Source: Gentiana macrophylla (lineage: Eukaryota > Streptophyta > Magnoliopsida > Gentianales > Gentianaceae). Taken from it: a stretch of DNA of 64,000 bases. Position 1 is the first letter of the stretch. Each line of letters starts with the position of its first letter. Where the stretch lies: assembly GCA_026214975.1 (NCBI GenBank), contig CM047815.1, positions 82,728,800 to 82,792,799 on the forward strand. Direction: 5' to 3'. A program made the translations under genes and the position numbers. The notes beneath the pieces are model-generated. The model was not told where the DNA came from. It worked only from the letters and a program-made list of their open reading frames with translations, and did no database searches. Below, piece by piece: positions 1 to 64,000 of the stretch.

Positions 1-1090
1 AATTCAAGCATCGTGTCAGTGCACGTGACTGACATGACGTTTCGTGAACCGATACGTCCGTTATCTTCTCCAACCGTTCAGATTTGTTCGAACCTACGAC
101 CTCAGCATATTACTGTCTACAAATACTTCTCCAAGCGGCCAACACCTATCAATGCCCGCTGTGGCCTATTCAACAAACCACCTCTGATAGAACGCTATCA
201 CTTAATTAAGTCCGATAGAACATTATCGGTGATCAAGCCTGTCCGCTACAATGCGCAGCATATAATCGGTAATTCGCTACGCTATACTAACACTGATTCA
301 AGCCCGATAGAACATTATCGGTGATCAAGCCTGTCCGCTACAAATGCACAGCGTATAGCTGGTGGTTTTCACCAACACTAGTTCAAGCCCGGTAGAACAT
401 TATCGGCATACCTCTGTCACAAGCGACAACACAAGGGTGCGGCTCCTAAGTTCTTCTTCAAATTCTACTCTCCGCCTTGGCGGACACGCCAGGCACAGAG
501 TAGGGGGCCATTGATATACCCGAAGCGGAATGGGGCCCTGTTCATCTAAATTGGGCCTATTATCATGGCCCATCAACATAGATATTGGGCCTCTATCTCT
601 TCTATCCGCTGCCACAAGCTATCTCCTACCCGCTATTCACGAGCCGGATCCTGTCCGCTAGACATAAGCCGGACCCTTCCTCTCCGCATGATTTCAACCC
701 ATATGATCAAGCTGATTTCAAGACGAGGCAAATATGAGTCCGCTGGTCGCAGCTTTCTGCTCGCCATGCTTATCGATCCAGCTGGCTAATCCTGACAGCT
801 GGCTAGGACACTTGTATTGCATGCATACTTATCTTTAATTATGTATTCTTAATTGTCTTGTCAAATGAACAGTAAACCGACATAGTTTTTAGCCTATAAA
901 TATGGGATCACAATGTAATAGAAAGGGGATCTAAGATCTAATACAAGCAAATACACTCTGCCAATTTGTCGACTCACTCGATTGTTCTTCACAAACACTT
1001 ATCCGACAGCCTTTTTCTTCCTCACCGCCATACTCTCACCGGAGAAATCACTCATACTAAGCCTCTTATCCTCAAGATAAACACTGTTAC
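1..1090 (+). mobile_element. Degenerate LTR-like region, probably Gypsy
   Basis: The segment has the layout of a plant LTR rather than a gene. It has a repeat-rich 5' part, a TATA box (TATAAATAT at 895-903), then a leader-like stretch with CT-rich text, ending near 1090 in CTGTTACCGAAAATCTGG. In some Gypsy elements a similar junction separates the LTR from the primer-binding site. No matching second LTR and no gag or pol text follows, so it would be a solo or truncated copy. Family assignment is inference. The left end is outside the window. Confidence 0.4.
212..410 (+). repeat. Short tandem repeat, about 92-bp period, 2-3 units
   Basis: The motif CCGATAGAACATTATCGG begins at 212 and again at 304. 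Both copies are followed by the same GTGATCAAGCCTGTCCGCTACA text. A third, shorter copy starts at 389 with one substitution. The core is itself an imperfect inverted repeat (CCGATA...TATCGG). It lies in the U3-like part of the LTR-like region; such repeats are common in LTR promoters. Confidence 0.75.
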
Positions 1091-1209
1091 CGAAAATCTG
1101 GTGTTCAGCGCAACATTAGTAACCAACTTGTGTATGTAAAAAGATAGACAACATTATTCTGAATCAATGAAACAAATCTATCTTCTTTAATCTTTTGGTG
1201 TCTAAATGT

Positions 1210-2020
1210 TGGTTTTTATGTTCATGTGAAGGAAAATCATCCACTCGAGCACCTAATGAGATTAAATAAAGACAAAGATATGATTATCGAAGTGGTTGTC
1301 GAGCAAGTCTTCAATTTATTATTCGAGACGAGACTTGGAAATTGAGTGATTTTTGTGATGATCATAACCATCCAATGGTAGAATATCACCAAACGGCACT
1401 TCATATCATCCGGATGAAACTTAAATGATTCCATGAAGACTTAACTTGGATCCTTGGTAGATAATGGAATAAAACCAAAAGCTGAATTTAAGTTTGTTTC
1501 GAGCCAAGCTGAATTCAAAACCTTGGTTTCACAGAACAAAATGCTAAGAATTGGATACAGCAACGTAGAAAATGCTTGATTAGTGGAGGGGATACTCATA
1601 AATCACATTAAAATATGCAAGCAGAATATTCTCAATTTTTCTTACACATTCCCACTTGATGATGAAGGTCGAATGTGTAATTTTTTCTGGAGGGATGGAA
1701 TTTCTCGACTGTAATACGAGTGTTTTGGTGATGTCGTTACTTTTGATACTACTAAACAAAGAACTTATACATTGTGTAAAGATGATGATCAACACACAAA
1801 GATAGAGTATGATCCATCTACTCACTCTTTTGTTTGTGATTGTCATATGTTATGTTTGACACTTTGGGTTTGCTCTGCTGTCATGTTTTACGGGTTTTAC
1901 ATTTTGATTTGGCTTATGATAAAATTCCATCAAAATATATGTTGAAGAGATGTACTAAATGTGCAAAATATGGTATCGATTTTTGCAAATATAGGCTTGA
2001 AAGAGAGCAAAACTTTTAAT
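1210..2020 (+). pseudogene. FAR1/FHY3-family (FRS) pseudogene with MULE domain deleted
   Basis: Three blocks of a FAR1-related protein can be read in shifting plus-strand frames. At about 1300-1430 is the end of the FAR1 DNA-binding domain, with GCRAS...ETWKLSDFCDDHNHPM. At about 1570-1757 is the start of the MULE-type transposase domain, with MQAE then LDDEGRMCNFFWRDGISRL, a stop, and YECFGDVVTFDTT. At about 1760-2015 is the SWIM zinc-finger region, with IEYDPSTHSFVCDC, then GLLCCHVLRVLHF and IPSKYMLKRCTKCAKYG. FAR1-family proteins are transcription factors derived from Mutator-like transposases. In intact members several hundred residues separate FDTT from the SWIM block; here they are almost adjacent. 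Frameshifts and at least one stop make it non-functional. It could instead be a domesticated-MULE relic rather than a true FRS gene. Confidence 0.72.
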
Positions 2021-2149
2021 GGGCATATTAAGTGGGCTTTTTTCCATTGGTGGTGGTATACCAAATCATCTATCTAGTTGGTACATGAGTGATACAATAA
2101 CTTTTCTCTTAATCCCCGCATAATCCAATTTATTACAAGAAAATCCATA
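2021..2149. other. Unassigned spacer
   Basis: AT-rich sequence between the FAR1-like relic and the start of the duplicated segment. I see no gene or repeat signature. Confidence 0.5.
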
Positions 2150-2553
2150 ATTTCCCCTTTTCCTTTTATTTTCTTTTAAACCTTCAATTCATAAATAATA
2201 AATATAATATTCCGTCTTTCGCAAAAGACACGTCTGCCTCTATCGAAAGGTCGGGATATTTCAGTTGGTCTCCCTCAAACGAAATCTACAACGGCATACA
2301 TAAAGAAGTTGAAAGCTGTGAAAGTTCTTATTTATTTATATGATATGACACGACACGACACTCACACAAAAAAAAAAAGTGTAAAAGAGCACACCAGCCT
2401 TGCATCCACGGGTTTGTTTATGCTCCCTCAGTCTCACATAAGATTATTGAAAGACAAGTATTTAAAACATACAACTCGTAAATTGAAAACAGTGAGTCGA
2501 TCGATCGATCCAGTTCCTCATCACCATCATCATGGCTCATGCTGCATGATCAT

Positions 2554-3218
2554 TCATGCTCCTCTTTTTTCGCAATCGAATGGTGGATACATACCAATAC
2601 AATCACATTCGTCAGCTGGGCAATTATCAGGACGGGGATCCGCGTCCGTTTCACACTTACCACTACATCCGCCAGCAACATCACCATCAGCATCAACATC
2701 ATCTTCATCGTCAATATTCGCCATTTTCATTTTGTAGATACTATTTGGCTGCTGATGCTGCAGGAGATGTTGCCTTCCCAGAGATGCTTCACCTGTCATC
2801 CGCCCTATATATATATATATATATATATATAGTAATAATTTTGGAAAGAAAAAATTAAAAATCATGTTATTCTGTCGTCCTACAATATTTTGTGTAGGTG
2901 CGCGCGTGGTGAATTTCTTCAGCTGATCGAGAAGAATTAAACTTAAGAATCAACAAAAAAGAAGAACACTCGATGGTGAAATTTAATTAAGGATACAACA
3001 ATATTGGATTCTGATTTTGGAGGAAAAGGGTGTGTTGAGATTTACAATCAAATGTTGTAGCCACATCAACAAACAGGGTTGGGATTTACAAGAAAAATTT
3101 GTCCTGTGTGTGTCATTGTGTGTGTGTCGTCTTACATAGTATTAATTCTCGTGAAAATCAATAATTATTGGCTAATAAACAAATTTCCCGCAGGGGATGA
3201 ATACATGAAAGTGAAAGC

Positions 3219-3265
<47 letters not shown>

Positions 3266-3572
3266 GCACTCTTATATATTTTGGCGGCATAGTCAATTTA
3301 TTTTTGAGACACCACACTGAATTTCGATTTTTTCAGAAAATCGAATTTATATGCAAAACTTAGTTGAAAAGTCGAAATTTTCACGGGGTATTATATATAT
3401 GTAGATAGATCGATTGTGGTGCACGCAACACTGTTGATTACTTACCGGAGAAGTGCAAAGCCGGTGATGAAGATTGATGATGAAGAGTTGCTGCTGAACC
3501 AATTTTCAACTGCCACAAAAGAGGAATGCTGAAAACAATACCAATCACCAACATTATTCCACTTTTTCCCAT
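2554..3572 (-). CDS. Small secreted cysteine-rich protein, copy A (two exons)
   Basis: Predicted exon 1 is 3446-3572 and exon 2 is 2554-2804, with a 641-bp GT-AG intron, giving 378 nt and 125 residues. Exon 1 encodes a classic signal peptide: MGKSGIMLVIGIVFSIPLLW, then a probable cleavage near IGSAA. Exon 2 encodes a Q/H-rich stretch, an acidic linker (DDEDDVDADGDVAGG) and a C-terminal block with the spacing C-x3-C-x10-C-x4-C-x1-C-x8-C, ending CEKRGA. A TATA-like box (TTATATAGG, complement of 3626-3634) lies about 55 bp upstream of the ATG. I do not recognise the family; role and partners are unknown. Support for coding is conservation of splice sites and frame in three copies, with indels in multiples of three. 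The intron is longer than in copy B (105 bp) because of extra AT-rich text including a microsatellite. It could be a decaying paralogue. Confidence 0.6.
3220..3263. repeat. (AT)n microsatellite in the intron of copy A
   Basis: About 22 uninterrupted AT units. This tract is absent from the shorter introns of copies B and C. Confidence 0.95.
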
Positions 3573-3625
3573 TCTTCTTCTATTCGACCACTGCTTTAAT
3601 TAATTGATATAAATATATATATATG

Positions 3626-3634
3626 CCTATATAA
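3626..3634 (-). promoter_or_regulatory. TATA-like box of cysteine-rich gene A
   Basis: On the minus strand the sequence reads TTATATAGG, about 55 bp before the start codon. The same motif at the same distance occurs upstream of copies B and C, although the region around it is AT-rich, so chance TATA matches are likely. Confidence 0.4.
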
Positions 3635-3853
3635 CTCTGATTAATTTACTTCATCTTCATGCCACCACCGCATACATATATATAGTGATTGCTGCAGACA
3701 TATAAAGACAATATATATTCGTAATATACATATAACGTTTTTTATTTTACTCTATTGTACATCCTGTATCAAATCTTCAGCCGGGTTTATAGGATTTGAA
3801 AAATAGCTTGAGACATAATTGATACGTATAGATTAGCACGAATCAGGTATATA

Positions 3854-5431
3854 TTTTTTTTAAAACAACTTTATTTTTATTGATAAACCAAATAAAAAGC
3901 TACAAAGTTCATTGCCATATCTACCACCCTAAGTTTACGTGATAGAGTCATCATGTGGCCTCCTTAAAACCTATGTGTGGCAAACCCAAGGTAGGAAAAT
4001 CCATCACATAGGGAAGAGTACTCGCTCTATGCACTCCCAATAAAATCCTGCCCTTGTAGATAATTGCATCGGTGGAAATCAAAGTGGAATAAATGTTGTA
4101 ACTTTGTAAATGCGCAGTGTGTATACGATCGGGGAGATAAAGTCGAAGATCGCCCGCACCCTATCCGAACTTGCACGAGCAAGCAGAGATTTGTGGTCAT
4201 TCTGGTGAATTTTGACATGACCGGTCCGTAAAGTGGCGGCTACACCCGTATGTCGAAGTTGTACCAAGTAAATAGAGGGAAGATCAAAAACTAGAAAAAT
4301 ACGAGCACTGGCGTTTGGCAAACAAAAGCAACAAAGACACTGGATTGCACCCTTAGCAATGCGATAGGGGTGCGATCAAAGGTAAAGCACGATCGTGTAC
4401 ACCACGTCCATGAGTAAACGTCAAACAAAGCGCACGGCTATAATCTTTAGCGGTGCATCGATCGCACAAAGTGTGATACACGGTATATGGAGTGCAATTG
4501 GTGAAAGCGGAAAAGTAGGTGAAATGAACAATATGACTGGTTTGCACCCTTCACAAGTGAAGAGTGCTTCCCGGATTATCGATGATGTATCGGATATGAA
4601 AGTGAGCCATGTAAATCATCATGGATTAAATTCAAAATGTGGGGTGGGACATCCTCCGCGAATAAAAATGTGATCATCCCTTCCAACGCTGCAAGGCGTC
4701 GGCGACCTCTGTTGCACTCCTATAGGCGTGAGAAATAGTATATGGCGGTCTAAGGATAGTCTGAATCTGAGTGACGGAGAGGCACAGGGCCATCCCCCAC
4801 CACTAGCACCAGACACCATACGATACATAAAGAGAATCCGATTCGATATCCACGGCACTGTGCATAAGTGCGCATCACGAAGACCAAATATGAGAGATTT
4901 AACCTCGGCATCCACCACCGTCCCCCGCCCAAAACACGAATGAAAAGCCATTATAAACGCCGCCATCGGAGTCACGAGGATACCTCCACCACCATACGCA
5001 ATTCCATTCGACACTCCCATCCACATTCAATTTGATATTGCCGGAGCGGCGCCCATCGAGGTAAGTCACTTTCCGCAGGGGTCGATTTGAGCTTGAAGGG
5101 TTGGAAGAAAGGGATGCCTCGCCGGATCCCAAGAGTTTGGCTTCAGTTCCTTCCGAAAAGCAAGTTGCCTAATAGCACGCTCAATTTGAATGATGGTCTT
5201 ATTTGAGTAGAAGGACGGACTTCGTCATGCTCGCATCTATTCCTCTCGGCCCAAATACCCCAACAAGCGATAACCGGTACTATAAAGGCGAAGGTGGAGA
5301 TACTAGGAGCTGAATTCTTCCAGAAGTGCAGCATAGGCACAATCCCTAACGTAGGAGTAAACCGTAGCCCGAAGTGATTCATAAAGTAATTCCAAACAGA
5401 ACTGGCAAAGTGACAATCAATAAACGTGTGA
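3854..5431 (-). mobile_element. 5'-truncated LINE (L1-type) with 17-bp target duplication
   Basis: Flanked by a perfect 17-bp direct repeat, CACGAATCAGGTATATA, at 3837-3853 and 5432-5448, with a T run at 3854 marking the poly(A) tail of a minus-strand insertion. Its 5' end starts inside the zinc-binding domain after the reverse transcriptase (FIDCHFASSVWNYF, then IACWGIWAERNRCEHD near 5250). RNase H text follows near 5090-4700 (KLNVDGSV, then AEVKSLIFGLRDA). The 3' UTR shares text with the LINE at 10457. Frames are broken, so it is inactive. The empty site survives in copy B at about 35633. Confidence 0.85.
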
Positions 5432-5490
5432 CACGAATCAGGTATATACTTTGTTTATAAAGACATTAATATACATATATATATAAACTG

Positions 5491-8400
5491 TTTTTTTAGG
5501 GAAATCAATCAATTTTATGAAATCAAGTCTGCCAAGGATGCGGCAATTACATCATGTGGGGGGTGAACACCCCAAGAAATAGCACCCACGGCCGTAACAC
5601 CATGTCAAGCAAGGAGGTGCGCTAGGACATTACCAGAACGCTTAACAAAAGTGAATTGGCAGGACGCAAAAGAAGCAGAAGCTAAAGCACAATCCCAAGC
5701 TAAGCAGCCAAAGATAAATAAATCCTCTGACAAATGAGACAAAGCCTGGACACATGGTAAACAGTCACTCTCGAAAATCACAGAGGGGAGACCAAGATGG
5801 CTTGCCTCTACTAATGCTGAAAGGATCGCACGCATTTCCAGCAACTCTGACATATCACCTGGCTCAAAATGCAAAGAAAATGCCGCGACAATAGATCCCA
5901 CCGAGCCTCAGAAAATCACTCCGATACCTGAGCCCGTATCTGTCACTGATGCGTCTGAATTACATTTCCAAATCCCCGAGGGTGGAGGGCTCCAAGCAAC
6001 CGGGTGAAGAACACTGCCTACCTCATGCTCAGTGTTGGAAGTAGCGTCCGAAAGACAATTTATGTAATTATTTTTTAAATTAATAAATGACAGATTTATT
6101 CTTATCTTATTATTTCCTTGGTGCTTATATATTATACACTACTGAAAACCCCAAGTTGTATCATATGTAACCATATAACTTAGTGTGTGTCGCACATGAG
6201 GATTGAGTTTATGGTGATACACTTGAAATGTTAGTTCATGGTGAACTTAATCAAAGTATGGGGTCCATTGATTAAACCACCATTAATGCGTCCAGAACAT
6301 TTTATGGTGTGACCGTCTTATCCGGACCGTCGATATTGGTTATATAAGTGGGGCATTTATATATGATGTAGTCATATAGGATTGAACCGATTTAATCTGC
6401 ATTTCTCATATAATTCCGTGATTGAGAAATCTTATTGAATCACAAGACGATCATATATAGATTAACCTTAATCCTGAAGTGATTGCATACTCCTATTTGT
6501 TTCAAGATATGGTTTGATGTGTTCATTAAGGATTGCTAAGAGGTGCGGTCCGAATCACTTTCACGTTGGCACTATTCTGGAATGAGTGAGAAGTGTGTGT
6601 CTCACATATATGAAATCCATTCCTTCTTGCGGGAAGTAGAAAGACAATCCCCTTATTTGTTAATCCTAGAAACTGATCGATCCGCGGAGTTTGTATTGGT
6701 TATGAACTAATTGATCACTAGTGGATTAATGGTAAATAAGGATAAGATGTATTGAAGAAGGTTTACGGAAATAATCCCGCTTCATTACAGATAGTTTATG
6801 GAGGGTTAGTCTGTATGTAATGATTATATCAATGGACACTTATCGACTCGACGTTTTGAGAATAAGCTATATCTATAATCGATAGAGTTTAGTTTCGGAT
6901 TTATGGTGGCGTAATTCCGGAATTAATAAGTTGAGTAGAAATATTCTGTTCGATGAATATTTTATTCAATTTATTGTAGCTACTTGTTATAGGTCCATGG
7001 TCCCCGAGTTAGCTCCTAACACGTGAGTGTTTTCTCGTTTTGTGGAATCTCGAAAATAAATTAAATAGTTGGTCTATTTAATGAATATTCAATATTATTT
7101 ATTTGGTAAATAATATGTAAAATTGAAAACACATTTTCTATTAAATTTAATGGCAAATGTGGCGCCATATATGTTGAATAAATTAGGAAAAGAAATTTTC
7201 ATAGATTATGTCACATGTGTAATTAATTATTTATTTGTTAGATAATTAATGGAAAAGAGATAAGAGATTGATTTTTTGGGAATTATCTCTTATCTTATGG
7301 CAAATATCTTTTCCTTATGTGAATAGGTAATTGTGGTGTGAAAATGATAACTCCTTTGACTAGTTATTTTCCTATATAAAGAGAGTTCCTCCTAGCACAA
7401 AAACACACACGTGTTTGCGCCATACGTACTAAAATAGAAGAGAAAAATTAGTTTCTTGTTCTAGTCATTAAGAGAATAAAAACCTAGGGTTTTTTCTTGG
7501 GCATATTCAAGGAGGTTCTGCGGCGAGGATCGACGTCCACCAGTCGTTGCTAGGAAATACAATCCGGAAGAGTGCGGCTTCTCCCCTTTGGTCGACTGCT
7601 TTCCCCTCTCCTTTTGGGTAAATCTTTAACCTTCTCATAGTTACGTTAATTATTTATGTGGATCATATCGTGGTACAATCGCATGCGAATTTATTCGTAG
7701 CTTCCACTGTGCATGATCGAACGTCTCGATCGGTGCTGTGAATCAGATCTGACGATCCAATTAGGGATCGGATCCGGATTCGGGTTTCTATATATCTAGC
7801 ACTGAGAACCCGATCCGCCTGAACATACTCCACTGCCGCTGCTCTAGATGTCGAGACAACTCGTGAGAGATAAATCAGCACACCCTCAAAAACCGCACCA
7901 CAACGTGCCTTCTATAGATACCACAAGGTCATGCAAGACTCAGATACTTCCGCTGCCGAGAACTTCAGCACAAGATCCCCGAAGAACTCCTGAAACCTTG
8001 ATGACCGCAGAGCCAGCCGATCTCTGAACAACGATGCCCTCCAAATCGCCCTAGCATAGTCACAAACAAATAAGACGTGAAACATAGATTCCGGTTCCCG
8101 CCCACACGCCAGACAGATACCATTCCCAAGCTGCCGCCGCAGCAGGTTCTCCCCAATTGGTAAGCATCCCTGCAGGCATCTCCAAAGGAAGTGTTGCACT
8201 TATGGCGAAGCAATGATCCGCCAGACATCACGCCACACCCTATCGGCCCCGGATGAAGACGACCCACCAACCCTTGAATATAGCCTACCCCGCATACTCA
8301 GAGCTAAGAAGTAGCCAGACTTAACTGAATAGCATCCCTTTCGATCGTAATGTCCGATACGTTTGTCCGGATGAGTAGGCTCAGCAATAGAGGTCTGAAG

Positions 8401-8916
8401 AATCGCATCAATCTCCTAAGATTGGAAGGCCTGCTGCAATAGAGAGAGATTCCACTGCCAACCCCCGGGCAACATAAGGTCATGAACCTGCAAATCCGTC
8501 GGCAGCGGCCGAGATGCATGGGAGATGCGGAAGGATGGAGGCCGAGCGACCCACGCATCATGAAAAACATAAACCGAGTGGCCATCCTTATACGCCAGTG
8601 AAGGCCAGATCGCAGCAAGTCTCACCCCTCCAATAAACTGCGCCAAAGGAAAGATGGGTGATGCCCCAAACTCCCTGCAATAACTGTCATACCTGGGTGA
8701 TGCTTAGCATTGAGAACCCGACTGACAAGGGCCGCATGATGCTGCAATAAACGCCAGGCCTGTTTTGCCAGTAAGGCCAGATTAAAGGCCTCAAGATCAC
8801 GAAAGCCTAATCCACCCAAGTGCTTCGGCAGACAACAAACCTCCTAGCTTCGCCAATGAACCTTCCGCTTATCCTCCAAGTCCCTTTAGGAAAAACCCCG
8901 AATATAGCGGTCGGTG
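5491..8916 (-). mobile_element. 5'-truncated LINE split by a solo LTR
   Basis: A minus-strand LINE whose tail is the T run at 5491-5497. Reading from its 5' end: the thumb region of reverse transcriptase at 8819-8622 (GGLGFRDLEAFNLALLAKQAW), a linker at 8646-8304, a zinc-binding domain at 8199-7912 (LWRCLQGCLPIGENLLRR, CLACGREPESMFHVLFVC), then a 1,769-bp solo LTR (6033-7801). After the LTR comes the RNase H domain at about 5990-5605 (WKCNSDASV, ELLEMRAILSALVEA, VIFESDCLPCVQAL, FVKRSGNVLAHLLA). Several frameshifts and stops are present. The catalytic fingers and palm of the polymerase are missing through 5' truncation. Confidence 0.82.
6033..7801 (+). mobile_element. Solo LTR (family shared with 52545-54330)
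   Basis: Begins TGTTGG and ends CTAGCA, the short TG...CA inverted ends of an LTR. Imperfect 5-bp flanks, CTCAG (6028-6032) and CTGAG (7802-7806), are consistent with an aged target duplication. A TATA box (CCTATATAAA) is at 7371-7380. It contains no coding sequence and no second LTR, so it is best read as a solo LTR left by recombination. It interrupts the LINE between the zinc-binding and RNase H domains. The opening text, including CCGAAAGACAATT, matches the complement of 54330 downward. Probably Copia or Gypsy; the class cannot be decided without internal sequence. Confidence 0.7.
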
Positions 8917-9265
8917 GAATACTTGGATATGTATTATGAACTTGTGCGATATATTTATCCACTTATATTTTTCGTATCATTACATATTATAGTCATATAA
9001 TAATCTTTAGACCAAAATTCTTCATAATGTCAGAGTTTGGATATATCATTTTCCTTTTTTATATTCATTAATGTTTTTCAAATTTATACACTTACACAGT
9101 AGATTTTCTTTTAATACAGTAGATATATAATTTGATGAAGAAGCAAGCGTAGACGTATCAATCAATTAATGAGATTCATTGTTCTAATAGTACTAATACA
9201 AATATGAGTGCAAATTGATTCGAAGTATTACGGTTTACCGGACGATTGTTACAGGAGAATAATAT
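8917..9265. other. AT-rich spacer shared with copy B
   Basis: Non-coding. It aligns with about 35680-35890 (shared text such as ACCAAAATTCTTCATAAT). No gene is seen. Confidence 0.6.
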
Positions 9266-9650
9266 TCTTTTTGAAAGGTATCATTCATTAATTCAAATCA
9301 AAACCACAACCTCCGAGTACATCTGCTGGCGGTGTTACGCTCCAATTTACCAAACCAACTACGGGCAAAACTACGTGCACAAGACAATGAGCTTGCATAT
9401 TGCCAGATTGCCGAATAAAAGTAAAAGAACAAGAGACAAAGGCTCTAGCTAGACTCAAACAATCAGAAACCATGCAGCCCAATGAAGAGAGGTCAGCATT
9501 CCCATTCTGTAAACGCAGGACAGAAACAAGGGTATATGTCTCTACTATAATCCTTTAAAAGCCATACGATGAAGACACAAAAAATGCCTGGAAAATTGCC
9601 AAAACCTCCAGTGGTTCGACAACCAAGTTGCCTAGGATTCTCTGAGTCAT
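9266..9650 (-). pseudogene. Old LINE RNase H relic
   Basis: On the minus strand, shifting frames give a C-terminal RNase H of the LINE type: AIFQAFFVSSSYGFKGLIVE, then SSLGCMVSDCLSLARAFVS and FTFIRQSGNMQAHCLV. A T run near 9266 may be the old tail. Part of the same relic is present in copy B (about 35900-36060), so this LINE predates the segment duplication. Confidence 0.6.
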
Positions 9651-10456
9651 CATGATAGAATAATAGGAATCGAAAAAACCAAATTTTGATGATAGAAAAG
9701 AGTTGATGCATGCATGGCCCATATTAATTCTAATCTCCGAATCGAGGGATAAATCCAAGCTAGTCTTTTTGTTGATTATAATTCTAATAATATAATGAAG
9801 AGAGTTAAAGACAAATTCTTCGAAATAAGGAGCATAATGTCTTCTTCCACAAATCAAAATATCAAAGTTGAGGGGATCAATCTTCGTTACATATGTATCA
9901 CTAGGCCGGCCAATTCCCATAGATCAATCTTTTGCATTAGTTTTCCATGTTATCACATGTAACGATCAACCTCTTTCTGTCCAACAGTGCTTCAACTCTT
10001 CCCTTATTTTTTATTTTTATTTTTTTTTACTTCAATTTTCTCCCCAACTTTTTTTAAAAAAAATCTTCTAGGCATTATTAACTCAAAATAACTACATTAA
10101 CGACAATTTTCGACTCTATCAATCATAAACAACCTTATAGAAAAATGGGAATGATATTTGCATTGATAATAATAATGCAAGGATTACGATATATTTACAG
10201 ACCAGTAAAAGATAGAGATCAATTCAATATATAAATCTATCTAAATCAACGACTCTATCTCAACAAACTTCTATCATTGTCATTATCTCAAATCAAATTT
10301 TTTTTCCATTATCTCTAACAGATAGCACAAACTAAACTAACTTTATTTTTCTTATAACCAAAAAAATCTCTATATATATCTATATCATAAAATACTCAAA
10401 GTTAAATAATTAATGTATTCTTGAATTTACTTTCTTCAAAATCCGGTCGGTAATCT
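9651..10456. other. Non-coding part of the duplicated segment
   Basis: AT-rich sequence matching about 36060-36880 nearly throughout, and in inverted orientation 58860-59065 (matching 9750-9970). Apparent open frames are not preserved between copies, so I do not call a gene. Confidence 0.65.
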
Positions 10457-12640
10457 CTTTTTTTTTTAATGAACGAAGCCTTTTATTAGAAAGAAAAGAA
10501 AAGGTTAAATCAAAGCCATATGCAGCCTCCCTTATACCAAATTGCGTGAGGCGAAGCATAGCCCTGCATGCCTCCTTAAAACCTATCGTGGCAAACCCGG
10601 TGTGGGAAAATCCTGCACAGCATAGGAAAAATCTGAAACACCTATGCTTCCAAAAAAATAAAAGACCCCAAAAATACAGTCGAAATGAAAAATATAGTAA
10701 TAGAAGCTTTGTTTGTGATCAGCATCATCCGTCTTGAAAGAAATGTTGATTGTCGTCTTATCTTGATTATGGATAGTTGAAATGGTGAGTGTCCATAGTG
10801 CTTTCAAAATGGTTTGCACCCTCCAAAAATTGAAGGGTGCTTCCCAGAGATGCTCCAAGCCTCTCCTCTTAATGTCGGCACTCCAAGATTTGATCCATTC
10901 TACTGAACGTGAAGTTTTCTCCTGTAACAAATCGTGGTGATATGGCATATAATTACGAAACAAAATAAAGAAGAGATAGTAAGAATAGAGACAACTGGTT
11001 TGCACTCTTCAATACATTGAAGAGTGCTTCCTAGAAAATCATCTTTGTTTGACCAAGCGAATAGCGAGGCAATCCAAGTCTATCGCGAAGAATAAGAAGG
11101 CGTAACTCTCCAAAGGAATAGGTGTGTGGTTATCATATTGACGGGATAAGCCGGTGGAACTCGAGGACTTAGCTAAGAAATCAGCATGCGCATTCGCTTC
11201 TATAAATATGCCGAATGGTGAAACCACGAGCTCGAATAATTTGTCGAGCTTGATGAAGAAAATCATGTTGCTCCCAAGGAATCGGCTTGTCATCTTGTAA
11301 AATGTAAAGAGGACCAACGAGTCCGTTTCCACAATAAATGGAAAAATATCATTCTAGCACAAAAGTCCACACCATAGTAGAGTGCTTTGACTTGACTTCA
11401 AAACTATTGGCGGTTCAAGAAAAGCAGAGAAAGCATAGAACCAAACTACCTTGATCATTACGGAGAATGAAACCGCTACGAGTTTCGGGGTTGTTAATCG
11501 AGAGCCATCCGAGTTAAGCTTAAAGGAATTAGTAGGAGGGGTATCCACTTGCTTGTGAGTGGGATTCTTTTGGGTTTTCTTTGAAAAATGCTTCAAGCGC
11601 CGAGATGCAAAAGAATATCATCTTTATTGTCTAGGCAGCCGGATGGGTTTTTGATAGAAAGCCATGGAAAGATCCTTGAGATTTGAGTGAGTCACGGTTT
11701 GCGGAGTGTCTAACATGCCTTCAAAAATAAATTTGTTTTGCGCCCATAGCTCCAAACAAACAAAAGTAGGGATATAAGTCTTTGATGTTGAAGCGCACTG
11801 TAGACTGGTTATCCCACCAACCCCAAAAAGCGTGTTTTAAGTCGACCATGTTGACATAACAACCCAACGAAGTTTGGAAAAATGCCAAACCTCGAAGCAA
11901 AGTCACAATGAAGGAAGAAGTGTTGTGTGGAGTCCTCATTTTGGCAGAATGGACATTTATAAGGACCAGCAAAACCCATACGTCGAATGACATCCGGCAT
12001 AGGAAGGAGACGGTTAACAAAGCGCCACATAAAAATAGATATTTTCAAAGGTATATTAGGCTTCCATATCATGCCCATTTCATGCAAAAGGGGTTTCTTA
12101 TCTCGGAGAACACTATAAGCAGAAGAGATAGAAAAAGTACAGATTTGGTAGGCTTCCAAACCCAAGTTCCGTACCACCCAAGAAAAGCCATGTCAAATTA
12201 TCGTGAGCGATGTCATGAACCATATTCATAGCACGCCGGTATGCATCTTCTCGGGATAAGGATAATCACCAAACTTCATACCCCATATCCCAAGTTTATT
12301 ACGAAATTTCCACGAGTTTGCAAGCAAAGGCCTTTTGAACATCAAAGATATTACGAATTCCCAATCCGTTTTCTTGATTGGGTCCACAAATTCTTTCCCA
12401 AGCACACCAATGTTTTTAGAATGGTCTTCCGTATTTCCCCAAAAAAAGCGGCAAAAAGGAGTGGATATTGTTTAAAACCGAGCGAGGGACTTGAAGAAGC
12501 GACAAGTGTGTGTATAGGTATCGAGCTCAACACATGCTTAATTAAGATAAGTGCGCCACTGGGGAAAGGAGACGAGATTGCCACCCCTCTAAACGTTTAT
12601 TTATCTTATCAATCAGAAATTGAAAGTAGTGTCTTTTAGA
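10457..12640 (-). mobile_element. 5'-truncated LINE with RT thumb, zinc-binding and RNase H domains
   Basis: Minus-strand LINE with a T-run tail at about 10457-10467. Its first recognisable text is the end of reverse transcriptase: DKINKRLEGWQSRL, then LILIKHVLSSIPIHTL near 12600-12500. The zinc-binding domain is at 12177-11809 (KPNIPLKISIFMWRFVNRLL, CPFCQNEDSTQHFFLHCDFA). RNase H follows at about 11570-11100 (NSFKLNSDGSRL, then VETDSLVLFTF and EANAHADFLAKSS). The long 3' UTR contains three near copies of GGTTTGCAC(C/T)CTTC text (10811, about 11000, and 4537 in the other LINE). The duplicated sequence around 36875 lacks the insertion. Confidence 0.82.
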
Positions 12641-12789
12641 GATAGACACTAGATTAAACCATACCATTATTTCTAGATTTTAAAGTAAAGTTATTTATAC
12701 AATTTTCTTCATAGGTTTTATTTCTGAGGTTGCAACATTTTATTTAACACAGTCAGAATGATATATTCTTGTATTTTAAAAAAACATTG

Positions 12790-15700
12790 TTTTCATTAAC
12801 CTAGAAGTGAACTTTGGAATGCCAATCATATAGTTGTCAAACCTATTATACCACTGCCTTGGAGCCTGCTTAAGTCCATAAAAGCACTTCCTCAACTTGC
12901 AAACATACCATTCTTTTTCCAAGAACTTGGAATCCTTCTGGTTGAGTCATGCATATCTCTTATCTACATCTCTACGTAGAAAATGATATCTTCACATCTT
13001 ACTGTTCAAGTTCAAGATCATGATGTGCAACCATTTCTAGTAGCACCGTGATAGAAGTGTGTCTGACTACCGGAAGAAAATCTCATCATAGTCCACCCCA
13101 TCTTTCTAATTGAACCCTCTTGCAACCAAACGTGCTTTATATCTTATGCCCTTAGCTGATGACATTTTGAAGACCCATTTACAAGTGACTATCCTCTTTT
13201 CTTGTGGTTGCTTGACCAAATCCCAAGTTTGATTCTTCAAAGTAAAGACTCCATTTCATCTCCCATGGCAACAAGCCATTGAGATGCCTCAAAACATGTC
13301 ACAACTTCCCTGTAAGTAGATGGCTCAGATCACTCCACCTCTTCCGTAACCTAAAGTGCATATCCAACTATATCCTCAAACTCATACCTGCTGGGAGGTC
13401 CAACATTTGTCCTACTAGCTCTACTGACAGCTATACTCTGCTGACCAATTTCAGTTGTCTGCGTCCCAGCTGACCTCTGCTCAGTTGTCCTCTGCTCAGC
13501 TGACTGATTCAGATTTGATGGCATCAGACATGATGGTTTTCCAAATCGGATGTTGACTGTTCTCAGCTGAATTCTACAGTTCAGTTGATTGAACATGAAG
13601 CTCCACATGTTTGTCAACACTCTCTATTTTAGATTCAGCTGTGGTTTCAAATTCAGGCATGTATCTCACAGATGAGTTAAGCATAGATGTTTCATCAAAG
13701 ATTACACTCCTGCTAAGTATAACCCTATTTTTAACTGATGACCAGATTATATACCCCTTAACTCTATCACCATACCCTGCAAACACTCCATTCTTGGCTC
13801 TTGACTCCACTTTACCTTCTCTGACATGATAATAAACAGTGCTCCAAAACCCCTTATATTTGAGTAATCTGCAAGCTAGCCTAACCACATCTTAAATTGT
13901 GTTTTGAGATTGATCCATGTGTGAGGTCCCATGTTGATTAAGTAGAAAATTGTACTCACATCCTCTACTCAAAATCTCTTAGATAAACCAGCATAAAAGA
14001 GCATGCACTTAGCCCTCTCCAGAAAATTTTGATTCATCATTTCTGCATTGCCATTCTGGTGAAGAGTATCTCTAACTGTATGCTGCCTGGAAATACCCTC
14101 ATCTCTGTAGAACTGATCAAAGTCAGACCAGCAGAATTCCACACCATTATATGTTTAGTGCCTTTTGATCTTCTTGCATGTCTGATTTTTCACTAAGGCC
14201 TTCCACTGCATGAAACTCTTAAATGCAACACTTTTGTGTTTTATCATCACCACCCAAGTCATTCTAGAATAGTCATGAAGGAATGACACAATAAACCTGT
14301 GACCACCCAATAATTCCACTCTTGATGGTCCCCAGCAATCAGAATGAATACAATCAAGTGTTGTCTTTGTGTTGTGATTTGCTTTTGGGAATTTTCTTTT
14401 ATGTAGCTTCCCAAACACACAATTCTCAATAAAGTTTAGATTCTTGATCTTATATCTCCCAAGAAGATCAGATTTGAACAGAATCCGCATCCCTCCTTCA
14501 CCCATATGACCAATTCTCATATGCCACAACTTGGTCAAGTCATTTGGTGACTTGAGATAATGCAATGCGAAGCGAGAACCGAGATCTTGTAGATCCATAA
14601 TGAGATACAAAGTTCTCTTCTTAACACCCTTTAGAATCACTTATGAATCCTTGTAGACATTCAGAATTCCATCTTCATCTCTTGATATGAACCCTAAGTT
14701 GTCCGGTATAGTAAGAGATATAAAATTCTTGGTCATCTGTGGAACATCTCTAACATCATTTAGTGTGCATAATTTACCATCATGAGTCCTAATCTGAATT
14801 GAGCCAATTCTAACAGTCTTACAGACCTTGCTATTGGCTCTCGTAAGTTGAGAACCACTCTTTGAGTGGAAAAATATGATAAGATTCCCCAGAATCAAGA
14901 ATCCACACATCAGTGTGATGTATTGATTCACCAACCACTAGTCTTCATCTAAATTTGTGTCATGCTCATCTAATGCAGTTGTGCCAGATTTGTTCTCATG
15001 TTTCTTCTTCTTCTTTGGACAATTTTTTTTCCAATGTCCGTGTTCCATACAGTAATTACAGACATCTTTGGGTTTAGGACCTTTAGAACCGCCCTTCTTG
15101 GACTTCTTATTTCTATGATTTACATGCACTGCACCACTGCTGCTACTGGAAACCAAACCAGTAGCATGATTGTCTGTACTAAACTGGATGCCTTATAGCG
15201 TAGCTATCGAGCATGGAGAGATGATCTCACATCTTCCATTGGCATGGTATCTTTACCTACAATAAAAGACATAATAAAGTTCTCATATTATGCAGAAAAT
15301 GATACTGGAAGAATCAAATATGCATCCTCAGCTTCAATCATAACTTCAATATTCCTGAGATCCAAAAATATTATGTTCACCTGATCAAGATGATTTCTCA
15401 GATAAGTCATTTCATGCATTCGAAGACCGAATATAGATTGTTTCAATAACAACTTGATGGTTAGCGATAGTCATATACAGATTCTCAAGATTTGACAACA
15501 GCCTAGCTGCAGTATCTTCTTCAACAACTTTTGTGATAACATCATTTGATTGACTATTCATGATGGTTGAGTGTGTCTTCACCTCCAGACCAGCCATCTC
15601 ATCGGAACTAGTATCCGTCGTCTTCGTCAATGGAGCTCAAAGCCTTTGTTGAGTTAACAAGGCCCGCATCTTGATCTGCCATAAACTAAAACTGTTTCTA

Positions 15701-15863
15701 CCTTTAAACTTGTCGATTTTCAGTTAATTACAGACACCCTTCTTTCCAGAGAACAAGTTTTTATTCCAGAACCTAGCGTTGACTAATAACCTTGATGGCA
15801 ATCAACCTTGCTCGAGTCGGATTGCGGAGATTCCCAAAAACATTCGCTCTAATACCAGTTTAT
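12790..15863 (-). pseudogene. Decayed Ty1/Copia gag-pol, RT truncated
   Basis: Minus-strand Copia polyprotein in pieces. Gag UBN2-like text lies at 15630-15412. A CCHC zinc knuckle (CNYCMEHGHWKKNCP) is at 15156-14938. The protease region is at 14934-14641 (VPQMTKNFISL). GAG-pre-integrase and integrase core are at 14640-14155 (LWHMRIGHMGEGGM, HSDCWGP, FLHDYSRMTWV). A post-integrase region is at 13888-13574. Reverse transcriptase stops after the VCKLRKCFYGLKQAPRQWY region near 12860, so the YVDD palm, the rest of RT and RNase H are missing. A primer-binding site complementary to tRNA-Met type (ACTGGTATTAGAGC) lies at 15845-15859. Its RT part is repeated at 37020-37575 and its integrase part at 17026-17540 plus 33140-34205. 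Confidence 0.85.
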
Positions 15864-16119
15864 TGTAACAGATCGCAGAAGAACCCAGAATATAAAAGCA
15901 ATAATTGTAAAATAATCAAACAATGCAAGTAACAAGTAACGTGGTAATCGGTAATATACCGACTAATCCATGGATAGAAATAGGATATTATATTATGCAC
16001 AGAAAGTTACAAAGATACTCATCAATGGTTACAATAAGTGCTGATATATATAGCTATAGGAACCGAACCCTAGCTGCCATAATGTCTTGTGTGTCGTTAA
16101 CCCACCAAAAATATATCCA
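15864..16119 (-). mobile_element. Truncated 5' LTR of the Copia at 12790-15863
   Basis: The sequence beyond the primer-binding site begins TGTAACAG on the plus strand, i.e. the LTR end ...CTGTTACA of a minus-strand element. About 250 bp remain before an abrupt change at about 16120. There is no complete partner LTR in the window. Confidence 0.55.
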
Positions 16120-17025
16120 TTTTCACTCTATAGCTAGTATAGGGCAAGTAGGGGTCGAATCCCACAGAGAACGGATGATTATTTCAGTTTGGAACGTATA
16201 AAATAATAGGAGTAATTGAGATAATAAAAATAAAAGAGTAACACGTATAATAGATGGTGGTAGTAGCAACATAATAACAATGGAAGAAATAGTAATTTAA
16301 TATCAAAGAAGGTAAATGCTCCATCTAAAGTAGTTATTTCCACCTCGATTTACTCGATTGATCATTGACGCAAGAATGACTCAGTAATTTATTAATAAAT
16401 TGGTTATAGCCACCGACAACCGTCAAGCGGCCAATCTCTCCTACTATCGATAATTAAGACATGGTCGTTAATTATTCTCTAACCGGAAGACACTCCTAGA
16501 TATGGTCATAAGAGTTTGGAAATCCAGAAGCATTAAGATTTGAGAGACGCAATTCAATGTAGTAATCCAACCGCGGACTAATTTTAACATAGATTATTCA
16601 TCTTCATGATAGTGGATTTGTACGGGCTACGAACCAGCAAAATCATATCACTTACCACTATATTAAAACCAATACACGTTGACGTATTTATCGTTTCAAT
16701 TGGTAATCTACTAAATAATTTGATTAATTATCCTGCAGAAACAACTAATTCAGTTTAAAATCATCAATTTATGTCCGAAAAATTAACAAATATCAATAAA
16801 CTAATGAGGATGAAAATCAATTAGGTTTTACAATCGTATCAATCGAGATTTCAATAACACCTTAACCGGAAGGAAGAAATTTAGGTACACATCATGATAT
16901 AAACAAAATCACAATTGTAATACCTTCTACCGGAAAATATATATAACTCTTCGACTTCGACTTCAACAGAGTACTAGTATAAAAGATGCGCCCCTCAAAC
17001 CTTTTCTTCCGTCCGTCAAAAGTAT
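16120..17025 (-). mobile_element. Possible degenerate Gypsy LTR
   Basis: The minus strand near 16200-16130 reads TCTCTGTGGGATTCGACCCC followed by a CTATACTAG-like stretch. This resembles the R/U5 end of the Athila LTR at 19010-19060 (TCTCTGTGGGATCGACCTCG). The rest is AT-rich and non-coding up to the Copia fragment at 17026. Assignment rests on that short resemblance only. Confidence 0.35.
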
Positions 17026-17540
17026 GTATCTCAGTTGTCCTCTGCTCAGCTGACTGATTCAGATTTGATGGCATCAGACCTGATGGTTTTCCAGATCGGA
17101 TGTTGACTGTTCTCAGTTGTATTCTACAATTTAGCTGATTGAACATGACGCTCCACATGTTTGTCAACACTCTCTATTATAGATTCAGTTGTGGTTTCAA
17201 ATTCAGGCATGTATCTCACAGATGAATTAAGCATATATGTTTTATCAAAGATTACACTCATACTAAGTATAACCCTATTTTTAGATGATGACCAGATTCT
17301 ATACCCTTTAACTCCATCACCATACCTTACAAACACTCCCTTCTTGGCTCTGGACTCCACTTTACCTTCACTAACATGATAATAAACAATGCTCCCAAAA
17401 ACCCTTATATTTGAGTAATCTGCAGGCTATCCTAACCATATCTCAAATTGTGTTTTGAGATTGATCCGTGTGTGAGGTCCCATGTTGATTAATTAGCAAG
17501 TTGTATTCACAGCCTCTACCCAAAATCTCTTTGACAAACC
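17026..17540 (-). pseudogene. Copia fragment, left half (split by Athila)
   Basis: Closely matches 13475-13985: the post-integrase region with VESRAKKGVFVRYGDGVKGY and MLNSSVRYMPEFETT. It stops at 17540 exactly at the Athila insertion and resumes at 33140. Minus strand, several stops. Confidence 0.85.
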
Positions 17541-19118
17541 TGATGACAGTTACAATATACATATTTATGTCATCAATTATAACCTTAAATCGGAGTTAAT
17601 TGTATATATTTCATATTTAATCACGTGTTTATATTTATTATTTAATGATAAGTGATTATTAATATGATAATTGGTATTTAGCTGTTTTTATTATAAAAGA
17701 GCAATTAATTGTGTGATAAATGCTGATTTTGCAGATCATGATAAATCGGGGAGATAATTATCACGCAATCGGGAGATCTCAAGATAAAAGAGAAGAAAAT
17801 CGGAGCATTGAAGAAAAGATTAATCGAGATCAATTCAAAAGCATGGAGTGGGGAACAAGTAAGGCGAACCGAATTTGAAAGCGCGTAAAGTGGGAGGCTC
17901 GGTCGACCGAGCCATGCCATTCGGTCGATCGGCGTGTAGGTTCGGTCACCCGAGCCTAATGTGATAAATGCATGTCAATCTTCCGGATTCTCCTATATGT
18001 CGGCTACAACTCCTATATAAGCAAAGCGACCACGATGCCGAGAACACACACCACTACAACACAAAACAATTCATACAATTTTAGATTTTAAGTTTTATTT
18101 TCTTTATGTTCGTTCATTGTGGATTAGCCGGATTCTCCGATTAGGGGCGCATTAAGAGTGGGAGTCACTCGTCTTCGAGGTATGACTATTCAATTATGCA
18201 ATCTTTATTTGTAGATCGATATATTTTATTATGGAGTAGTTTTTCTTGTATTGATTGCGTGATGTAGATTAATTTACGAACCCATGTGTTTAGGTTAGAA
18301 GCGTTAAGTAATCATGATTTGTTCAAACACAGCTGTGTTCGGTCGACTCCAGGCGTGTCACTCGGTCGCTGAGTGCGGTCGTTCGGTCGACCGAGCACTG
18401 GTAATATGTAGGGCAATATTATGATCGGCCGACTACGTCGATTCTCGATTTGGAATTAAAGCGAGTAATTAAACACGATCAACTTAATTATTCGTCATCA
18501 TAATTTAACATGAAACCCAAAAAGTGATTGTTACTTAGGATATAGATTGAATCGGCATCTAAGAAGCACGCCTTACCCTAGGAATGTTGCTTAGATGAGG
18601 TTACGGTTTATACCGGCATCCCTAGTCTCGTAATTGTGTCGGTTAGTTATATGAGATGGAGGCATTAAAAAGCGAAGTCACGTAATGGAGGCACGATGAT
18701 TTAGAGGGCCTAATTGGAGCTAAATCTACCTTAGGGGATGACTCCCGTAGTCATAATAATTAATCTTTAACGTTTGTTTTGTCTCGTTATCATCCTAATT
18801 CACATGGGGGAGTTATAATCTACTAGCGTAATCAGTACTATTTAGATAATATCAACCGTATTATCAGTGTCTTAAGAGTCTTTAGTTTGTCTTTGTGGTC
18901 CTTTGTGTCTTGTGGTTGTCACTATTTTATTTTCTGCATTTAGTTGGTCGTGGACCGCCCTTTTTAGTTTAGTTCTAATAGAATAAAATTGTGTTTTGTT
19001 TGTGCCGAGTCTCTGTGGGATCGACCTCGACTCTATCTGGCTATACTACAATTGAACCCAGTTCTCTTGCTAGTGTGTTAGTAGGCATCGAGTTAATAAT
19101 TTAACTTGACCTCCATCA
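17541..19118 (+). repeat. Athila 5' LTR
   Basis: Starts TGATGACAG and ends CCTCCATCA. A TATA box (CCTATATAA) is at 18012-18020. An 18-bp perfect palindrome, GGCTCGGTCGACCGAGCC, is at 17896-17913, with further CGGTCGACCG-type copies near 18340-18385. It ends in the primer-site junction. Confidence 0.95.
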
Positions 19119-19124
19119 AGTTTT

Positions 19125-19142
19125 TGGCGCCGTTGCCGGGGA
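19125..19142 (+). promoter_or_regulatory. Athila primer-binding site (tRNA-Asp type)
   Basis: TGGCGCCGTTGCCGGGGA, six bases after the LTR. It is complementary to the 3' end of plant tRNA-Asp as known for Athila elements, and would prime minus-strand DNA synthesis. Confidence 0.9.
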
Positions 19143-19231
19143 CTCGAGTCATTAAATTGAGATATAGCTTATTTTGTTAGAACTGGATGCGTGAATATTC
19201 TGTGAATAAGAGTCTGTATATTAAAACAGTT

Positions 19232-19235
<4 letters not shown>

Positions 19236-19272
<37 letters not shown>
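19236..19272 (+). repeat. 37-base A homopolymer in the Athila leader
   Basis: An uninterrupted A run between the primer site and gag. It is unusual for an untranslated leader, and its length is likely variable or an assembly estimate. It is followed by another perfect palindrome around CTCGGTCGACCGAG at 19296-19313. Confidence 0.95.
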
Positions 19273-19273
<1 letters not shown>

Positions 19274-19470
19274 CGCGGTCGCCGAACCAACTTTGTTCTC
19301 GGTCGACCGAGAATTACTTTTCTTTTCGATTACTGTCTTAGTTTTAAAACATTGCATACGTTTTATTTACGTTTTCTTTTCTCAAACTTATTTGAGTCTG
19401 TTTTATTTAGTTAGTTAAAGGCCTAGCCTTTACTAGTGATTAATTGTTTTATTGTTGTTTATTATTTTAT

Positions 19471-20768
19471 AGTACGCTACTCGGAAATCGAAGGAACCGC
19501 TTGAACCATATAATCCTAAGATAGAAAAATTTGCGAGAAGGAATAGGAAGTTAGCTAGGGAACTGGCTAAACAAGGAGAAGAGGATCCAAATCTTGAGGA
19601 AAGCGAGCAAGGGGTGGAAGAAGGACATACAACCGATCATTCTGAGCATTCTGAATCTGAAACGGAAATGGAAGGCAATCCGGTCAATCCAAACCAGGTA
19701 CCTAATCCTGTTATTAATAATGCCAATAATGTGAATGCAAATGCTAATAATGAGAACCAAGCCCTAGTTCAAGGAGCGAGGCGCACTTTGCAAAGTTATG
19801 CAACGCCCACTATTGAACAATTCATTCCCCGCTTATCGTAGCACCGCAAGATCTTCGCGGGAAGTCTATCACCCTAGGCCTAATGTAATTCAAATGGTGA
19901 CCAATTATTCTACTTTTCATGGAGTCCAAAACGAGGATCCTGGTGTTCACGTGACGAATTTCTTGGAAATCGTTAGCACTGTGAAACCAGAATTAATCCC
20001 GGAGGGGAACATTCGTCTTAAGCTTTTCCCTTTCACTTTGAAAGATAAAGCTAAGCAATGGCTTCTCTCTTTAGAAATTTGGATCTATCACAACTTGGGA
20101 ACAATTGTTGCAAAAATTCATGAATAAGTATTTTCCTTAGGAAAAACTTTTAAGTTACGCCAAGATATCCTAGGATTTAAGCAACAACCTGGGGAGAGTT
20201 TTGATCAAGCTTGGGAGCGTTTCAAGGAAGCTATGAGGAAGTGTCCTCATCATGACATCTCTCTTTGGCTTTTAATGCAAACTTTTTACCATGGGTTGAG
20301 AGACCGAGAAAATTAGAGTAGGCGCCTCCGCAATGGAGCGTTTGTTCTTTATCTCCGAGGAGGCACAAGGAAGATGGAGCAAATAGCGATGAATAGCCAA
20401 TGGGAGGCAATGACATAGCTCTGTGTGAAGATGGCGACATATTCGATGATAGTGCATCTACCAAAATCTTAGAATAACTTTCGTTATCAATGATAAGGTA
20501 GATGGGATGCAAGAGAGGATGACAAGAGTAGAGAGGTGGACTGCGAATCGAGGTAGCACCTCAAAGTGAGAACGCTGGTACTGAAGAAACTAATTATGTC
20601 GGGGGAGGGTACAGGCCTAATCATAACCATCCATGATTCCGATATAGTGACATTAATGCAGGAGAGAGGCCTAAACCGCCTACCCCTTATGTACCACAGC
20701 AAACTAAAACTTTTGGTTGGGAAGCTGCGATAGAAAAACTGAGTAATGTCGTCACTGACAATATGGGT
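19471..20768 (+). pseudogene. Athila gag, N-terminal half (interrupted)
   Basis: Reading starts near 19471 with TRKSKEPLEPYNPKIEKF, passes an Asn-rich low-complexity stretch at about 19700-19760, then the capsid region at 19890-20290: VIQMVTNYSTFHGVQNEDPG, IRLKLFPFTLKDKAKQWLLS, then LRQDILGFKQQPGESFDQAW and FYHGLRDREN. This is the retrotransposon gag domain. Frameshifts occur at about 19840, 20090 and after 20315. It is cut by the nested Copia at 20768 and continues at 25775. Confidence 0.88.
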
Positions 20769-21139
20769 TGTGGAAATATTACTCAGCAGACTCAGTGTGC
20801 TAAGGCTTCAGCAGGGTGCTCAACAGATTGCTGAGCCTTAGGATTTCGTGCATAATATTTTGTACACCTTATTTAATTGTAAAATTAATTGTAAAAGACA
20901 TATTAATTGTGAGTCATATAAACAATTAATATGTCAAACTCTAGTTTACTTTATGTCATAGACATAACTTTTACTTTTTACTTTTGCATGCTTGCCGCCC
21001 ACATCTACATACTCAAGTGGCGCCAAGCTAGCTAGCTAGTCTCTCTATCTCAATTGTATCTATTTATACATCTTTTACTCAATGAATAAACTAAGTTGAA
21101 GTTTACTCTTGTGTTTATCACATTCTCAAACTCTCTTCA
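20769..21139 (+). repeat. 5' LTR of nested Copia
   Basis: 371 bp, from TGTGGAAATATTACTC to CTCTCTTCA. A TATA-like ATTTATACAT is near 21060. It differs from the 3' LTR mainly in the first 70 bases, the rest being nearly the same. Confidence 0.95.
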
Positions 21140-21202
21140 TGGTATCGGAGCCTTCTTGAGTTCTAAAAATCATTTGCAAAACTCGGTTCTTTTCGAGAAA
21201 AA

Positions 21203-22130
21203 TGTCAACATTATCGATGTTTCATCTTCTTGATGAGACTCACAATTTGCCTCGCAGATGGGATAATGAACACTCTTCTTTACAAATCATAAACTTGATG
21301 GTAACAATTACTTGCTATGGTCAAGGTCTATGAAAATGTATATCTCCGGCCAGGGCAAGATGGGATATACATGCGGTTCCAAACTCCGCCTTTCTTTGGC
21401 CCGACCCCAAGTTTGAAGCATAGGACTGAGAAAATAACCAAGTCATGACCATCCTCACGAGGTCTATGACAAAGAGATCGATGAGAACTTCATGATGTAT
21501 GACTTTGCTAAGGAAATGCAGGACAATGCCGAGACCTTTACTCAAAAAAGGACAATACATCTCAAGTCTATGAACTCAAGCTCAGATTCAAAATTGAGAC
21601 AAGGGGATATATACGTAACTCAATACTTTAATCAACTATCTAAGGCATGGCAACACCTAGATATGTTGGAAACTCACCCTGGAATGATGTTAAAGATCTT
21701 GCACTCTTTAAAGACATTATCGAGAAAAGAGAGTATTCAAATTCCTTCTGGGTGAATCTACTCTTGATGATGTCGAGGTAGAATTCTTGCTACTAAACCT
21801 CTTCCAAATCTCAAATCCATGTTTCTTTGAGGTCAAACATGAGGAAAGCAGGAGGAAAGTGATCTTCTTTGAACCCCTGCCGACAACCCTTGAAAGTGCC
21901 ACCTGCATTGATCGGGAACCTGCTTTGAGGCTATGAGGCTTCTGAGAAGCCTGGCTTGATAAAAGCGGGAAGGCGTTCGCGTGACCACCGCAAGCGCAAT
22001 AATCATACCAAGGACACTTGCTTTGGAAGCTACATGGCAAGCCTAACTCCTCCAAGACCTCGGACACCGCCAAGGAAAGTCGAGGCACACATAAGTGAGG
22101 AAGAAGATGACAACAGTTGAATGCTCACTT
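21203..22130 (+). pseudogene. Nested Copia gag (broken)
   Basis: From the ATG at 21203, frames give KLDGNNYLLWSRSMKMYISG (the N-terminal gag domain of Copia) near 21290-21350, then at 21492-21755 MMYDFAKEMQDNAETFTQ... and LRQGDIYVTQYFNQLSKAWQ, the UBN2-type gag core. Multiple frameshifts. No clean zinc knuckle is recognisable. Confidence 0.8.
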
Positions 22131-22624
22131 TGTTGCATTCAAAGCCTTCCTAACTCAACAAAAAGGAGGTAGTCACTCTACTGACATAGCCTCTCATGCC
22201 AGTCTGAGGTAAATTCTACTCATCTATTAGTAATGAAACTGGATTGTTGACTCACGGGGCCTCATCCCATATGATTTGTAATAAAAATCTCATTACTCAA
22301 CTTAAGCCATGTCCCCAAATTCACAATATTAAGGCTGGCGATGGATCTATCTCTAGTGCAAAAGGTTTTGGTCAGGTCTGACTTACTAATAAGATATGCT
22401 GCAGAATGTCCTATTTGTTCCAAAATTAGATTGCAATCTCATATCATCATTAAACTTACTAAAGATTTGAAGCTGGATTTGTTGTTTTTAATGAGAATCG
22501 GTGCACATTCCAGATCATTCCTCAAAGCATTGATTGGGATCTGCTAAACCTTGCTCAGTCTGTTTGTGGTCAACCTCGCCAAGATCAAGATCGACCGCCA
22601 AGAGTGACTGCACTCAAAACCTAG

Positions 22625-23470
22625 ACAATATCATGTTATGGCATTATAGACTAGGACATCCCGTTTTAGTTATTTAAAGTCTATAGATCTGAATTGTTTA
22701 AAGGTTGTAATTTGAATGATCTTCAATGTGATATTTGTCGGTTTGCTAAACTCACCAAATCTGTGTATGCAAAATTACCTTACTTACCATCCACACCATT
22801 CACCTTAATTCACAAGTGGCGTATGGGGACCTCAAGAGTAAAAAGCATAACAGAAAGAGGTGGTTTGTTACCTTCATAGATGACCACACCAGAACCACTT
22901 GGTTATTTTTAATGAAGGATAAGTCAGAAGTTGGACCCATCTTTCAAGAATTTTACAACATGGTCTCCACTCGGTTTGACACTAAGATCAAAATCTTGAA
23001 GACTCCGACAATGCTCTTGAATATTATGAGTCTCATCTCAAGTAATTTCTTGATGGATAAAAGGATTGTCCATATCGGTAGTTGTGTTGAAACCCCTCAA
23101 CCAAAATGGGGTTCTTTGAGAGAAAGAACAGCATCTGCTTGAAATGGCTAGGTCTATTATGTTTACCACAAATGTTCCAAAATATATGTGGGGTGAAGCC
23201 ATATTGACTTCCACATACTTAATCAGCAGACTTCCAACAGGTACTAGGCTTCAAAACTCCTATCAAAACCCTACTGGACACACACTCTCGCCCCATCTTA
23301 TTTCCCGTTACCTCCAAAAATCTTTGGTTGTCTGTGTGTTTGTCTATATCCATGCTCAACACGAAGCAAACTTGATCCCAAAGCTCACAAGTGCATATTC
23401 CTAGGATATGCAAAGGGCGAGAGAAAGGTTACAAGTGCTACTCTCCTTCCGAAAAAAGATTTTACAATTC
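22625..23470 (+). pseudogene. Nested Copia integrase (broken)
   Basis: GAG-pre-integrase text (MLWHYRLGHP at about 22635) is followed by CNLNDLQCDICRFAKLTKSV and the integrase core at 22860-23180 (KRWFVTFIDDHTRTTWLFLM, then degenerate PQ-NG catalytic-glutamate region, MARSIMFTTNVPKYMWGEAI). Frameshifts disrupt the D,D-35-E core, so it would not be active. Confidence 0.85.
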
Positions 23471-23879
23471 TATGGATGTAAATTTTTTTGAAAGGACTCC
23501 TACTACAAACAAGTCCACTGAGGCGATCAGATGGAAACACGATAGAAATTGACCTAAAACCCTTCCTTGGCAAACTCTTAACCTCAAGAACCCTCTCGAT
23601 CCTCCGCATGGTGAACCCCCAAGTACCTCTCGACTCACAGCAGCCTATCGATCCTCAAAGAACCAAGCGACTCAGAGCCTGCGACCTGAGCCCATCGACA
23701 CTCAAAGAATCTGCAGATCCTCGTGATCATCGACATTGATGATGCAGATCTATTGCTCTAAGGAAAGGGAAAAGATCATGCACCGATCATTCTATTCATA
23801 CTTATTTATCTTATGATCAGTTGTCTCCTGCTTTGCCATGTTTACACAGGACTGGACTCTCACTCTATCCCTAGAAATA

Positions 23880-25230
23880 TTAGGAGAGGCCCTTCAAAAT
23901 GATAAGTGGAAGGTCTTTGTTAAAACCGAGATGATTGCTCTCTGGATAATCATACTTGGGACCTCACAACTCTTCCCAAAGGCAAGAAGGCAGTTAGTGC
24001 AGATGGTTATTCACTATCAAATACAATGTTGATGGTACAATTGACAAGTACAAAGCCAGATTGGTAGCAAGGATTCACTCAAACTTATGGTATTGACTAT
24101 AAGGAAACTTTTGCCCAGTGGCAAAACTCAACACTGTCTGGGTTACGATCTCTCTAGCTGTCCAGCTGGGTGGCCTCTACACCAATTGGATATCAAAAAT
24201 GCTTTTCTCAATGGTGATCTCACCGAGGAAGTCTATATGAATGTACCTCCTGGTTTTGTCAATCCCCCACACTCAGGCAAGGTATGCAAACTCAGGAAAT
24301 CTCTATATGGCACGAAGCAATCCCCAAGAGCCTGGTTTGGAAAACTTACTCGTGGTTAAAGCTGCTGGATATCATCAATGCAACTCGATCACACCATGTT
24401 TGTCAAGACAACCAACCGAGAGGAGGTCCATTCTAATTGTTTATGTGGATGATATCATCCTTCTCTGGGAAGACTCTACCGAGATCCAAAACTTGAAGAC
24501 TCTCTTGGCAAAGGTGTTCCAAGTTAAAGATCCGGGCTACCTCAAGTATTTTCTTGGTATGGAAGTAGCTAGAAACACCAATGGCATTTCGGTCTCCCAA
24601 AGGAAGTATGTCCTGGACTCTCTGAAGGAAAGCGGCATCTTTGGGATGCAAACTCTTTGTATCTCCAGTAGAGACCCAGGTCATACCCTCATTGCATGGT
24701 GACATTCATTGTCGAGGAAAGAACAATATCAAAGGATTGTAGGCAAACTCATATACCTTTCTCACACAAGACGATATTGCATATGGGGTCGATCACAGTC
24801 GATCAATTCATGCATTGCCCTCTTGAGCAACATTGGGATGCAGTGAATAGGATCTTGAGGTATTTAAAATCCACTCTGGCCAAGGCCACGCACTTCACCA
24901 AGTCTCTTGATAGATCAATCAAGGTCTACACTGATGTCTTGATTGATGGGTGGATGTCACATTGATGAGGAGGTCTACCACAGGCTATTGCTCATATATA
25001 TGGGGAACCTGGTTACTTGGAGGAGCAAGAAACAACCCATCGTGTGTCAAGAAGCGATCTTACGGGTGAACTAAGGGCACTTGTACTTGGCATTTGTGAA
25101 GCTCTATGGCTAAAAAGTCTTGGACCGAACTTCAAAGAATCAGATCAAGAACCTATCACACTCTGTTGTGATAATAATTCAGCCTTATGCATGGCGAGAA
25201 GATCCGATCCATCATGATAAAACCAAGCAT
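23880..25230 (+). pseudogene. Nested Copia reverse transcriptase and RNase H (broken)
   Basis: RT motifs appear in order: [20 protein letters not shown] at about 24190, [20 protein letters not shown] at 24281, LIVYVDDIIL with the catalytic YVDD at about 24437, and YLKYFLGMEVA at 24540. RNase H follows at about 25060-25230 (ELRALVLGICEALWLKSL, LCCDNNSALCMA). At least five frameshifts. The pol order places RT after integrase, as in Copia. Confidence 0.88.
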
Positions 25231-25405
25231 GTGGACATTGTGTGACACTACGAAGGAGCAGATTGATGCCGGGATTATTCAACTCCGAGTATGTTCCCAA
25301 GCAGATCGAATGTTTGATATTCTTACCAAGGCTATTCCACCTCTTATGTTCAAGAGATTAAGTAGCAAACTCATTTGCATCAACATATACCATTCACTTG
25401 AGGGG

Positions 25406-25774
25406 TGTGGAAATATTACTCGCCAGACTCGATCTGCTAAAGCGTCAGCAGGTGCTCAGCAGATTCTTTGAGCCTTAGGATTTCGTGCATAATATTTTGT
25501 ACACCTTATTTAATTGTAAAATTAATTGTAAAAGACATATTAATTGTGAGTCATATAAACAATTAATATGTCAAACTCTAGTTTACTTTATGTCATAGAC
25601 ATAACTTTTACTTTTACTTTTGCATGCTTGCCGCCCACATCTACATACTCAAGTGGCGCCAAGCTAGCTAGCTAGTCTCTATCTCAATTGTATCTATTTA
25701 TACATCTTTTTACTCAATGAATAAACTAAGTTGAAGTTTACTCTTGTGTTTATCACATTCTCAAACTCTCTTCA
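25406..25774 (+). repeat. 3' LTR of nested Copia
   Basis: 369 bp, TGTGGAAATATTACTC to CTCTCTTCA, followed directly by TSD TGGGT, where the Athila gag frame resumes. Confidence 0.95.
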
Positions 25775-26835
25775 TGGGTCAACTTTCAAAATCTATGGCT
25801 GAGTTAGCCACTAACTTTAGCCAATATTGTCAGAAGACAGATGCCAAAGTAACCAATCAGGAAGCTTTAGTTCAAAATCTCACGCACCAGGTAGGACAAC
25901 TAGCTGAGCAAGTCTCAACTAGACCTCCTGGAGGGTTGCCAAGCAACACTGAAAAGAACCCTAAGGATGTGAATGCGATCATGACAAGAAGTGGAAAGGA
26001 GGTAACTCCACCATCCTTGCAAGAGAAAGAAAAAGTCACAAAGAATAAGGATGGTGAGCCAAGCAATGAGACTAATACCTCCGAGACTTTGCCTGAGCAA
26101 AGAACGTATAAAGAACCTGCTGGCCCTAGAGTTGAACTTTACAACAACAAGTATCCAATTTTCACTGATGTCGATCCTTCAACTCTACCTTATCCTCCAC
26201 CAAAGCCGAAGCCTAAGTTTGATAATAAGAGGTATAAGAAGTTCGTGGATATGTTCAGTAAGTTACAAATCAATATACCCCTAGTTGAAGCACTAGCTGA
26301 AATGCCTGAGTACACCAAGTTTTTAAAAGACGCCGTCTCAACTAAAAGGAAACTTCTAGATTTAGAGACCATATGCCTTAATGTGGAGTGCTCAGCCATT
26401 CTTCAACATAAGTTACCCCCAAAATGCAAAGATCCGGGAAGCTTTCTCATTCCCTGCACCATAGGTAACATATGTTTGAACAAAGCTTTGTGTGATCTAG
26501 GAGCTAGCGTGAACCTGATGCCACTATCTATTTTTCGGAAGCTAGGCATGAAAGATCTTAAGAAGACCTCAATCACATTGAAATTAGCTAACCGTTCTGT
26601 CGAGGAACCGTGTGGAGTGGTTGAGGATGTGCTAGTAAGAGTTGAAAAGTTTGTATTCCCTGTCGACTTTGTCGTATTAGATATGGAAGCTAACTACAAA
26701 GTACCATTGATATTAGGGAGACCTTTCATGGCCACTAGTAGAACGCTAATTGATGTTTACAAAGGCGAGTTGGTGTTAAGGGTGAGCGAAGAGAGAGTTG
26801 CATTCAATGTCTTCGACACTATGAAGCAACTTTGA
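25775..26835 (+). pseudogene. Athila gag C-terminus and aspartic protease
   Basis: An open frame of about 354 codons resumes after the nested Copia: GQLSKSMAELATNFSQYCQK, a coiled stretch, NAIMTRSGKEV, YPPPKPKPKF, then the retroviral-type protease with LCDLGASVNLMPLSIFRKL at about 26490 and VPLILGRPFMATSRTLIDV. The usual D-T/S-G active site reads D-L-G-A, as in many Athila copies. Frame is intact over more than 1 kb, in contrast to the rest of pol. It ends at 26835 and the stop precedes RT. Confidence 0.93.
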
Positions 26836-27329
26836 TGATGGAGAGGATGCATGTTTCATGTTAGATTCCATTGATAGGATCGTTCAGAATTTCAACAACA
26901 TGAAAGCATCAAGGATTTCTTGATATCTTGTCTTAGAAGAAGAAGATGAAGTCAAGCACGTGAGTAGTGAGGAGAGAGAAGATGATATGGCCAGGATGTA
27001 GTAGAGGACCCCAAGACCTGTAGAGGAAGTAAGTCTTTGCGGAGATTGAAAGATTCTATCATAGACCAACGTGGCATAAGTACTTGAACTTAAACTCACC
27101 TGGTCAAAAGTTGAAGACCTCTTTGGAAGAACCTCCCACAAATTTGACTTTAAAACCTCTTCCTGCGAATTTGAAGTATGTGTTTCTTCAAGATGAGACT
27201 TTGCCGCTAATCATATCTTCTTCCTTGACGGACTTACAAGAGGAGAAACTAATGAGATTTCGAGAGAGTACGCTGGAGCATTTGGATGGACCATAGCTGA
27301 CGTTAGGGCATTAGTCCTAGCGTATGTAT

Positions 27330-28665
27330 GCACAAGATCTCCGTGGACCCTGAAAAGAAAGCGATTGCACAACCTCAAAGGCGTTTAACCCCACAATTAA
27401 AGGACATGGTTAGGGATGAGGTTATAAAATGCTAGAAATGGGAATTATATTTCCAATTCTTTGATAGCGAATGGGTAAGCCCTATCCATGTAGTTCCCAA
27501 GAAGGGAGGATTGACGGTGCAAGCCAACGAGTTGAATGAGTTAATTCCTGTGAGGCTAATCACCGGTCATCGAGTATGCATAGACTTTAGGAAACTAAAT
27601 GATGCGACTCGTAAGGACCACTTTCCTCTTCCCTTCATCGATCAAATGCTCGAAAGACTGAGCGGGCATGCTTTCTATTGTTTTCTTGACGGATATTCGG
27701 GATACTATCAAATCCACATCTCACCTGAAGATCGTGAGAAAACAACATTTACATGCCCATATGGGACATTTGCGTACAATCGAATGCCATTTGGATTGTG
27801 CAACGCCCCCGCAACATTTCAACGGTGTATGATGTCATTATTTGCGGATATGGTGGAAGACTTCTTGGAAATCTTTATGGATGATTTCTCCGTGTTTGGA
27901 GACGATTTTGATTCATGTCTCACACATCTAAAGCACAGTATTGAAGAGATGTGAAGAGACTAATCTTGTGCTTAACTCGGGAGAAGTGTCATTTGATGGT
28001 TACGGAAGGTATAGTCTTGGGCCACCGATATCAAAGAAACGGTATAGAGGTGGATAGAGCCAAAGTCGAGGTGATCGAGAAATTACCTCCACCTACTAAT
28101 CTTAAAACTTTGCGAGGTTTTTTAGGCCATGCCGGATTTTATCGTAGGTTTATTAAGGACTTTTCCCTAATCTCTAGACCTCTTACCGAATTATTGGCCA
28201 AGGATGTACCATTCGTGTTTTCTAATGAGTGCATAAAAGCTTTCAACGAAATAAAAAGTAGACTGATCACTGCACCCGTTCTGGTCGCACCGGATTGGGA
28301 TCTTCCGTTTGAATTGATGTGTGATGCAAGTGATGCTGCTGTTGGCGCCGCTTTGGGTCAGAGAAAGGATAAGATTTTTAGACCTATTTATTATGCAAGC
28401 CGGACTTTGAATGCTGCCCAAAGAAATTACGCCACAACGGAGAAGGAACTTTTGGCCGTTATCTTTGCTTTTGACAAATTTAGATCTTACTTAGTGGGAT
28501 CTAAAGTCACCGTGTGGATCGACCATGCGGCTCTTAAGTATCTCCTAGCAAAGCAAGATTCAAAGCCGAGAGATGTTAAGATGGATTCTCTCTTTGCAAG
28601 AATTTGACGTAGAAATCCGAGATAAGAAAGGAAGTGAGAACGTGGTGGCCGATCATCTATCGCTT
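27330..28665 (+). pseudogene. Athila reverse transcriptase and RNase H (frameshifted)
   Basis: RT finger and palm at 27460-27950: WVSPIHVVPKKGG, VCIDFRKLNDATRKDHFPLP, FCFLDGYSGYYQI-like block, FAYNRMPFGLCNAPATFQRC, and catalytic FMDDFSVFG. Two nearby frameshifts at about 27935-27985, the second at a TCGGGAG where TGGGAG is expected. Thumb and RNase H continue at 27990-28607 (TLRGFLGHAGFYRRFIKDFS, PFELMCDASDAAVGAALGQ, YATTEKELLAVIFAFDKFRS). RNase H-type catalytic Asp and Glu are visible. Confidence 0.92.
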
Positions 28666-29039
28666 ACAATTAGAGGATGGTGAGGAGTTACCCGAGATAG
28701 GAGAATCTTTCACGATGAACAACTTTTCTCCATCACCACCATCGGGGCATGATGATTGTCTTTGCAGTTTCTTCGCGAATAGAGGTTGTGAAGGAGAAAA
28801 AGCAACCATGGTTTAGCTTGTTTGTCAATTATCTATCCGCAAAGTACTACCACGAATCTCACTTGTCCCGTAAAGAAAAAAATTCTTTAAAGATCTTAGA
28901 CATTATTATTGGGATGAACCGTACTTGTTCAAGCTAGGATCGATAATGTTTTTCAAGATGTGTGCGGAGGAAGAGTATAATGATATCCTGAAGCATTGTC
29001 ATTCTTAAGATTTGGAGGACACTACGGGGAGATAAAATC

Positions 29040-30094
29040 TGCGCCAAAGTCCTCCAATGCGGTTTTTATTGGCCGACATTGTTTAAGGATGCACACCAAT
29101 ATGCAAAGGCATGTCATGCTTGTCAAATGACAGGTAATATTTCAAGGAGGAATGAGATGCCACTCAAGAGCATCTTAGAAGTTGAACTTTTTGACGTTTG
29201 GGGAATAGATTTCGTTGGACCTTTCACTTCATCATTATCTAACCGATATATCTTAGTTGCTGTTGATTATGTATCCAAATGGGTTGAGGCCATTGCTTCC
29301 CCCACTAACGATGCTAGGGTTGTGGTTAGATTCTTGAAGAAGAATATTTTTACAAGGTTTGGGACGCCTAGGGCAATTATAAGAGACAATGGTAGTCATT
29401 TTTGTAATAAACCTTTTGAACGACTGATGATTAAGTATGGGGTTCGACATAAACTAGCATCAGCATATCACCCCCAGACTAGTGGACAGGTAGAAGTCAC
29501 CAATCGCGAGATAAAGCGTATCTGGGAAAAAAGTTAATATCGACTAGGAAGGATTGGTCGTTACGTTTAGACGACGCTTTATGGGCTTATAGGACTGCAT
29601 ATAAAACCTCGATTGGAATGTCACCATATAGGATTGTTTTTGGAAAGGCATGTCATCTAATTGTGGGGCTGGAACACCGGGCCATGTGGGCAACAAGGAT
29701 GCTAAATTTTGATGAGACGTTGGCGGTGAGAAGAGGATGTTAGAATTAACTCGCTTTGGAGGAGTTTCGTTTAGAGGCATACGAGAATGCCAAGATCTTC
29801 AAGGAGCGCACGAAGAAGTTTCATGACAAAAGATTCGGAGAGGACCTTTCAAAAGGGGTGAACTGGTTCTCTTGTACAATTCAAGCGCTTAAGACTCTTC
29901 CGGGTAAGTTGAAATCAAGATGGTATGGCCCATTTCAAGTACAACAAGTCTTTCCTTCCAGAGCGGTGGAGCTATTAAATTTCAAAGACGAGTCCAGATT
30001 TGTGGTCAATGGACATCGTCTTAAGCATTATCACGGGCTTCCGCCGCTCTTTGAGAGGAGGTTTTGTACCTCGACGACCCCTGTCTATGAATAA
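29040..30094 (+). pseudogene. Athila integrase (frameshifted)
   Basis: Zinc-binding end ([19 protein letters not shown]) and D,D-35-E core at 29079-29537: [66 protein letters not shown]. After a frameshift, the C-terminal part is at 29756-30094 with KSRWYGPFQVQQVFPSRAVE and FVVNGHRLKHY. The core catalytic residues look intact, but the chain is broken near 29537 and 29750. Confidence 0.92.
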
Positions 30095-31551
30095 ACCATC
30101 TTGAGTCGAGTCGAGCTAGCGACTATAAACTTAGAACTACTACCTATACCTATCTTTTTCGTTTTTCTTTTTAATAAAGTAGCATGCGCCTATCACGGTT
30201 TTTTTCATCTCGCCATGTTCCGAGTCTAAGTTCGGAATAAACGAGGTTTTTTCCATGATAGCCGTCATGTGAGTTTTCTATTTAGGTTTAAATCCTTTTG
30301 GTCTTGTCCATGGCGTTATAATGTAAAGTGGCTTAAACTGTTTTTAGATATCTATATCTAATTACTGCCACGTTATTTTATAACTTCCATAGACATGGTA
30401 TTTGACGATTTCGTGGAGCTTGTTTGTTTATACAGATGTGTCTGTCTCTCCACGCTGTGTGCCGATGATTACTCCGATATTGTTCCTTTACTTGGGAGCC
30501 ATTTCAGAGCTAAGTCTTTCATCTTGAACTCTCATTTATTTTTGTCATTGAGGACAATGCCATGTTTAAGTGAAAAGCGGGGACTTAGCTATATATTGTG
30601 CTATATGTTGAAAAAGTCAAGGGAACGGAATATCGAGACAATATTGAGCCAAATTTAAAAATTTTATGGATAAATGCCAAGTTGTTTAACTCGCACCCTT
30701 AAACTTGTGAAGTTATTATACTTAGAATTGATAGGAAATGAACCAAGTTGCGTGAGTGCGTGGTCATATTATACTTTTGCGATAAATTGTTAGTAGACTT
30801 AAGGATATTCATGCCAACAATTGCAAGTAGTTAGGTATTGTTCAATGACTCAACATGTGAATCGCTTAGTACCGCATGAGTTATAATAATTGAAAGAAGT
30901 ATGTGTACATTGCGTAGATAATTGGTTATGAGGACTAGTGTCGACATTTGTCGATCGATGTATTCTCGATCTTCTAGCCAACAAAAGCGGAGTAATAAGC
31001 TTGGGACGTACTGTGTTTTGACAATGTATTAAAACACTGGCTTGTAGTAACATTACCAAAGTAGCCCCGCGCTTGTGGTAATATTCGATGCTATGTTTAA
31101 TCTAAGATAGGGGGATACTCTATGAAAAGTTTTCTTCCTTGAGATTAGTAGTATTCGAAAAGTATGCAAAAAATTGAAAACTTCGAATTTTTAGAGGCTT
31201 TGAGTAGTACTCGGTCTCCAAGTCCAAAACCCTATAGATACGCTCTTGCTTATTGTTCTAGTGCTTTAACCATTATGAGGCATAAGAAGTATGAATGTCG
31301 ATGTTGGTGAATTTAGATATGAAGTGCAGATAAACTCTAATCTTGCTACATTTATATAAAACCAATGCACATACACACAATCACTTCGATTCATAGCGAG
31401 TAATGAATAATGCTTATCTTATGAGCATGACTGGTATGAGTTGACTCGGGTTTCTTGTGTAAGTATGAGTTGACCACAGAAAAGGTTGTCTTGGGGAATA
31501 ACTTGTTGCTGCTTTGTTCGGGACGAAGCAAAGTTTAAGTGGGGGGCATTT
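30095..31551 (+). other. Athila 3' non-coding region and polypurine tract
   Basis: About 1.45 kb between integrase and the 3' LTR. Contains the Athila-like text CATTGAGGACAATGCCATGT near 30548 and a purine tract, AAGTGGGGGGCATT, at 31537-31550 just before the LTR. There is no open frame with a transmembrane pattern, so the env-like gene of some Athila elements is absent here. Confidence 0.75.
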
Positions 31552-33139
31552 TGATGACAGTTAAAATATACCTATTTATGTCATCAATTATAACCTTAAA
31601 TCGGAGTTAATTGTATATATTTCATATTTAATCACGTGTTTATATTTATTATTTAATGATAAGTGATTATTAATATGATAATTGGTATTTAGCTGTTTTT
31701 ATTATAAAAGAGCAATTAATTGTGTGATAAATGCTGATTTTGCAGATCATGATAAATCGGGGAGATAATTATCACGCAATCGGGAGATCTCAAGATAAAA
31801 GAGAAGAAAATCAGAGCATTGAAGAAAAGATTAATCAGATCAATTCAAAAGCATGGAGTGGGGAACAAGTAAGACGAACCGAATTTGAAAACGCGTAAAG
31901 TGGGAGGCTCGGTCGACCGAGCCATGCCATTCGGTCGACCGAGCGTGTAGGTTCGGTCACCCGAGCCTAATGTGATAAATGCATGTCAATCTTCTGGATT
32001 CTCCCTATGTCGGCTACAACTCCTATATAAACAGCAGCCACGATGCTGAGAACACACACCACTACAACACAAAACAATTCATACAATTTTAGATTTTAAG
32101 TTTTATTTTCTTTATGTTCGTTCATTGTGGATTCGTCGGATTCTCCGATTAGGGAGCGCATTAAAGAGTGGGAGTCACTCTCGTCTTCGAGGGTATGACT
32201 ATTCAATTATGCAATCTTTATTTGTAGATCTGATATATTTTATTATGGAGTAGTTTTTCTTGTATTGATTGCGTGATGTAGATTAATTTACGAACCCATG
32301 TGTTTAGGTTAGAAACGTTAAGAAGTAATCATGATTTGTTCCAACACAGAACTGTGTTCGGTCGACCTAGACGTGTCACTCGGTCGCCCGAGTGCGGTCG
32401 TTCGGTCGACCGAGCCTGGTAATATGTAGGGCAATATTATGATCGGCTTCGACTACGTCAGATTCTCTGATTTGGAATTAAAACGAGTAATTAAACCTGA
32501 TCAACTTAATTATTCGTCATCATAATTTAACATGAAACCCAAAAAGTGATTGTTACTTAGGATATAGATTGAATCGGCATCTAAGAAGTACGCCTTACCC
32601 TAGGAATGTTGCTTAGATGAGGTTACGGTTTATACCGGCATCCCTAGTCTCGTAATTGTGTCAGAAGTTATATGAGATGGAGGCATTAAAAAGCGAAGTC
32701 ACGTAATGGAGGCACGATGATTTAGAGGGCCTAATTGGAGCTAAATCTACCTTAGGGGATGACTCCCGTAGTCATAATAATTAATCTTTAACGTTTGTTT
32801 TGTCTCGTTATCATCCTAATTCACATGGGGGAGTTATAATCTACTAGCGTAATCAATACTATTTAGATAATATCAACCGTATTATCCGTGTCTTAAGAGT
32901 CTTTAGTTTGTCTTTGTGGTCCTTTGTGTCTTGTGGTTGTCACTATTTTATTTTCTGCATTTAGTTGGTCGTGGACCGCCCTTTTTAATTTAGTTCTAAT
33001 AGAATAAAATTGTGTTTTGTTTGTGCCGAGTCTCTGTGGGATCGACCTCGACTCTATCTGGCTATACTACAATTGAACCCAGTTCTCTTGCTAGTGTGTT
33101 AGTAGGCATCGAGTTAATAATTTAACTTGACCTCCATCA
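31552..33139 (+). repeat. Athila 3' LTR
   Basis: 1,588 bp, TGATGACAG to CCTCCATCA, with the same 18-bp palindrome at 31906-31923. Followed by TSD AAACC and the second half of the Copia fragment. Confidence 0.95.
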
Positions 33140-34205
33140 AAACCAGAATAAGAGAGCATGCACTTAGCCCTCTCCAGAAAAGATTGATTCATCATTTCTG
33201 CATCGCCATTCTGGTGAAGAGTATCTCCAATTGTATTGTGCCTGGAAATACCCTCATCTCTGTGCAACTGATCAAACTCAGACCAGCAGAATTTCACACC
33301 ATTATATGTTTGGTGCCTTTTGATCTTCTTGCATGTCTGATTCTTCACTAATCCTTCCACTACATGAAACTCTTGAATGCAACACTTTTGTGTTTTATCA
33401 TCACCATCCAAGTCATATTTGAATACTCATGAAGGAATGACACAAAATACCTGTGACCACCCAATGATTCCACCATTGATGGTCGCCAGTAATCAGAATG
33501 AATATAATCAAGTGTTCTCTTTGTGTTGTGAATTTCTTTTGGGAACTTTCTTTTGTGTAGCTTCCCAAACACACAACTCTCACAAAAGTTTAGATTCTTG
33601 ATCTTATATCCTTTAAGAATATCAGCTTTGGACAGAATTTGCATCCCTCTTTCGCCCATATGACCAAGTCTCATTTGCCACAACATGGTCAAGTCTGACC
33701 GGTCACTTCAGATGATGCAACAGAAGCAGAACCAGATACAGTAGAGCCCTGTAACAGATACAAGGTTCCCTTCTTGACACCCTTTAGAATCACATATGAA
33801 TCCTTGTAGACATTCAGAATGTCTATTTCAACACAAGATTCCACCCTCACCTCTTAATATGAACCCTAAGTTGTCCAGTAGACTAAGAGATATCAAATTC
33901 TTAGTCATCTGTGGAACATGTCTAACATCATTCAGTGTGGATAATTTACCATCATGAGTCCTAATGAATGGAGCCAATTCTAACTGTCTTGCAGACCTTG
34001 CTATTGGCCATAAAAATATGCCATTCATTCATCTGCTCATAAGTTGAGAACCACTCCTTGTGTGGAAAAATATGATAAGATGCCGTAGAATCAAGGATCC
34101 ACACATCAGTGTGATGTACTGATTCACCAACCATTAGTCTTCATCTAAATTTGTGTCATGTTCGTCTATTGCAGTTGTGCGCTGAGAAAATAACCCAGCA
34201 GCCGA
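33140..34205 (-). pseudogene. Copia fragment, right half (split by Athila)
   Basis: Continues the minus-strand Copia of 17026-17540 and matches 13990-14980: integrase core at 33692-33360 (LWQMRLGHMGERGMQIL, HSDYWRPSMVE, FLHEYSNMTWMV) and protease tail near 34028-33828 (VPQMTKNLISLSLLDNLGF). It ends at about 34205, where it is joined to the 3' flank of cysteine-rich gene copy B. Confidence 0.85.
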
Positions 34206-35305
34206 GTCAGTAATTTTTCCCCTTTTCCTTTTATTTTCTTTTAAACCTTAAATCCATAAATAATAAATATAATATTCCGTCTTTCGCAAAATACACGTCT
34301 GTCTCTTTCGAAAGGTCGGGATATTTCAGTTAGTCTCCCTCAAACGAAATCTACAACGGCATACATAAAGAAGTTGAAAGCTGTGAAAGTTCTTATTTAT
34401 TTATATGATATGACACGACACGACACTCAAAAAAAAAAAAAAAAAAAAAAAAAAAGGGTAAAAGAGCACACCAGCCCTGCATCCACGGGTTTGTTTATGC
34501 TCTCTCAGTCTCACATAAGATTATTGAAAGACAAGTATATATTTAAAACATACAACTCGTAAATTGAAAACAGTGAGTCGATCGATCGAGTTAGTTCCTC
34601 ATCACCATCATTCATGCTCCTCTTTTTTCGCAATCGAATGGTGGATACATACCAGTACAATCACATTCATCAGCTGGGCAATTATCAGGACGGGGATTCT
34701 CCGTTTCACACGTACCACTACATCCGCCAGCAACATCATCTTCATCGTCAATATTTGCCATTTTCATTTTATAGATACTATTTGGCTGCTGATGCTGCTG
34801 CAGGAGATGTTGCCTTCCCAGAGATGCTTCACCTGTCATCCGCCCTATATATATATATAGTAATAATTTTGGAAAGAAAAAATTAAAAATCATGTTATTC
34901 CGTCATACAATATTTTGTGTAGGTGCGCGCAACAATGTTGGTTACTTACCGGAGAAGTGCAAAGCCGGTGATGAAGATTGATGATGAAGAGTTGCTGCTG
35001 AACCAATTTTCAACTGCCACAAAAGAGGAATGCTGAAAACAATAGCAATCACCAACATTATTCCACTTTTTCCCATTCTTCTTCTATTCGACCACTGCTT
35101 TAATTTATTGATATAAATATATATGCCTATATAACTCTGATTAATTTACTTCATCTTCATGCCACTACATACATATATATAGTGATTGCCGCAGACATAT
35201 AAAGACAATATATATTCGTAATATACATATAACGTTTTTTATTTTACTCTATTGTACATCCTGTATCAAATCTTCAGCCGGGTTTATAGGATTTGAAAAA
35301 TAGCT
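34206..35305 (-). repeat. Duplicated segment, copy B (cysteine-rich gene unit)
   Basis: Matches 2150-3810 with few substitutions. The main differences are a longer A run at 34429-34455 and loss of about 540 bp of intron sequence present in copy A. The join to the Copia at 34205 is a breakpoint not present in copy A. Confidence 0.9.
34612..35076 (-). CDS. Small secreted cysteine-rich protein, copy B (two exons)
   Basis: Exon 1 is 34950-35076 and exon 2 is 34612-34844, with a 105-bp GT-AG intron, giving 360 nt and 119 residues. Exon 1 again encodes a signal peptide identical in plan to copy A, and the protein ends with the six-cysteine block (CSGTC, DNC, ECDC, FDCEKRGA). Compared with A, exon 2 lacks six residues of the acidic linker and one residue before PRPDN, and has one extra Gln. 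Every indel is a multiple of three. Substitutions include silent changes (for example in the Ala, Asp and Tyr codons). This is the most compact copy and the best candidate for a working gene. Function not recognised. Confidence 0.65.
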
Positions 35306-36900
35306 TGATTATCCTACAACTGACAAAAAAATAAATATGGTTGGCCGGTGATGATGTAGCAATGAGCCTCATTCATTAGAAAAAAAATTACCTTTAGCAT
35401 CTTTTGCATTTACAGGTTATACTCTCAAAATCTTCTTTCCAAATTTATAGGTTGCGTTCTGTTTCCTTAAATTCACGAGAACCTTCGAACTCGAGCAGAA
35501 TATATTTAAGTGTACACTGTAATTAAGATATATAGTTGATGAATTTCTTCAATCAAGTTATTTATTTAGTTTTTAAATATCTTCAGTCGCAGAACCAATA
35601 ATCTAGACCTAATTGATACATATAGATTAGCACGCATCAGGTGTCTACTAGTTTATCAAGACATTATTATATATCATTGGTTGAATATATGTATTTTGAA
35701 TTCGTGCATTATATTGATCAACTTATATTATTTGGGTCATTAAATTAATGTGAGTCATATAAGAATCATTAGACCAAAATTCTTCATAATATCTGAGTTT
35801 GGATTATTACGTTTTGAATATATTAGTTGTTTTTCAAAATTATATACATACTTATACGGTAGTATATAATGTGATTAAGAAGAAAGCATAGATTTAGCAT
35901 AAGACAATGAGCTGAAATATTGTCAGATTACCGAATAAAAGTAAAAAAAAAAAAACAAGACACAACAATCAGAAACCAAGCAGCCCAAAGAAGAAGAGAG
36001 TTATGCACTCCATTCTATAGATGCTGACCAAGTTGCCTAAGATTCTCTGCGTCATGATAGAATAATAGGATTCGAAAAATCCAAATTTTGATGATAGAAA
36101 AGAGTTGATGCATGGCCAATATTCTAATCTCCGAATTTAGGGATGAATCCAAGCTGGTTTTTTTGTTGATTATAATTCTAATAATAAAATAAAGAGCATT
36201 AAAGACAATTCTTCCAAATAAGGAGCATAATGTCTTCTTCCACAATTCAAAATATCCAAGATGAGGGGATCAATCTAGCTTCGTTACATATGTATCAATC
36301 TTCGTTACATGTGTATCACTAGGCCGGCCACAGATCAATCTTTTGCATTTTTTTTCCATGTTATCACATGTAACGATCAACATCTTTCTGCCCAACAGTG
36401 CTTCAACTCTTCCCTTATTTTTTATTTTAATTTTTTTTTACTAAAAATTTTCTCCCCAACTTTTTTTTTTTTATATTTAAATCTAGCTTCTAGGCATTAT
36501 TAGCTCAAAATAACTACATTAATGACAATTTTCGACTCTATCAATCATAAACAACCTTATACAAAAATAGGAATGAGACTTGCATTGATAATAATAATGC
36601 AAGGATTACAATATATTGGCAGTGCAGTAAAAGATAGAGATCAATTCAATATATAAATCTTTCTAAATCAACGACTCTATCTAAACAAACTTCTATCATT
36701 GTCATTATCCCAAATCATTTTTTTCTTTCATTATCTCTAACAGATTGCACAAACTAAACTAACTTTATTTTTCTTATAACCAAAAAATCTCTCTATATAT
36801 CTATATCATAAAATACTCAAAGTTAAATAATTAATGTATTCTTGAATTTACTTTCTTCAAAATCCGGTTTGTAATCTATCTTTTAGAGATAGAAACTAGA
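35306..36900. other. Non-coding continuation of copy B
   Basis: About 300 bp (35309-35608) unique to B, then sequence equivalent to 3812-3853, 5449-5490 and 8917-10456 of copy A without the three LINEs. Includes the old LINE RNase H relic (about 35900-36060). No conserved gene. Confidence 0.65.
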
Positions 36901-37576
36901 TTAAACCGTACCATTATTTCTAGATTTTAAAGTAAAGTTATTTGTACAATTTTGCTGCAGTCTTATTTTACAGTTGCAACATTTTATTTAACACAGTCTG
37001 AATGATCTATATTCTTGTATTTTAAAAAAACATTGTTTTCATTAACCTAGAAGTGAACTTTGGAATGCTAATCATATAGTTGTCAAACCTCTTATACCAC
37101 TGCCTTGGAGCTGCTTAAGTCCATAAAAGCACTTCCTCAACTTGCAAACATACCATTCTTTTTCCAAGAACTTGGAATCCCTCTCTGTTGAGTCATGCAT
37201 ATCTCTTATCTACATCTCTACGAGAAAAGATATCTTCACATCTTCTTGCTCAAGTTCAAATCATGATGTGCAACCATTTCTAGTAGCACCGTGATAGAAG
37301 TGTGTCTGACTACCGGAAGAATATCTCATCATAGTCCACCCCATCTTTCTGATTGAACCATCTTGGAACCAAACGTGCTTTATATCTTATGCCCTCAGCT
37401 GATGACATTTTGAAGACCCATTTACAAGTGACTATCCTCTTTTCTTGTGGTTGTTTGACCAAATCCCAAGTTTAGATGGTTCAGATCCCTCCACCTCTTC
37501 CGCAACCTAAAGTGCATATCCAACTATATCCTCAAACTCATACCTGCTGGGAGGTCCAACATTTGTCCTACTAGAT
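36901..37576 (-). pseudogene. Copia RT fragment, copy B
   Basis: Matches 12650-13420 (start of reverse transcriptase on the minus strand, including the text encoding LRKCFYGLKQ-like residues near 37120), with a deletion of about 85 bp relative to A near 37470. It ends near 37576, just where a MULE-like fragment begins. Confidence 0.8.
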
Positions 37577-38660
37577 CTAGCTAGTGACAACTATACTCTT
37601 ATCACAATCAACTACTATCGGTGCAGCTTTACTAATAGGAGCCATAACTTTCATTTCAAAATCATTCAACCTTGTATCAAATTCCAATTCTTCTTTCACC
37701 AGATCATACAATTCAAGAAATGAAACGCTTTTTTTCACGTTTAACAACTTGGTCACATGCTCTGTTTCATTTCCTACATAATTCCAAACCCAATCACCAT
37801 CGACATTCTTCCCAAACTCAACCGGATAACATGCATATATCGAAACTTTGCATTCCCTACCCATGACGAATCAACAATATCCTGCTTTAATCCATTAATA
37901 CAATGATTACAATCAGGGGCAGGTAAAAAACAAACAACAATGGACTTAAAAGATAACGAGTACAAACTTGTTTTTGTCTATTACGCAGCTTAACTACTTT
38001 CACATGACTGTAATTGAACTCAATTAAATACTTAAGGGGACTATAGTTGAAGAATGGCAATTCGATGGGAAAACATCAAACATACTTAGTCAAAAAGTAG
38101 GAAGTTTGGACAAGCCAACATCTCAATCTCTTCCAATGCATCTTCTTCCCCACTTCATTACATTATATACTAACATGTTACTGAAAAATGCTCCGAAACT
38201 AAGAAAAATAATACATACCCGACAGAGATTTTGGAGGAATTTTCAGTTTGTTAACCTCTTCAAACAATGGCGGATTTGGTTGCTTAATCGATTTTGGAGC
38301 TCTAATCGAGTCACTACAATGGCGGATTTGGTTGCTTAATCCTTTTTGGAGGTTTACACGATCAGAAAATGGTGCAATTTTTGCCCACAGTCCCTACTTT
38401 ATACACAATATGGGTCGGGTCAACATTGGGGGGAATATTTGAGGGTAATTTTGGAGGGAAAATTTCAAAACCTAGTTTGGTTCGCCGGAATGTCGCCGGA
38501 TTTTTGGAGATGGGGGAGTTGCAAAAGGGTAATATAGGTAGTTTGCCAATTATTAAAAGTTTGGGTCTAATAACCCAATACTTTGGTACGCCAGGTTAAG
38601 GCAACCAAAACTTTTGTGGAGGAGGTCATTTAAGCAGCCGCCCCTTTTTTTTCTAGGATA
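37577..38660 (-). pseudogene. MULE (Mutator-like) transposase N-terminus and terminal region
   Basis: The minus-strand frame 37864-37577 reads MGRECKVSIYACYPVEFGKN, WVWNYVGNETEHVTKLLNVK, SFLELYDLVKEELEFD and ends IVVDCDKSIVVTS. This is the pattern of the N-terminal domain that precedes the transposase in plant MULEs. Upstream (37970-38660) is non-coding and ends in GGGCGGCTGCTTAAATGACC text resembling a MULE terminal inverted repeat. No transposase core is present, so it is a truncated end. The other terminus is missing. Confidence 0.55.
38262..38343 (+). repeat. 26-bp direct repeat in the MULE terminal region
   Basis: The text ACAATGGCGGATTTGGTTGC with its following CTTAATC occurs at about 38263 and again at about 38318, 55 bp apart. 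Confidence 0.85.
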
Positions 38661-39009
38661 ATTTCCGGGTACTATGTGAACCAATCTTGAGCTTTCTTAT
38701 GCTCACCTCATGAGTTCACGAGTATGCTCAAATAAAAATACTTGTACTAAATAATGTATAATCCCCGCCACATCAAATTATACATTTTAATGACTTATTT
38801 GTGAGTTAAATCGATAATTTAGATGTTTTAATGAAAAATGATTTTTTATTTCTCGCTAGAATATTAACTGAAAAAGAAATATATCAAGACTATTTTATAT
38901 TACTCGTAGTCATTTGAAAAAAAAATTTAAATCTAACTTAATGTACATACACTTGAATTCAACTCGAGTTTGAAGGTGTTTGTGATTGGGTTTAAATTCA
39001 ATAATCATG
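38661..39009. other. Unassigned AT-rich spacer
   Basis: No coding or repeat signature. Confidence 0.5.
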
Positions 39010-40155
39010 TTTTTTTTTGAAGGGAAAACACAATTTTATTAAGCCATATCGGCGAAGAAAGCATTTACAATTTCTGTTGGGGGGAGGTGCCCCAAACAAT
39101 TAAGTCCCTCGCAGACAGACCTGCTTGGGCTAATAAATGGGCTGGCATATTGCCATTACGCTTAATGAATGAAAAAGAACAAGATCGAAGGCCTTCACAG
39201 ATTTTAGGCAAATCCGCAACAAGGCAGCCGAGGGAAGATATGTCATTCAAGGGGCCTTCCAAACGTATTATGCAGGAGAGGGAGTCCGTTTCAATGATCA
39301 CGGACCTAGCTCCGAGGGTTGCTGCAGTGAAGAGACCTTGCTGGATGGCCATGAGCTCAAGAGTTTCGTCGTCGAGGTTTCCCAAGATATGTTGCGAAAG
39401 GGCATGTCGAATTTGGCCTTCGGCATCACGAGCAATGACTCAATGGCGGAGGATTCACCGGAGTGGCTGTGATCTGTGTTCAACTTGATGGCACCGCCCG
39501 ATGGGGGGTCCAAGTAGAAGGCCATTTCTTTGGCACTTGTGATCCAAGCGGGATTTTCAATCATAATATATTCTTTAGCTTCCTCCTCCGCCGCAGAAAT
39601 AAGTCGATCGACACTTGATGATTTGTTGTCAAAAGCCAGGCACAACGAGCTTTCGGATATGCCATAAGATAGTGATGGTTGTCACAACTTTTTGATCTTC
39701 GCCTTCCTTCAAAAGGTAGTCAAGGAAACTGGCTAGATCCCAACTCACCGCAAGGGGTGACTCAACTAGGCTGCCGTTGACGGTCTTCCAAACAATTTCC
39801 GGCAACGAGCAATAAAAGAATAGGTGCTTTAGATCCTCATTGTGGTGTCCGCAAAGTGCACAATGCCCATCACTTAACTTCCGCAATCGTGTAGGCCTCT
39901 CCAGATGAAGTGTTGGACCCGGGGTAGAAGCGGGAGATTCCCAATACGGCGCCATATATAATCCGGGGATGTGGAAGTGGATGCGGTGGAGAAATGCAAC
40001 CCTCCTTGACTGAGCTGCCGAGCAAGTGTGTAACCCGATTTAACAGAATAGTTCCATTTTTTGTCATAGTGCCAAACAATATTGTCCCGGTGATTTCCGG
40101 TTGGTAAGGGGATGCTTAAGATTGCATGTGCCTAATGCTATAACGCCACAGGTTG
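39010..40155 (-). mobile_element. 5'-truncated LINE: zinc-binding and RNase H domains
   Basis: The T run at 39010-39018 marks the tail. On the minus strand, the zinc-binding domain is at 39955-39629 (CALCGHHNEDLKHLFFYCSL), then a linker, then RNase H at 39560-39065 (GAIKLNTDHSHSG; ELMAIQQGLFTAATLGARSV; IETDSLSCIIRLEG; FSFIKRNGNMPAHLLAQAGL). Frameshifts separate the N- and C-terminal halves of RNase H. Same general family as the LINEs at 3854 and 5491, different copy. Confidence 0.82.
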
Positions 40156-40156
40156 T

Positions 40157-40440
40157 GTCCCGGACAGGGCCGGCCCTATGCTAAGGCCGGCGAGACCCGG
40201 GTCTTAGGCCCAATTCTGTCGGGGGGCCCAACGGTACATGTTTCGCTAAAAGAAAAGAAAATCGTGTAGATTTAATCCGATTCAACCTAATATAATATGT
40301 TAATTTTCTTTTTTGATAAAGGCCCAAATTTTTTTTTTACTCTAATTGATAAAGGCCCCAATAAAAAATTTTACTTGACCAAAAAAATAGATATATACAA
40401 ACAAGTTTTATTATTTTTTTGCATTTACGGATTGTAAAAA
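40157..40440. mobile_element. Possible hAT-like remnant (CAGGGCCGGCCC end)
   Basis: Starts with CAGGGCCGGCCC, the kind of terminal repeat seen in plant hAT elements, followed by repeated GGCCC-rich words and T-rich text (AGGCCCAAATTTTT, AAGGCCCC). Related words occur at 46430-46830 and 52090-52160. No transposase and no clear second end. Confidence 0.35.
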
Positions 40441-40448
40441 CGCGATAA

Positions 40449-41110
40449 GTGTTGGAAAAAATGTAGTACTTAGGATTTGACAGAGAATTAGAAACTCCAA
40501 GGCACGTTAATAACGTTGTCCTTTAAGAGATGTTTTGTCCCACACGATTTGTCACTAAGGGATCAAATGAAAATCTCTTTCAGGATACAATGGGGGTGTT
40601 TGATTCAAACAGTGACTTGTTTGAATCAAACCCGATAACACTCAAAGTTTTTCTAATGATGTTGTCAAATTTATGGATTTTCGTCTTCATACTTATGCCT
40701 TTTATAGGTTGCAAGTACCCCATAAACGAATGGATGTACTCCTTGCACCGGATTAAAACATGCAACCCTTACACAAAAGGGTAAGTACATATAAGTTCGA
40801 AAATGCGTGTATCTAAAAATGCATATCCCTTCATGAACTGATGCCGTGGTTTAGGTTTCGGGGGCGTTGCCCCTGAACCCCCACGAGTTGGCGCCCCTCG
40901 ACCCACCGCGACCGACCGGGCGGTCGAACCGCTTCGCATGGCGATAACATTAATTCGTGACGCAACTCGTATGCAAACGATAACCAAAATATTTATTTAT
41001 TAAAAATATCTAACGATAAGTATGCTTTTAAAAAAATCAACTAAAAGCGCCTAATTCGAGCGGCAGTGCCTTGCGTCTAATACAAGTGGCGCCGACTCTT
41101 GGTCCCGGAG
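40449..41110 (+). mobile_element. Possible solo LTR
   Basis: Begins TGTTGGAAAA and contains a GC-rich block near 40858-40925 (GGGGGCGTTGCCCCTGAACC, then CGACCGACCGGGCGGTCG), a composition typical of some plant LTRs. No TSD and no coding sequence. Assignment is by resemblance only. Confidence 0.3.
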
Positions 41111-41944
41111 AGATATTTTTATGAATAATTTCAAAAGATGCTAAAGGTATGATTTAATTTGTTCGAAAGAAAGAGGCTCATCGCCATCGGTACATCAGCA
41201 TCAACCATTTTGTTGGTCATGGTATTTCAGTTGTACAGAAAATCAAACTCTATTATTCAAAGCCTCTAAGCCCAGCTGAAGATTTCATACACGAGAATAC
41301 AATAAAGTAAAACAAAAAAAAAACAAATATGCAATCACACAACACAACAATTGTGTCGTAAACATGAAACAATACACTTTTTTTTGTATATTATTATTAT
41401 TATTATTTTTTTTTTGTATATTAATTATAATCGATTGTATAAAATTGTATTATAATGATCAGTTGTTATTATATGTATATTAAGACAATATATATTGTCT
41501 TTATATGTCTACTGCAATATACACTACTATATATGTATGCTGTGGCATGAGGATGAAGCAAATCAATCAGAGTTAGGCATATATATATATATATATATTT
41601 ATATCAATAAATTAAAGCAGTGGTCGAATAGAAGAAGAATGGGAAAAAGTGCAATAATGTTGGTGCACTACTACAAAATAGGCCTATTAAGACAATAAAT
41701 ATAAGACATTTTTATTAAAATGCCCTATCAGGCATGTAATGGGGCGTTCATCAAATGTGGTGCACTTGCTACAGTGAAATGTGTTCTTCTAATTATTTTT
41801 TTTATAAAAAAATTGGATGAAGGGGCGTTTGGAAACGTATTGAAAGGATTTTATTTATTTACTACTTTTTTTTTGGTGAAAAATGGGAAGCGGGTAAAAA
41901 AACGCGCCTTAATTCTAACTTTTCATCCCCTCAGACACAAAAGC

Positions 41945-42120
41945 AGCTAGGGCCGGCAGTTCTCATTCCATAACCTCCGCCTCCATTCCACCGCTCTCCA
42001 CTTCGGAATTCCTCTTCTCCACCGTCGGATCTTTTTCTCTCCTCTCTTCTCCGCTCCTCTCCTCCCTTCTCATCAATCTTCTCTCTTGCTCTCGGGCCTA
42101 AATCCCAATCACAGGCGCCA
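41945..42120 (+). other. Captured 5'-UTR-like exon in the CACTA
   Basis: A CT-rich stretch (TCTTCTCCACCGTCGG, CTCTCTTGCTCTCGGG) ending TCATTAG followed by GTATTTTTTTT, which looks like a leader exon and the start of its intron. It lies just upstream of the NF-YB-like piece, consistent with capture of one gene's leader, first intron and start of coding sequence. Confidence 0.5.
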
Positions 42121-42287
42121 TCTCATTAGGTATTTTTTTTAAATTTAATTTCAGTCCCCAAATTCAAATCCCCCTTCACTGCTCACCATCTCTTTATGTT
42201 ATTCTTTGTATTAAATGCGTTAAATTTGTATAATTCTGATTGTTTGTGCCAAATTTCGGATTCAAATGCCGAAAATTAGGTATTGGA

Positions 42288-42357
42288 TATGGCGGATGCA
42301 ACTCAAGGAGGGATGGGTCCGGCCAGTCCTGGAGGTGGGAGCCACGAGAGCGGTGGG
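42288..42357 (+). pseudogene. NF-YB (fragment): Captured NF-YB N-terminal fragment
   Basis: The ATG at about 42288 opens MADATQGGMGPASPGGGSHE then SGGD, a stop (TAG) and SP. NF-YB proteins of the group close to Arabidopsis NF-YB8/10 share an N-terminus with SPGGGSHESGGDQSPR just ahead of the histone-fold. Here the Gln codon has become TAG and the match ends within a few codons, so the histone-fold is not included. NF-YB is a CCAAT-box-binding transcription factor subunit. As captured it can produce at most a 24-residue peptide. The downstream frame to 42508 (YAETLLHRLGIFGPDGG...) is not NF-YB and I do not recognise it. Confidence 0.7.
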
Positions 42358-44271
42358 GACTAGAGTCCCTGGTCTAGGTACTTATGCTGAAACTCTGCTT
42401 CATAGACTTGGAATTTTCGGTCCAGATGGAGGCCTTGAAGAGGAGAATGCAGAAATATCCTGTGGAAATGGTGTAACTGTAAGACCTCCGTTTATTGATA
42501 ATATATGAACACAGAAGTAGGTTGTTAGATGTGTAACTAGGAAATTCTTAATAGGTAAGAAACAAGTGGAAATATTTGATTTAGTGATGTTAAGACTTAA
42601 GAGTACATACCCTCCTAGTCAGATGCTGAAACTATATATGAACATGTTACTCTAGTATCTTGGCATGTAAGCATAAGTACTCTAGGTTGACTGGAAAGTA
42701 ATATCATTCTGTTATTAATCTTGAGAGATTCATGTAACATTTGAGTGGATTCGAGCACTGAGCTTTTCGAGTTGAATCTGTAAGTAGCCTAAAATGGATG
42801 CAGCCTTGTATATTCTTGGATTGATCATTGTTTGATGTGCGGAAGGGACATAAATACGTTGGCTTAATTGTACCCATCACTCTTGATGCATTTTGTGTTT
42901 GCGTTTGAGTTCAAATTCAAAAGTGAATATTAGATTTTCATATGCACATTAGAATCCTTCTCACGATTCAGGATATAGATCTTGCAACTTGACTGCCTGA
43001 ATTATTCAGGATATGCTTTAGTTTTTCTTTTTGTCTTGAAGCTATGATCTATCCTTCAAAGAAGTGCAATAGCTTTTCTATCTTTCCTCCCTTTCATGCT
43101 AATTCATTATATATTATTTATTTGTGTGAAGAGGATGCACTCTTAATATAGGGCGCACAATACTTTTGTACAAGGTTTCTTTGTTGCGTTAGCTCATGTT
43201 ACATTACAAATCATATCTTAGTTGTTTAACTTTTTCTGGGATCGATCTCGGTCAATGTTACAGGGATATTAACATATTATGATATGAGACTGGTCAGAGA
43301 TGTATTGCTCATCATGATGCATTTAATCCTACTGAGTATCATCCATGTAAGAGCAGTGAGGTTATGTTTAACTACAAGTCTATAACTCAAATATTCTCTT
43401 ACAACACTTGTATGGTATGTCAAAAACAAGATTTATAACTCGAAATGTTCTTAAAAATAATAGAGGTATGTCAAAGTTGGAGCTTTATAACCTAAAATCA
43501 TGAATCCAACAAATTTGGTTGTTTTTTTTTTTTGCTGTGTATTGGTTTTAAGCCTTATTGTTTCAGGTTATTTGTGATTTGTATTTCAATGATTTTTTAG
43601 GGCTTTGATATTGTTACTTGGGTGCAAATTTCAGCTTTGTCGGGATATTTCTTAGTATGTTTGTATGATTTTTCTGAATCATTGCTGATGGTACTTTTAG
43701 ATCATCTGCTTGTGACATTTTTTTATTCATCTTGGTAGATAATTTGTCTTCGATAAAAGTGTCTTACTAATGTTCAAAAAAGAATCTTGATTATTAGATG
43801 AGCATTTTTTGGCTCAGTTTTCGGCTAAAAATGTGGCTATGTTGTGTTTTATATGCTTTCTTGACAGTTCACAAGTGTTTGGGAATAAGGATGATATAAT
43901 CCAACATGTTCTCTACCAACGTGGGGTGGGGGTTTACACTTTCTGGCTGTCATCCATGTTTTTTTATGCATGTGATTTGTGAGAAATTATCTCTCACATG
44001 ATTTGAAGCTTTTGAAACATGAACAACCTGTATTGTTAAGAATATTGCCAATATTGCATGGGAAACAAAGCATTGTGTGAAAAAAATAAAGGATCAATTT
44101 ACTTTTGATATTTGAGCTTTCTTAGTGTAGATAACATGTGTTCTTATTCTGGATAATTAGTATTGGTTGATAGGTGTAAATAGCATTCATGTAATTACAC
44201 AAACATGTACACCAGCTATTATACGTCTTGAAGAATCTGACTTTTGTTTATTTTCTTTGTGCAATGGGTAG

Positions 44272-44491
44272 ACCACAGGAAGAAAAAGAGGAAGGACAAG
44301 AAAGACACCCAAAAAATGGTGAATGGGACTATTGATGATTATAATTCCTCCTTACCAAAGGTAACTCACCGCCTCTTACCCCGAAAAAACGGTGAATGTG
44401 ACTGTTTGTGTATGAATGTAATAAACAACACACTCAGTTCTTTTGTTTTGATTCTCTTACTATGCTTGTCTTCACTTTTGCAGAATTTGTG
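44272..44491 (+). other. Captured exon pair of unknown gene in the CACTA
   Basis: A lysine-rich frame (RKKRKDKKDTQKMVNGTI, DDYNSSLPK) ends at a GTAACT donor-like site near 44360. A matching acceptor (TTGCAG) at 44478-44483 is followed by AATTTGTGA, which would close the frame as NL-stop. It reads like the last two coding exons of a gene. The source gene is not recognised. Confidence 0.4.
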
Positions 44492-45084
44492 AGAATGTTA
44501 AGGCTTGAATTTGCAAGCCACATCATTAGTGATGTTTCTACAGTTGGTAGTCTCAAAAAGTAGATGACAACACCGCAAACATGCTTATGGTTTTTGTGTT
44601 GGTGGTTGAAGAAGATTGATAAGGTAAATGCACCCTTGATGTTTTCTTGAATATTTGTGTTTTGTTACCTATATATTGAAGTTACTATTATGTTGAATGT
44701 TTAAACCATACAGACTTGTACTTTGTCATAAAGTCTCCCTCTTTGTTATTTTGTTTTGCAAGAAATGATGAAGTATTCAAAGTCTTGGGAAAGCTCATGA
44801 TCTTGGAAATCTCATGTTATGATATTGAATGCCCAATAGCTTTTAGTATGTGTATATTTTTTATTATCCAGACATTTTTTGCTTATTCTTTTGTTTGATG
44901 AACTTATGCTATGTTTATGGTAGTCAAAAATATGATTGGATAATGGTAGGAAGGTGGTATTGGTAATGTAATTACGGTTGGTCAATTGCATCATAAGTTT
45001 TTATTTAGTTGTTGCTTTAGTAGTGGATTGAATGTGAATGGAAAAGAATATATACATGAAGGAATTAATTTTTTTTAGATTAAA

Positions 45085-45335
45085 AATTCCAGATGAGGCG
45101 TTTTAGAATGCCTTAATAGGGTTATGTTTTTGAACATATTAAGGGCGTTTTCAAACGCCCTATCAGGGCTGTGTTAGTGCGTTTTCAAACGCCCTGTCAG
45201 AGATGTGTTAGGGCGTTCCAAACGTCTTGAAAGCCTATTACAACGTCGACAGAAAGGGCGTTCTATGGAAACGCCCCATCCTTAAAAACGCCCTAATACA
45301 CTCTTATATAGGGCGTTTTGAAACGCCCTTAAAGA
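45085..45335 (+). repeat. CACTA subterminal repeats
   Basis: At least eight GGGCGTTT or AAACGCCC half-sites in both orientations, some as palindromes (GGGCGTTTTCAAACGCCC near 45142, GGGCGTTTTGAAACGCCC near 45311). Related GGGGCGTT words occur at 41740 and 41822 near the other end. In CACTA elements such arrays bind the TNPA-like protein. Confidence 0.85.
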
Positions 45336-46070
45336 CCTTTTTTGGTGTAGTGGTGATTGCTATTGTTTTCAGCATTCATCTTTTGTGGCAGTTGAAAATT
45401 GGTTCAGCAGCAACTCTTCATCATCAATCTTCATCACCGGCTTTGCACTTCTCCGGTAAGTAACCAACATTGTTGCGCGCACCTACACAAAATATTGTAT
45501 GACGGAATAACATGATTTTTAATTTTTTCTTTCCAAAATTATTACTATATATATATATATATATATATAGGGCGGATGACAGGTGAAGCATCTCTGGGAA
45601 GGCAACATCTCCTGCAGCAGCATCAGCAGCCAAATAGTATCTATAAAATGAAAATGGCGAATATTGACGATGAAGATGATGTTGATGGCAGATGTAGTGG
45701 TAAGTGTGAAACGGATGAGGATCCACGTCCTGATAATTGCCCAGCTGACGAATGTGATTGTACTGGTATGTATCCACCATTCGATTGCGAAAAAAGAGGA
45801 GCATGAATGATGGTGATGAGGAACTGGATCGATCGATCGACTCACTGTTTTCAATTTACGAGTTGTATGTTTTAAATATATACTTGTCTTTCAATAATCT
45901 TATGTGAGACTGAGAGAGCATAAACAAACCCGTGGATGCAGGGCTGGTGTGCTCTTTTACTTTTTTTTTTTTTTTTTTTTGTGAGTGTCGTGTCGTGTCA
46001 TATCATATAAATAAATAAGAACTTTCACAGCTTTCAACTTCTTTATGTATGCCATTGTAGATTTCGTTTG

Positions 46071-46310
46071 AGGACTAAAATCCTAATTTTAAACAGGAGG
46101 AATTTTTAAAAATAGTTTTCTAACTAGGCTGCCACGTAAGCGTTTTTTAAAGATTCTGGTGTCCAATCAACTATTTCCGGCGGATAGGACTAAAATCCAA
46201 AAAAAAACCAACTTAGAGGACCATTTTATTCACCGGAGCAGGAGCAGGAGCAGGAGCAGGACTAAAATGCAAAATAGGCCAAGTTAGAGGACTAAAATCC
46301 TAATTTTGCC
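46071..46310. repeat. Repeat bounded by GAGGACTAAAATCCTAATTTT
   Basis: The 20-bp text GAGGACTAAAATCCTAATTT occurs at about 46069 and about 46287 in direct orientation, with related AGGACTAAAAT words between. A (GGAGCA)n microsatellite of about 4.5 units lies at 46235-46261. Non-coding. Confidence 0.7.
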
Positions 46311-46429
46311 CCACTTCACGAAGGGATAAACCACTTCGTCTTCAAAGGATATGTCCCATGAACAAGCACCAACGAAATGGTGTGTCCCAATAGAAAAATC
46401 CTTCTACGAAAAGGAGTCTGTAGTTTCTT

Positions 46430-46830
46430 TGAGAGGTATTAATAGGTTATCCATATTTTTGGGGGCTTGGGTAGTGCCCACGGGGCAATGGCCCACGGCC
46501 CTCCAAAAATTGATATATTTAAGGGGCCCGTTAATTTTTTACTCAATAGCATATATATTTTGTATATTTACATTGGACTTCAATAATTTACCAAATGATA
46601 AGATATTATCCTAGTGGTGAATATTCGGTATAATTTTGTAATTAACGAGGGTTTGGATCTTGTTATATGCGCTTTTTTTTTATTTAATGCTTTTTTATAG
46701 AGGGGCCTAAACTTTTTGGTTTTGTTTTGTTGCTCGAGAAGCCCTATTATATGCATTTTTTATTATAGAAGGGCCTTAAAAAAAATTAAGCCCCGAACAT
46801 AAATTTGGACAGGGACGTCCTGCTAGATTG
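46430..46830. mobile_element. GGGCC-rich remnant, possibly hAT-related
   Basis: Text such as CACGGCCCTCC, AAGGGGCCCG, AGGGGCCTAAACTTTTTGG and AAGGGCCTTAAAAAAAATTAA resembles the fragment at 40157-40440. No coding sequence is preserved. Confidence 0.3.
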
Positions 46831-46916
46831 GCTGAAGAAAAAGAAAGAATATCAAAATCCATGCAGTCTAGGTCGGGGTTGTATTCTTATACCTCTGCCG
46901 ATCAAATTAATGAACA

Positions 46917-47373
46917 TGTAATGTTGACTTAAACTTATGCTACTGAGTCTGGTTTTGGAAACATGTTTTGGTCAGCAATGTATAAAGCATCCTATTTGAA
47001 GTCCGTGTTGGTGGGGCAAGTTCAAAGATGTCGATGGCAAGTTCATCAAGATAAGTCCATTGAGCCTCAGCAGACTTAAGGAACGCGTCTGCATGGTTTC
47101 TTAAGTCGGTGGAGTTACTTATGGGGTATTTCAGTCATTTACTGGGTTGGCTGTTTAGTCGGTTAGGGTTGGATTCCCAAGGCTATAAACACCGTCTGTA
47201 TTTATTGTAACTTTCTGGTGATAATAAAATATCCTCGTTTGTCCGTGGAGTAGTCGGCAATTGCCGGAAACCCTTGTTAAATCTGTGTTCTTCTTGTTTC
47301 TGTGTTTGCATGCTTGTTTATCTTTTATCTTTACTCACAATCACCATCACTTCTTGATCGATCCGTAATAACA
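46917..47373 (+). repeat. 5' LTR of Copia (46917-51646)
   Basis: Starts TGTAATG, ends CGTAATAACA. TATA box GGCTATAAAC at 47181-47190. The 3' partner diverges by many substitutions and indels, so this element is older than the Athila. Confidence 0.88.
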
Positions 47374-47494
47374 AACTGGTATCGGAGCGGGTTCATCAAG
47401 AAATCTGTTTATCTGTATTAAGCAAGGTAGATTGGCACCAAGGTCATAATTGATGCTAGGATTTGGGATCTACACAAGCTTTTCTGGTGAGAAA

Positions 47495-49450
47495 GATGTC
47501 TGCTTTAAATGTTAAGATTGACAAGTTTACAGGAAGGAACGGTTTTAGTCTGTGGCTGATCAATATGCGTGCTTTGTTGAAGCAGCAAGGATTATGAGGT
47601 CCCTTGTCTAAATCAACTGAAGGAAGTGCAGGTGAGAGAGCCAGCCTGGAGGAGAAAACACATTCAACAGTTATGTTGTGCTTGTCAGATGATATTATCA
47701 CAAAGGTGGTGAGGAGGACACTCATCGAGAAGTTGTGGGCCAAACTTGAGAGTCTCAGATATGACTAAGTCTCTAACCAACAAGTTGTTGTTGAAACAAC
47801 GATGTTTAGTTTAAGGATGCATGAGGGTACTCGGTGAGGATCATCTAGATCATTGAACACAATATTGCTTGATTTAAGAAATATTTATGTGAAAATTGAA
47901 GATGAGGATGTCGCATTGATTCTACTTGTGTCACCGCCAAAGATCATATGAGAACTTTGTGCGATCCTTTATTGTTGGAAAGGACTTAGTATCATTGGAG
48001 GATGTAAGGTCATCACTCCATGCTCGATAGCTGATTACACCATAAGGCATCCGGATCTGTAATGTATAGTCATCTGTTGGGTTGGTGGCCAATGGAGTAA
48101 GCAGGGGCCAGAAATTCTCGGAAAGAAGAAATTCAAAAGAATTCCAAGGGTCCTAAAGCTAAGGATATCTGTAATTATTTGCATGGAGCAGAGGACATTG
48201 GAAAAATGAATGTCCAAAGAGGAAGAAGCAGCAGGGTACTCAGCAGGGTACAGTTGCTTTGGCAGAATAAGACACCAACTCTGAAGAAGATCTGGCCTTA
48301 GCAGTTTCAGAGTCAGTAGGGCACAGAGATATGTGGATTCTGGACACTGGGGCATCTTATCATGTGTGTCCAAACAGAGAGTGGTTTTCACCTTATCAGC
48401 AGGTTGATGGAGGTCATATTGCTATGGCCAACAACAAGGTCTCAGAAATAGTTTAGATTGGATCAATCCAACTTAAGACACATGATGGTAAATTCTACAC
48501 ATTGAATGAGGTTAGGCATGTTCCACAAATGACCAAAAATTTGATATCACTTAGTCTACTGGACAACAAAGGGTTCAAGTTCAGGGGTGAAGGTGGAGTG
48601 GTGAATGTCTATAAGGGTTCAAGTGTGATTCTGAAGGGTATCAGGCAGGGGACATTGTACATACTACAAGTGGTCTATCAGATCAAGTTTCTCATTGATG
48701 TTGCATCATCGAGGTTCTCCACCACAATTGACTAAGTTCGCATATGAGATTAGGTCATATAGTGAAAGGGGATGCAAAATTTGCCTAAGTCCGATCTACT
48801 TGGGGACATAAGGTCAAGGAGCTGGAATTTTGTGAACACGTGTGTGTTTGGGAAGCTACATAGAGCACGCTCTCAAAACAATCCACATCACAAAAGGGAC
48901 ACTTGATTATGTCCATTTCGATTGTTGGGGACCTTCAATGGTTGAGTCATTGGGTGGTCATGGTATTTTGTGTCTTTTATAGATGATTATTCAAGGATGG
49001 TTTTGGTAATTATGATGAAACACAAGAGTGAAGCATTCAAGCACTTCAAGCAGTGGAAGGCTTTGGTTGAAAATCGAGGCAGGAGGAAGATCAAGAGACT
49101 TAGAACTCGATAATGGACTAGAATTTGTTGGTCCGAGTTTGATGAATTTTGCAAGTATGAAGGCATTGCTCGGCATCATACTCTCAGAGATACTCCACAA
49201 ATGTAATGGTGTTGTAGAAAGAATGAATCAAACTCTTCTAGAAATGGCAAGGTGCATGCTCTCTAATTGCAGTCCAGCAAGAAGATTTTGGGGGAGGTCG
49301 TTAGTACTACACCGCTACTTAATCAATATGGGGCCTCACATGGGATCAAACTTAAAACACCACTTGAAGTTTGGTCAGAAAGTGTTGCACTACTCGACTT
49401 AGGGTTTTGGAAGCACGGTCTACTATCATGTCGGTGAGGGCAAATTGGAG
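47495..49450 (+). pseudogene. Copia gag, protease and integrase (broken)
   Basis: The ATG at 47495 opens MSALNVKIDKFTGRNGFSLW (gag N-terminus). A decayed zinc knuckle is near 48165-48235 (GHWKNECPK in a shifted frame). The protease site WILDTGASYHVC is at about 48332, followed by THDGKFYTLNEVRHVPQMTK. The integrase core spans about 48840-49330 with MVLVIMMKHKSEAFK, then VVERMNQTLLEMARCML, the region around the last catalytic residue. Several stops and frameshifts. Confidence 0.85.
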
Positions 49451-49899
49451 CCTAGGCCAAGAAAGGTGTGTTTGTTGGATATGGAGTTAAGCGGGTATAG
49501 AATCCGGTCATCGGGTGAAAATAGGGTTATACTCACAGAGTGTAGTTTTTTATGAAAGCTCTATGCTTAACTCATCCTGTGAGAGCCACATCTGAATCTG
49601 AAATTGGATCTGAGACTGAGAAGATTGACAAACAGGTGGAGCTTCAAGCAGAGCCTGTTTGATTAAAAGAATCAGTAGGGAACAGTCAGCAGATCCAGAA
49701 TAGGATCCATGTCTGCTGAACAAGGGTCAGCAAGCCTCAAACTGCTGATGTTGTTCAGCAGGGTATAGCTCTCAATAGAGCTAGGAGGACCAATATCAGA
49801 CCTCCAAGAAGATATGGGTTTGAGGAGGATATGGTTGAATATGCACTATAGGTAGCTGAAGAAGTTGATGGTTTTAAACCTAACACTTACAGGGAAGCT

Positions 49900-50985
49900 G
49901 TGACATGTTCTAAACCCATATCAGAAGAATATGTGTGCAAGTTGAAGAAGTCCTTATATGGACTTAAGCATGCTCCAAGACAGTGGTATAAGAAGTTTGA
50001 CAGCTATATGATTCAGCAGGGTTATAGTATGAGTCCATATGATTGTTGTGTTTATCACAACAAGTTGAAGGATAGGTCAATCATCTATCTGGTGCTGTAA
50101 GTGGATGATATGCTGATAGCTGCTGCAAATAAGTCTGACATTCAAGATCTGAAGAATCTACTTAAGGCTGAATTTGAGATGAAGGATTTAGGGAATGCAA
50201 AGAAAATGCAGGGATGGAGATCTACAAAGATAGAAGCAGAAGAAGCTATTCTTGTCTCAATGGGGTATATTGAAAATGTATTATCCAAGTTTGGTATGGC
50301 AGAGCCAAACCTATAGATACTCCAATGGCACCAAATCTACATATATGTCATTGTGTTTGCTCCATAATCATCCCAAGAGGAAGAATACATGTCTAAGGTT
50401 CCATATGCTAGTGCAAATGGGTAGCCTAATGTATGCCATGGTTTGCACTCAGGCCTGATTTGGCTCGTGCAATCTCGTGTTGTCGGCAGGTTTATGGCTC
50501 AACTGGAAAGGAACACCGGAAAGCAAAGATAGAGGATATTCAAGTACCTTCGGGTACATCGATATTGAACTCATTTATAGAGGTGGTACTCAATGTTTTG
50601 TCACAGGTATCGTGATTCTCGATTATGCCATCGATATGGACAAAGCAGGAGGTCTATGAGTGGGTATGGTTTACTTTGAGTGATTCTATGGTAAGTTGGA
50701 AGGCAACTTTATAAGGCACAATGACATTATCTACTATCAAGCAGAGTATATGGCATCGAAGGTATGCAAAGAAAGGAGGCAACTGTTGAAAGGGCTAGTC
50801 AATGATTTGAGTCCGCATCAAGATCAGACTAGGTTGTATTGTGACAGTCTTAGTGCAATATGTTTTGCTAAGGATCAGGTTCATCGTGAGAGAACCAAGA
50901 ATATTGATGTTAGGTACCATTTTCTGAGGAATGTGAGGAGGGTCAAAGTGGAGAAGATCAAAGACTTATGTGAATCCTGTTGATA
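49900..50985 (+). pseudogene. Copia RT C-terminal half and RNase H
   Basis: Text jumps from the post-integrase linker into the middle of RT: YVCKLKKSLYGLKHAPRQWY, then a stop before VDDMLIAAANKSDIQDLKNL (catalytic YVDD region), and FEMKDLGNAKKM. RNase H is at 50696-50983 (YYQAEYMASKVCKERRQLL, LYCDSLSAICFAKDQVHRER). The N-terminal RT third (usually with TW.LV and the AFLHG block) is missing, an internal deletion at about 49900. Confidence 0.85.
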
Positions 50986-51186
50986 TGTTCACTAAACTAG
51001 TTACAAGGAGCAAGTTTCAGTTGTGTCTGGACTTGCTAAATATCCAAAGCTGTTAATTTGAATTTGGGAATACTCAGCTGAAGGTGGAGGTCTGCTGAGG
51101 TATTCAAATCTGAAGACAAAAAGGATTTCTAGCACTTGGTTGTGCATCTGATCAGTTTGTGTGGAGGTGAAGTCAATGTGGAGATT

Positions 51187-51646
51187 TGTAATGGTAACTT
51201 AAACTTATGCTACTGGGTCTGGTTTTGGAAACATGTTTTGGTCAGCAATATATAAAGCATCCATTAAGTCTGGTGTTCAATTGGGGCAAGTTCAAGAGAG
51301 GTTGATCACCTTGATGGCAAGTCTATCAAGACAAGTCTCTTGAGCCTCAAAGAAACTTAAGGAACGCGCTCGCATGGTTTCCTAAGTCGGTGGAGTTACT
51401 TCAGGGTATTTCACCATTTATCGGGTTGATTGTTTAGTCGGTTGTGGTTGGATTCCCAAGGCTATAAATACGGTCTGATTTATTGTAACTTTATGTAACA
51501 TTCGGTGATAATTTGTCTGTGGAGTAGTCGGCACATTGTCGGAAACCACGTTAAATCTGTGTTCTTCTTGTTTCTGTGTTTGCATGCTTGTTTATTTTTT
51601 ATCTTTACTCATAATCACAATCATTTCTCGATCGATCCGTAATAAT
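51187..51646 (+). repeat. 3' LTR of Copia (46917-51646)
   Basis: TGTAATGG to about CGTAATAA, matching 46917-47373 including the TATA box (GCTATAAATA near 51471). Confidence 0.85.
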
Positions 51647-52269
51647 GTAAGAAGAAAGAATAGTCCAATTTGGTAATGTAGTATTGGTGGATGGGAATGT
51701 ATGCTTCACCCCAATTAGGTTTTTGGTTGACATGGTTTGATGACATTGTTGTGTTGTTTTGTTCCTAAATTTTGACGTTTTTGTACTGTCTAGACTATAG
51801 TTATCGTGCTAGAGCATTTTATAAATCAAAATTCTTTGTTGTTTAAAAGATCGCTATCAATAAACAATCCACCATTTATATTACTACATAATAGTCTTTT
51901 TTTTGGATGTCTATTGAACAAACCCAACATATATTATATATCTTATTAATCTCAAACCCAACATATGTTATATATCTTATTAATCTCTTACTATATAAGA
52001 TACATATTTATCTTTGTGTAATTTACACCCCTAATGAATATTTCTTTTGAATCAACGACCAACAGTTCAAATATTGTAGCAGACCACTGCCGGCCCTTTC
52101 ATAAGGCACAATAGGCAATTATCGTGGGCCCTCATTTTTTTTTGCTGCCCAAAATACATCATCTCCTTTATAAAAAAAATTGTTAATCCCAGCAAAATCC
52201 AATCTGAACAATAATTTTTGTTTTTATTTTTGTTTTATTTTTTTGTTTTACTATATCTGTTAAATTAGC
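51647..52269. other. Unassigned, with a short GGCCC remnant
   Basis: AT-rich non-coding sequence. About 52088-52160 (GCCGGCCCTTTCATAAGGCA, GTGGGCCCTC) resembles the fragment at 40157. Confidence 0.4.
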
Positions 52270-54530
52270 TAATAAATTTTTTTTAGAAATCAAAGAAATA
52301 GAAATAAAGCTAGGAGTAAAGTCAAACAATCCTCGCAATAAATAAACACCAGAAGCCAGAATGCCCTCCACAGATGTCAAGCCTCTCGCACACATGTCAA
52401 GCAATCGCTTACCTCCATTCGCAAAGACATTCAAGTGTTGTGCCTCCACCAGCGCCAAACAAATAGCTCGGAGCTCCATATATTCTTGTCGACCCCCCTC
52501 ACGTCAAACGAGTAACTCAACGAGTGCATGATCGCCCTGCTCATTGTAGGATGTAATATCGCCGGATGAATCTAAGATCCACCCGATTACGCAATGGAAA
52601 GTATAAGATCTAGATCTAGTTAACAAAAATACATAAAATAATAGATCTAAACCCATGAGAGGTTTAGATTACCAACCTTTTATGGTGCAATTATTCCAAG
52701 AACTAAGGTCAATCCAAGATCCAAGCTAGATGAGAAGCCACGCCTTCCAACGTGTGTCTCCAAGCACCACCAGGTGGATGGTGTTTCAAGCCGCCGGACC
52801 TCCTCGATATGCTACCTTAGAAAACCCAAGTTTTCTAAAACTCGAACCCTTAGTATTATAGCCGAAAATTCTAAGCTATAATACTCCCACAAAGTCGTGT
52901 ATGTGATATCATCAAAGGCTTGGGAGAACTCTCTTTATATGTGAGAGTAACCCTTGTCCTCCAAGGATTTAATTAATTAATACAAAATCAATCAAATTAA
53001 TCATTTTCCTTAAAAGATAAATCTAGAATATTCCTAAATTAATTAGGATATACAAAAGATTTTCTTTCCTTAAATCATTTGACAAATAAATAATTTAATC
53101 ACATGTCTTGTTATTTATCAAGAAAACTAATTTCCCAATAAATAATTACATAAGAATTTCGGCCACCCTAATAAAATATTAGGTCACGCGAAATTTTTAT
53201 CACTTTGGGCCGAGTCCACAAAAAATTTCTTTTCCATGTATTTAATTATCTAGTCCAACTAAACAATTAATCCACATATCAATTAAATAGTCCAATCCAA
53301 CTATTTAATTATAATTGAGTGAAGAAGCGACGAGAAAACATAGATGCTATATTGTGAGCCACGCCGGGACCATGGACCCATATTCAAGAGTTATAATAAA
53401 TTAAATAAAATTATTCGTCATCCAACAATTATATTCAATCTATTAATTCCGGGATTACACCACCATAAACCCGAAACCGAACTCTCGCCGAATATAGATA
53501 ACTTATACTCAACTATGAGTTGATAAGCATCCACCGATATAATCATTACATACGGATAAATCATCCATAGATTATTCGCTTCGATTCGGGATATCTACGT
53601 AAACCCTTCTCAAACATCTTATCCTTATTTACCATCAACCCCTTAGTGATCAATTAATTCATAACTAATATAATATGAACTGGCGCCATCGATCGCTTTT
53701 AGGATTAACAAATAAGGGAACTGTCTGTCTACTTCCCGAGGGAAGGAATGGATTCCATATTCGTGATAGCACAGATTACTTACTCATCCTAGAATAGAGC
53801 CAACGAGAAGTGTTGGACCACATACGCGAAGTGATCCTTACTAACACATCAAACTCTAACCTAGTCTAAGCAGCTTGTCGTGATCACCTCAGATTGAGAT
53901 TAATCCATATATGATCATCTTGTGATTCGATAAGACTTCTCGATCACGGAATTATATCGAGAACTCAAATCAAATTGGTCCAAATTTCTATATGATTATC
54001 ATCATATATAAATGCCCCACTAGTACCCTATTACCAACAAATCCGGAAAAGATCACACACCTAAAGTGTTTCGGGCGCATTATTAGCAAATTAATCTTGA
54101 GACCCGTGACTCAAATTAATAAATGCTACGGACTACGTTAATTTTAAGTACATCTCACTAACTCAATCCTCTTGTGTATATCCATACACCGAAAGTTATG
54201 TGATTACATAAACGAGGTACTTAGGGTTTTTAGTAGTGTCTTATTTATAAGCATACATGCATATAATAAGATGAATTATTAATTTGCCCTATAACAATTA
54301 GATAATTGTCTTTCGGCACTACACCTAACACCGCCTGGTCCCGAAAATCAGCCCAACGCCCACTCTATCATCTCGAACCGCTGCATCCACATTAAATTTC
54401 AATACCCTCGAGGTGGCCAAGTCCACGAATATGGAAAGTCCCCCCACGCACTCGGAAAGCCGCTAGGGCCTCCATAAATTCCATTGTCGCCGCTAAAGAA
54501 CGAGCGCACACTATCGAGACTGACAAAATA
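52270..54530 (-). mobile_element. LINE RNase H fragment split by a solo LTR
   Basis: Minus-strand RNase H starts at about 54430 (LKFNVDAAVRDDRVGVGLIF, RDQ), is cut by the solo LTR 52545-54330, and resumes at 52544-52300 with MELRAICLALVEAQHLNV. A T run near 52277-52284 probably marks the tail. Only the C-terminal domain survives. Confidence 0.7.
52545..54330 (-). mobile_element. Solo LTR, second copy of the 6033-7801 family
   Basis: 1,786 bp, beginning TGTTAGGTG on the minus strand at 54330 and ending CCTACA at 52545. It shares with 6033-7801 the opening CCGAAAGACAATT, the GTGGGGCATTTATATATGATG block (near 54000 and 6351) and the TATA-box region (CATATAAAGAGAG near 52931-52943). No internal coding sequence and no clear target duplication. 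Confidence 0.7.
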
Positions 54531-54589
54531 TGATAGGCGAAATAATTTCCTTGTCATTCACCATTCACAATAGTACAAATATATAGTCA

Positions 54590-55140
54590 TCTCTGTGGCT
54601 TCAACATTTATCCAAAATTTTCAAACTACCTTTTAAGAAAATACAATAAATATAATTTCACAATAAATCAGACATACTCCCTCAAGTTGGAGCGTGAAGA
54701 TCACGAACGCCCAACTTGCGTAATAAAAATTCAAATTGTCGTTTTTCCAATGCTTTCGTAAAAATATTCACCAGCTAGACCCGTGTGGGCACATATCCGG
54801 GAGCAATAAGGCCCTCCTTGATCGCATCATGAACAAAGTGGCAATCCGCTTCGATATGTTTGGTCCCCTCATGAAAAACCGGCTTTTGCGCAATATGTAA
54901 TACGGCCTGACTATCACAATGAATATGGATACCCATTGGTACTCGAACATCTAAATCGCCGAGAAGTTGCCGAAGCCATTTCAACTCACATGTAATGGAT
55001 GACATTGAGCGGTTCTCAGCTTCCGCGGATGAACGGGAGACCATCATCTCTAGGGCTTCAACATCTAACCAAGATTTACAAACTACCCTTTTTTAGAAAA
55101 TACAATAATATACTTTCACAATAAATCCATAATAGAGACA
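54590..55140 (-). mobile_element. Copia remnant: RNase H fused between two LTR ends
   Basis: RNase H C-terminus at 55047-54775: VSRSSAEAENRSMSSITCEL, LRQLLGDLDVRVPMGIHIHC, DSQAVLHIAQKPVFHEGTKH, and GLIAPGYVPTRV. It is followed by AGGGAGTATG and LTR-like text at 54680-54590. The same LTR-like text occurs at 55140-55047 immediately upstream of the RNase H, so nearly all of the internal region is missing. Confidence 0.8.
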
Positions 55141-55149
55141 TATACCGTA

Positions 55150-56250
55150 TGACCATCAAACACCACCGAACACCCACAATCCATCTTAAATTATGAAGGC
55201 GGTAAGAGATTGTATAAACGTAATTGACGATGCTGGAAATCGTCGATTATAATCCGGGGGTTTTTCCTTTTAATCACAACCTGTCAAAGCTTCAAGAACA
55301 ACGAAAAACAATTTTAAAAAAAAGGAGGGGGTGATTTGGTGGTGGTTTAGACTGCACTTGAGATGTTATTTCTCAAGCTGCCTGCGTATCCAATACACGA
55401 ATTAGAATCAAGTCTCCGTAGTTCCTTAGGGATTGTTTATATGTAGGGGCTTGTGCCCTAGTAGTTGTGTGCAAACAGGTCCAGTGGTGGACTCTTATTT
55501 TGTGTTTCTTAAGGAAAAGATAATGATGATTCGATCCCCTTGATTTTAGGAGTAATTATGGGCATGTTTGAATGCCAGGATCAGAGTAGTTATGACTAAT
55601 GATTCTTCCCATATTTATCTCGAATCGATGCGTGTGTATGGTGTTATGACCGAGAAGGACCTAGGCCAACCTACCGAGGTCAGCCCGACTAGGTCGACCA
55701 TATGCACCGATCGACTGCAGAGGTCGGAGGAGGGTGACCGAGCCAGGGCACTCGGTATCGGGGCCTCTCTTTAAAGGAGACTTTTTTCTATCCTTATTTA
55801 CCGTTGGATTGTCGTGGAGAAGACACGTGGTTAGGTGCGGATTCTACCTCATCATAAGCCCTCAGATCCAACCGAGCCTATGGAGGTCGGCTCGGTCGGG
55901 ATTCAAACCGTAATTCGGTTCGGTCATTTACGCTTGCAAAAAAATCGAATCGAGAGTGCCAGGTGGAAAAGCTCTTTATGGCATAGTTACAAAGAATTCC
56001 GAGAATCGAGGAGTCATTGCCCACCAACTCTTATTACGGTCATTTTTCGAGGTTAGTGGGGTTATAATCCCGCCATATCAATCATTTCGTCAGATCACTT
56101 GTTATTAAAGAGTAAGATTTATCCTCCGCCGATTGATATCCTTCTTCTCACAACTTCCAAATCGTTATTGCAAGTCAGTGCTTTTCCTTTGCGATCTAAT
56201 TTTGTAGCCTCTCTTGGTAATTTTAGAGATAAGCCCAACTCTCCGGAACC
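55150..56250. mobile_element. Gypsy-like LTR debris
   Basis: Non-coding. Contains ACTTGAGATGTTATTTCTCA followed by AGCTGCCTGCGTATCC at about 55350-55390, a text I associate with plant LTR sequences, and a GGTCGGCTCGGTCGGG-rich block at 55660-55910. Possible LTR start TGTTATGACC at about 55641. Boundaries not resolved. Confidence 0.35.
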
Positions 56251-56359
56251 CTAGATTTTCAAGATGGCCATTGCAGATAGTAGAGATGTTAAATTCATCC
56301 TAAGTCGTGGGGACTGGATGAGATATGTGAGCTATATGGGATTAACAATGTCTCCATGC

Positions 56360-57072
56360 ATGAAAATTGTTGAATCTCGCTTCGCTTTTTGATTGTGCCA
56401 TCTACTTAATCCAACTTTATTTTTCGTAATCATCACCATCTACATGGACATCTTCATTGGATTGTAATTGTTGTCATTCATCAATAGTGAATAAGAACCA
56501 AAGGTGGATTATCATTGATTTACATAGAATGGAATTGATGGGCTTAATTCTTGTTTCTTAGTCGCCATGGCTATCAAGAACTCCGTAACTTATCAAAAAT
56601 TAACAACAGAGTGAAAAACGATCAAGAAATGATCACTTAAACTCGTAAAATGATTACATTTTACTCTCAAGAAAATGTAATAACATAAAAGATGAAGAAT
56701 TATCTCAAGTTTCTTCAATGACCAGAGAAAATATGGGAAAACATTCAGAAATTCTCAAATTTCTACAAAGATACCATGTTGAAGTTTGTAGAGTTACAAA
56801 CAGAAAGTAAAGAAAATGCGGAATTATTATTATTGAACTAAAATCAACAAGTTAATTTACCAATGATGCTGATCATGGGGTATTTATAGCTTTATACACC
56901 TCATGAATCAGTTAAAAGTAAGTGTTACAAACGGTTACAACAAACTATAACTAAATAATCGTTTCCTGCACTGAACTACTCTACAGGCTGCTGAGTCTTA
57001 ATGTGGTCTGCTAAGTTCCTCAGCAGACTGCACTTAGCATTCCCTTCAGCCTTTATATTGTAACACATCGGA
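56360..57072 (-). mobile_element. Copia 5' LTR with start of gag
   Basis: On the minus strand the LTR starts TGTTACAATATAAAGGC at 57072, has a TATA box (CTATAAATACC near 56882), and ends near 56785 at AACTTCAACATGGTATC, a decayed primer site. Gag begins at about 56568 with MATKKQELSPSIPFYV, then PPLVLIHSLLNDNNYNP, the N-terminal gag domain of Copia, with stops. Truncated after about 60 codons. Confidence 0.7.
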
Positions 57073-58839
57073 AAGAGTCAAGTTCTATGACTACAACCTT
57101 TTATGTGAAACGGTTACCGTGTAAATGAAATCCTTTCACATACGTAATATCCATACAATGTTATTCCAAAGGCATCAAGGACCGTGATCTTAAAATCAAT
57201 GTACAATTCTCTTGAAGTAACACTTTACTTCCGCTTTGCAAAGACTTTCAAGAATAAGACATTCTTTATAAGAAGCACATTTCGTATATTCACCTTTAAT
57301 ATCGTGAGATGCGATTCCAGTGAACATCATAAATCCTATGCATCATTGGTTATTGTAGGTATGATGTTGTTTTGGGTGGCTAAGGGCATAGAAACTAGTG
57401 TTTGAAAGCTCAAAATCGAACAGAATGAAAACGCCGTAATAGGCTTCCACCTCGATAGAATGAGCATATCATGCTTTGGGAAAGGGTTTATCAATACCGA
57501 GACTTCAAAAAGTTGCAGATTATGGGTACGCGCCTAAGGTTTTTCTAGCGTGGGCCTTGGTCCCTGTATGTTGTTTTGCCTTATATTATGTATTTATGTG
57601 TTTAAGGTTTTGGTCTTAGGTTTGTCCTTCCCAATACAACCTAAATGACTTAAAAATAACTTGAAAAAGTCATGATCAACCTATTGATGCATTTATTTCC
57701 GGCATTGGATGGATTCTTTGATGAGGTGAAGTAAGTGGACAATCGAAAGAATAGAATTGGCCTTGTGCTTTAATGAGCTTGGACTCATCATTGTTTGTGT
57801 ATGTGCTATAGATTTAGCTAAGGCCTATTATCTTAAGACGATGGAGTAGAGTTGTTATGCGAGCCTTTATTTGAAATAATTTAGGTGGTCAAGTTAATGA
57901 TTAATAACATACAAACTTGACTAGATAAAGGATCGAATATCATGTAATTCTTGGTAAGGCGTGGTATAATATCGCAATGTGATGATGGTCGTAAAATTGG
58001 ATAGACTCCGATGATCACATTGATGATCAAGAAAAGTGAACAAACTCCGCCGAACATCACTCACTAACGGGATTAGCCCGGGACAGCCAAAGCGGATCTC
58101 TAGTGGGTTGCAACTTAGATGGGTTCTTAGTGCTCTTTGACTGAGCATAGTGCCATTTAATTTTTTATTTAACAAATATAAGCTAAGCTAGAAACATATA
58201 GAACCTCGACAATGTGTTATAGGACACTAAGTGATACTTAGATGCAACGCTAATGTAATAAAGAACATTCTAATATAGTAATATATTTACTTTCCTAGCA
58301 TTATAAAACTTATTGTTCAATAACTTCTACATTTTACTAAGTACTATATCTACTTATCCCTTTTGAATGTTTTATATGTTTTTCCTTCTTGATAAGATTT
58401 GCAAGATTATGATGTTGAGTGAGCATATGGTGCTTGGAAATCATTTGTCATGCTTTCATTTATGTTGTTGTCTTTGAAACTTTGTACTATACTATTATGT
58501 TAAGACAAGTTGTATTTTAATTTGCCTTGTAAGCTATCCTTTGTAAGATAAGTACCTATGGTTTGTAAGACTAGTTCTGTTTGGTTTGATTTGTAAGATA
58601 AGTTTCCCATTTTGATTTGTGTTGTAAGACAATCTTGTATGTTGTAAGATATCTTTTATCTTTAGTATAACAACATTGTTACTCTTGTGAGAATCTTGGC
58701 ATGTTTATCTCGAGTCTATTTAGTTTCGTGTCGCTTACTTTTGATACGATGATGTAAGACTTACGTATAATGTCAAATTTGTTTAATGTTATACGTGTTT
58801 AACGCTTTTTTTCGGATAAACACTCAAGATATATGAATA
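57073..58839. other. No recognisable gene
   Basis: Mixed AT-rich sequence. At 58530-58660 a loosely repeated word (TTTGTAAGATAAGT and variants) occurs four or five times. I see no conserved protein text. Confidence 0.5.
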
Positions 58840-59065
58840 GGCGCCACACCGTCAAGCGTAAAGATGTTGATTGTTACAAGTGATCACGGAAAAGTAATGT
58901 AAACGCTTAATTGATTTTAAATGAAGATTGATCTATGATCTGCCGGCCTAGTGATACATTTAGAAAATTTATCTCCTCAATTTTGGTATTTTGATTTGGG
59001 AAGAAGACATCATGCTCCTAATTTGGAGGAATTGTCTTTAATGCTCTTTATTTTATTAGTAGAAT
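58840..59065 (+). repeat. Inverted relic of the duplicated segment
   Basis: Matches the complement of about 9750-9975 (GGCCGGCCTAGTGATACAT-like text, then GAAGAAGACAT.ATGCTCC and TTAGTAGAAT/TTAGAATTAT). It indicates a fourth, older copy of the segment that holds the cysteine-rich gene. Confidence 0.75.
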
Positions 59066-59159
59066 CATAGTTAAAAAGAAGCAACATGATCATGGTCATC
59101 GTTATCAATCTTTCTTCATGTTTTGAATGACGAAGATCATCACGATCATCATCCTGAAG

Positions 59160-59262
59160 ATCGTCATCATCAATCTTCGTCACCCACTTTGCATGATGAA
59201 GATAATCATCATCATCAATCTTCATCGCCCACTTTGCACTTCTCTAGTAAGTAACCAACCGC
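59160..59262 (+). pseudogene. Exon-1 relic of the cysteine-rich gene
   Basis: 59213-59259 matches the end of exon 1, the donor site and the first intron bases of copy C (45420-45468): TCATCAATCTTCATC, TTTGCACTTCTC, then GTAAGTAACCAAC. The same exon text is repeated once more just upstream (about 59164-59190), so the relic is itself duplicated. No exon 2 follows. Confidence 0.7.
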
Positions 59263-59625
59263 TGATGTACTTTGGAATGGTACCGATTTTGATCTTATTC
59301 ATAATGCCCCAAATCTATGATTGGGGCGCTAAGTAATCTTCAACACCCGATATGGTACCGAGGAATGGTACTGATTTTCATTTTTATTCATTACGCCCCA
59401 AACCTGTGTTTGGGGAGATATATAAGTAATCTTCATCACCCTCTTTGGTACCGATTTTGGTCCCTGTGTTTGGTGGGGCACAAAGTAAATCTTCATCACC
59501 CGCTATGGTACCGAGGAATGGTATTCATTACGCCCAAAGCCTGTGTTTGGGGCGCTAATCTTACTCACCCGCTATGGTACCGATTTTGGTATGTGTGTTT
59601 GGGACGCTAATTGAGCCGTAAAACT
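59255..59625 (+). repeat. Degenerate GGTACC minisatellite
   Basis: About five units of 50-90 bp, each with AAGTAATCTTCATCACCC-like text, TATGGTACCGA, then CATTACGCCCCAAACCTGTG and TTTGGGGCGCTA. GGTACC occurs near 59278, 59353, 59448, 59506 and 59577. The opening AAGTAA-ATCTTCATCACC words echo the adjacent exon-1 relic. Confidence 0.8.
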
Positions 59626-60370
59626 CAAAATCACTTTAAAAAATTTTGGGAGCTTCCGGTCTTTTGATAGTCGACACGCATGCTAGCAGTTCCTGCGTTT
59701 GTTGATGCGGCGTAAGTGCCACATATATAGGACAAAATTAATTTTCTAGGGAATCCCAACACCCTATTCCCTAAAATCGAACTGATAAGATCCCGGTATC
59801 CCACCATCGATCGCTTAATTTTCTATATATACATACACACTAGTAGAAACTCTGCAAAGCACGGGATGATTTAAAATGTTAAAATGATTATTAAAAATTC
59901 ATAAAAATAAAGGGAAGAAATTAATGATTGATCTAGTGTACTTGTCCAAAAAATTAAATACAACAAAGTTTCGTAATGTTTGTACTACTCTTTCTAATAT
60001 TCTACAACCCTTGTTTTTGTTTGTTTTTGTTTGTTTGCATGTTTTCCTTGTATAGTCATGAATGAATTATAATAGTGACATACAATTACAATCATTGTTG
60101 ACTAAAAATGATAAAATGTTGGTCTCTTGAAAAGGCTTTGGTTAAGTTTTTAGAGGGGATGAAAAACTTAGCACTTAAAACTTTTGAGTTAACAAACTCA
60201 AAGAAGGTCAAGAGTCTGGCCGATCGCCAAAGAGTCATCGACCACTCAAAAGAGTCCTGGCCGACAAGAGATATTACAAAATTTGTTGTAGCGGAATATA
60301 TTCAAATTAAGCCTTATACTTGTTGTTTAAATATGATACTAAGTATTAGATACTCAAAGCAGTTGTAAGT
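59626..60370. other. No recognisable gene
   Basis: AT-rich sequence with an isolated open stretch (60108-60368) that lacks any family signature. Confidence 0.5.
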
Positions 60371-61812
60371 GTGTGATCCAGCTTGCTAGTTTCAAAGAAG
60401 TTGATGTGACTGTACTAAATGCATAAATTAAAGGCGTAAAGTAAGTAAGCAAGTTTTATAGTGGTTCCGTGGTGTAATCCTCGTCAATCCACTCTTCTCC
60501 TTGTGATGTTGGAGAAAATTCACTAGAGATTGAGGTAGCAGTTACAAAAATCCCTAAGCTGTCTGTCATTCACCAATAACTATGGCTTCACAAACTGAAC
60601 ACTTGAAACAGGTAGGATTGCTGCTTCAAAGTATTCCAATGGTCCTTGAAGGGTAGGATTGCCTCTTCACCAGCTCCACCACAAACAATAGTTCTTGTCA
60701 CCTAAGTGCTTCTCTCTGCCTTCAACAAAGTTTCTTGTAAAAGAAAGTTTGAATCAAGTGAATGATTCAACAGTCAGCAGCTTGATCAGGATGAAATGAT
60801 CAACAGCTTGATATCTTCAAGTGTGTAGACTTGATGTAACTTGATAGCAGATTACACTTGAAGAGTTTTCTGGATCAGTAGCTTTATGCTTAGTGAAAGT
60901 CAGCAGGGTGATTTCTTGTTAATAAACTTGATAGCTTAAGATAGATTGTTGTTTTTCATCATTTATATCCTGAATTAGAGTCTTCTATTTATAGTGAGAA
61001 TCTCGTGACTTATGTTTGAAATTCAAACATAGCCGTCAGATTTGTCCCCATCTTGACTTTCTTTTCATTCCCTCAGACATAGTAATCGACACTGCTGGCT
61101 TACTTTTTTGACAGCTTTCACCGCCCACCCTTTGACTTATATCTATTGGTTAATCCTCCGAATTTTTCCACCATCACTTTAATCTTGACCATTGATTGTT
61201 TGACAAAATCAAGACTTTGATCTGTCATTATCCTTGTAATCTTTCAATGTTACCTTTGATTAAATCAAGATTTACATTCAGCAGATTCTCTGTATGTAAG
61301 TCTCATTGAATGCTTGTCATCAATTGTTCAAGTTTGTCGTGTTTATAAAACACTTCAAATTGATCGCCTTCTATCTAACTTTTTATTGTGAAGTTAGAGT
61401 ACACCAATTTGAACATAACTAAGTTCCAATCACCACTTAACTTATGGAACTTAGACTTATATACACTGTGTATATGTAATCGCTTTAGGTCATCACTGCA
61501 CTTCCCTAAATTCCGATTCCATATCATTGACTTAAAATACTAAGTTTGATCCCTTAGCCTACAATAATCGAAGTTTGAACCTCACTTTCGCCTTCAAAGA
61601 GGTTCCTAATATAATCTAATGCCTAGTAACCTTATCGACTCCAGACAGTCATCCGATAAAGTTAGTTGACTTACTTACAATGCTTGTTTGATCAAACCTA
61701 TACAAAGATCAAACTCTAATAAACCTATACATTTGATCTTGACATCTTTTGCCTTTGCACTATAACAAAATAGTCCTGGCACTCATCATTAAAACTTAAA
61801 ATAAGTCCAACA
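60371..61812 (-). mobile_element. 3' LTR of a SIRE-like Copia element
   Basis: On the minus strand it begins TGTTGGACTTATTTTAAG at 61812, just after a purine stretch (AAGAGGAAAT), and runs about 1.44 kb. TATA box CTATAAATAG at about 60986-60995. Length and start sequence fit SIRE/Maximus Copia LTRs. The right-hand LTR would lie beyond 64000. The left end near 60371 is approximate. Confidence 0.6.
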
Positions 61813-61984
61813 ATTTCCTCTTTAGTCATGATGCCAATACCTCCTTACAAAGAAAGCAAAAAGATAAAACAAAAACAGTAACAAATTCAATCATTTCTCA
61901 TTATAATCATTTGTTCAACATTATTACAAACTTGGATCAAGTTAGAATGAAGTAAACAAAGGTAAGTATGTTGATCTAGCTTCA

Positions 61985-64000
61985 GCCTTTGTCTTGCTCT
62001 TTCTTCCGATAATACTCCATGAATTCTTTGACTACATCCTCGCATCCATTGATTTTCAATTGGAGAAAAGTCAATCCAATGATTTAGATATTTCCACCAC
62101 TTCCGTGCTTCGTAGAGTTAATCTTATGGTGTGAACATTGAAGCCCGGTCTCATGTAGAAGTATTTGAATTCATCCAAGGAATTCTTTTGTCGATTGAAC
62201 AGCTTCCCAATCTACCTCTTCCACTCCGCCTCCTCTTCCACCTCTAGTAGAAGCTCATTGCTTTGACCCTTATTTCCCAAAGCTTCATTCCTAGAAAGGA
62301 ATCCTCGACCTCAAAATATCCCATGTGAATGTAAGGTCTTTTCTTTCCATAGTATAGTCGCTATATTCCTTTTAGAGGGTATCACCAATCGAATCCTCGC
62401 CAGTGCATGTTTCTAAACTCATTTGTATCAGCCTCCCATTTCTTCTTTGCAAATATCCTTGCAGCTTCCTTTGCTTCTTTTGTAAGGCCATCTTCCCCCT
62501 TATTGACATCATCAACAAACCGACAAAGAGACCATGAACACTCTCCCGTGTGATCACTAAGTTAGCAAGTTGACCTTCCATAATCTCTGTTCTTGTGTCA
62601 ACCGCAGTTGATCCTTCCTTTCATAGTTTGTTCCAAGAGATAGATCCTTTCAGGTGATCTTAGGATCCAATGCCGCATGTTGAGGTGGTTCAAGAGGTTA
62701 GCCACAAGCAGCTTGGGTGCCTCAAAGAAGCTTGTCAAGCTTTTTGTGTAAAGAGGCAAACTGCTCATTCAAAACTTATCTCAGGTGTGCATTGCCTTGT
62801 TTTATACCTCTCACATCTTTGGTCAAGTCGCAAGTGCATAATGAGTGGAAGTGATGTTGAAGCAAACTGTCTCAATAGTTCTTCTATTCTCCACAAGATT
62901 CATCAAATCTTTCAATCTTTGCTCATGTCTATTGAGTTGAGTTCTTAACTTTGTAATGTCATCTCTGACTGCTCTCAACTCATCCAAAACATGTGCTGGT
63001 ACAGTACCAGCCATGCCTCCACCCATATGTCCAGAAGCATCATCAGCAGGTTCTTCAACATTGTAATGTGCCCTTTGTGTGTCGACAACCAAAGCCCGCC
63101 CTATTCCATCCAAAGCAGATCAGACCATCTTCAACCACATCTCCAAAGATGTCTTCCAAGATAGGATCTTGTGCAAAGTTGAGGTTCCAAAACATGTTCT
63201 TCCTCAAAAATTGGTACGTGTGCCTCGCTGAGGTTCATCATCAAGAACTCCTTCTTCCTCGTGCACTTGGAACTCCTCATCATCAAATCATAATCCAAGC
63301 AAATTTTTCATCCTCATCAACAACATCAACACGACTATCCTTTCCTTCGCTTGCCTTAGCTCAGAGATCAGAGATCAGACCGACAGTGTTTCAAAGAACT
63401 GCTCTATAAACAGTCTTTTCAGCTAGTACAGGGGTTTCCTCCAAACCCATTATAGGTTCCAACCTTTGTCCAGGTGTTGTCTGATCCTCAGCAGCCTGTA
63501 CCTCCTGTTCCAACCTGTATTCAGGTGTTGTTTGTTCCTCAGCAATCTGAACCTCCTCAGAATGTGTGGGTGATTCTTCCAAACCCATCACCAAATCCAA
63601 TCTCTGTCCTAACACTGTTTGTTCCTCAGTGATTAGGATCCTTTCTTCAACAAAAATAAAAGGAAAAGCAGCCAAATTTTCCTTTACTACTCCTCTAACA
63701 CCAGCAATCTTCTGCAGTTGATCTCCAACTTGAGTTAAGGTATCCTGAGTGTCAAACCACTCCTGATATTGAGCTAAATCTTCAGAACTGATGGCAGGCT
63801 CACTATGTGCAATTACCATCTCCTCATCCAAATTTTCAGTCTGCTTGTCAAAAGGAAGTGCATCAGATTCTACAACTAGTAATGTGTCAGACATACTAAC
63901 CAGCCTGTTGTCTTCAAAATGTATTCCATCATTTATTAGAGCCACCAATTCATCTATGGTTAGATCCTCCAGATCTTCATCCATCTCGATCGCTTTGTCG
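61985..64000 (-). pseudogene. Extra (env-position) open frame of the SIRE-like element, broken
   Basis: Minus-strand pieces: 63984-63391, still open at the window edge, acidic (MDEDLEDLTIDELVALINDG) with three imperfect EEQT...QRL...MGLEE repeats; 63113-62823 with coiled-coil text DELRAVRDDITKLRTQLNRH; then 62650-61985 in shifting frames, ending near NGCEDVVKEFMEYYRKKEQD. The position, between pol (outside) and the 3' LTR, is that of the env-like ORF of SIRE elements, but I see no membrane segment and do not recognise a defined domain. Role unknown. Confidence 0.45.

Follow-up and report, generated by a model that had tools for sequence, protein, structure and literature searches.

A young, apparently local family of genes predicted to encode secreted, acidic, six-cysteine peptides in Gentiana macrophylla

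Introduction

A stretch of 64,000 nucleotides of Gentiana macrophylla (contig CM047815.1, positions 82,728,800 to 82,792,799; hereafter the window) raises the question of whether several closely similar two-exon reading frames with a conserved cysteine block are genuine peptide genes and, if so, to which class of peptides they belong. The initial annotation, made from the sequence alone, had proposed a three-copy family of secreted peptides. Judged from sequence, the best explanation, to which we give a probability of about two in three, is that the frames are protein-coding genes of a young and apparently local family whose predicted products are secreted, acidic, six-cysteine peptides, a reading favored by four intact frames, identical splice sites and invariant cysteines. 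Cysteine-rich peptides are defined in PMC5731061 as precursors generally <170 aa long with a signal peptide and at least four cysteines in the mature part, and the precursors described here, with 119-125 aa, six cysteines and a predicted signal peptide, fall within this definition.

Copies and gene structure

Five copies were found, A, B and C inside the window and A' and C' located ~375 kb off in an inverted duplicate; all three copies annotated initially are real, but the family is larger by two members. A loose framework regular expression applied in six frames to 334 kb matched only these five genes and one neighbor gene. Copy A (2554-3572, minus strand) is predicted to encode a precursor of 125 aa, with an exon 1 of 127 nt (3446..3572) specifying the predicted signal peptide and the start of the propeptide, a phase-1 intron of 641 bp with 70% A+T (2805..3445) and an exon 2 including the stop codon (2554..2804) that specifies propeptide and six-cysteine domain. 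Copy B (34612-35076, minus strand; predicted precursor of 119 aa) consists of exon 1 (34950..35076), a phase-1 intron of 105 bp with 73% A+T (34845..34949) and exon 2 including the stop (34612..34844), the junction 34950|34844 having been placed correctly from the outset. Copy C occupies 41639-45806 on the plus strand including an insert, without which 120 residues are predicted. Its exon 1 is divided into a first piece (41639..41665), whose 3' end is the target-site copy GTG, and a remainder (45353..45455) starting with the second GTG copy (45353-45355), followed by a phase-1 intron of 115 bp (45456..45570) and an exon 2 including the stop with an open frame (45571..45806). The positions, lengths (125, 119 and 120 residues), intron sizes (641, 105 and 115 bp) and intron phase initially assigned to the window copies were all accurate. 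In the inverted duplicate, copy C' (G000:C11:83140382-83140861) is predicted to encode 122 aa and copy A' (G000:C11:83147398-83148216) 125 aa, both with intact frames.

All five copies share two exons and a phase-1 intron, with the donor G|GTAAGT, and the frame is intact in four of them (A, A', B and C'), whereas a CACTA-type element interrupts copy C. In the four copies with intact frames, splice sites are identical, the start context is GAAGAAGAATGGGA, and the A+T content amounts to 66-75% in introns versus 55-56% in exons.

Transposon insertion, segmental duplication and a degenerate fragment

The CACTA-type element (41666..45352, plus strand) measures 3687 bp and lies inside exon 1 of copy C, with ends CACTACTACAAAA and TTTTGGTGTAGTG, both termini being alike at 20 of their first 30 bases. 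It is accompanied by the 3-bp target copy GTG, the empty site is kept in C', and no open stretch >94 aa was found in it. Part of the window (34918..63991) belongs to an inverted segmental duplication with its mate at C11:~83.115-83.149 Mb, whose main blocks are 94.6-96.4% identical and whose mate lacks the insert of copy C. In addition, a degenerate fragment (59161..59259, plus strand) retains the exon-1 tail (HHQSSSPTLH, present twice) and the splice donor; a start and an exon 2 were not found for this fragment.

Features of the predicted peptide

Exon 1 would provide the signal peptide and the beginning of the propeptide, with a hydrophobic stretch starting at residue 5 and the most plausible cleavage at 26-29, the signal peptide being called solely from hydropathy and the -3,-1 rule; as a prediction of this kind, the secreted character proposed initially is upheld. 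Exon 2 supplies the rest of the hydrophilic acidic propeptide and the cysteine domain, comprising the C-terminal 38-39 residues with a pI of 4.07-4.31. The cysteine block C-x3-C-x9/10-C-x4-C-x1-C-x8-C had been read correctly, and its six cysteines, which span 31-32 residues, are identical in all five copies, with the core PRPDNCPADECDC and the reading frame invariant among the four intact ones. The C1-x3-C2 stretch reads CSGKC or CSGTC and is preceded by Gly-Gly or Gly-Arg, and loop 5 reads C-T/I-G-M-Y/L-P-P-F-D-C.

Comparison with known peptide classes

Profile searches against peptide families gave no credible match in Pfam or NCBIfam, in agreement with the initial annotation. Neither a defensin nor a Bowman-Birk match was obtained in Pfam with the four intact precursors, and two other Pfam families hit by one member each (E 0.17 and 0.27) were taken as chance, as was the best sequence match in PDB, a B-cell receptor chain (E 0.089). 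In a set of 5.8 billion proteins, the copy B precursor yielded one word-sharing candidate and none at E <= 10, and the alignment of the four intact precursors yielded 1269 candidates and no match; these negatives are weak because there was no positive control for plant coverage. AlphaFold models of exon 2 (mean pLDDT 52.3) and of the cysteine domain (mean pLDDT 55.1), each from five rows, are unusable.

One rival reading, conceivable although doubtful, is that of an inhibitor cystine knot or knottin-like peptide, which may act on proteases. The plant knottin formula in PMC11253845 is C X3-6 C X5 C X3-5 C X1-2 C X5-6 C, with the disulfides I-IV, II-V and III-VI forming a knot and a neutral or positive charge, and it accommodates the size as well as loops 1 (x3), 3 (x4) and 4 (x1) of the new peptides, as compared with squash trypsin inhibitors and potato carboxypeptidase inhibitor, whereas loop 2 (9-10 instead of 5 residues), loop 5 (8 instead of 5-6) and a net charge between -4.3 and -5.3 deviate from it. 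The neighbor gene K3 (C11:82978 kb, ~185 kb beyond the window) bears on this reading, since two of its three six-cysteine units, spaced x5,x4,x3,x1,x6 (twice) and x4,x4,x3,x1,x8, fit four of the five knottin loops, and K3 likewise has a signal exon, a phase-1 intron and an acidic character. However, the similarity does not exceed that of shuffled sequences, as 106 of 500 cysteine-fixed shuffles scored at least as high as the best of 12 domain pairs, and homology is not supported, leaving K3 as an architectural parallel only. K3 itself had six candidates and no match in the 5.8-billion-protein set, and its PDB match to an antibody chain (E 0.99) was taken as chance.

Squash inhibitors carry a C-P-x-x-C-x-C core; K3 has the core C-P-x-x-C-x-C, as against C-P-x-x-x-C-x-C in the six-cysteine family. 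The segments C1-x3-C2 and C4-x1-C5 would presumably close an eight-residue ring of the knottin kind, and loop 5, C-T-G-M-Y-P-P-F-D-C, resembles the loop of Bowman-Birk and sunflower inhibitors. The reactive loop of Bowman-Birk inhibitors is C-T-x-S-x-P-P-x-C. The loop found here is one residue too long for it and places Gly at the presumed reactive position, which together with the Pfam result above argues against such an inhibitor.

It is improbable that the family represents defensin-like (CS-alpha-beta) peptides that would lack the first two cysteines, have the last one shifted and act as species-specific extracellular signals by analogy with the AtLURE1 cluster. Plant defensins, secreted and cysteine-rich likewise, have eight cysteines in the arrangement C X10-11 C X3-5 C X3 C X9-11 C X4-9 C X1 C X2-3 C (PMC11253845), whose C3-C7 ranges contain the four inner loops x3, x9-10, x4 and x1, and the bonding of CXXXC to CXC is the CS-alpha-beta signature according to PMC4695807. 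AtLURE1 also forms a local, species-specific cluster of six-cysteine peptides for which, according to PMC3525529, positive selection was not detected. Against this reading, C1 and C2 of that formula are absent, the last loop has 8 rather than 2-3 residues, the peptides are acidic and have no Pfam defensin match, and the CSGKC/CSGTC stretch looks, in our judgement, a poor helix. Cyclotides share C-x3-C, C-x1-C and an x4 third loop, but in the motifs CYC01 (C X3 C X4 C X6 C X1 C X4 C) and CYC02 (C X3 C X4-5 C X4-6 C X1 C X4-5 C), as listed in PMC7168108, loops 2 and 5 are x4-5 each, for which the x9-10 and x8 found here are too long.

The initial statement that the spacing matches no namable family is retained insofar as no credible profile match was obtained and none of the formulas checked applies as a whole, but it requires qualification, as the C3-C7 loops of defensins and three of five knottin loops do fit.

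Selection on the coding sequence

The contrast between exon indels in multiples of three and freely varying introns had been interpreted as purifying selection on a protein. The contrast is true, since five of five pairwise-distinct exon indels (~4 events) among the four intact copies are multiples of three against 8 of 29 noncoding ones, gaps at alignment ends excluded (Fisher p 0.005, or 0.012 with four events), but the argument is weak because ~2 of these events sit in a CAG/CAT triplet repeat, without which 2 of 2 are in frame (p 0.10). When neutral evolution was simulated in a simple way starting from copy B, all four frames stayed open in 1.0-1.5% of runs if each copy received one indel, and in 14-24% of runs with substitutions alone.

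Substitutions are distributed unevenly along the precursor, with all tests to be read as nominal because the changes are few and linked. In the signal peptide plus propeptide of the four intact copies, 1 of 78 codons is amino-acid-variable (pN/pS 0.08), as against 7 of 36 in the cysteine domain (pN/pS 0.98; Fisher p 0.0012), in which only the cysteines and short motifs are fixed. When only variable codons are compared, amino-acid replacements account for 1 of 4 versus 7 of 9, which is not significant (p 0.22). The former region has 5 variable columns out of 240 versus 42 out of 514 in noncoding DNA (p 0.001), or versus 20 out of 359 when the 5' flank is left out (p 0.038), and the cysteine domain (10 of 117) varies equally with noncoding DNA. 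From the sequences, the signal/propeptide part looks constrained and the cysteine domain does not, a pattern closer to that of a secreted peptide whose mature part is variable than to uniform purifying selection. The dN/dS check suggested initially gave ~0.47 for the whole gene with few changes. The claim of purifying selection appears to hold for the signal/propeptide part and not for the cysteine domain. Pair A/A' has dN > dS. Copies C and C' differ at 4 of 363 exon positions but at 0 of 546 noncoding ones (p 0.025). This is the opposite of what constraint would leave, albeit in a pair of which one member, C, is broken, and the exon excess may be due to relaxation of selection on that copy or to conversion of C' by B. 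Gene conversion could also mimic constraint.

That the genes are non-functional members of a recently duplicated block, with frames open only through the youth of the copies, is an improbable alternative, which would account for the small divergence (mean dN 0.0197 and mean dS 0.0415 over six pairs of intact copies), the C/C' exon excess, the broken copy and the degenerate fragment. It also agrees with the share of simulations in which substitutions alone leave all frames open, and with retroelement-domain matches in 5 of 10 window ORFs scanned, one of them under its curated cut-off. It is opposed by the low pN/pS of the signal/propeptide part together with the in-frame indels, by splice sites identical beside varying introns, and by the retention of every cysteine in a domain otherwise varying like noncoding DNA.

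Proposed mode of action and significance

If the protein-coding reading holds, the precursor would enter the secretory pathway, the propeptide would then be removed, and the domain would fold with three disulfides, for which the connectivity I-IV, II-V and III-VI is the likeliest, given that knottins and the defensin core share the pairing of C-x3-C with C-x1-C. Outside the cell, the peptide might then work through loops 1-2 and 5, which are variable, and its likeliest role would be that of a binding peptide or an inhibitor in defense or cell-cell recognition, a membrane-lytic role being unlikely given the acidic charge.

The knottin, defensin, cyclotide and Bowman-Birk formulas that were checked leave the peptide unclassified. 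A bolder proposal can be framed, although we regard it as rather unlikely. The family would be an undescribed structural class of acidic plant disulfide peptides, intermediate between defensin core and knottin ring, that arose and multiplied at a single locus, with a relaxed or diversifying cysteine domain and a fixed precursor part, representing a species-specific recognition or inhibitor system in the making. If expressed, this secreted peptide family offers a natural series of four intact paralogues, one copy disrupted by a transposon together with the corresponding empty site, and a decayed fragment, and therefore could be used to test the origin and divergence of new disulfide peptides. 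The four intact paralogues differ mainly in two loops.

Gene copies and their structure

A single locus, spanning the window and its neighbourhood, holds a real and probably functional family of genes for cysteine-rich peptides with predicted secretion. The three copies proposed in the initial annotation, A (2554-3572, minus strand, 125 residues, intron of 641 bp), B (34612-35076, minus strand, 119 residues, intron of 105 bp) and C (41639-45806, plus strand, 120 residues if its insert is disregarded, intron of 115 bp), were confirmed by direct reading of the window and by scripted splicing. A DNA search of the plant's own genome (1.79 Gb) returned at least nine matches from seven scored candidates, all on one contig (CM047815.1, here C11), which correspond to A, B, C, two further copies, C' (C11:83140382-83140861, 122 residues, intron of 111 bp) and A' (C11:83147398-83148216, 125 residues, intron of 441 bp), and two short matches. 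The two short matches (window 59206-59259 and its mate) are part of a fragment with the exon-1 tail and the donor, in which no exon 2 was found. At the sensitivity of the DNA search, all members of the family lie at a single locus. All copies share the donor G|GTAAGT, the acceptor AG|GGCGG and a phase-1 intron, and in the four intact copies (A, A', B and C') A+T content is 66-75% in introns versus 55-56% in exons.

A' and C' sit within an inverted duplicate, in which C11:83115001-83147089 aligns in reverse to 82799493-82764270 with main blocks 94.6-96.4% identical, 83115001 being the edge of the sequence compared and not necessarily the end of the duplication. Window 34918-63991 and C11:about 83.115-83.149 Mb appear as an inverted segmental duplication of at least 35 kb and about 95% identity, with both arms on one contig and about 315 kb between the observed edges. 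This arrangement may be a scaffolding artefact, the sequence between the arms having been read up to 83.003 Mb and again from 83.115 Mb. The short-intron copies B, C and C' share one common deletion (or the long-intron copies A and A' one insertion) with identical ends across the tandem/inverted layout, which points to gene conversion or to the existence of two gene lineages.

Copy C is interrupted by an insert of 3687 bp (41666-45352), which starts CACTACTACAAAA, ends TTTTGGTGTAGTG, has GTG on either side and termini that match in 20 of their first 30 bases, and contains no open stretch longer than 94 aa. A CACTA element is recognised by its CACTA ends and the 3-bp duplication of its target. 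The uninterrupted site is seen in C', and therefore copy C is broken. Within the element, the open stretch MADATQGGMGPASPGGGSHESGGD (window 42288-42363) appears similar to plant NF-YB transcription factors at their N-terminus and is possibly a captured gene fragment.

Evidence for a coding gene

Columns that differ between the four intact copies number 2/127 in exon 1, 3/113 in the exon-2 portion of the propeptide and 10/117 in the cysteine part, compared with 22/155 in the 5' flank, 5/105 in the intron and 15/254 in the 3' flank. Signal and propeptide vary less than all noncoding columns (5/240 vs 42/514, p 0.001), also without the A+T-rich 5' flank (5/240 vs 20/359, p 0.038), whereas variability of the cysteine domain is not below that of noncoding DNA (10/117 vs 42/514, p 0.85). 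With indel-bearing stretches excluded from codon counts, the amino acid varies in 1/78 codons of signal and propeptide (pooled pN/pS 0.08) versus 7/36 of the cysteine domain (pN/pS 0.98; Fisher p 0.0012); when variable codons alone are considered, the contrast is non-significant (1/4 vs 7/9 altered, p 0.22). The purifying selection claimed initially is apparent in the signal and propeptide but not in the cysteine domain, in which the six cysteines, PRPDNCPADECDC and PPFDCEKRGA are nonetheless identical in 5/5 copies. For the whole spliced genes, the dN/dS check suggested with that claim gave means of 0.0197 for dN and 0.0415 for dS over six pairs, a ratio of about 0.47, with dS below dN in the pair A/A'. 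The pair C/C' runs counter to the coding reading, as it differs at 4/363 exon and 0/546 noncoding positions (p 0.025).

All five pairwise-distinct exon indels are multiples of three (3, 9, 6, 18, 3), as also noticed initially, versus 8 of 29 noncoding indels with alignment-end gaps excluded (p 0.005, or 0.012 if counted as four events). About two of the exon events fall in a CAG/CAT triplet repeat, in which indels would be in frame in any case, and without these the remaining 2/2 in-frame indels leave the contrast at p 0.10. In a neutral simulation of four independent lines started from copy B, all four frames stayed open in 14-24% of runs when indels were left out, in 1.0-1.5% at one indel per copy and in 0.08% at two. 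All p values are nominal, because sites are linked and gene conversion among the copies is likely, given the short intron of B/C/C' and the long one of A/A'. Together, substitutions, indels and simulation favour a coding gene, short of proof.

Predicted peptide and relation to known families

The N-terminus is hydrophobic, with the Kyte-Doolittle maximum (15-residue span) beginning at residue 5, and of the cleavage sites permitted by the -3,-1 rule (after residues 15, 26, 27, 28, 29, 36 and 38), those at 26-29 come after the hydrophobic stretch. An acidic hydrophilic propeptide (...NIDDEDDV...) precedes the cysteine domain, which has a pI of 4.07-4.31 and a net charge of -4.3 to -5.3. Structure prediction from shallow alignments was unusable (mean pLDDT 52.3 and 55.1). 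The sequence shows the gene structure, the copies, little change in the precursor part and fixed cysteines with variable loops. In the most likely mode of action, the peptide would be secreted, its propeptide removed and three disulfides formed in the cysteine domain, with loops 1-2 and 5 acting extracellularly. Membrane lysis is unlikely for so acidic a domain, which makes inhibition or recognition the favoured role. As plants commonly have orphan cysteine-rich peptides, a family like this one, with a putative function, is of moderate interest.

The AtLURE1 cluster, which is species-specific and made up of six-cysteine peptides, illustrates that such a group can have a function even where positive selection has not been detected (PMC3525529), and the DEFL family of Arabidopsis is reported to evolve mostly neutrally (PMC5731061). 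The spacing of the present family (3, 9/10, 4, 1, 8), described initially as unmatched, agrees with none of the class formulas taken from PMC11253845 and PMC7168108, but partial fits exist: three of five loops are in range for knottins (C X3-6 C X5 C X3-5 C X1-2 C X5-6 C), and four of five for the defensin C3 to C8 loops (X3, X9-11, X4-9, X1, X2-3), although C1 and C2 are lacking (PMC11253845), while for cyclotides (CYC02) loops 1, 3 and 4 are in range and 2 and 5 out (PMC7168108). By analogy with either a defensin core or a knottin, cysteines may pair I-IV and II-V, with III-VI left over. A profile search of the kind proposed initially, run against Pfam and NCBIfam, yielded no credible match to the family, and neither did PDB sequences or a large protein set of uncertain plant coverage.

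A six-frame pattern scan over 334 kb (window, flanks and mate region) matched the family's genes and one other, K3 (C11:82978050-82978551, outside the window), a two-exon model with signal exon 1 MAKVFHVILLSYFLTVG and a phase-1 intron. K3 carries three tandem six-cysteine units, two spaced x5,x4,x3,x1,x6 and one x4,x4,x3,x1,x8, near knottin spacing, and had no credible match in Pfam, PDB or the protein set. It is like the present family in architecture, in the C-P-x-x-C-x-C core and in its acidic repeat region, and suggests, short of proof, that genes for cysteine-rich peptides are clustered locally. The K3 units aligned with those of the family no better than shuffles did (12 pairs). Also near the cluster, at C11:82859911-82861407 and thus beyond the window, an open frame of 499 aa includes the stretch DTGSDVSWLQC, which looks like part of an aspartyl protease, and is apparently an ordinary gene.
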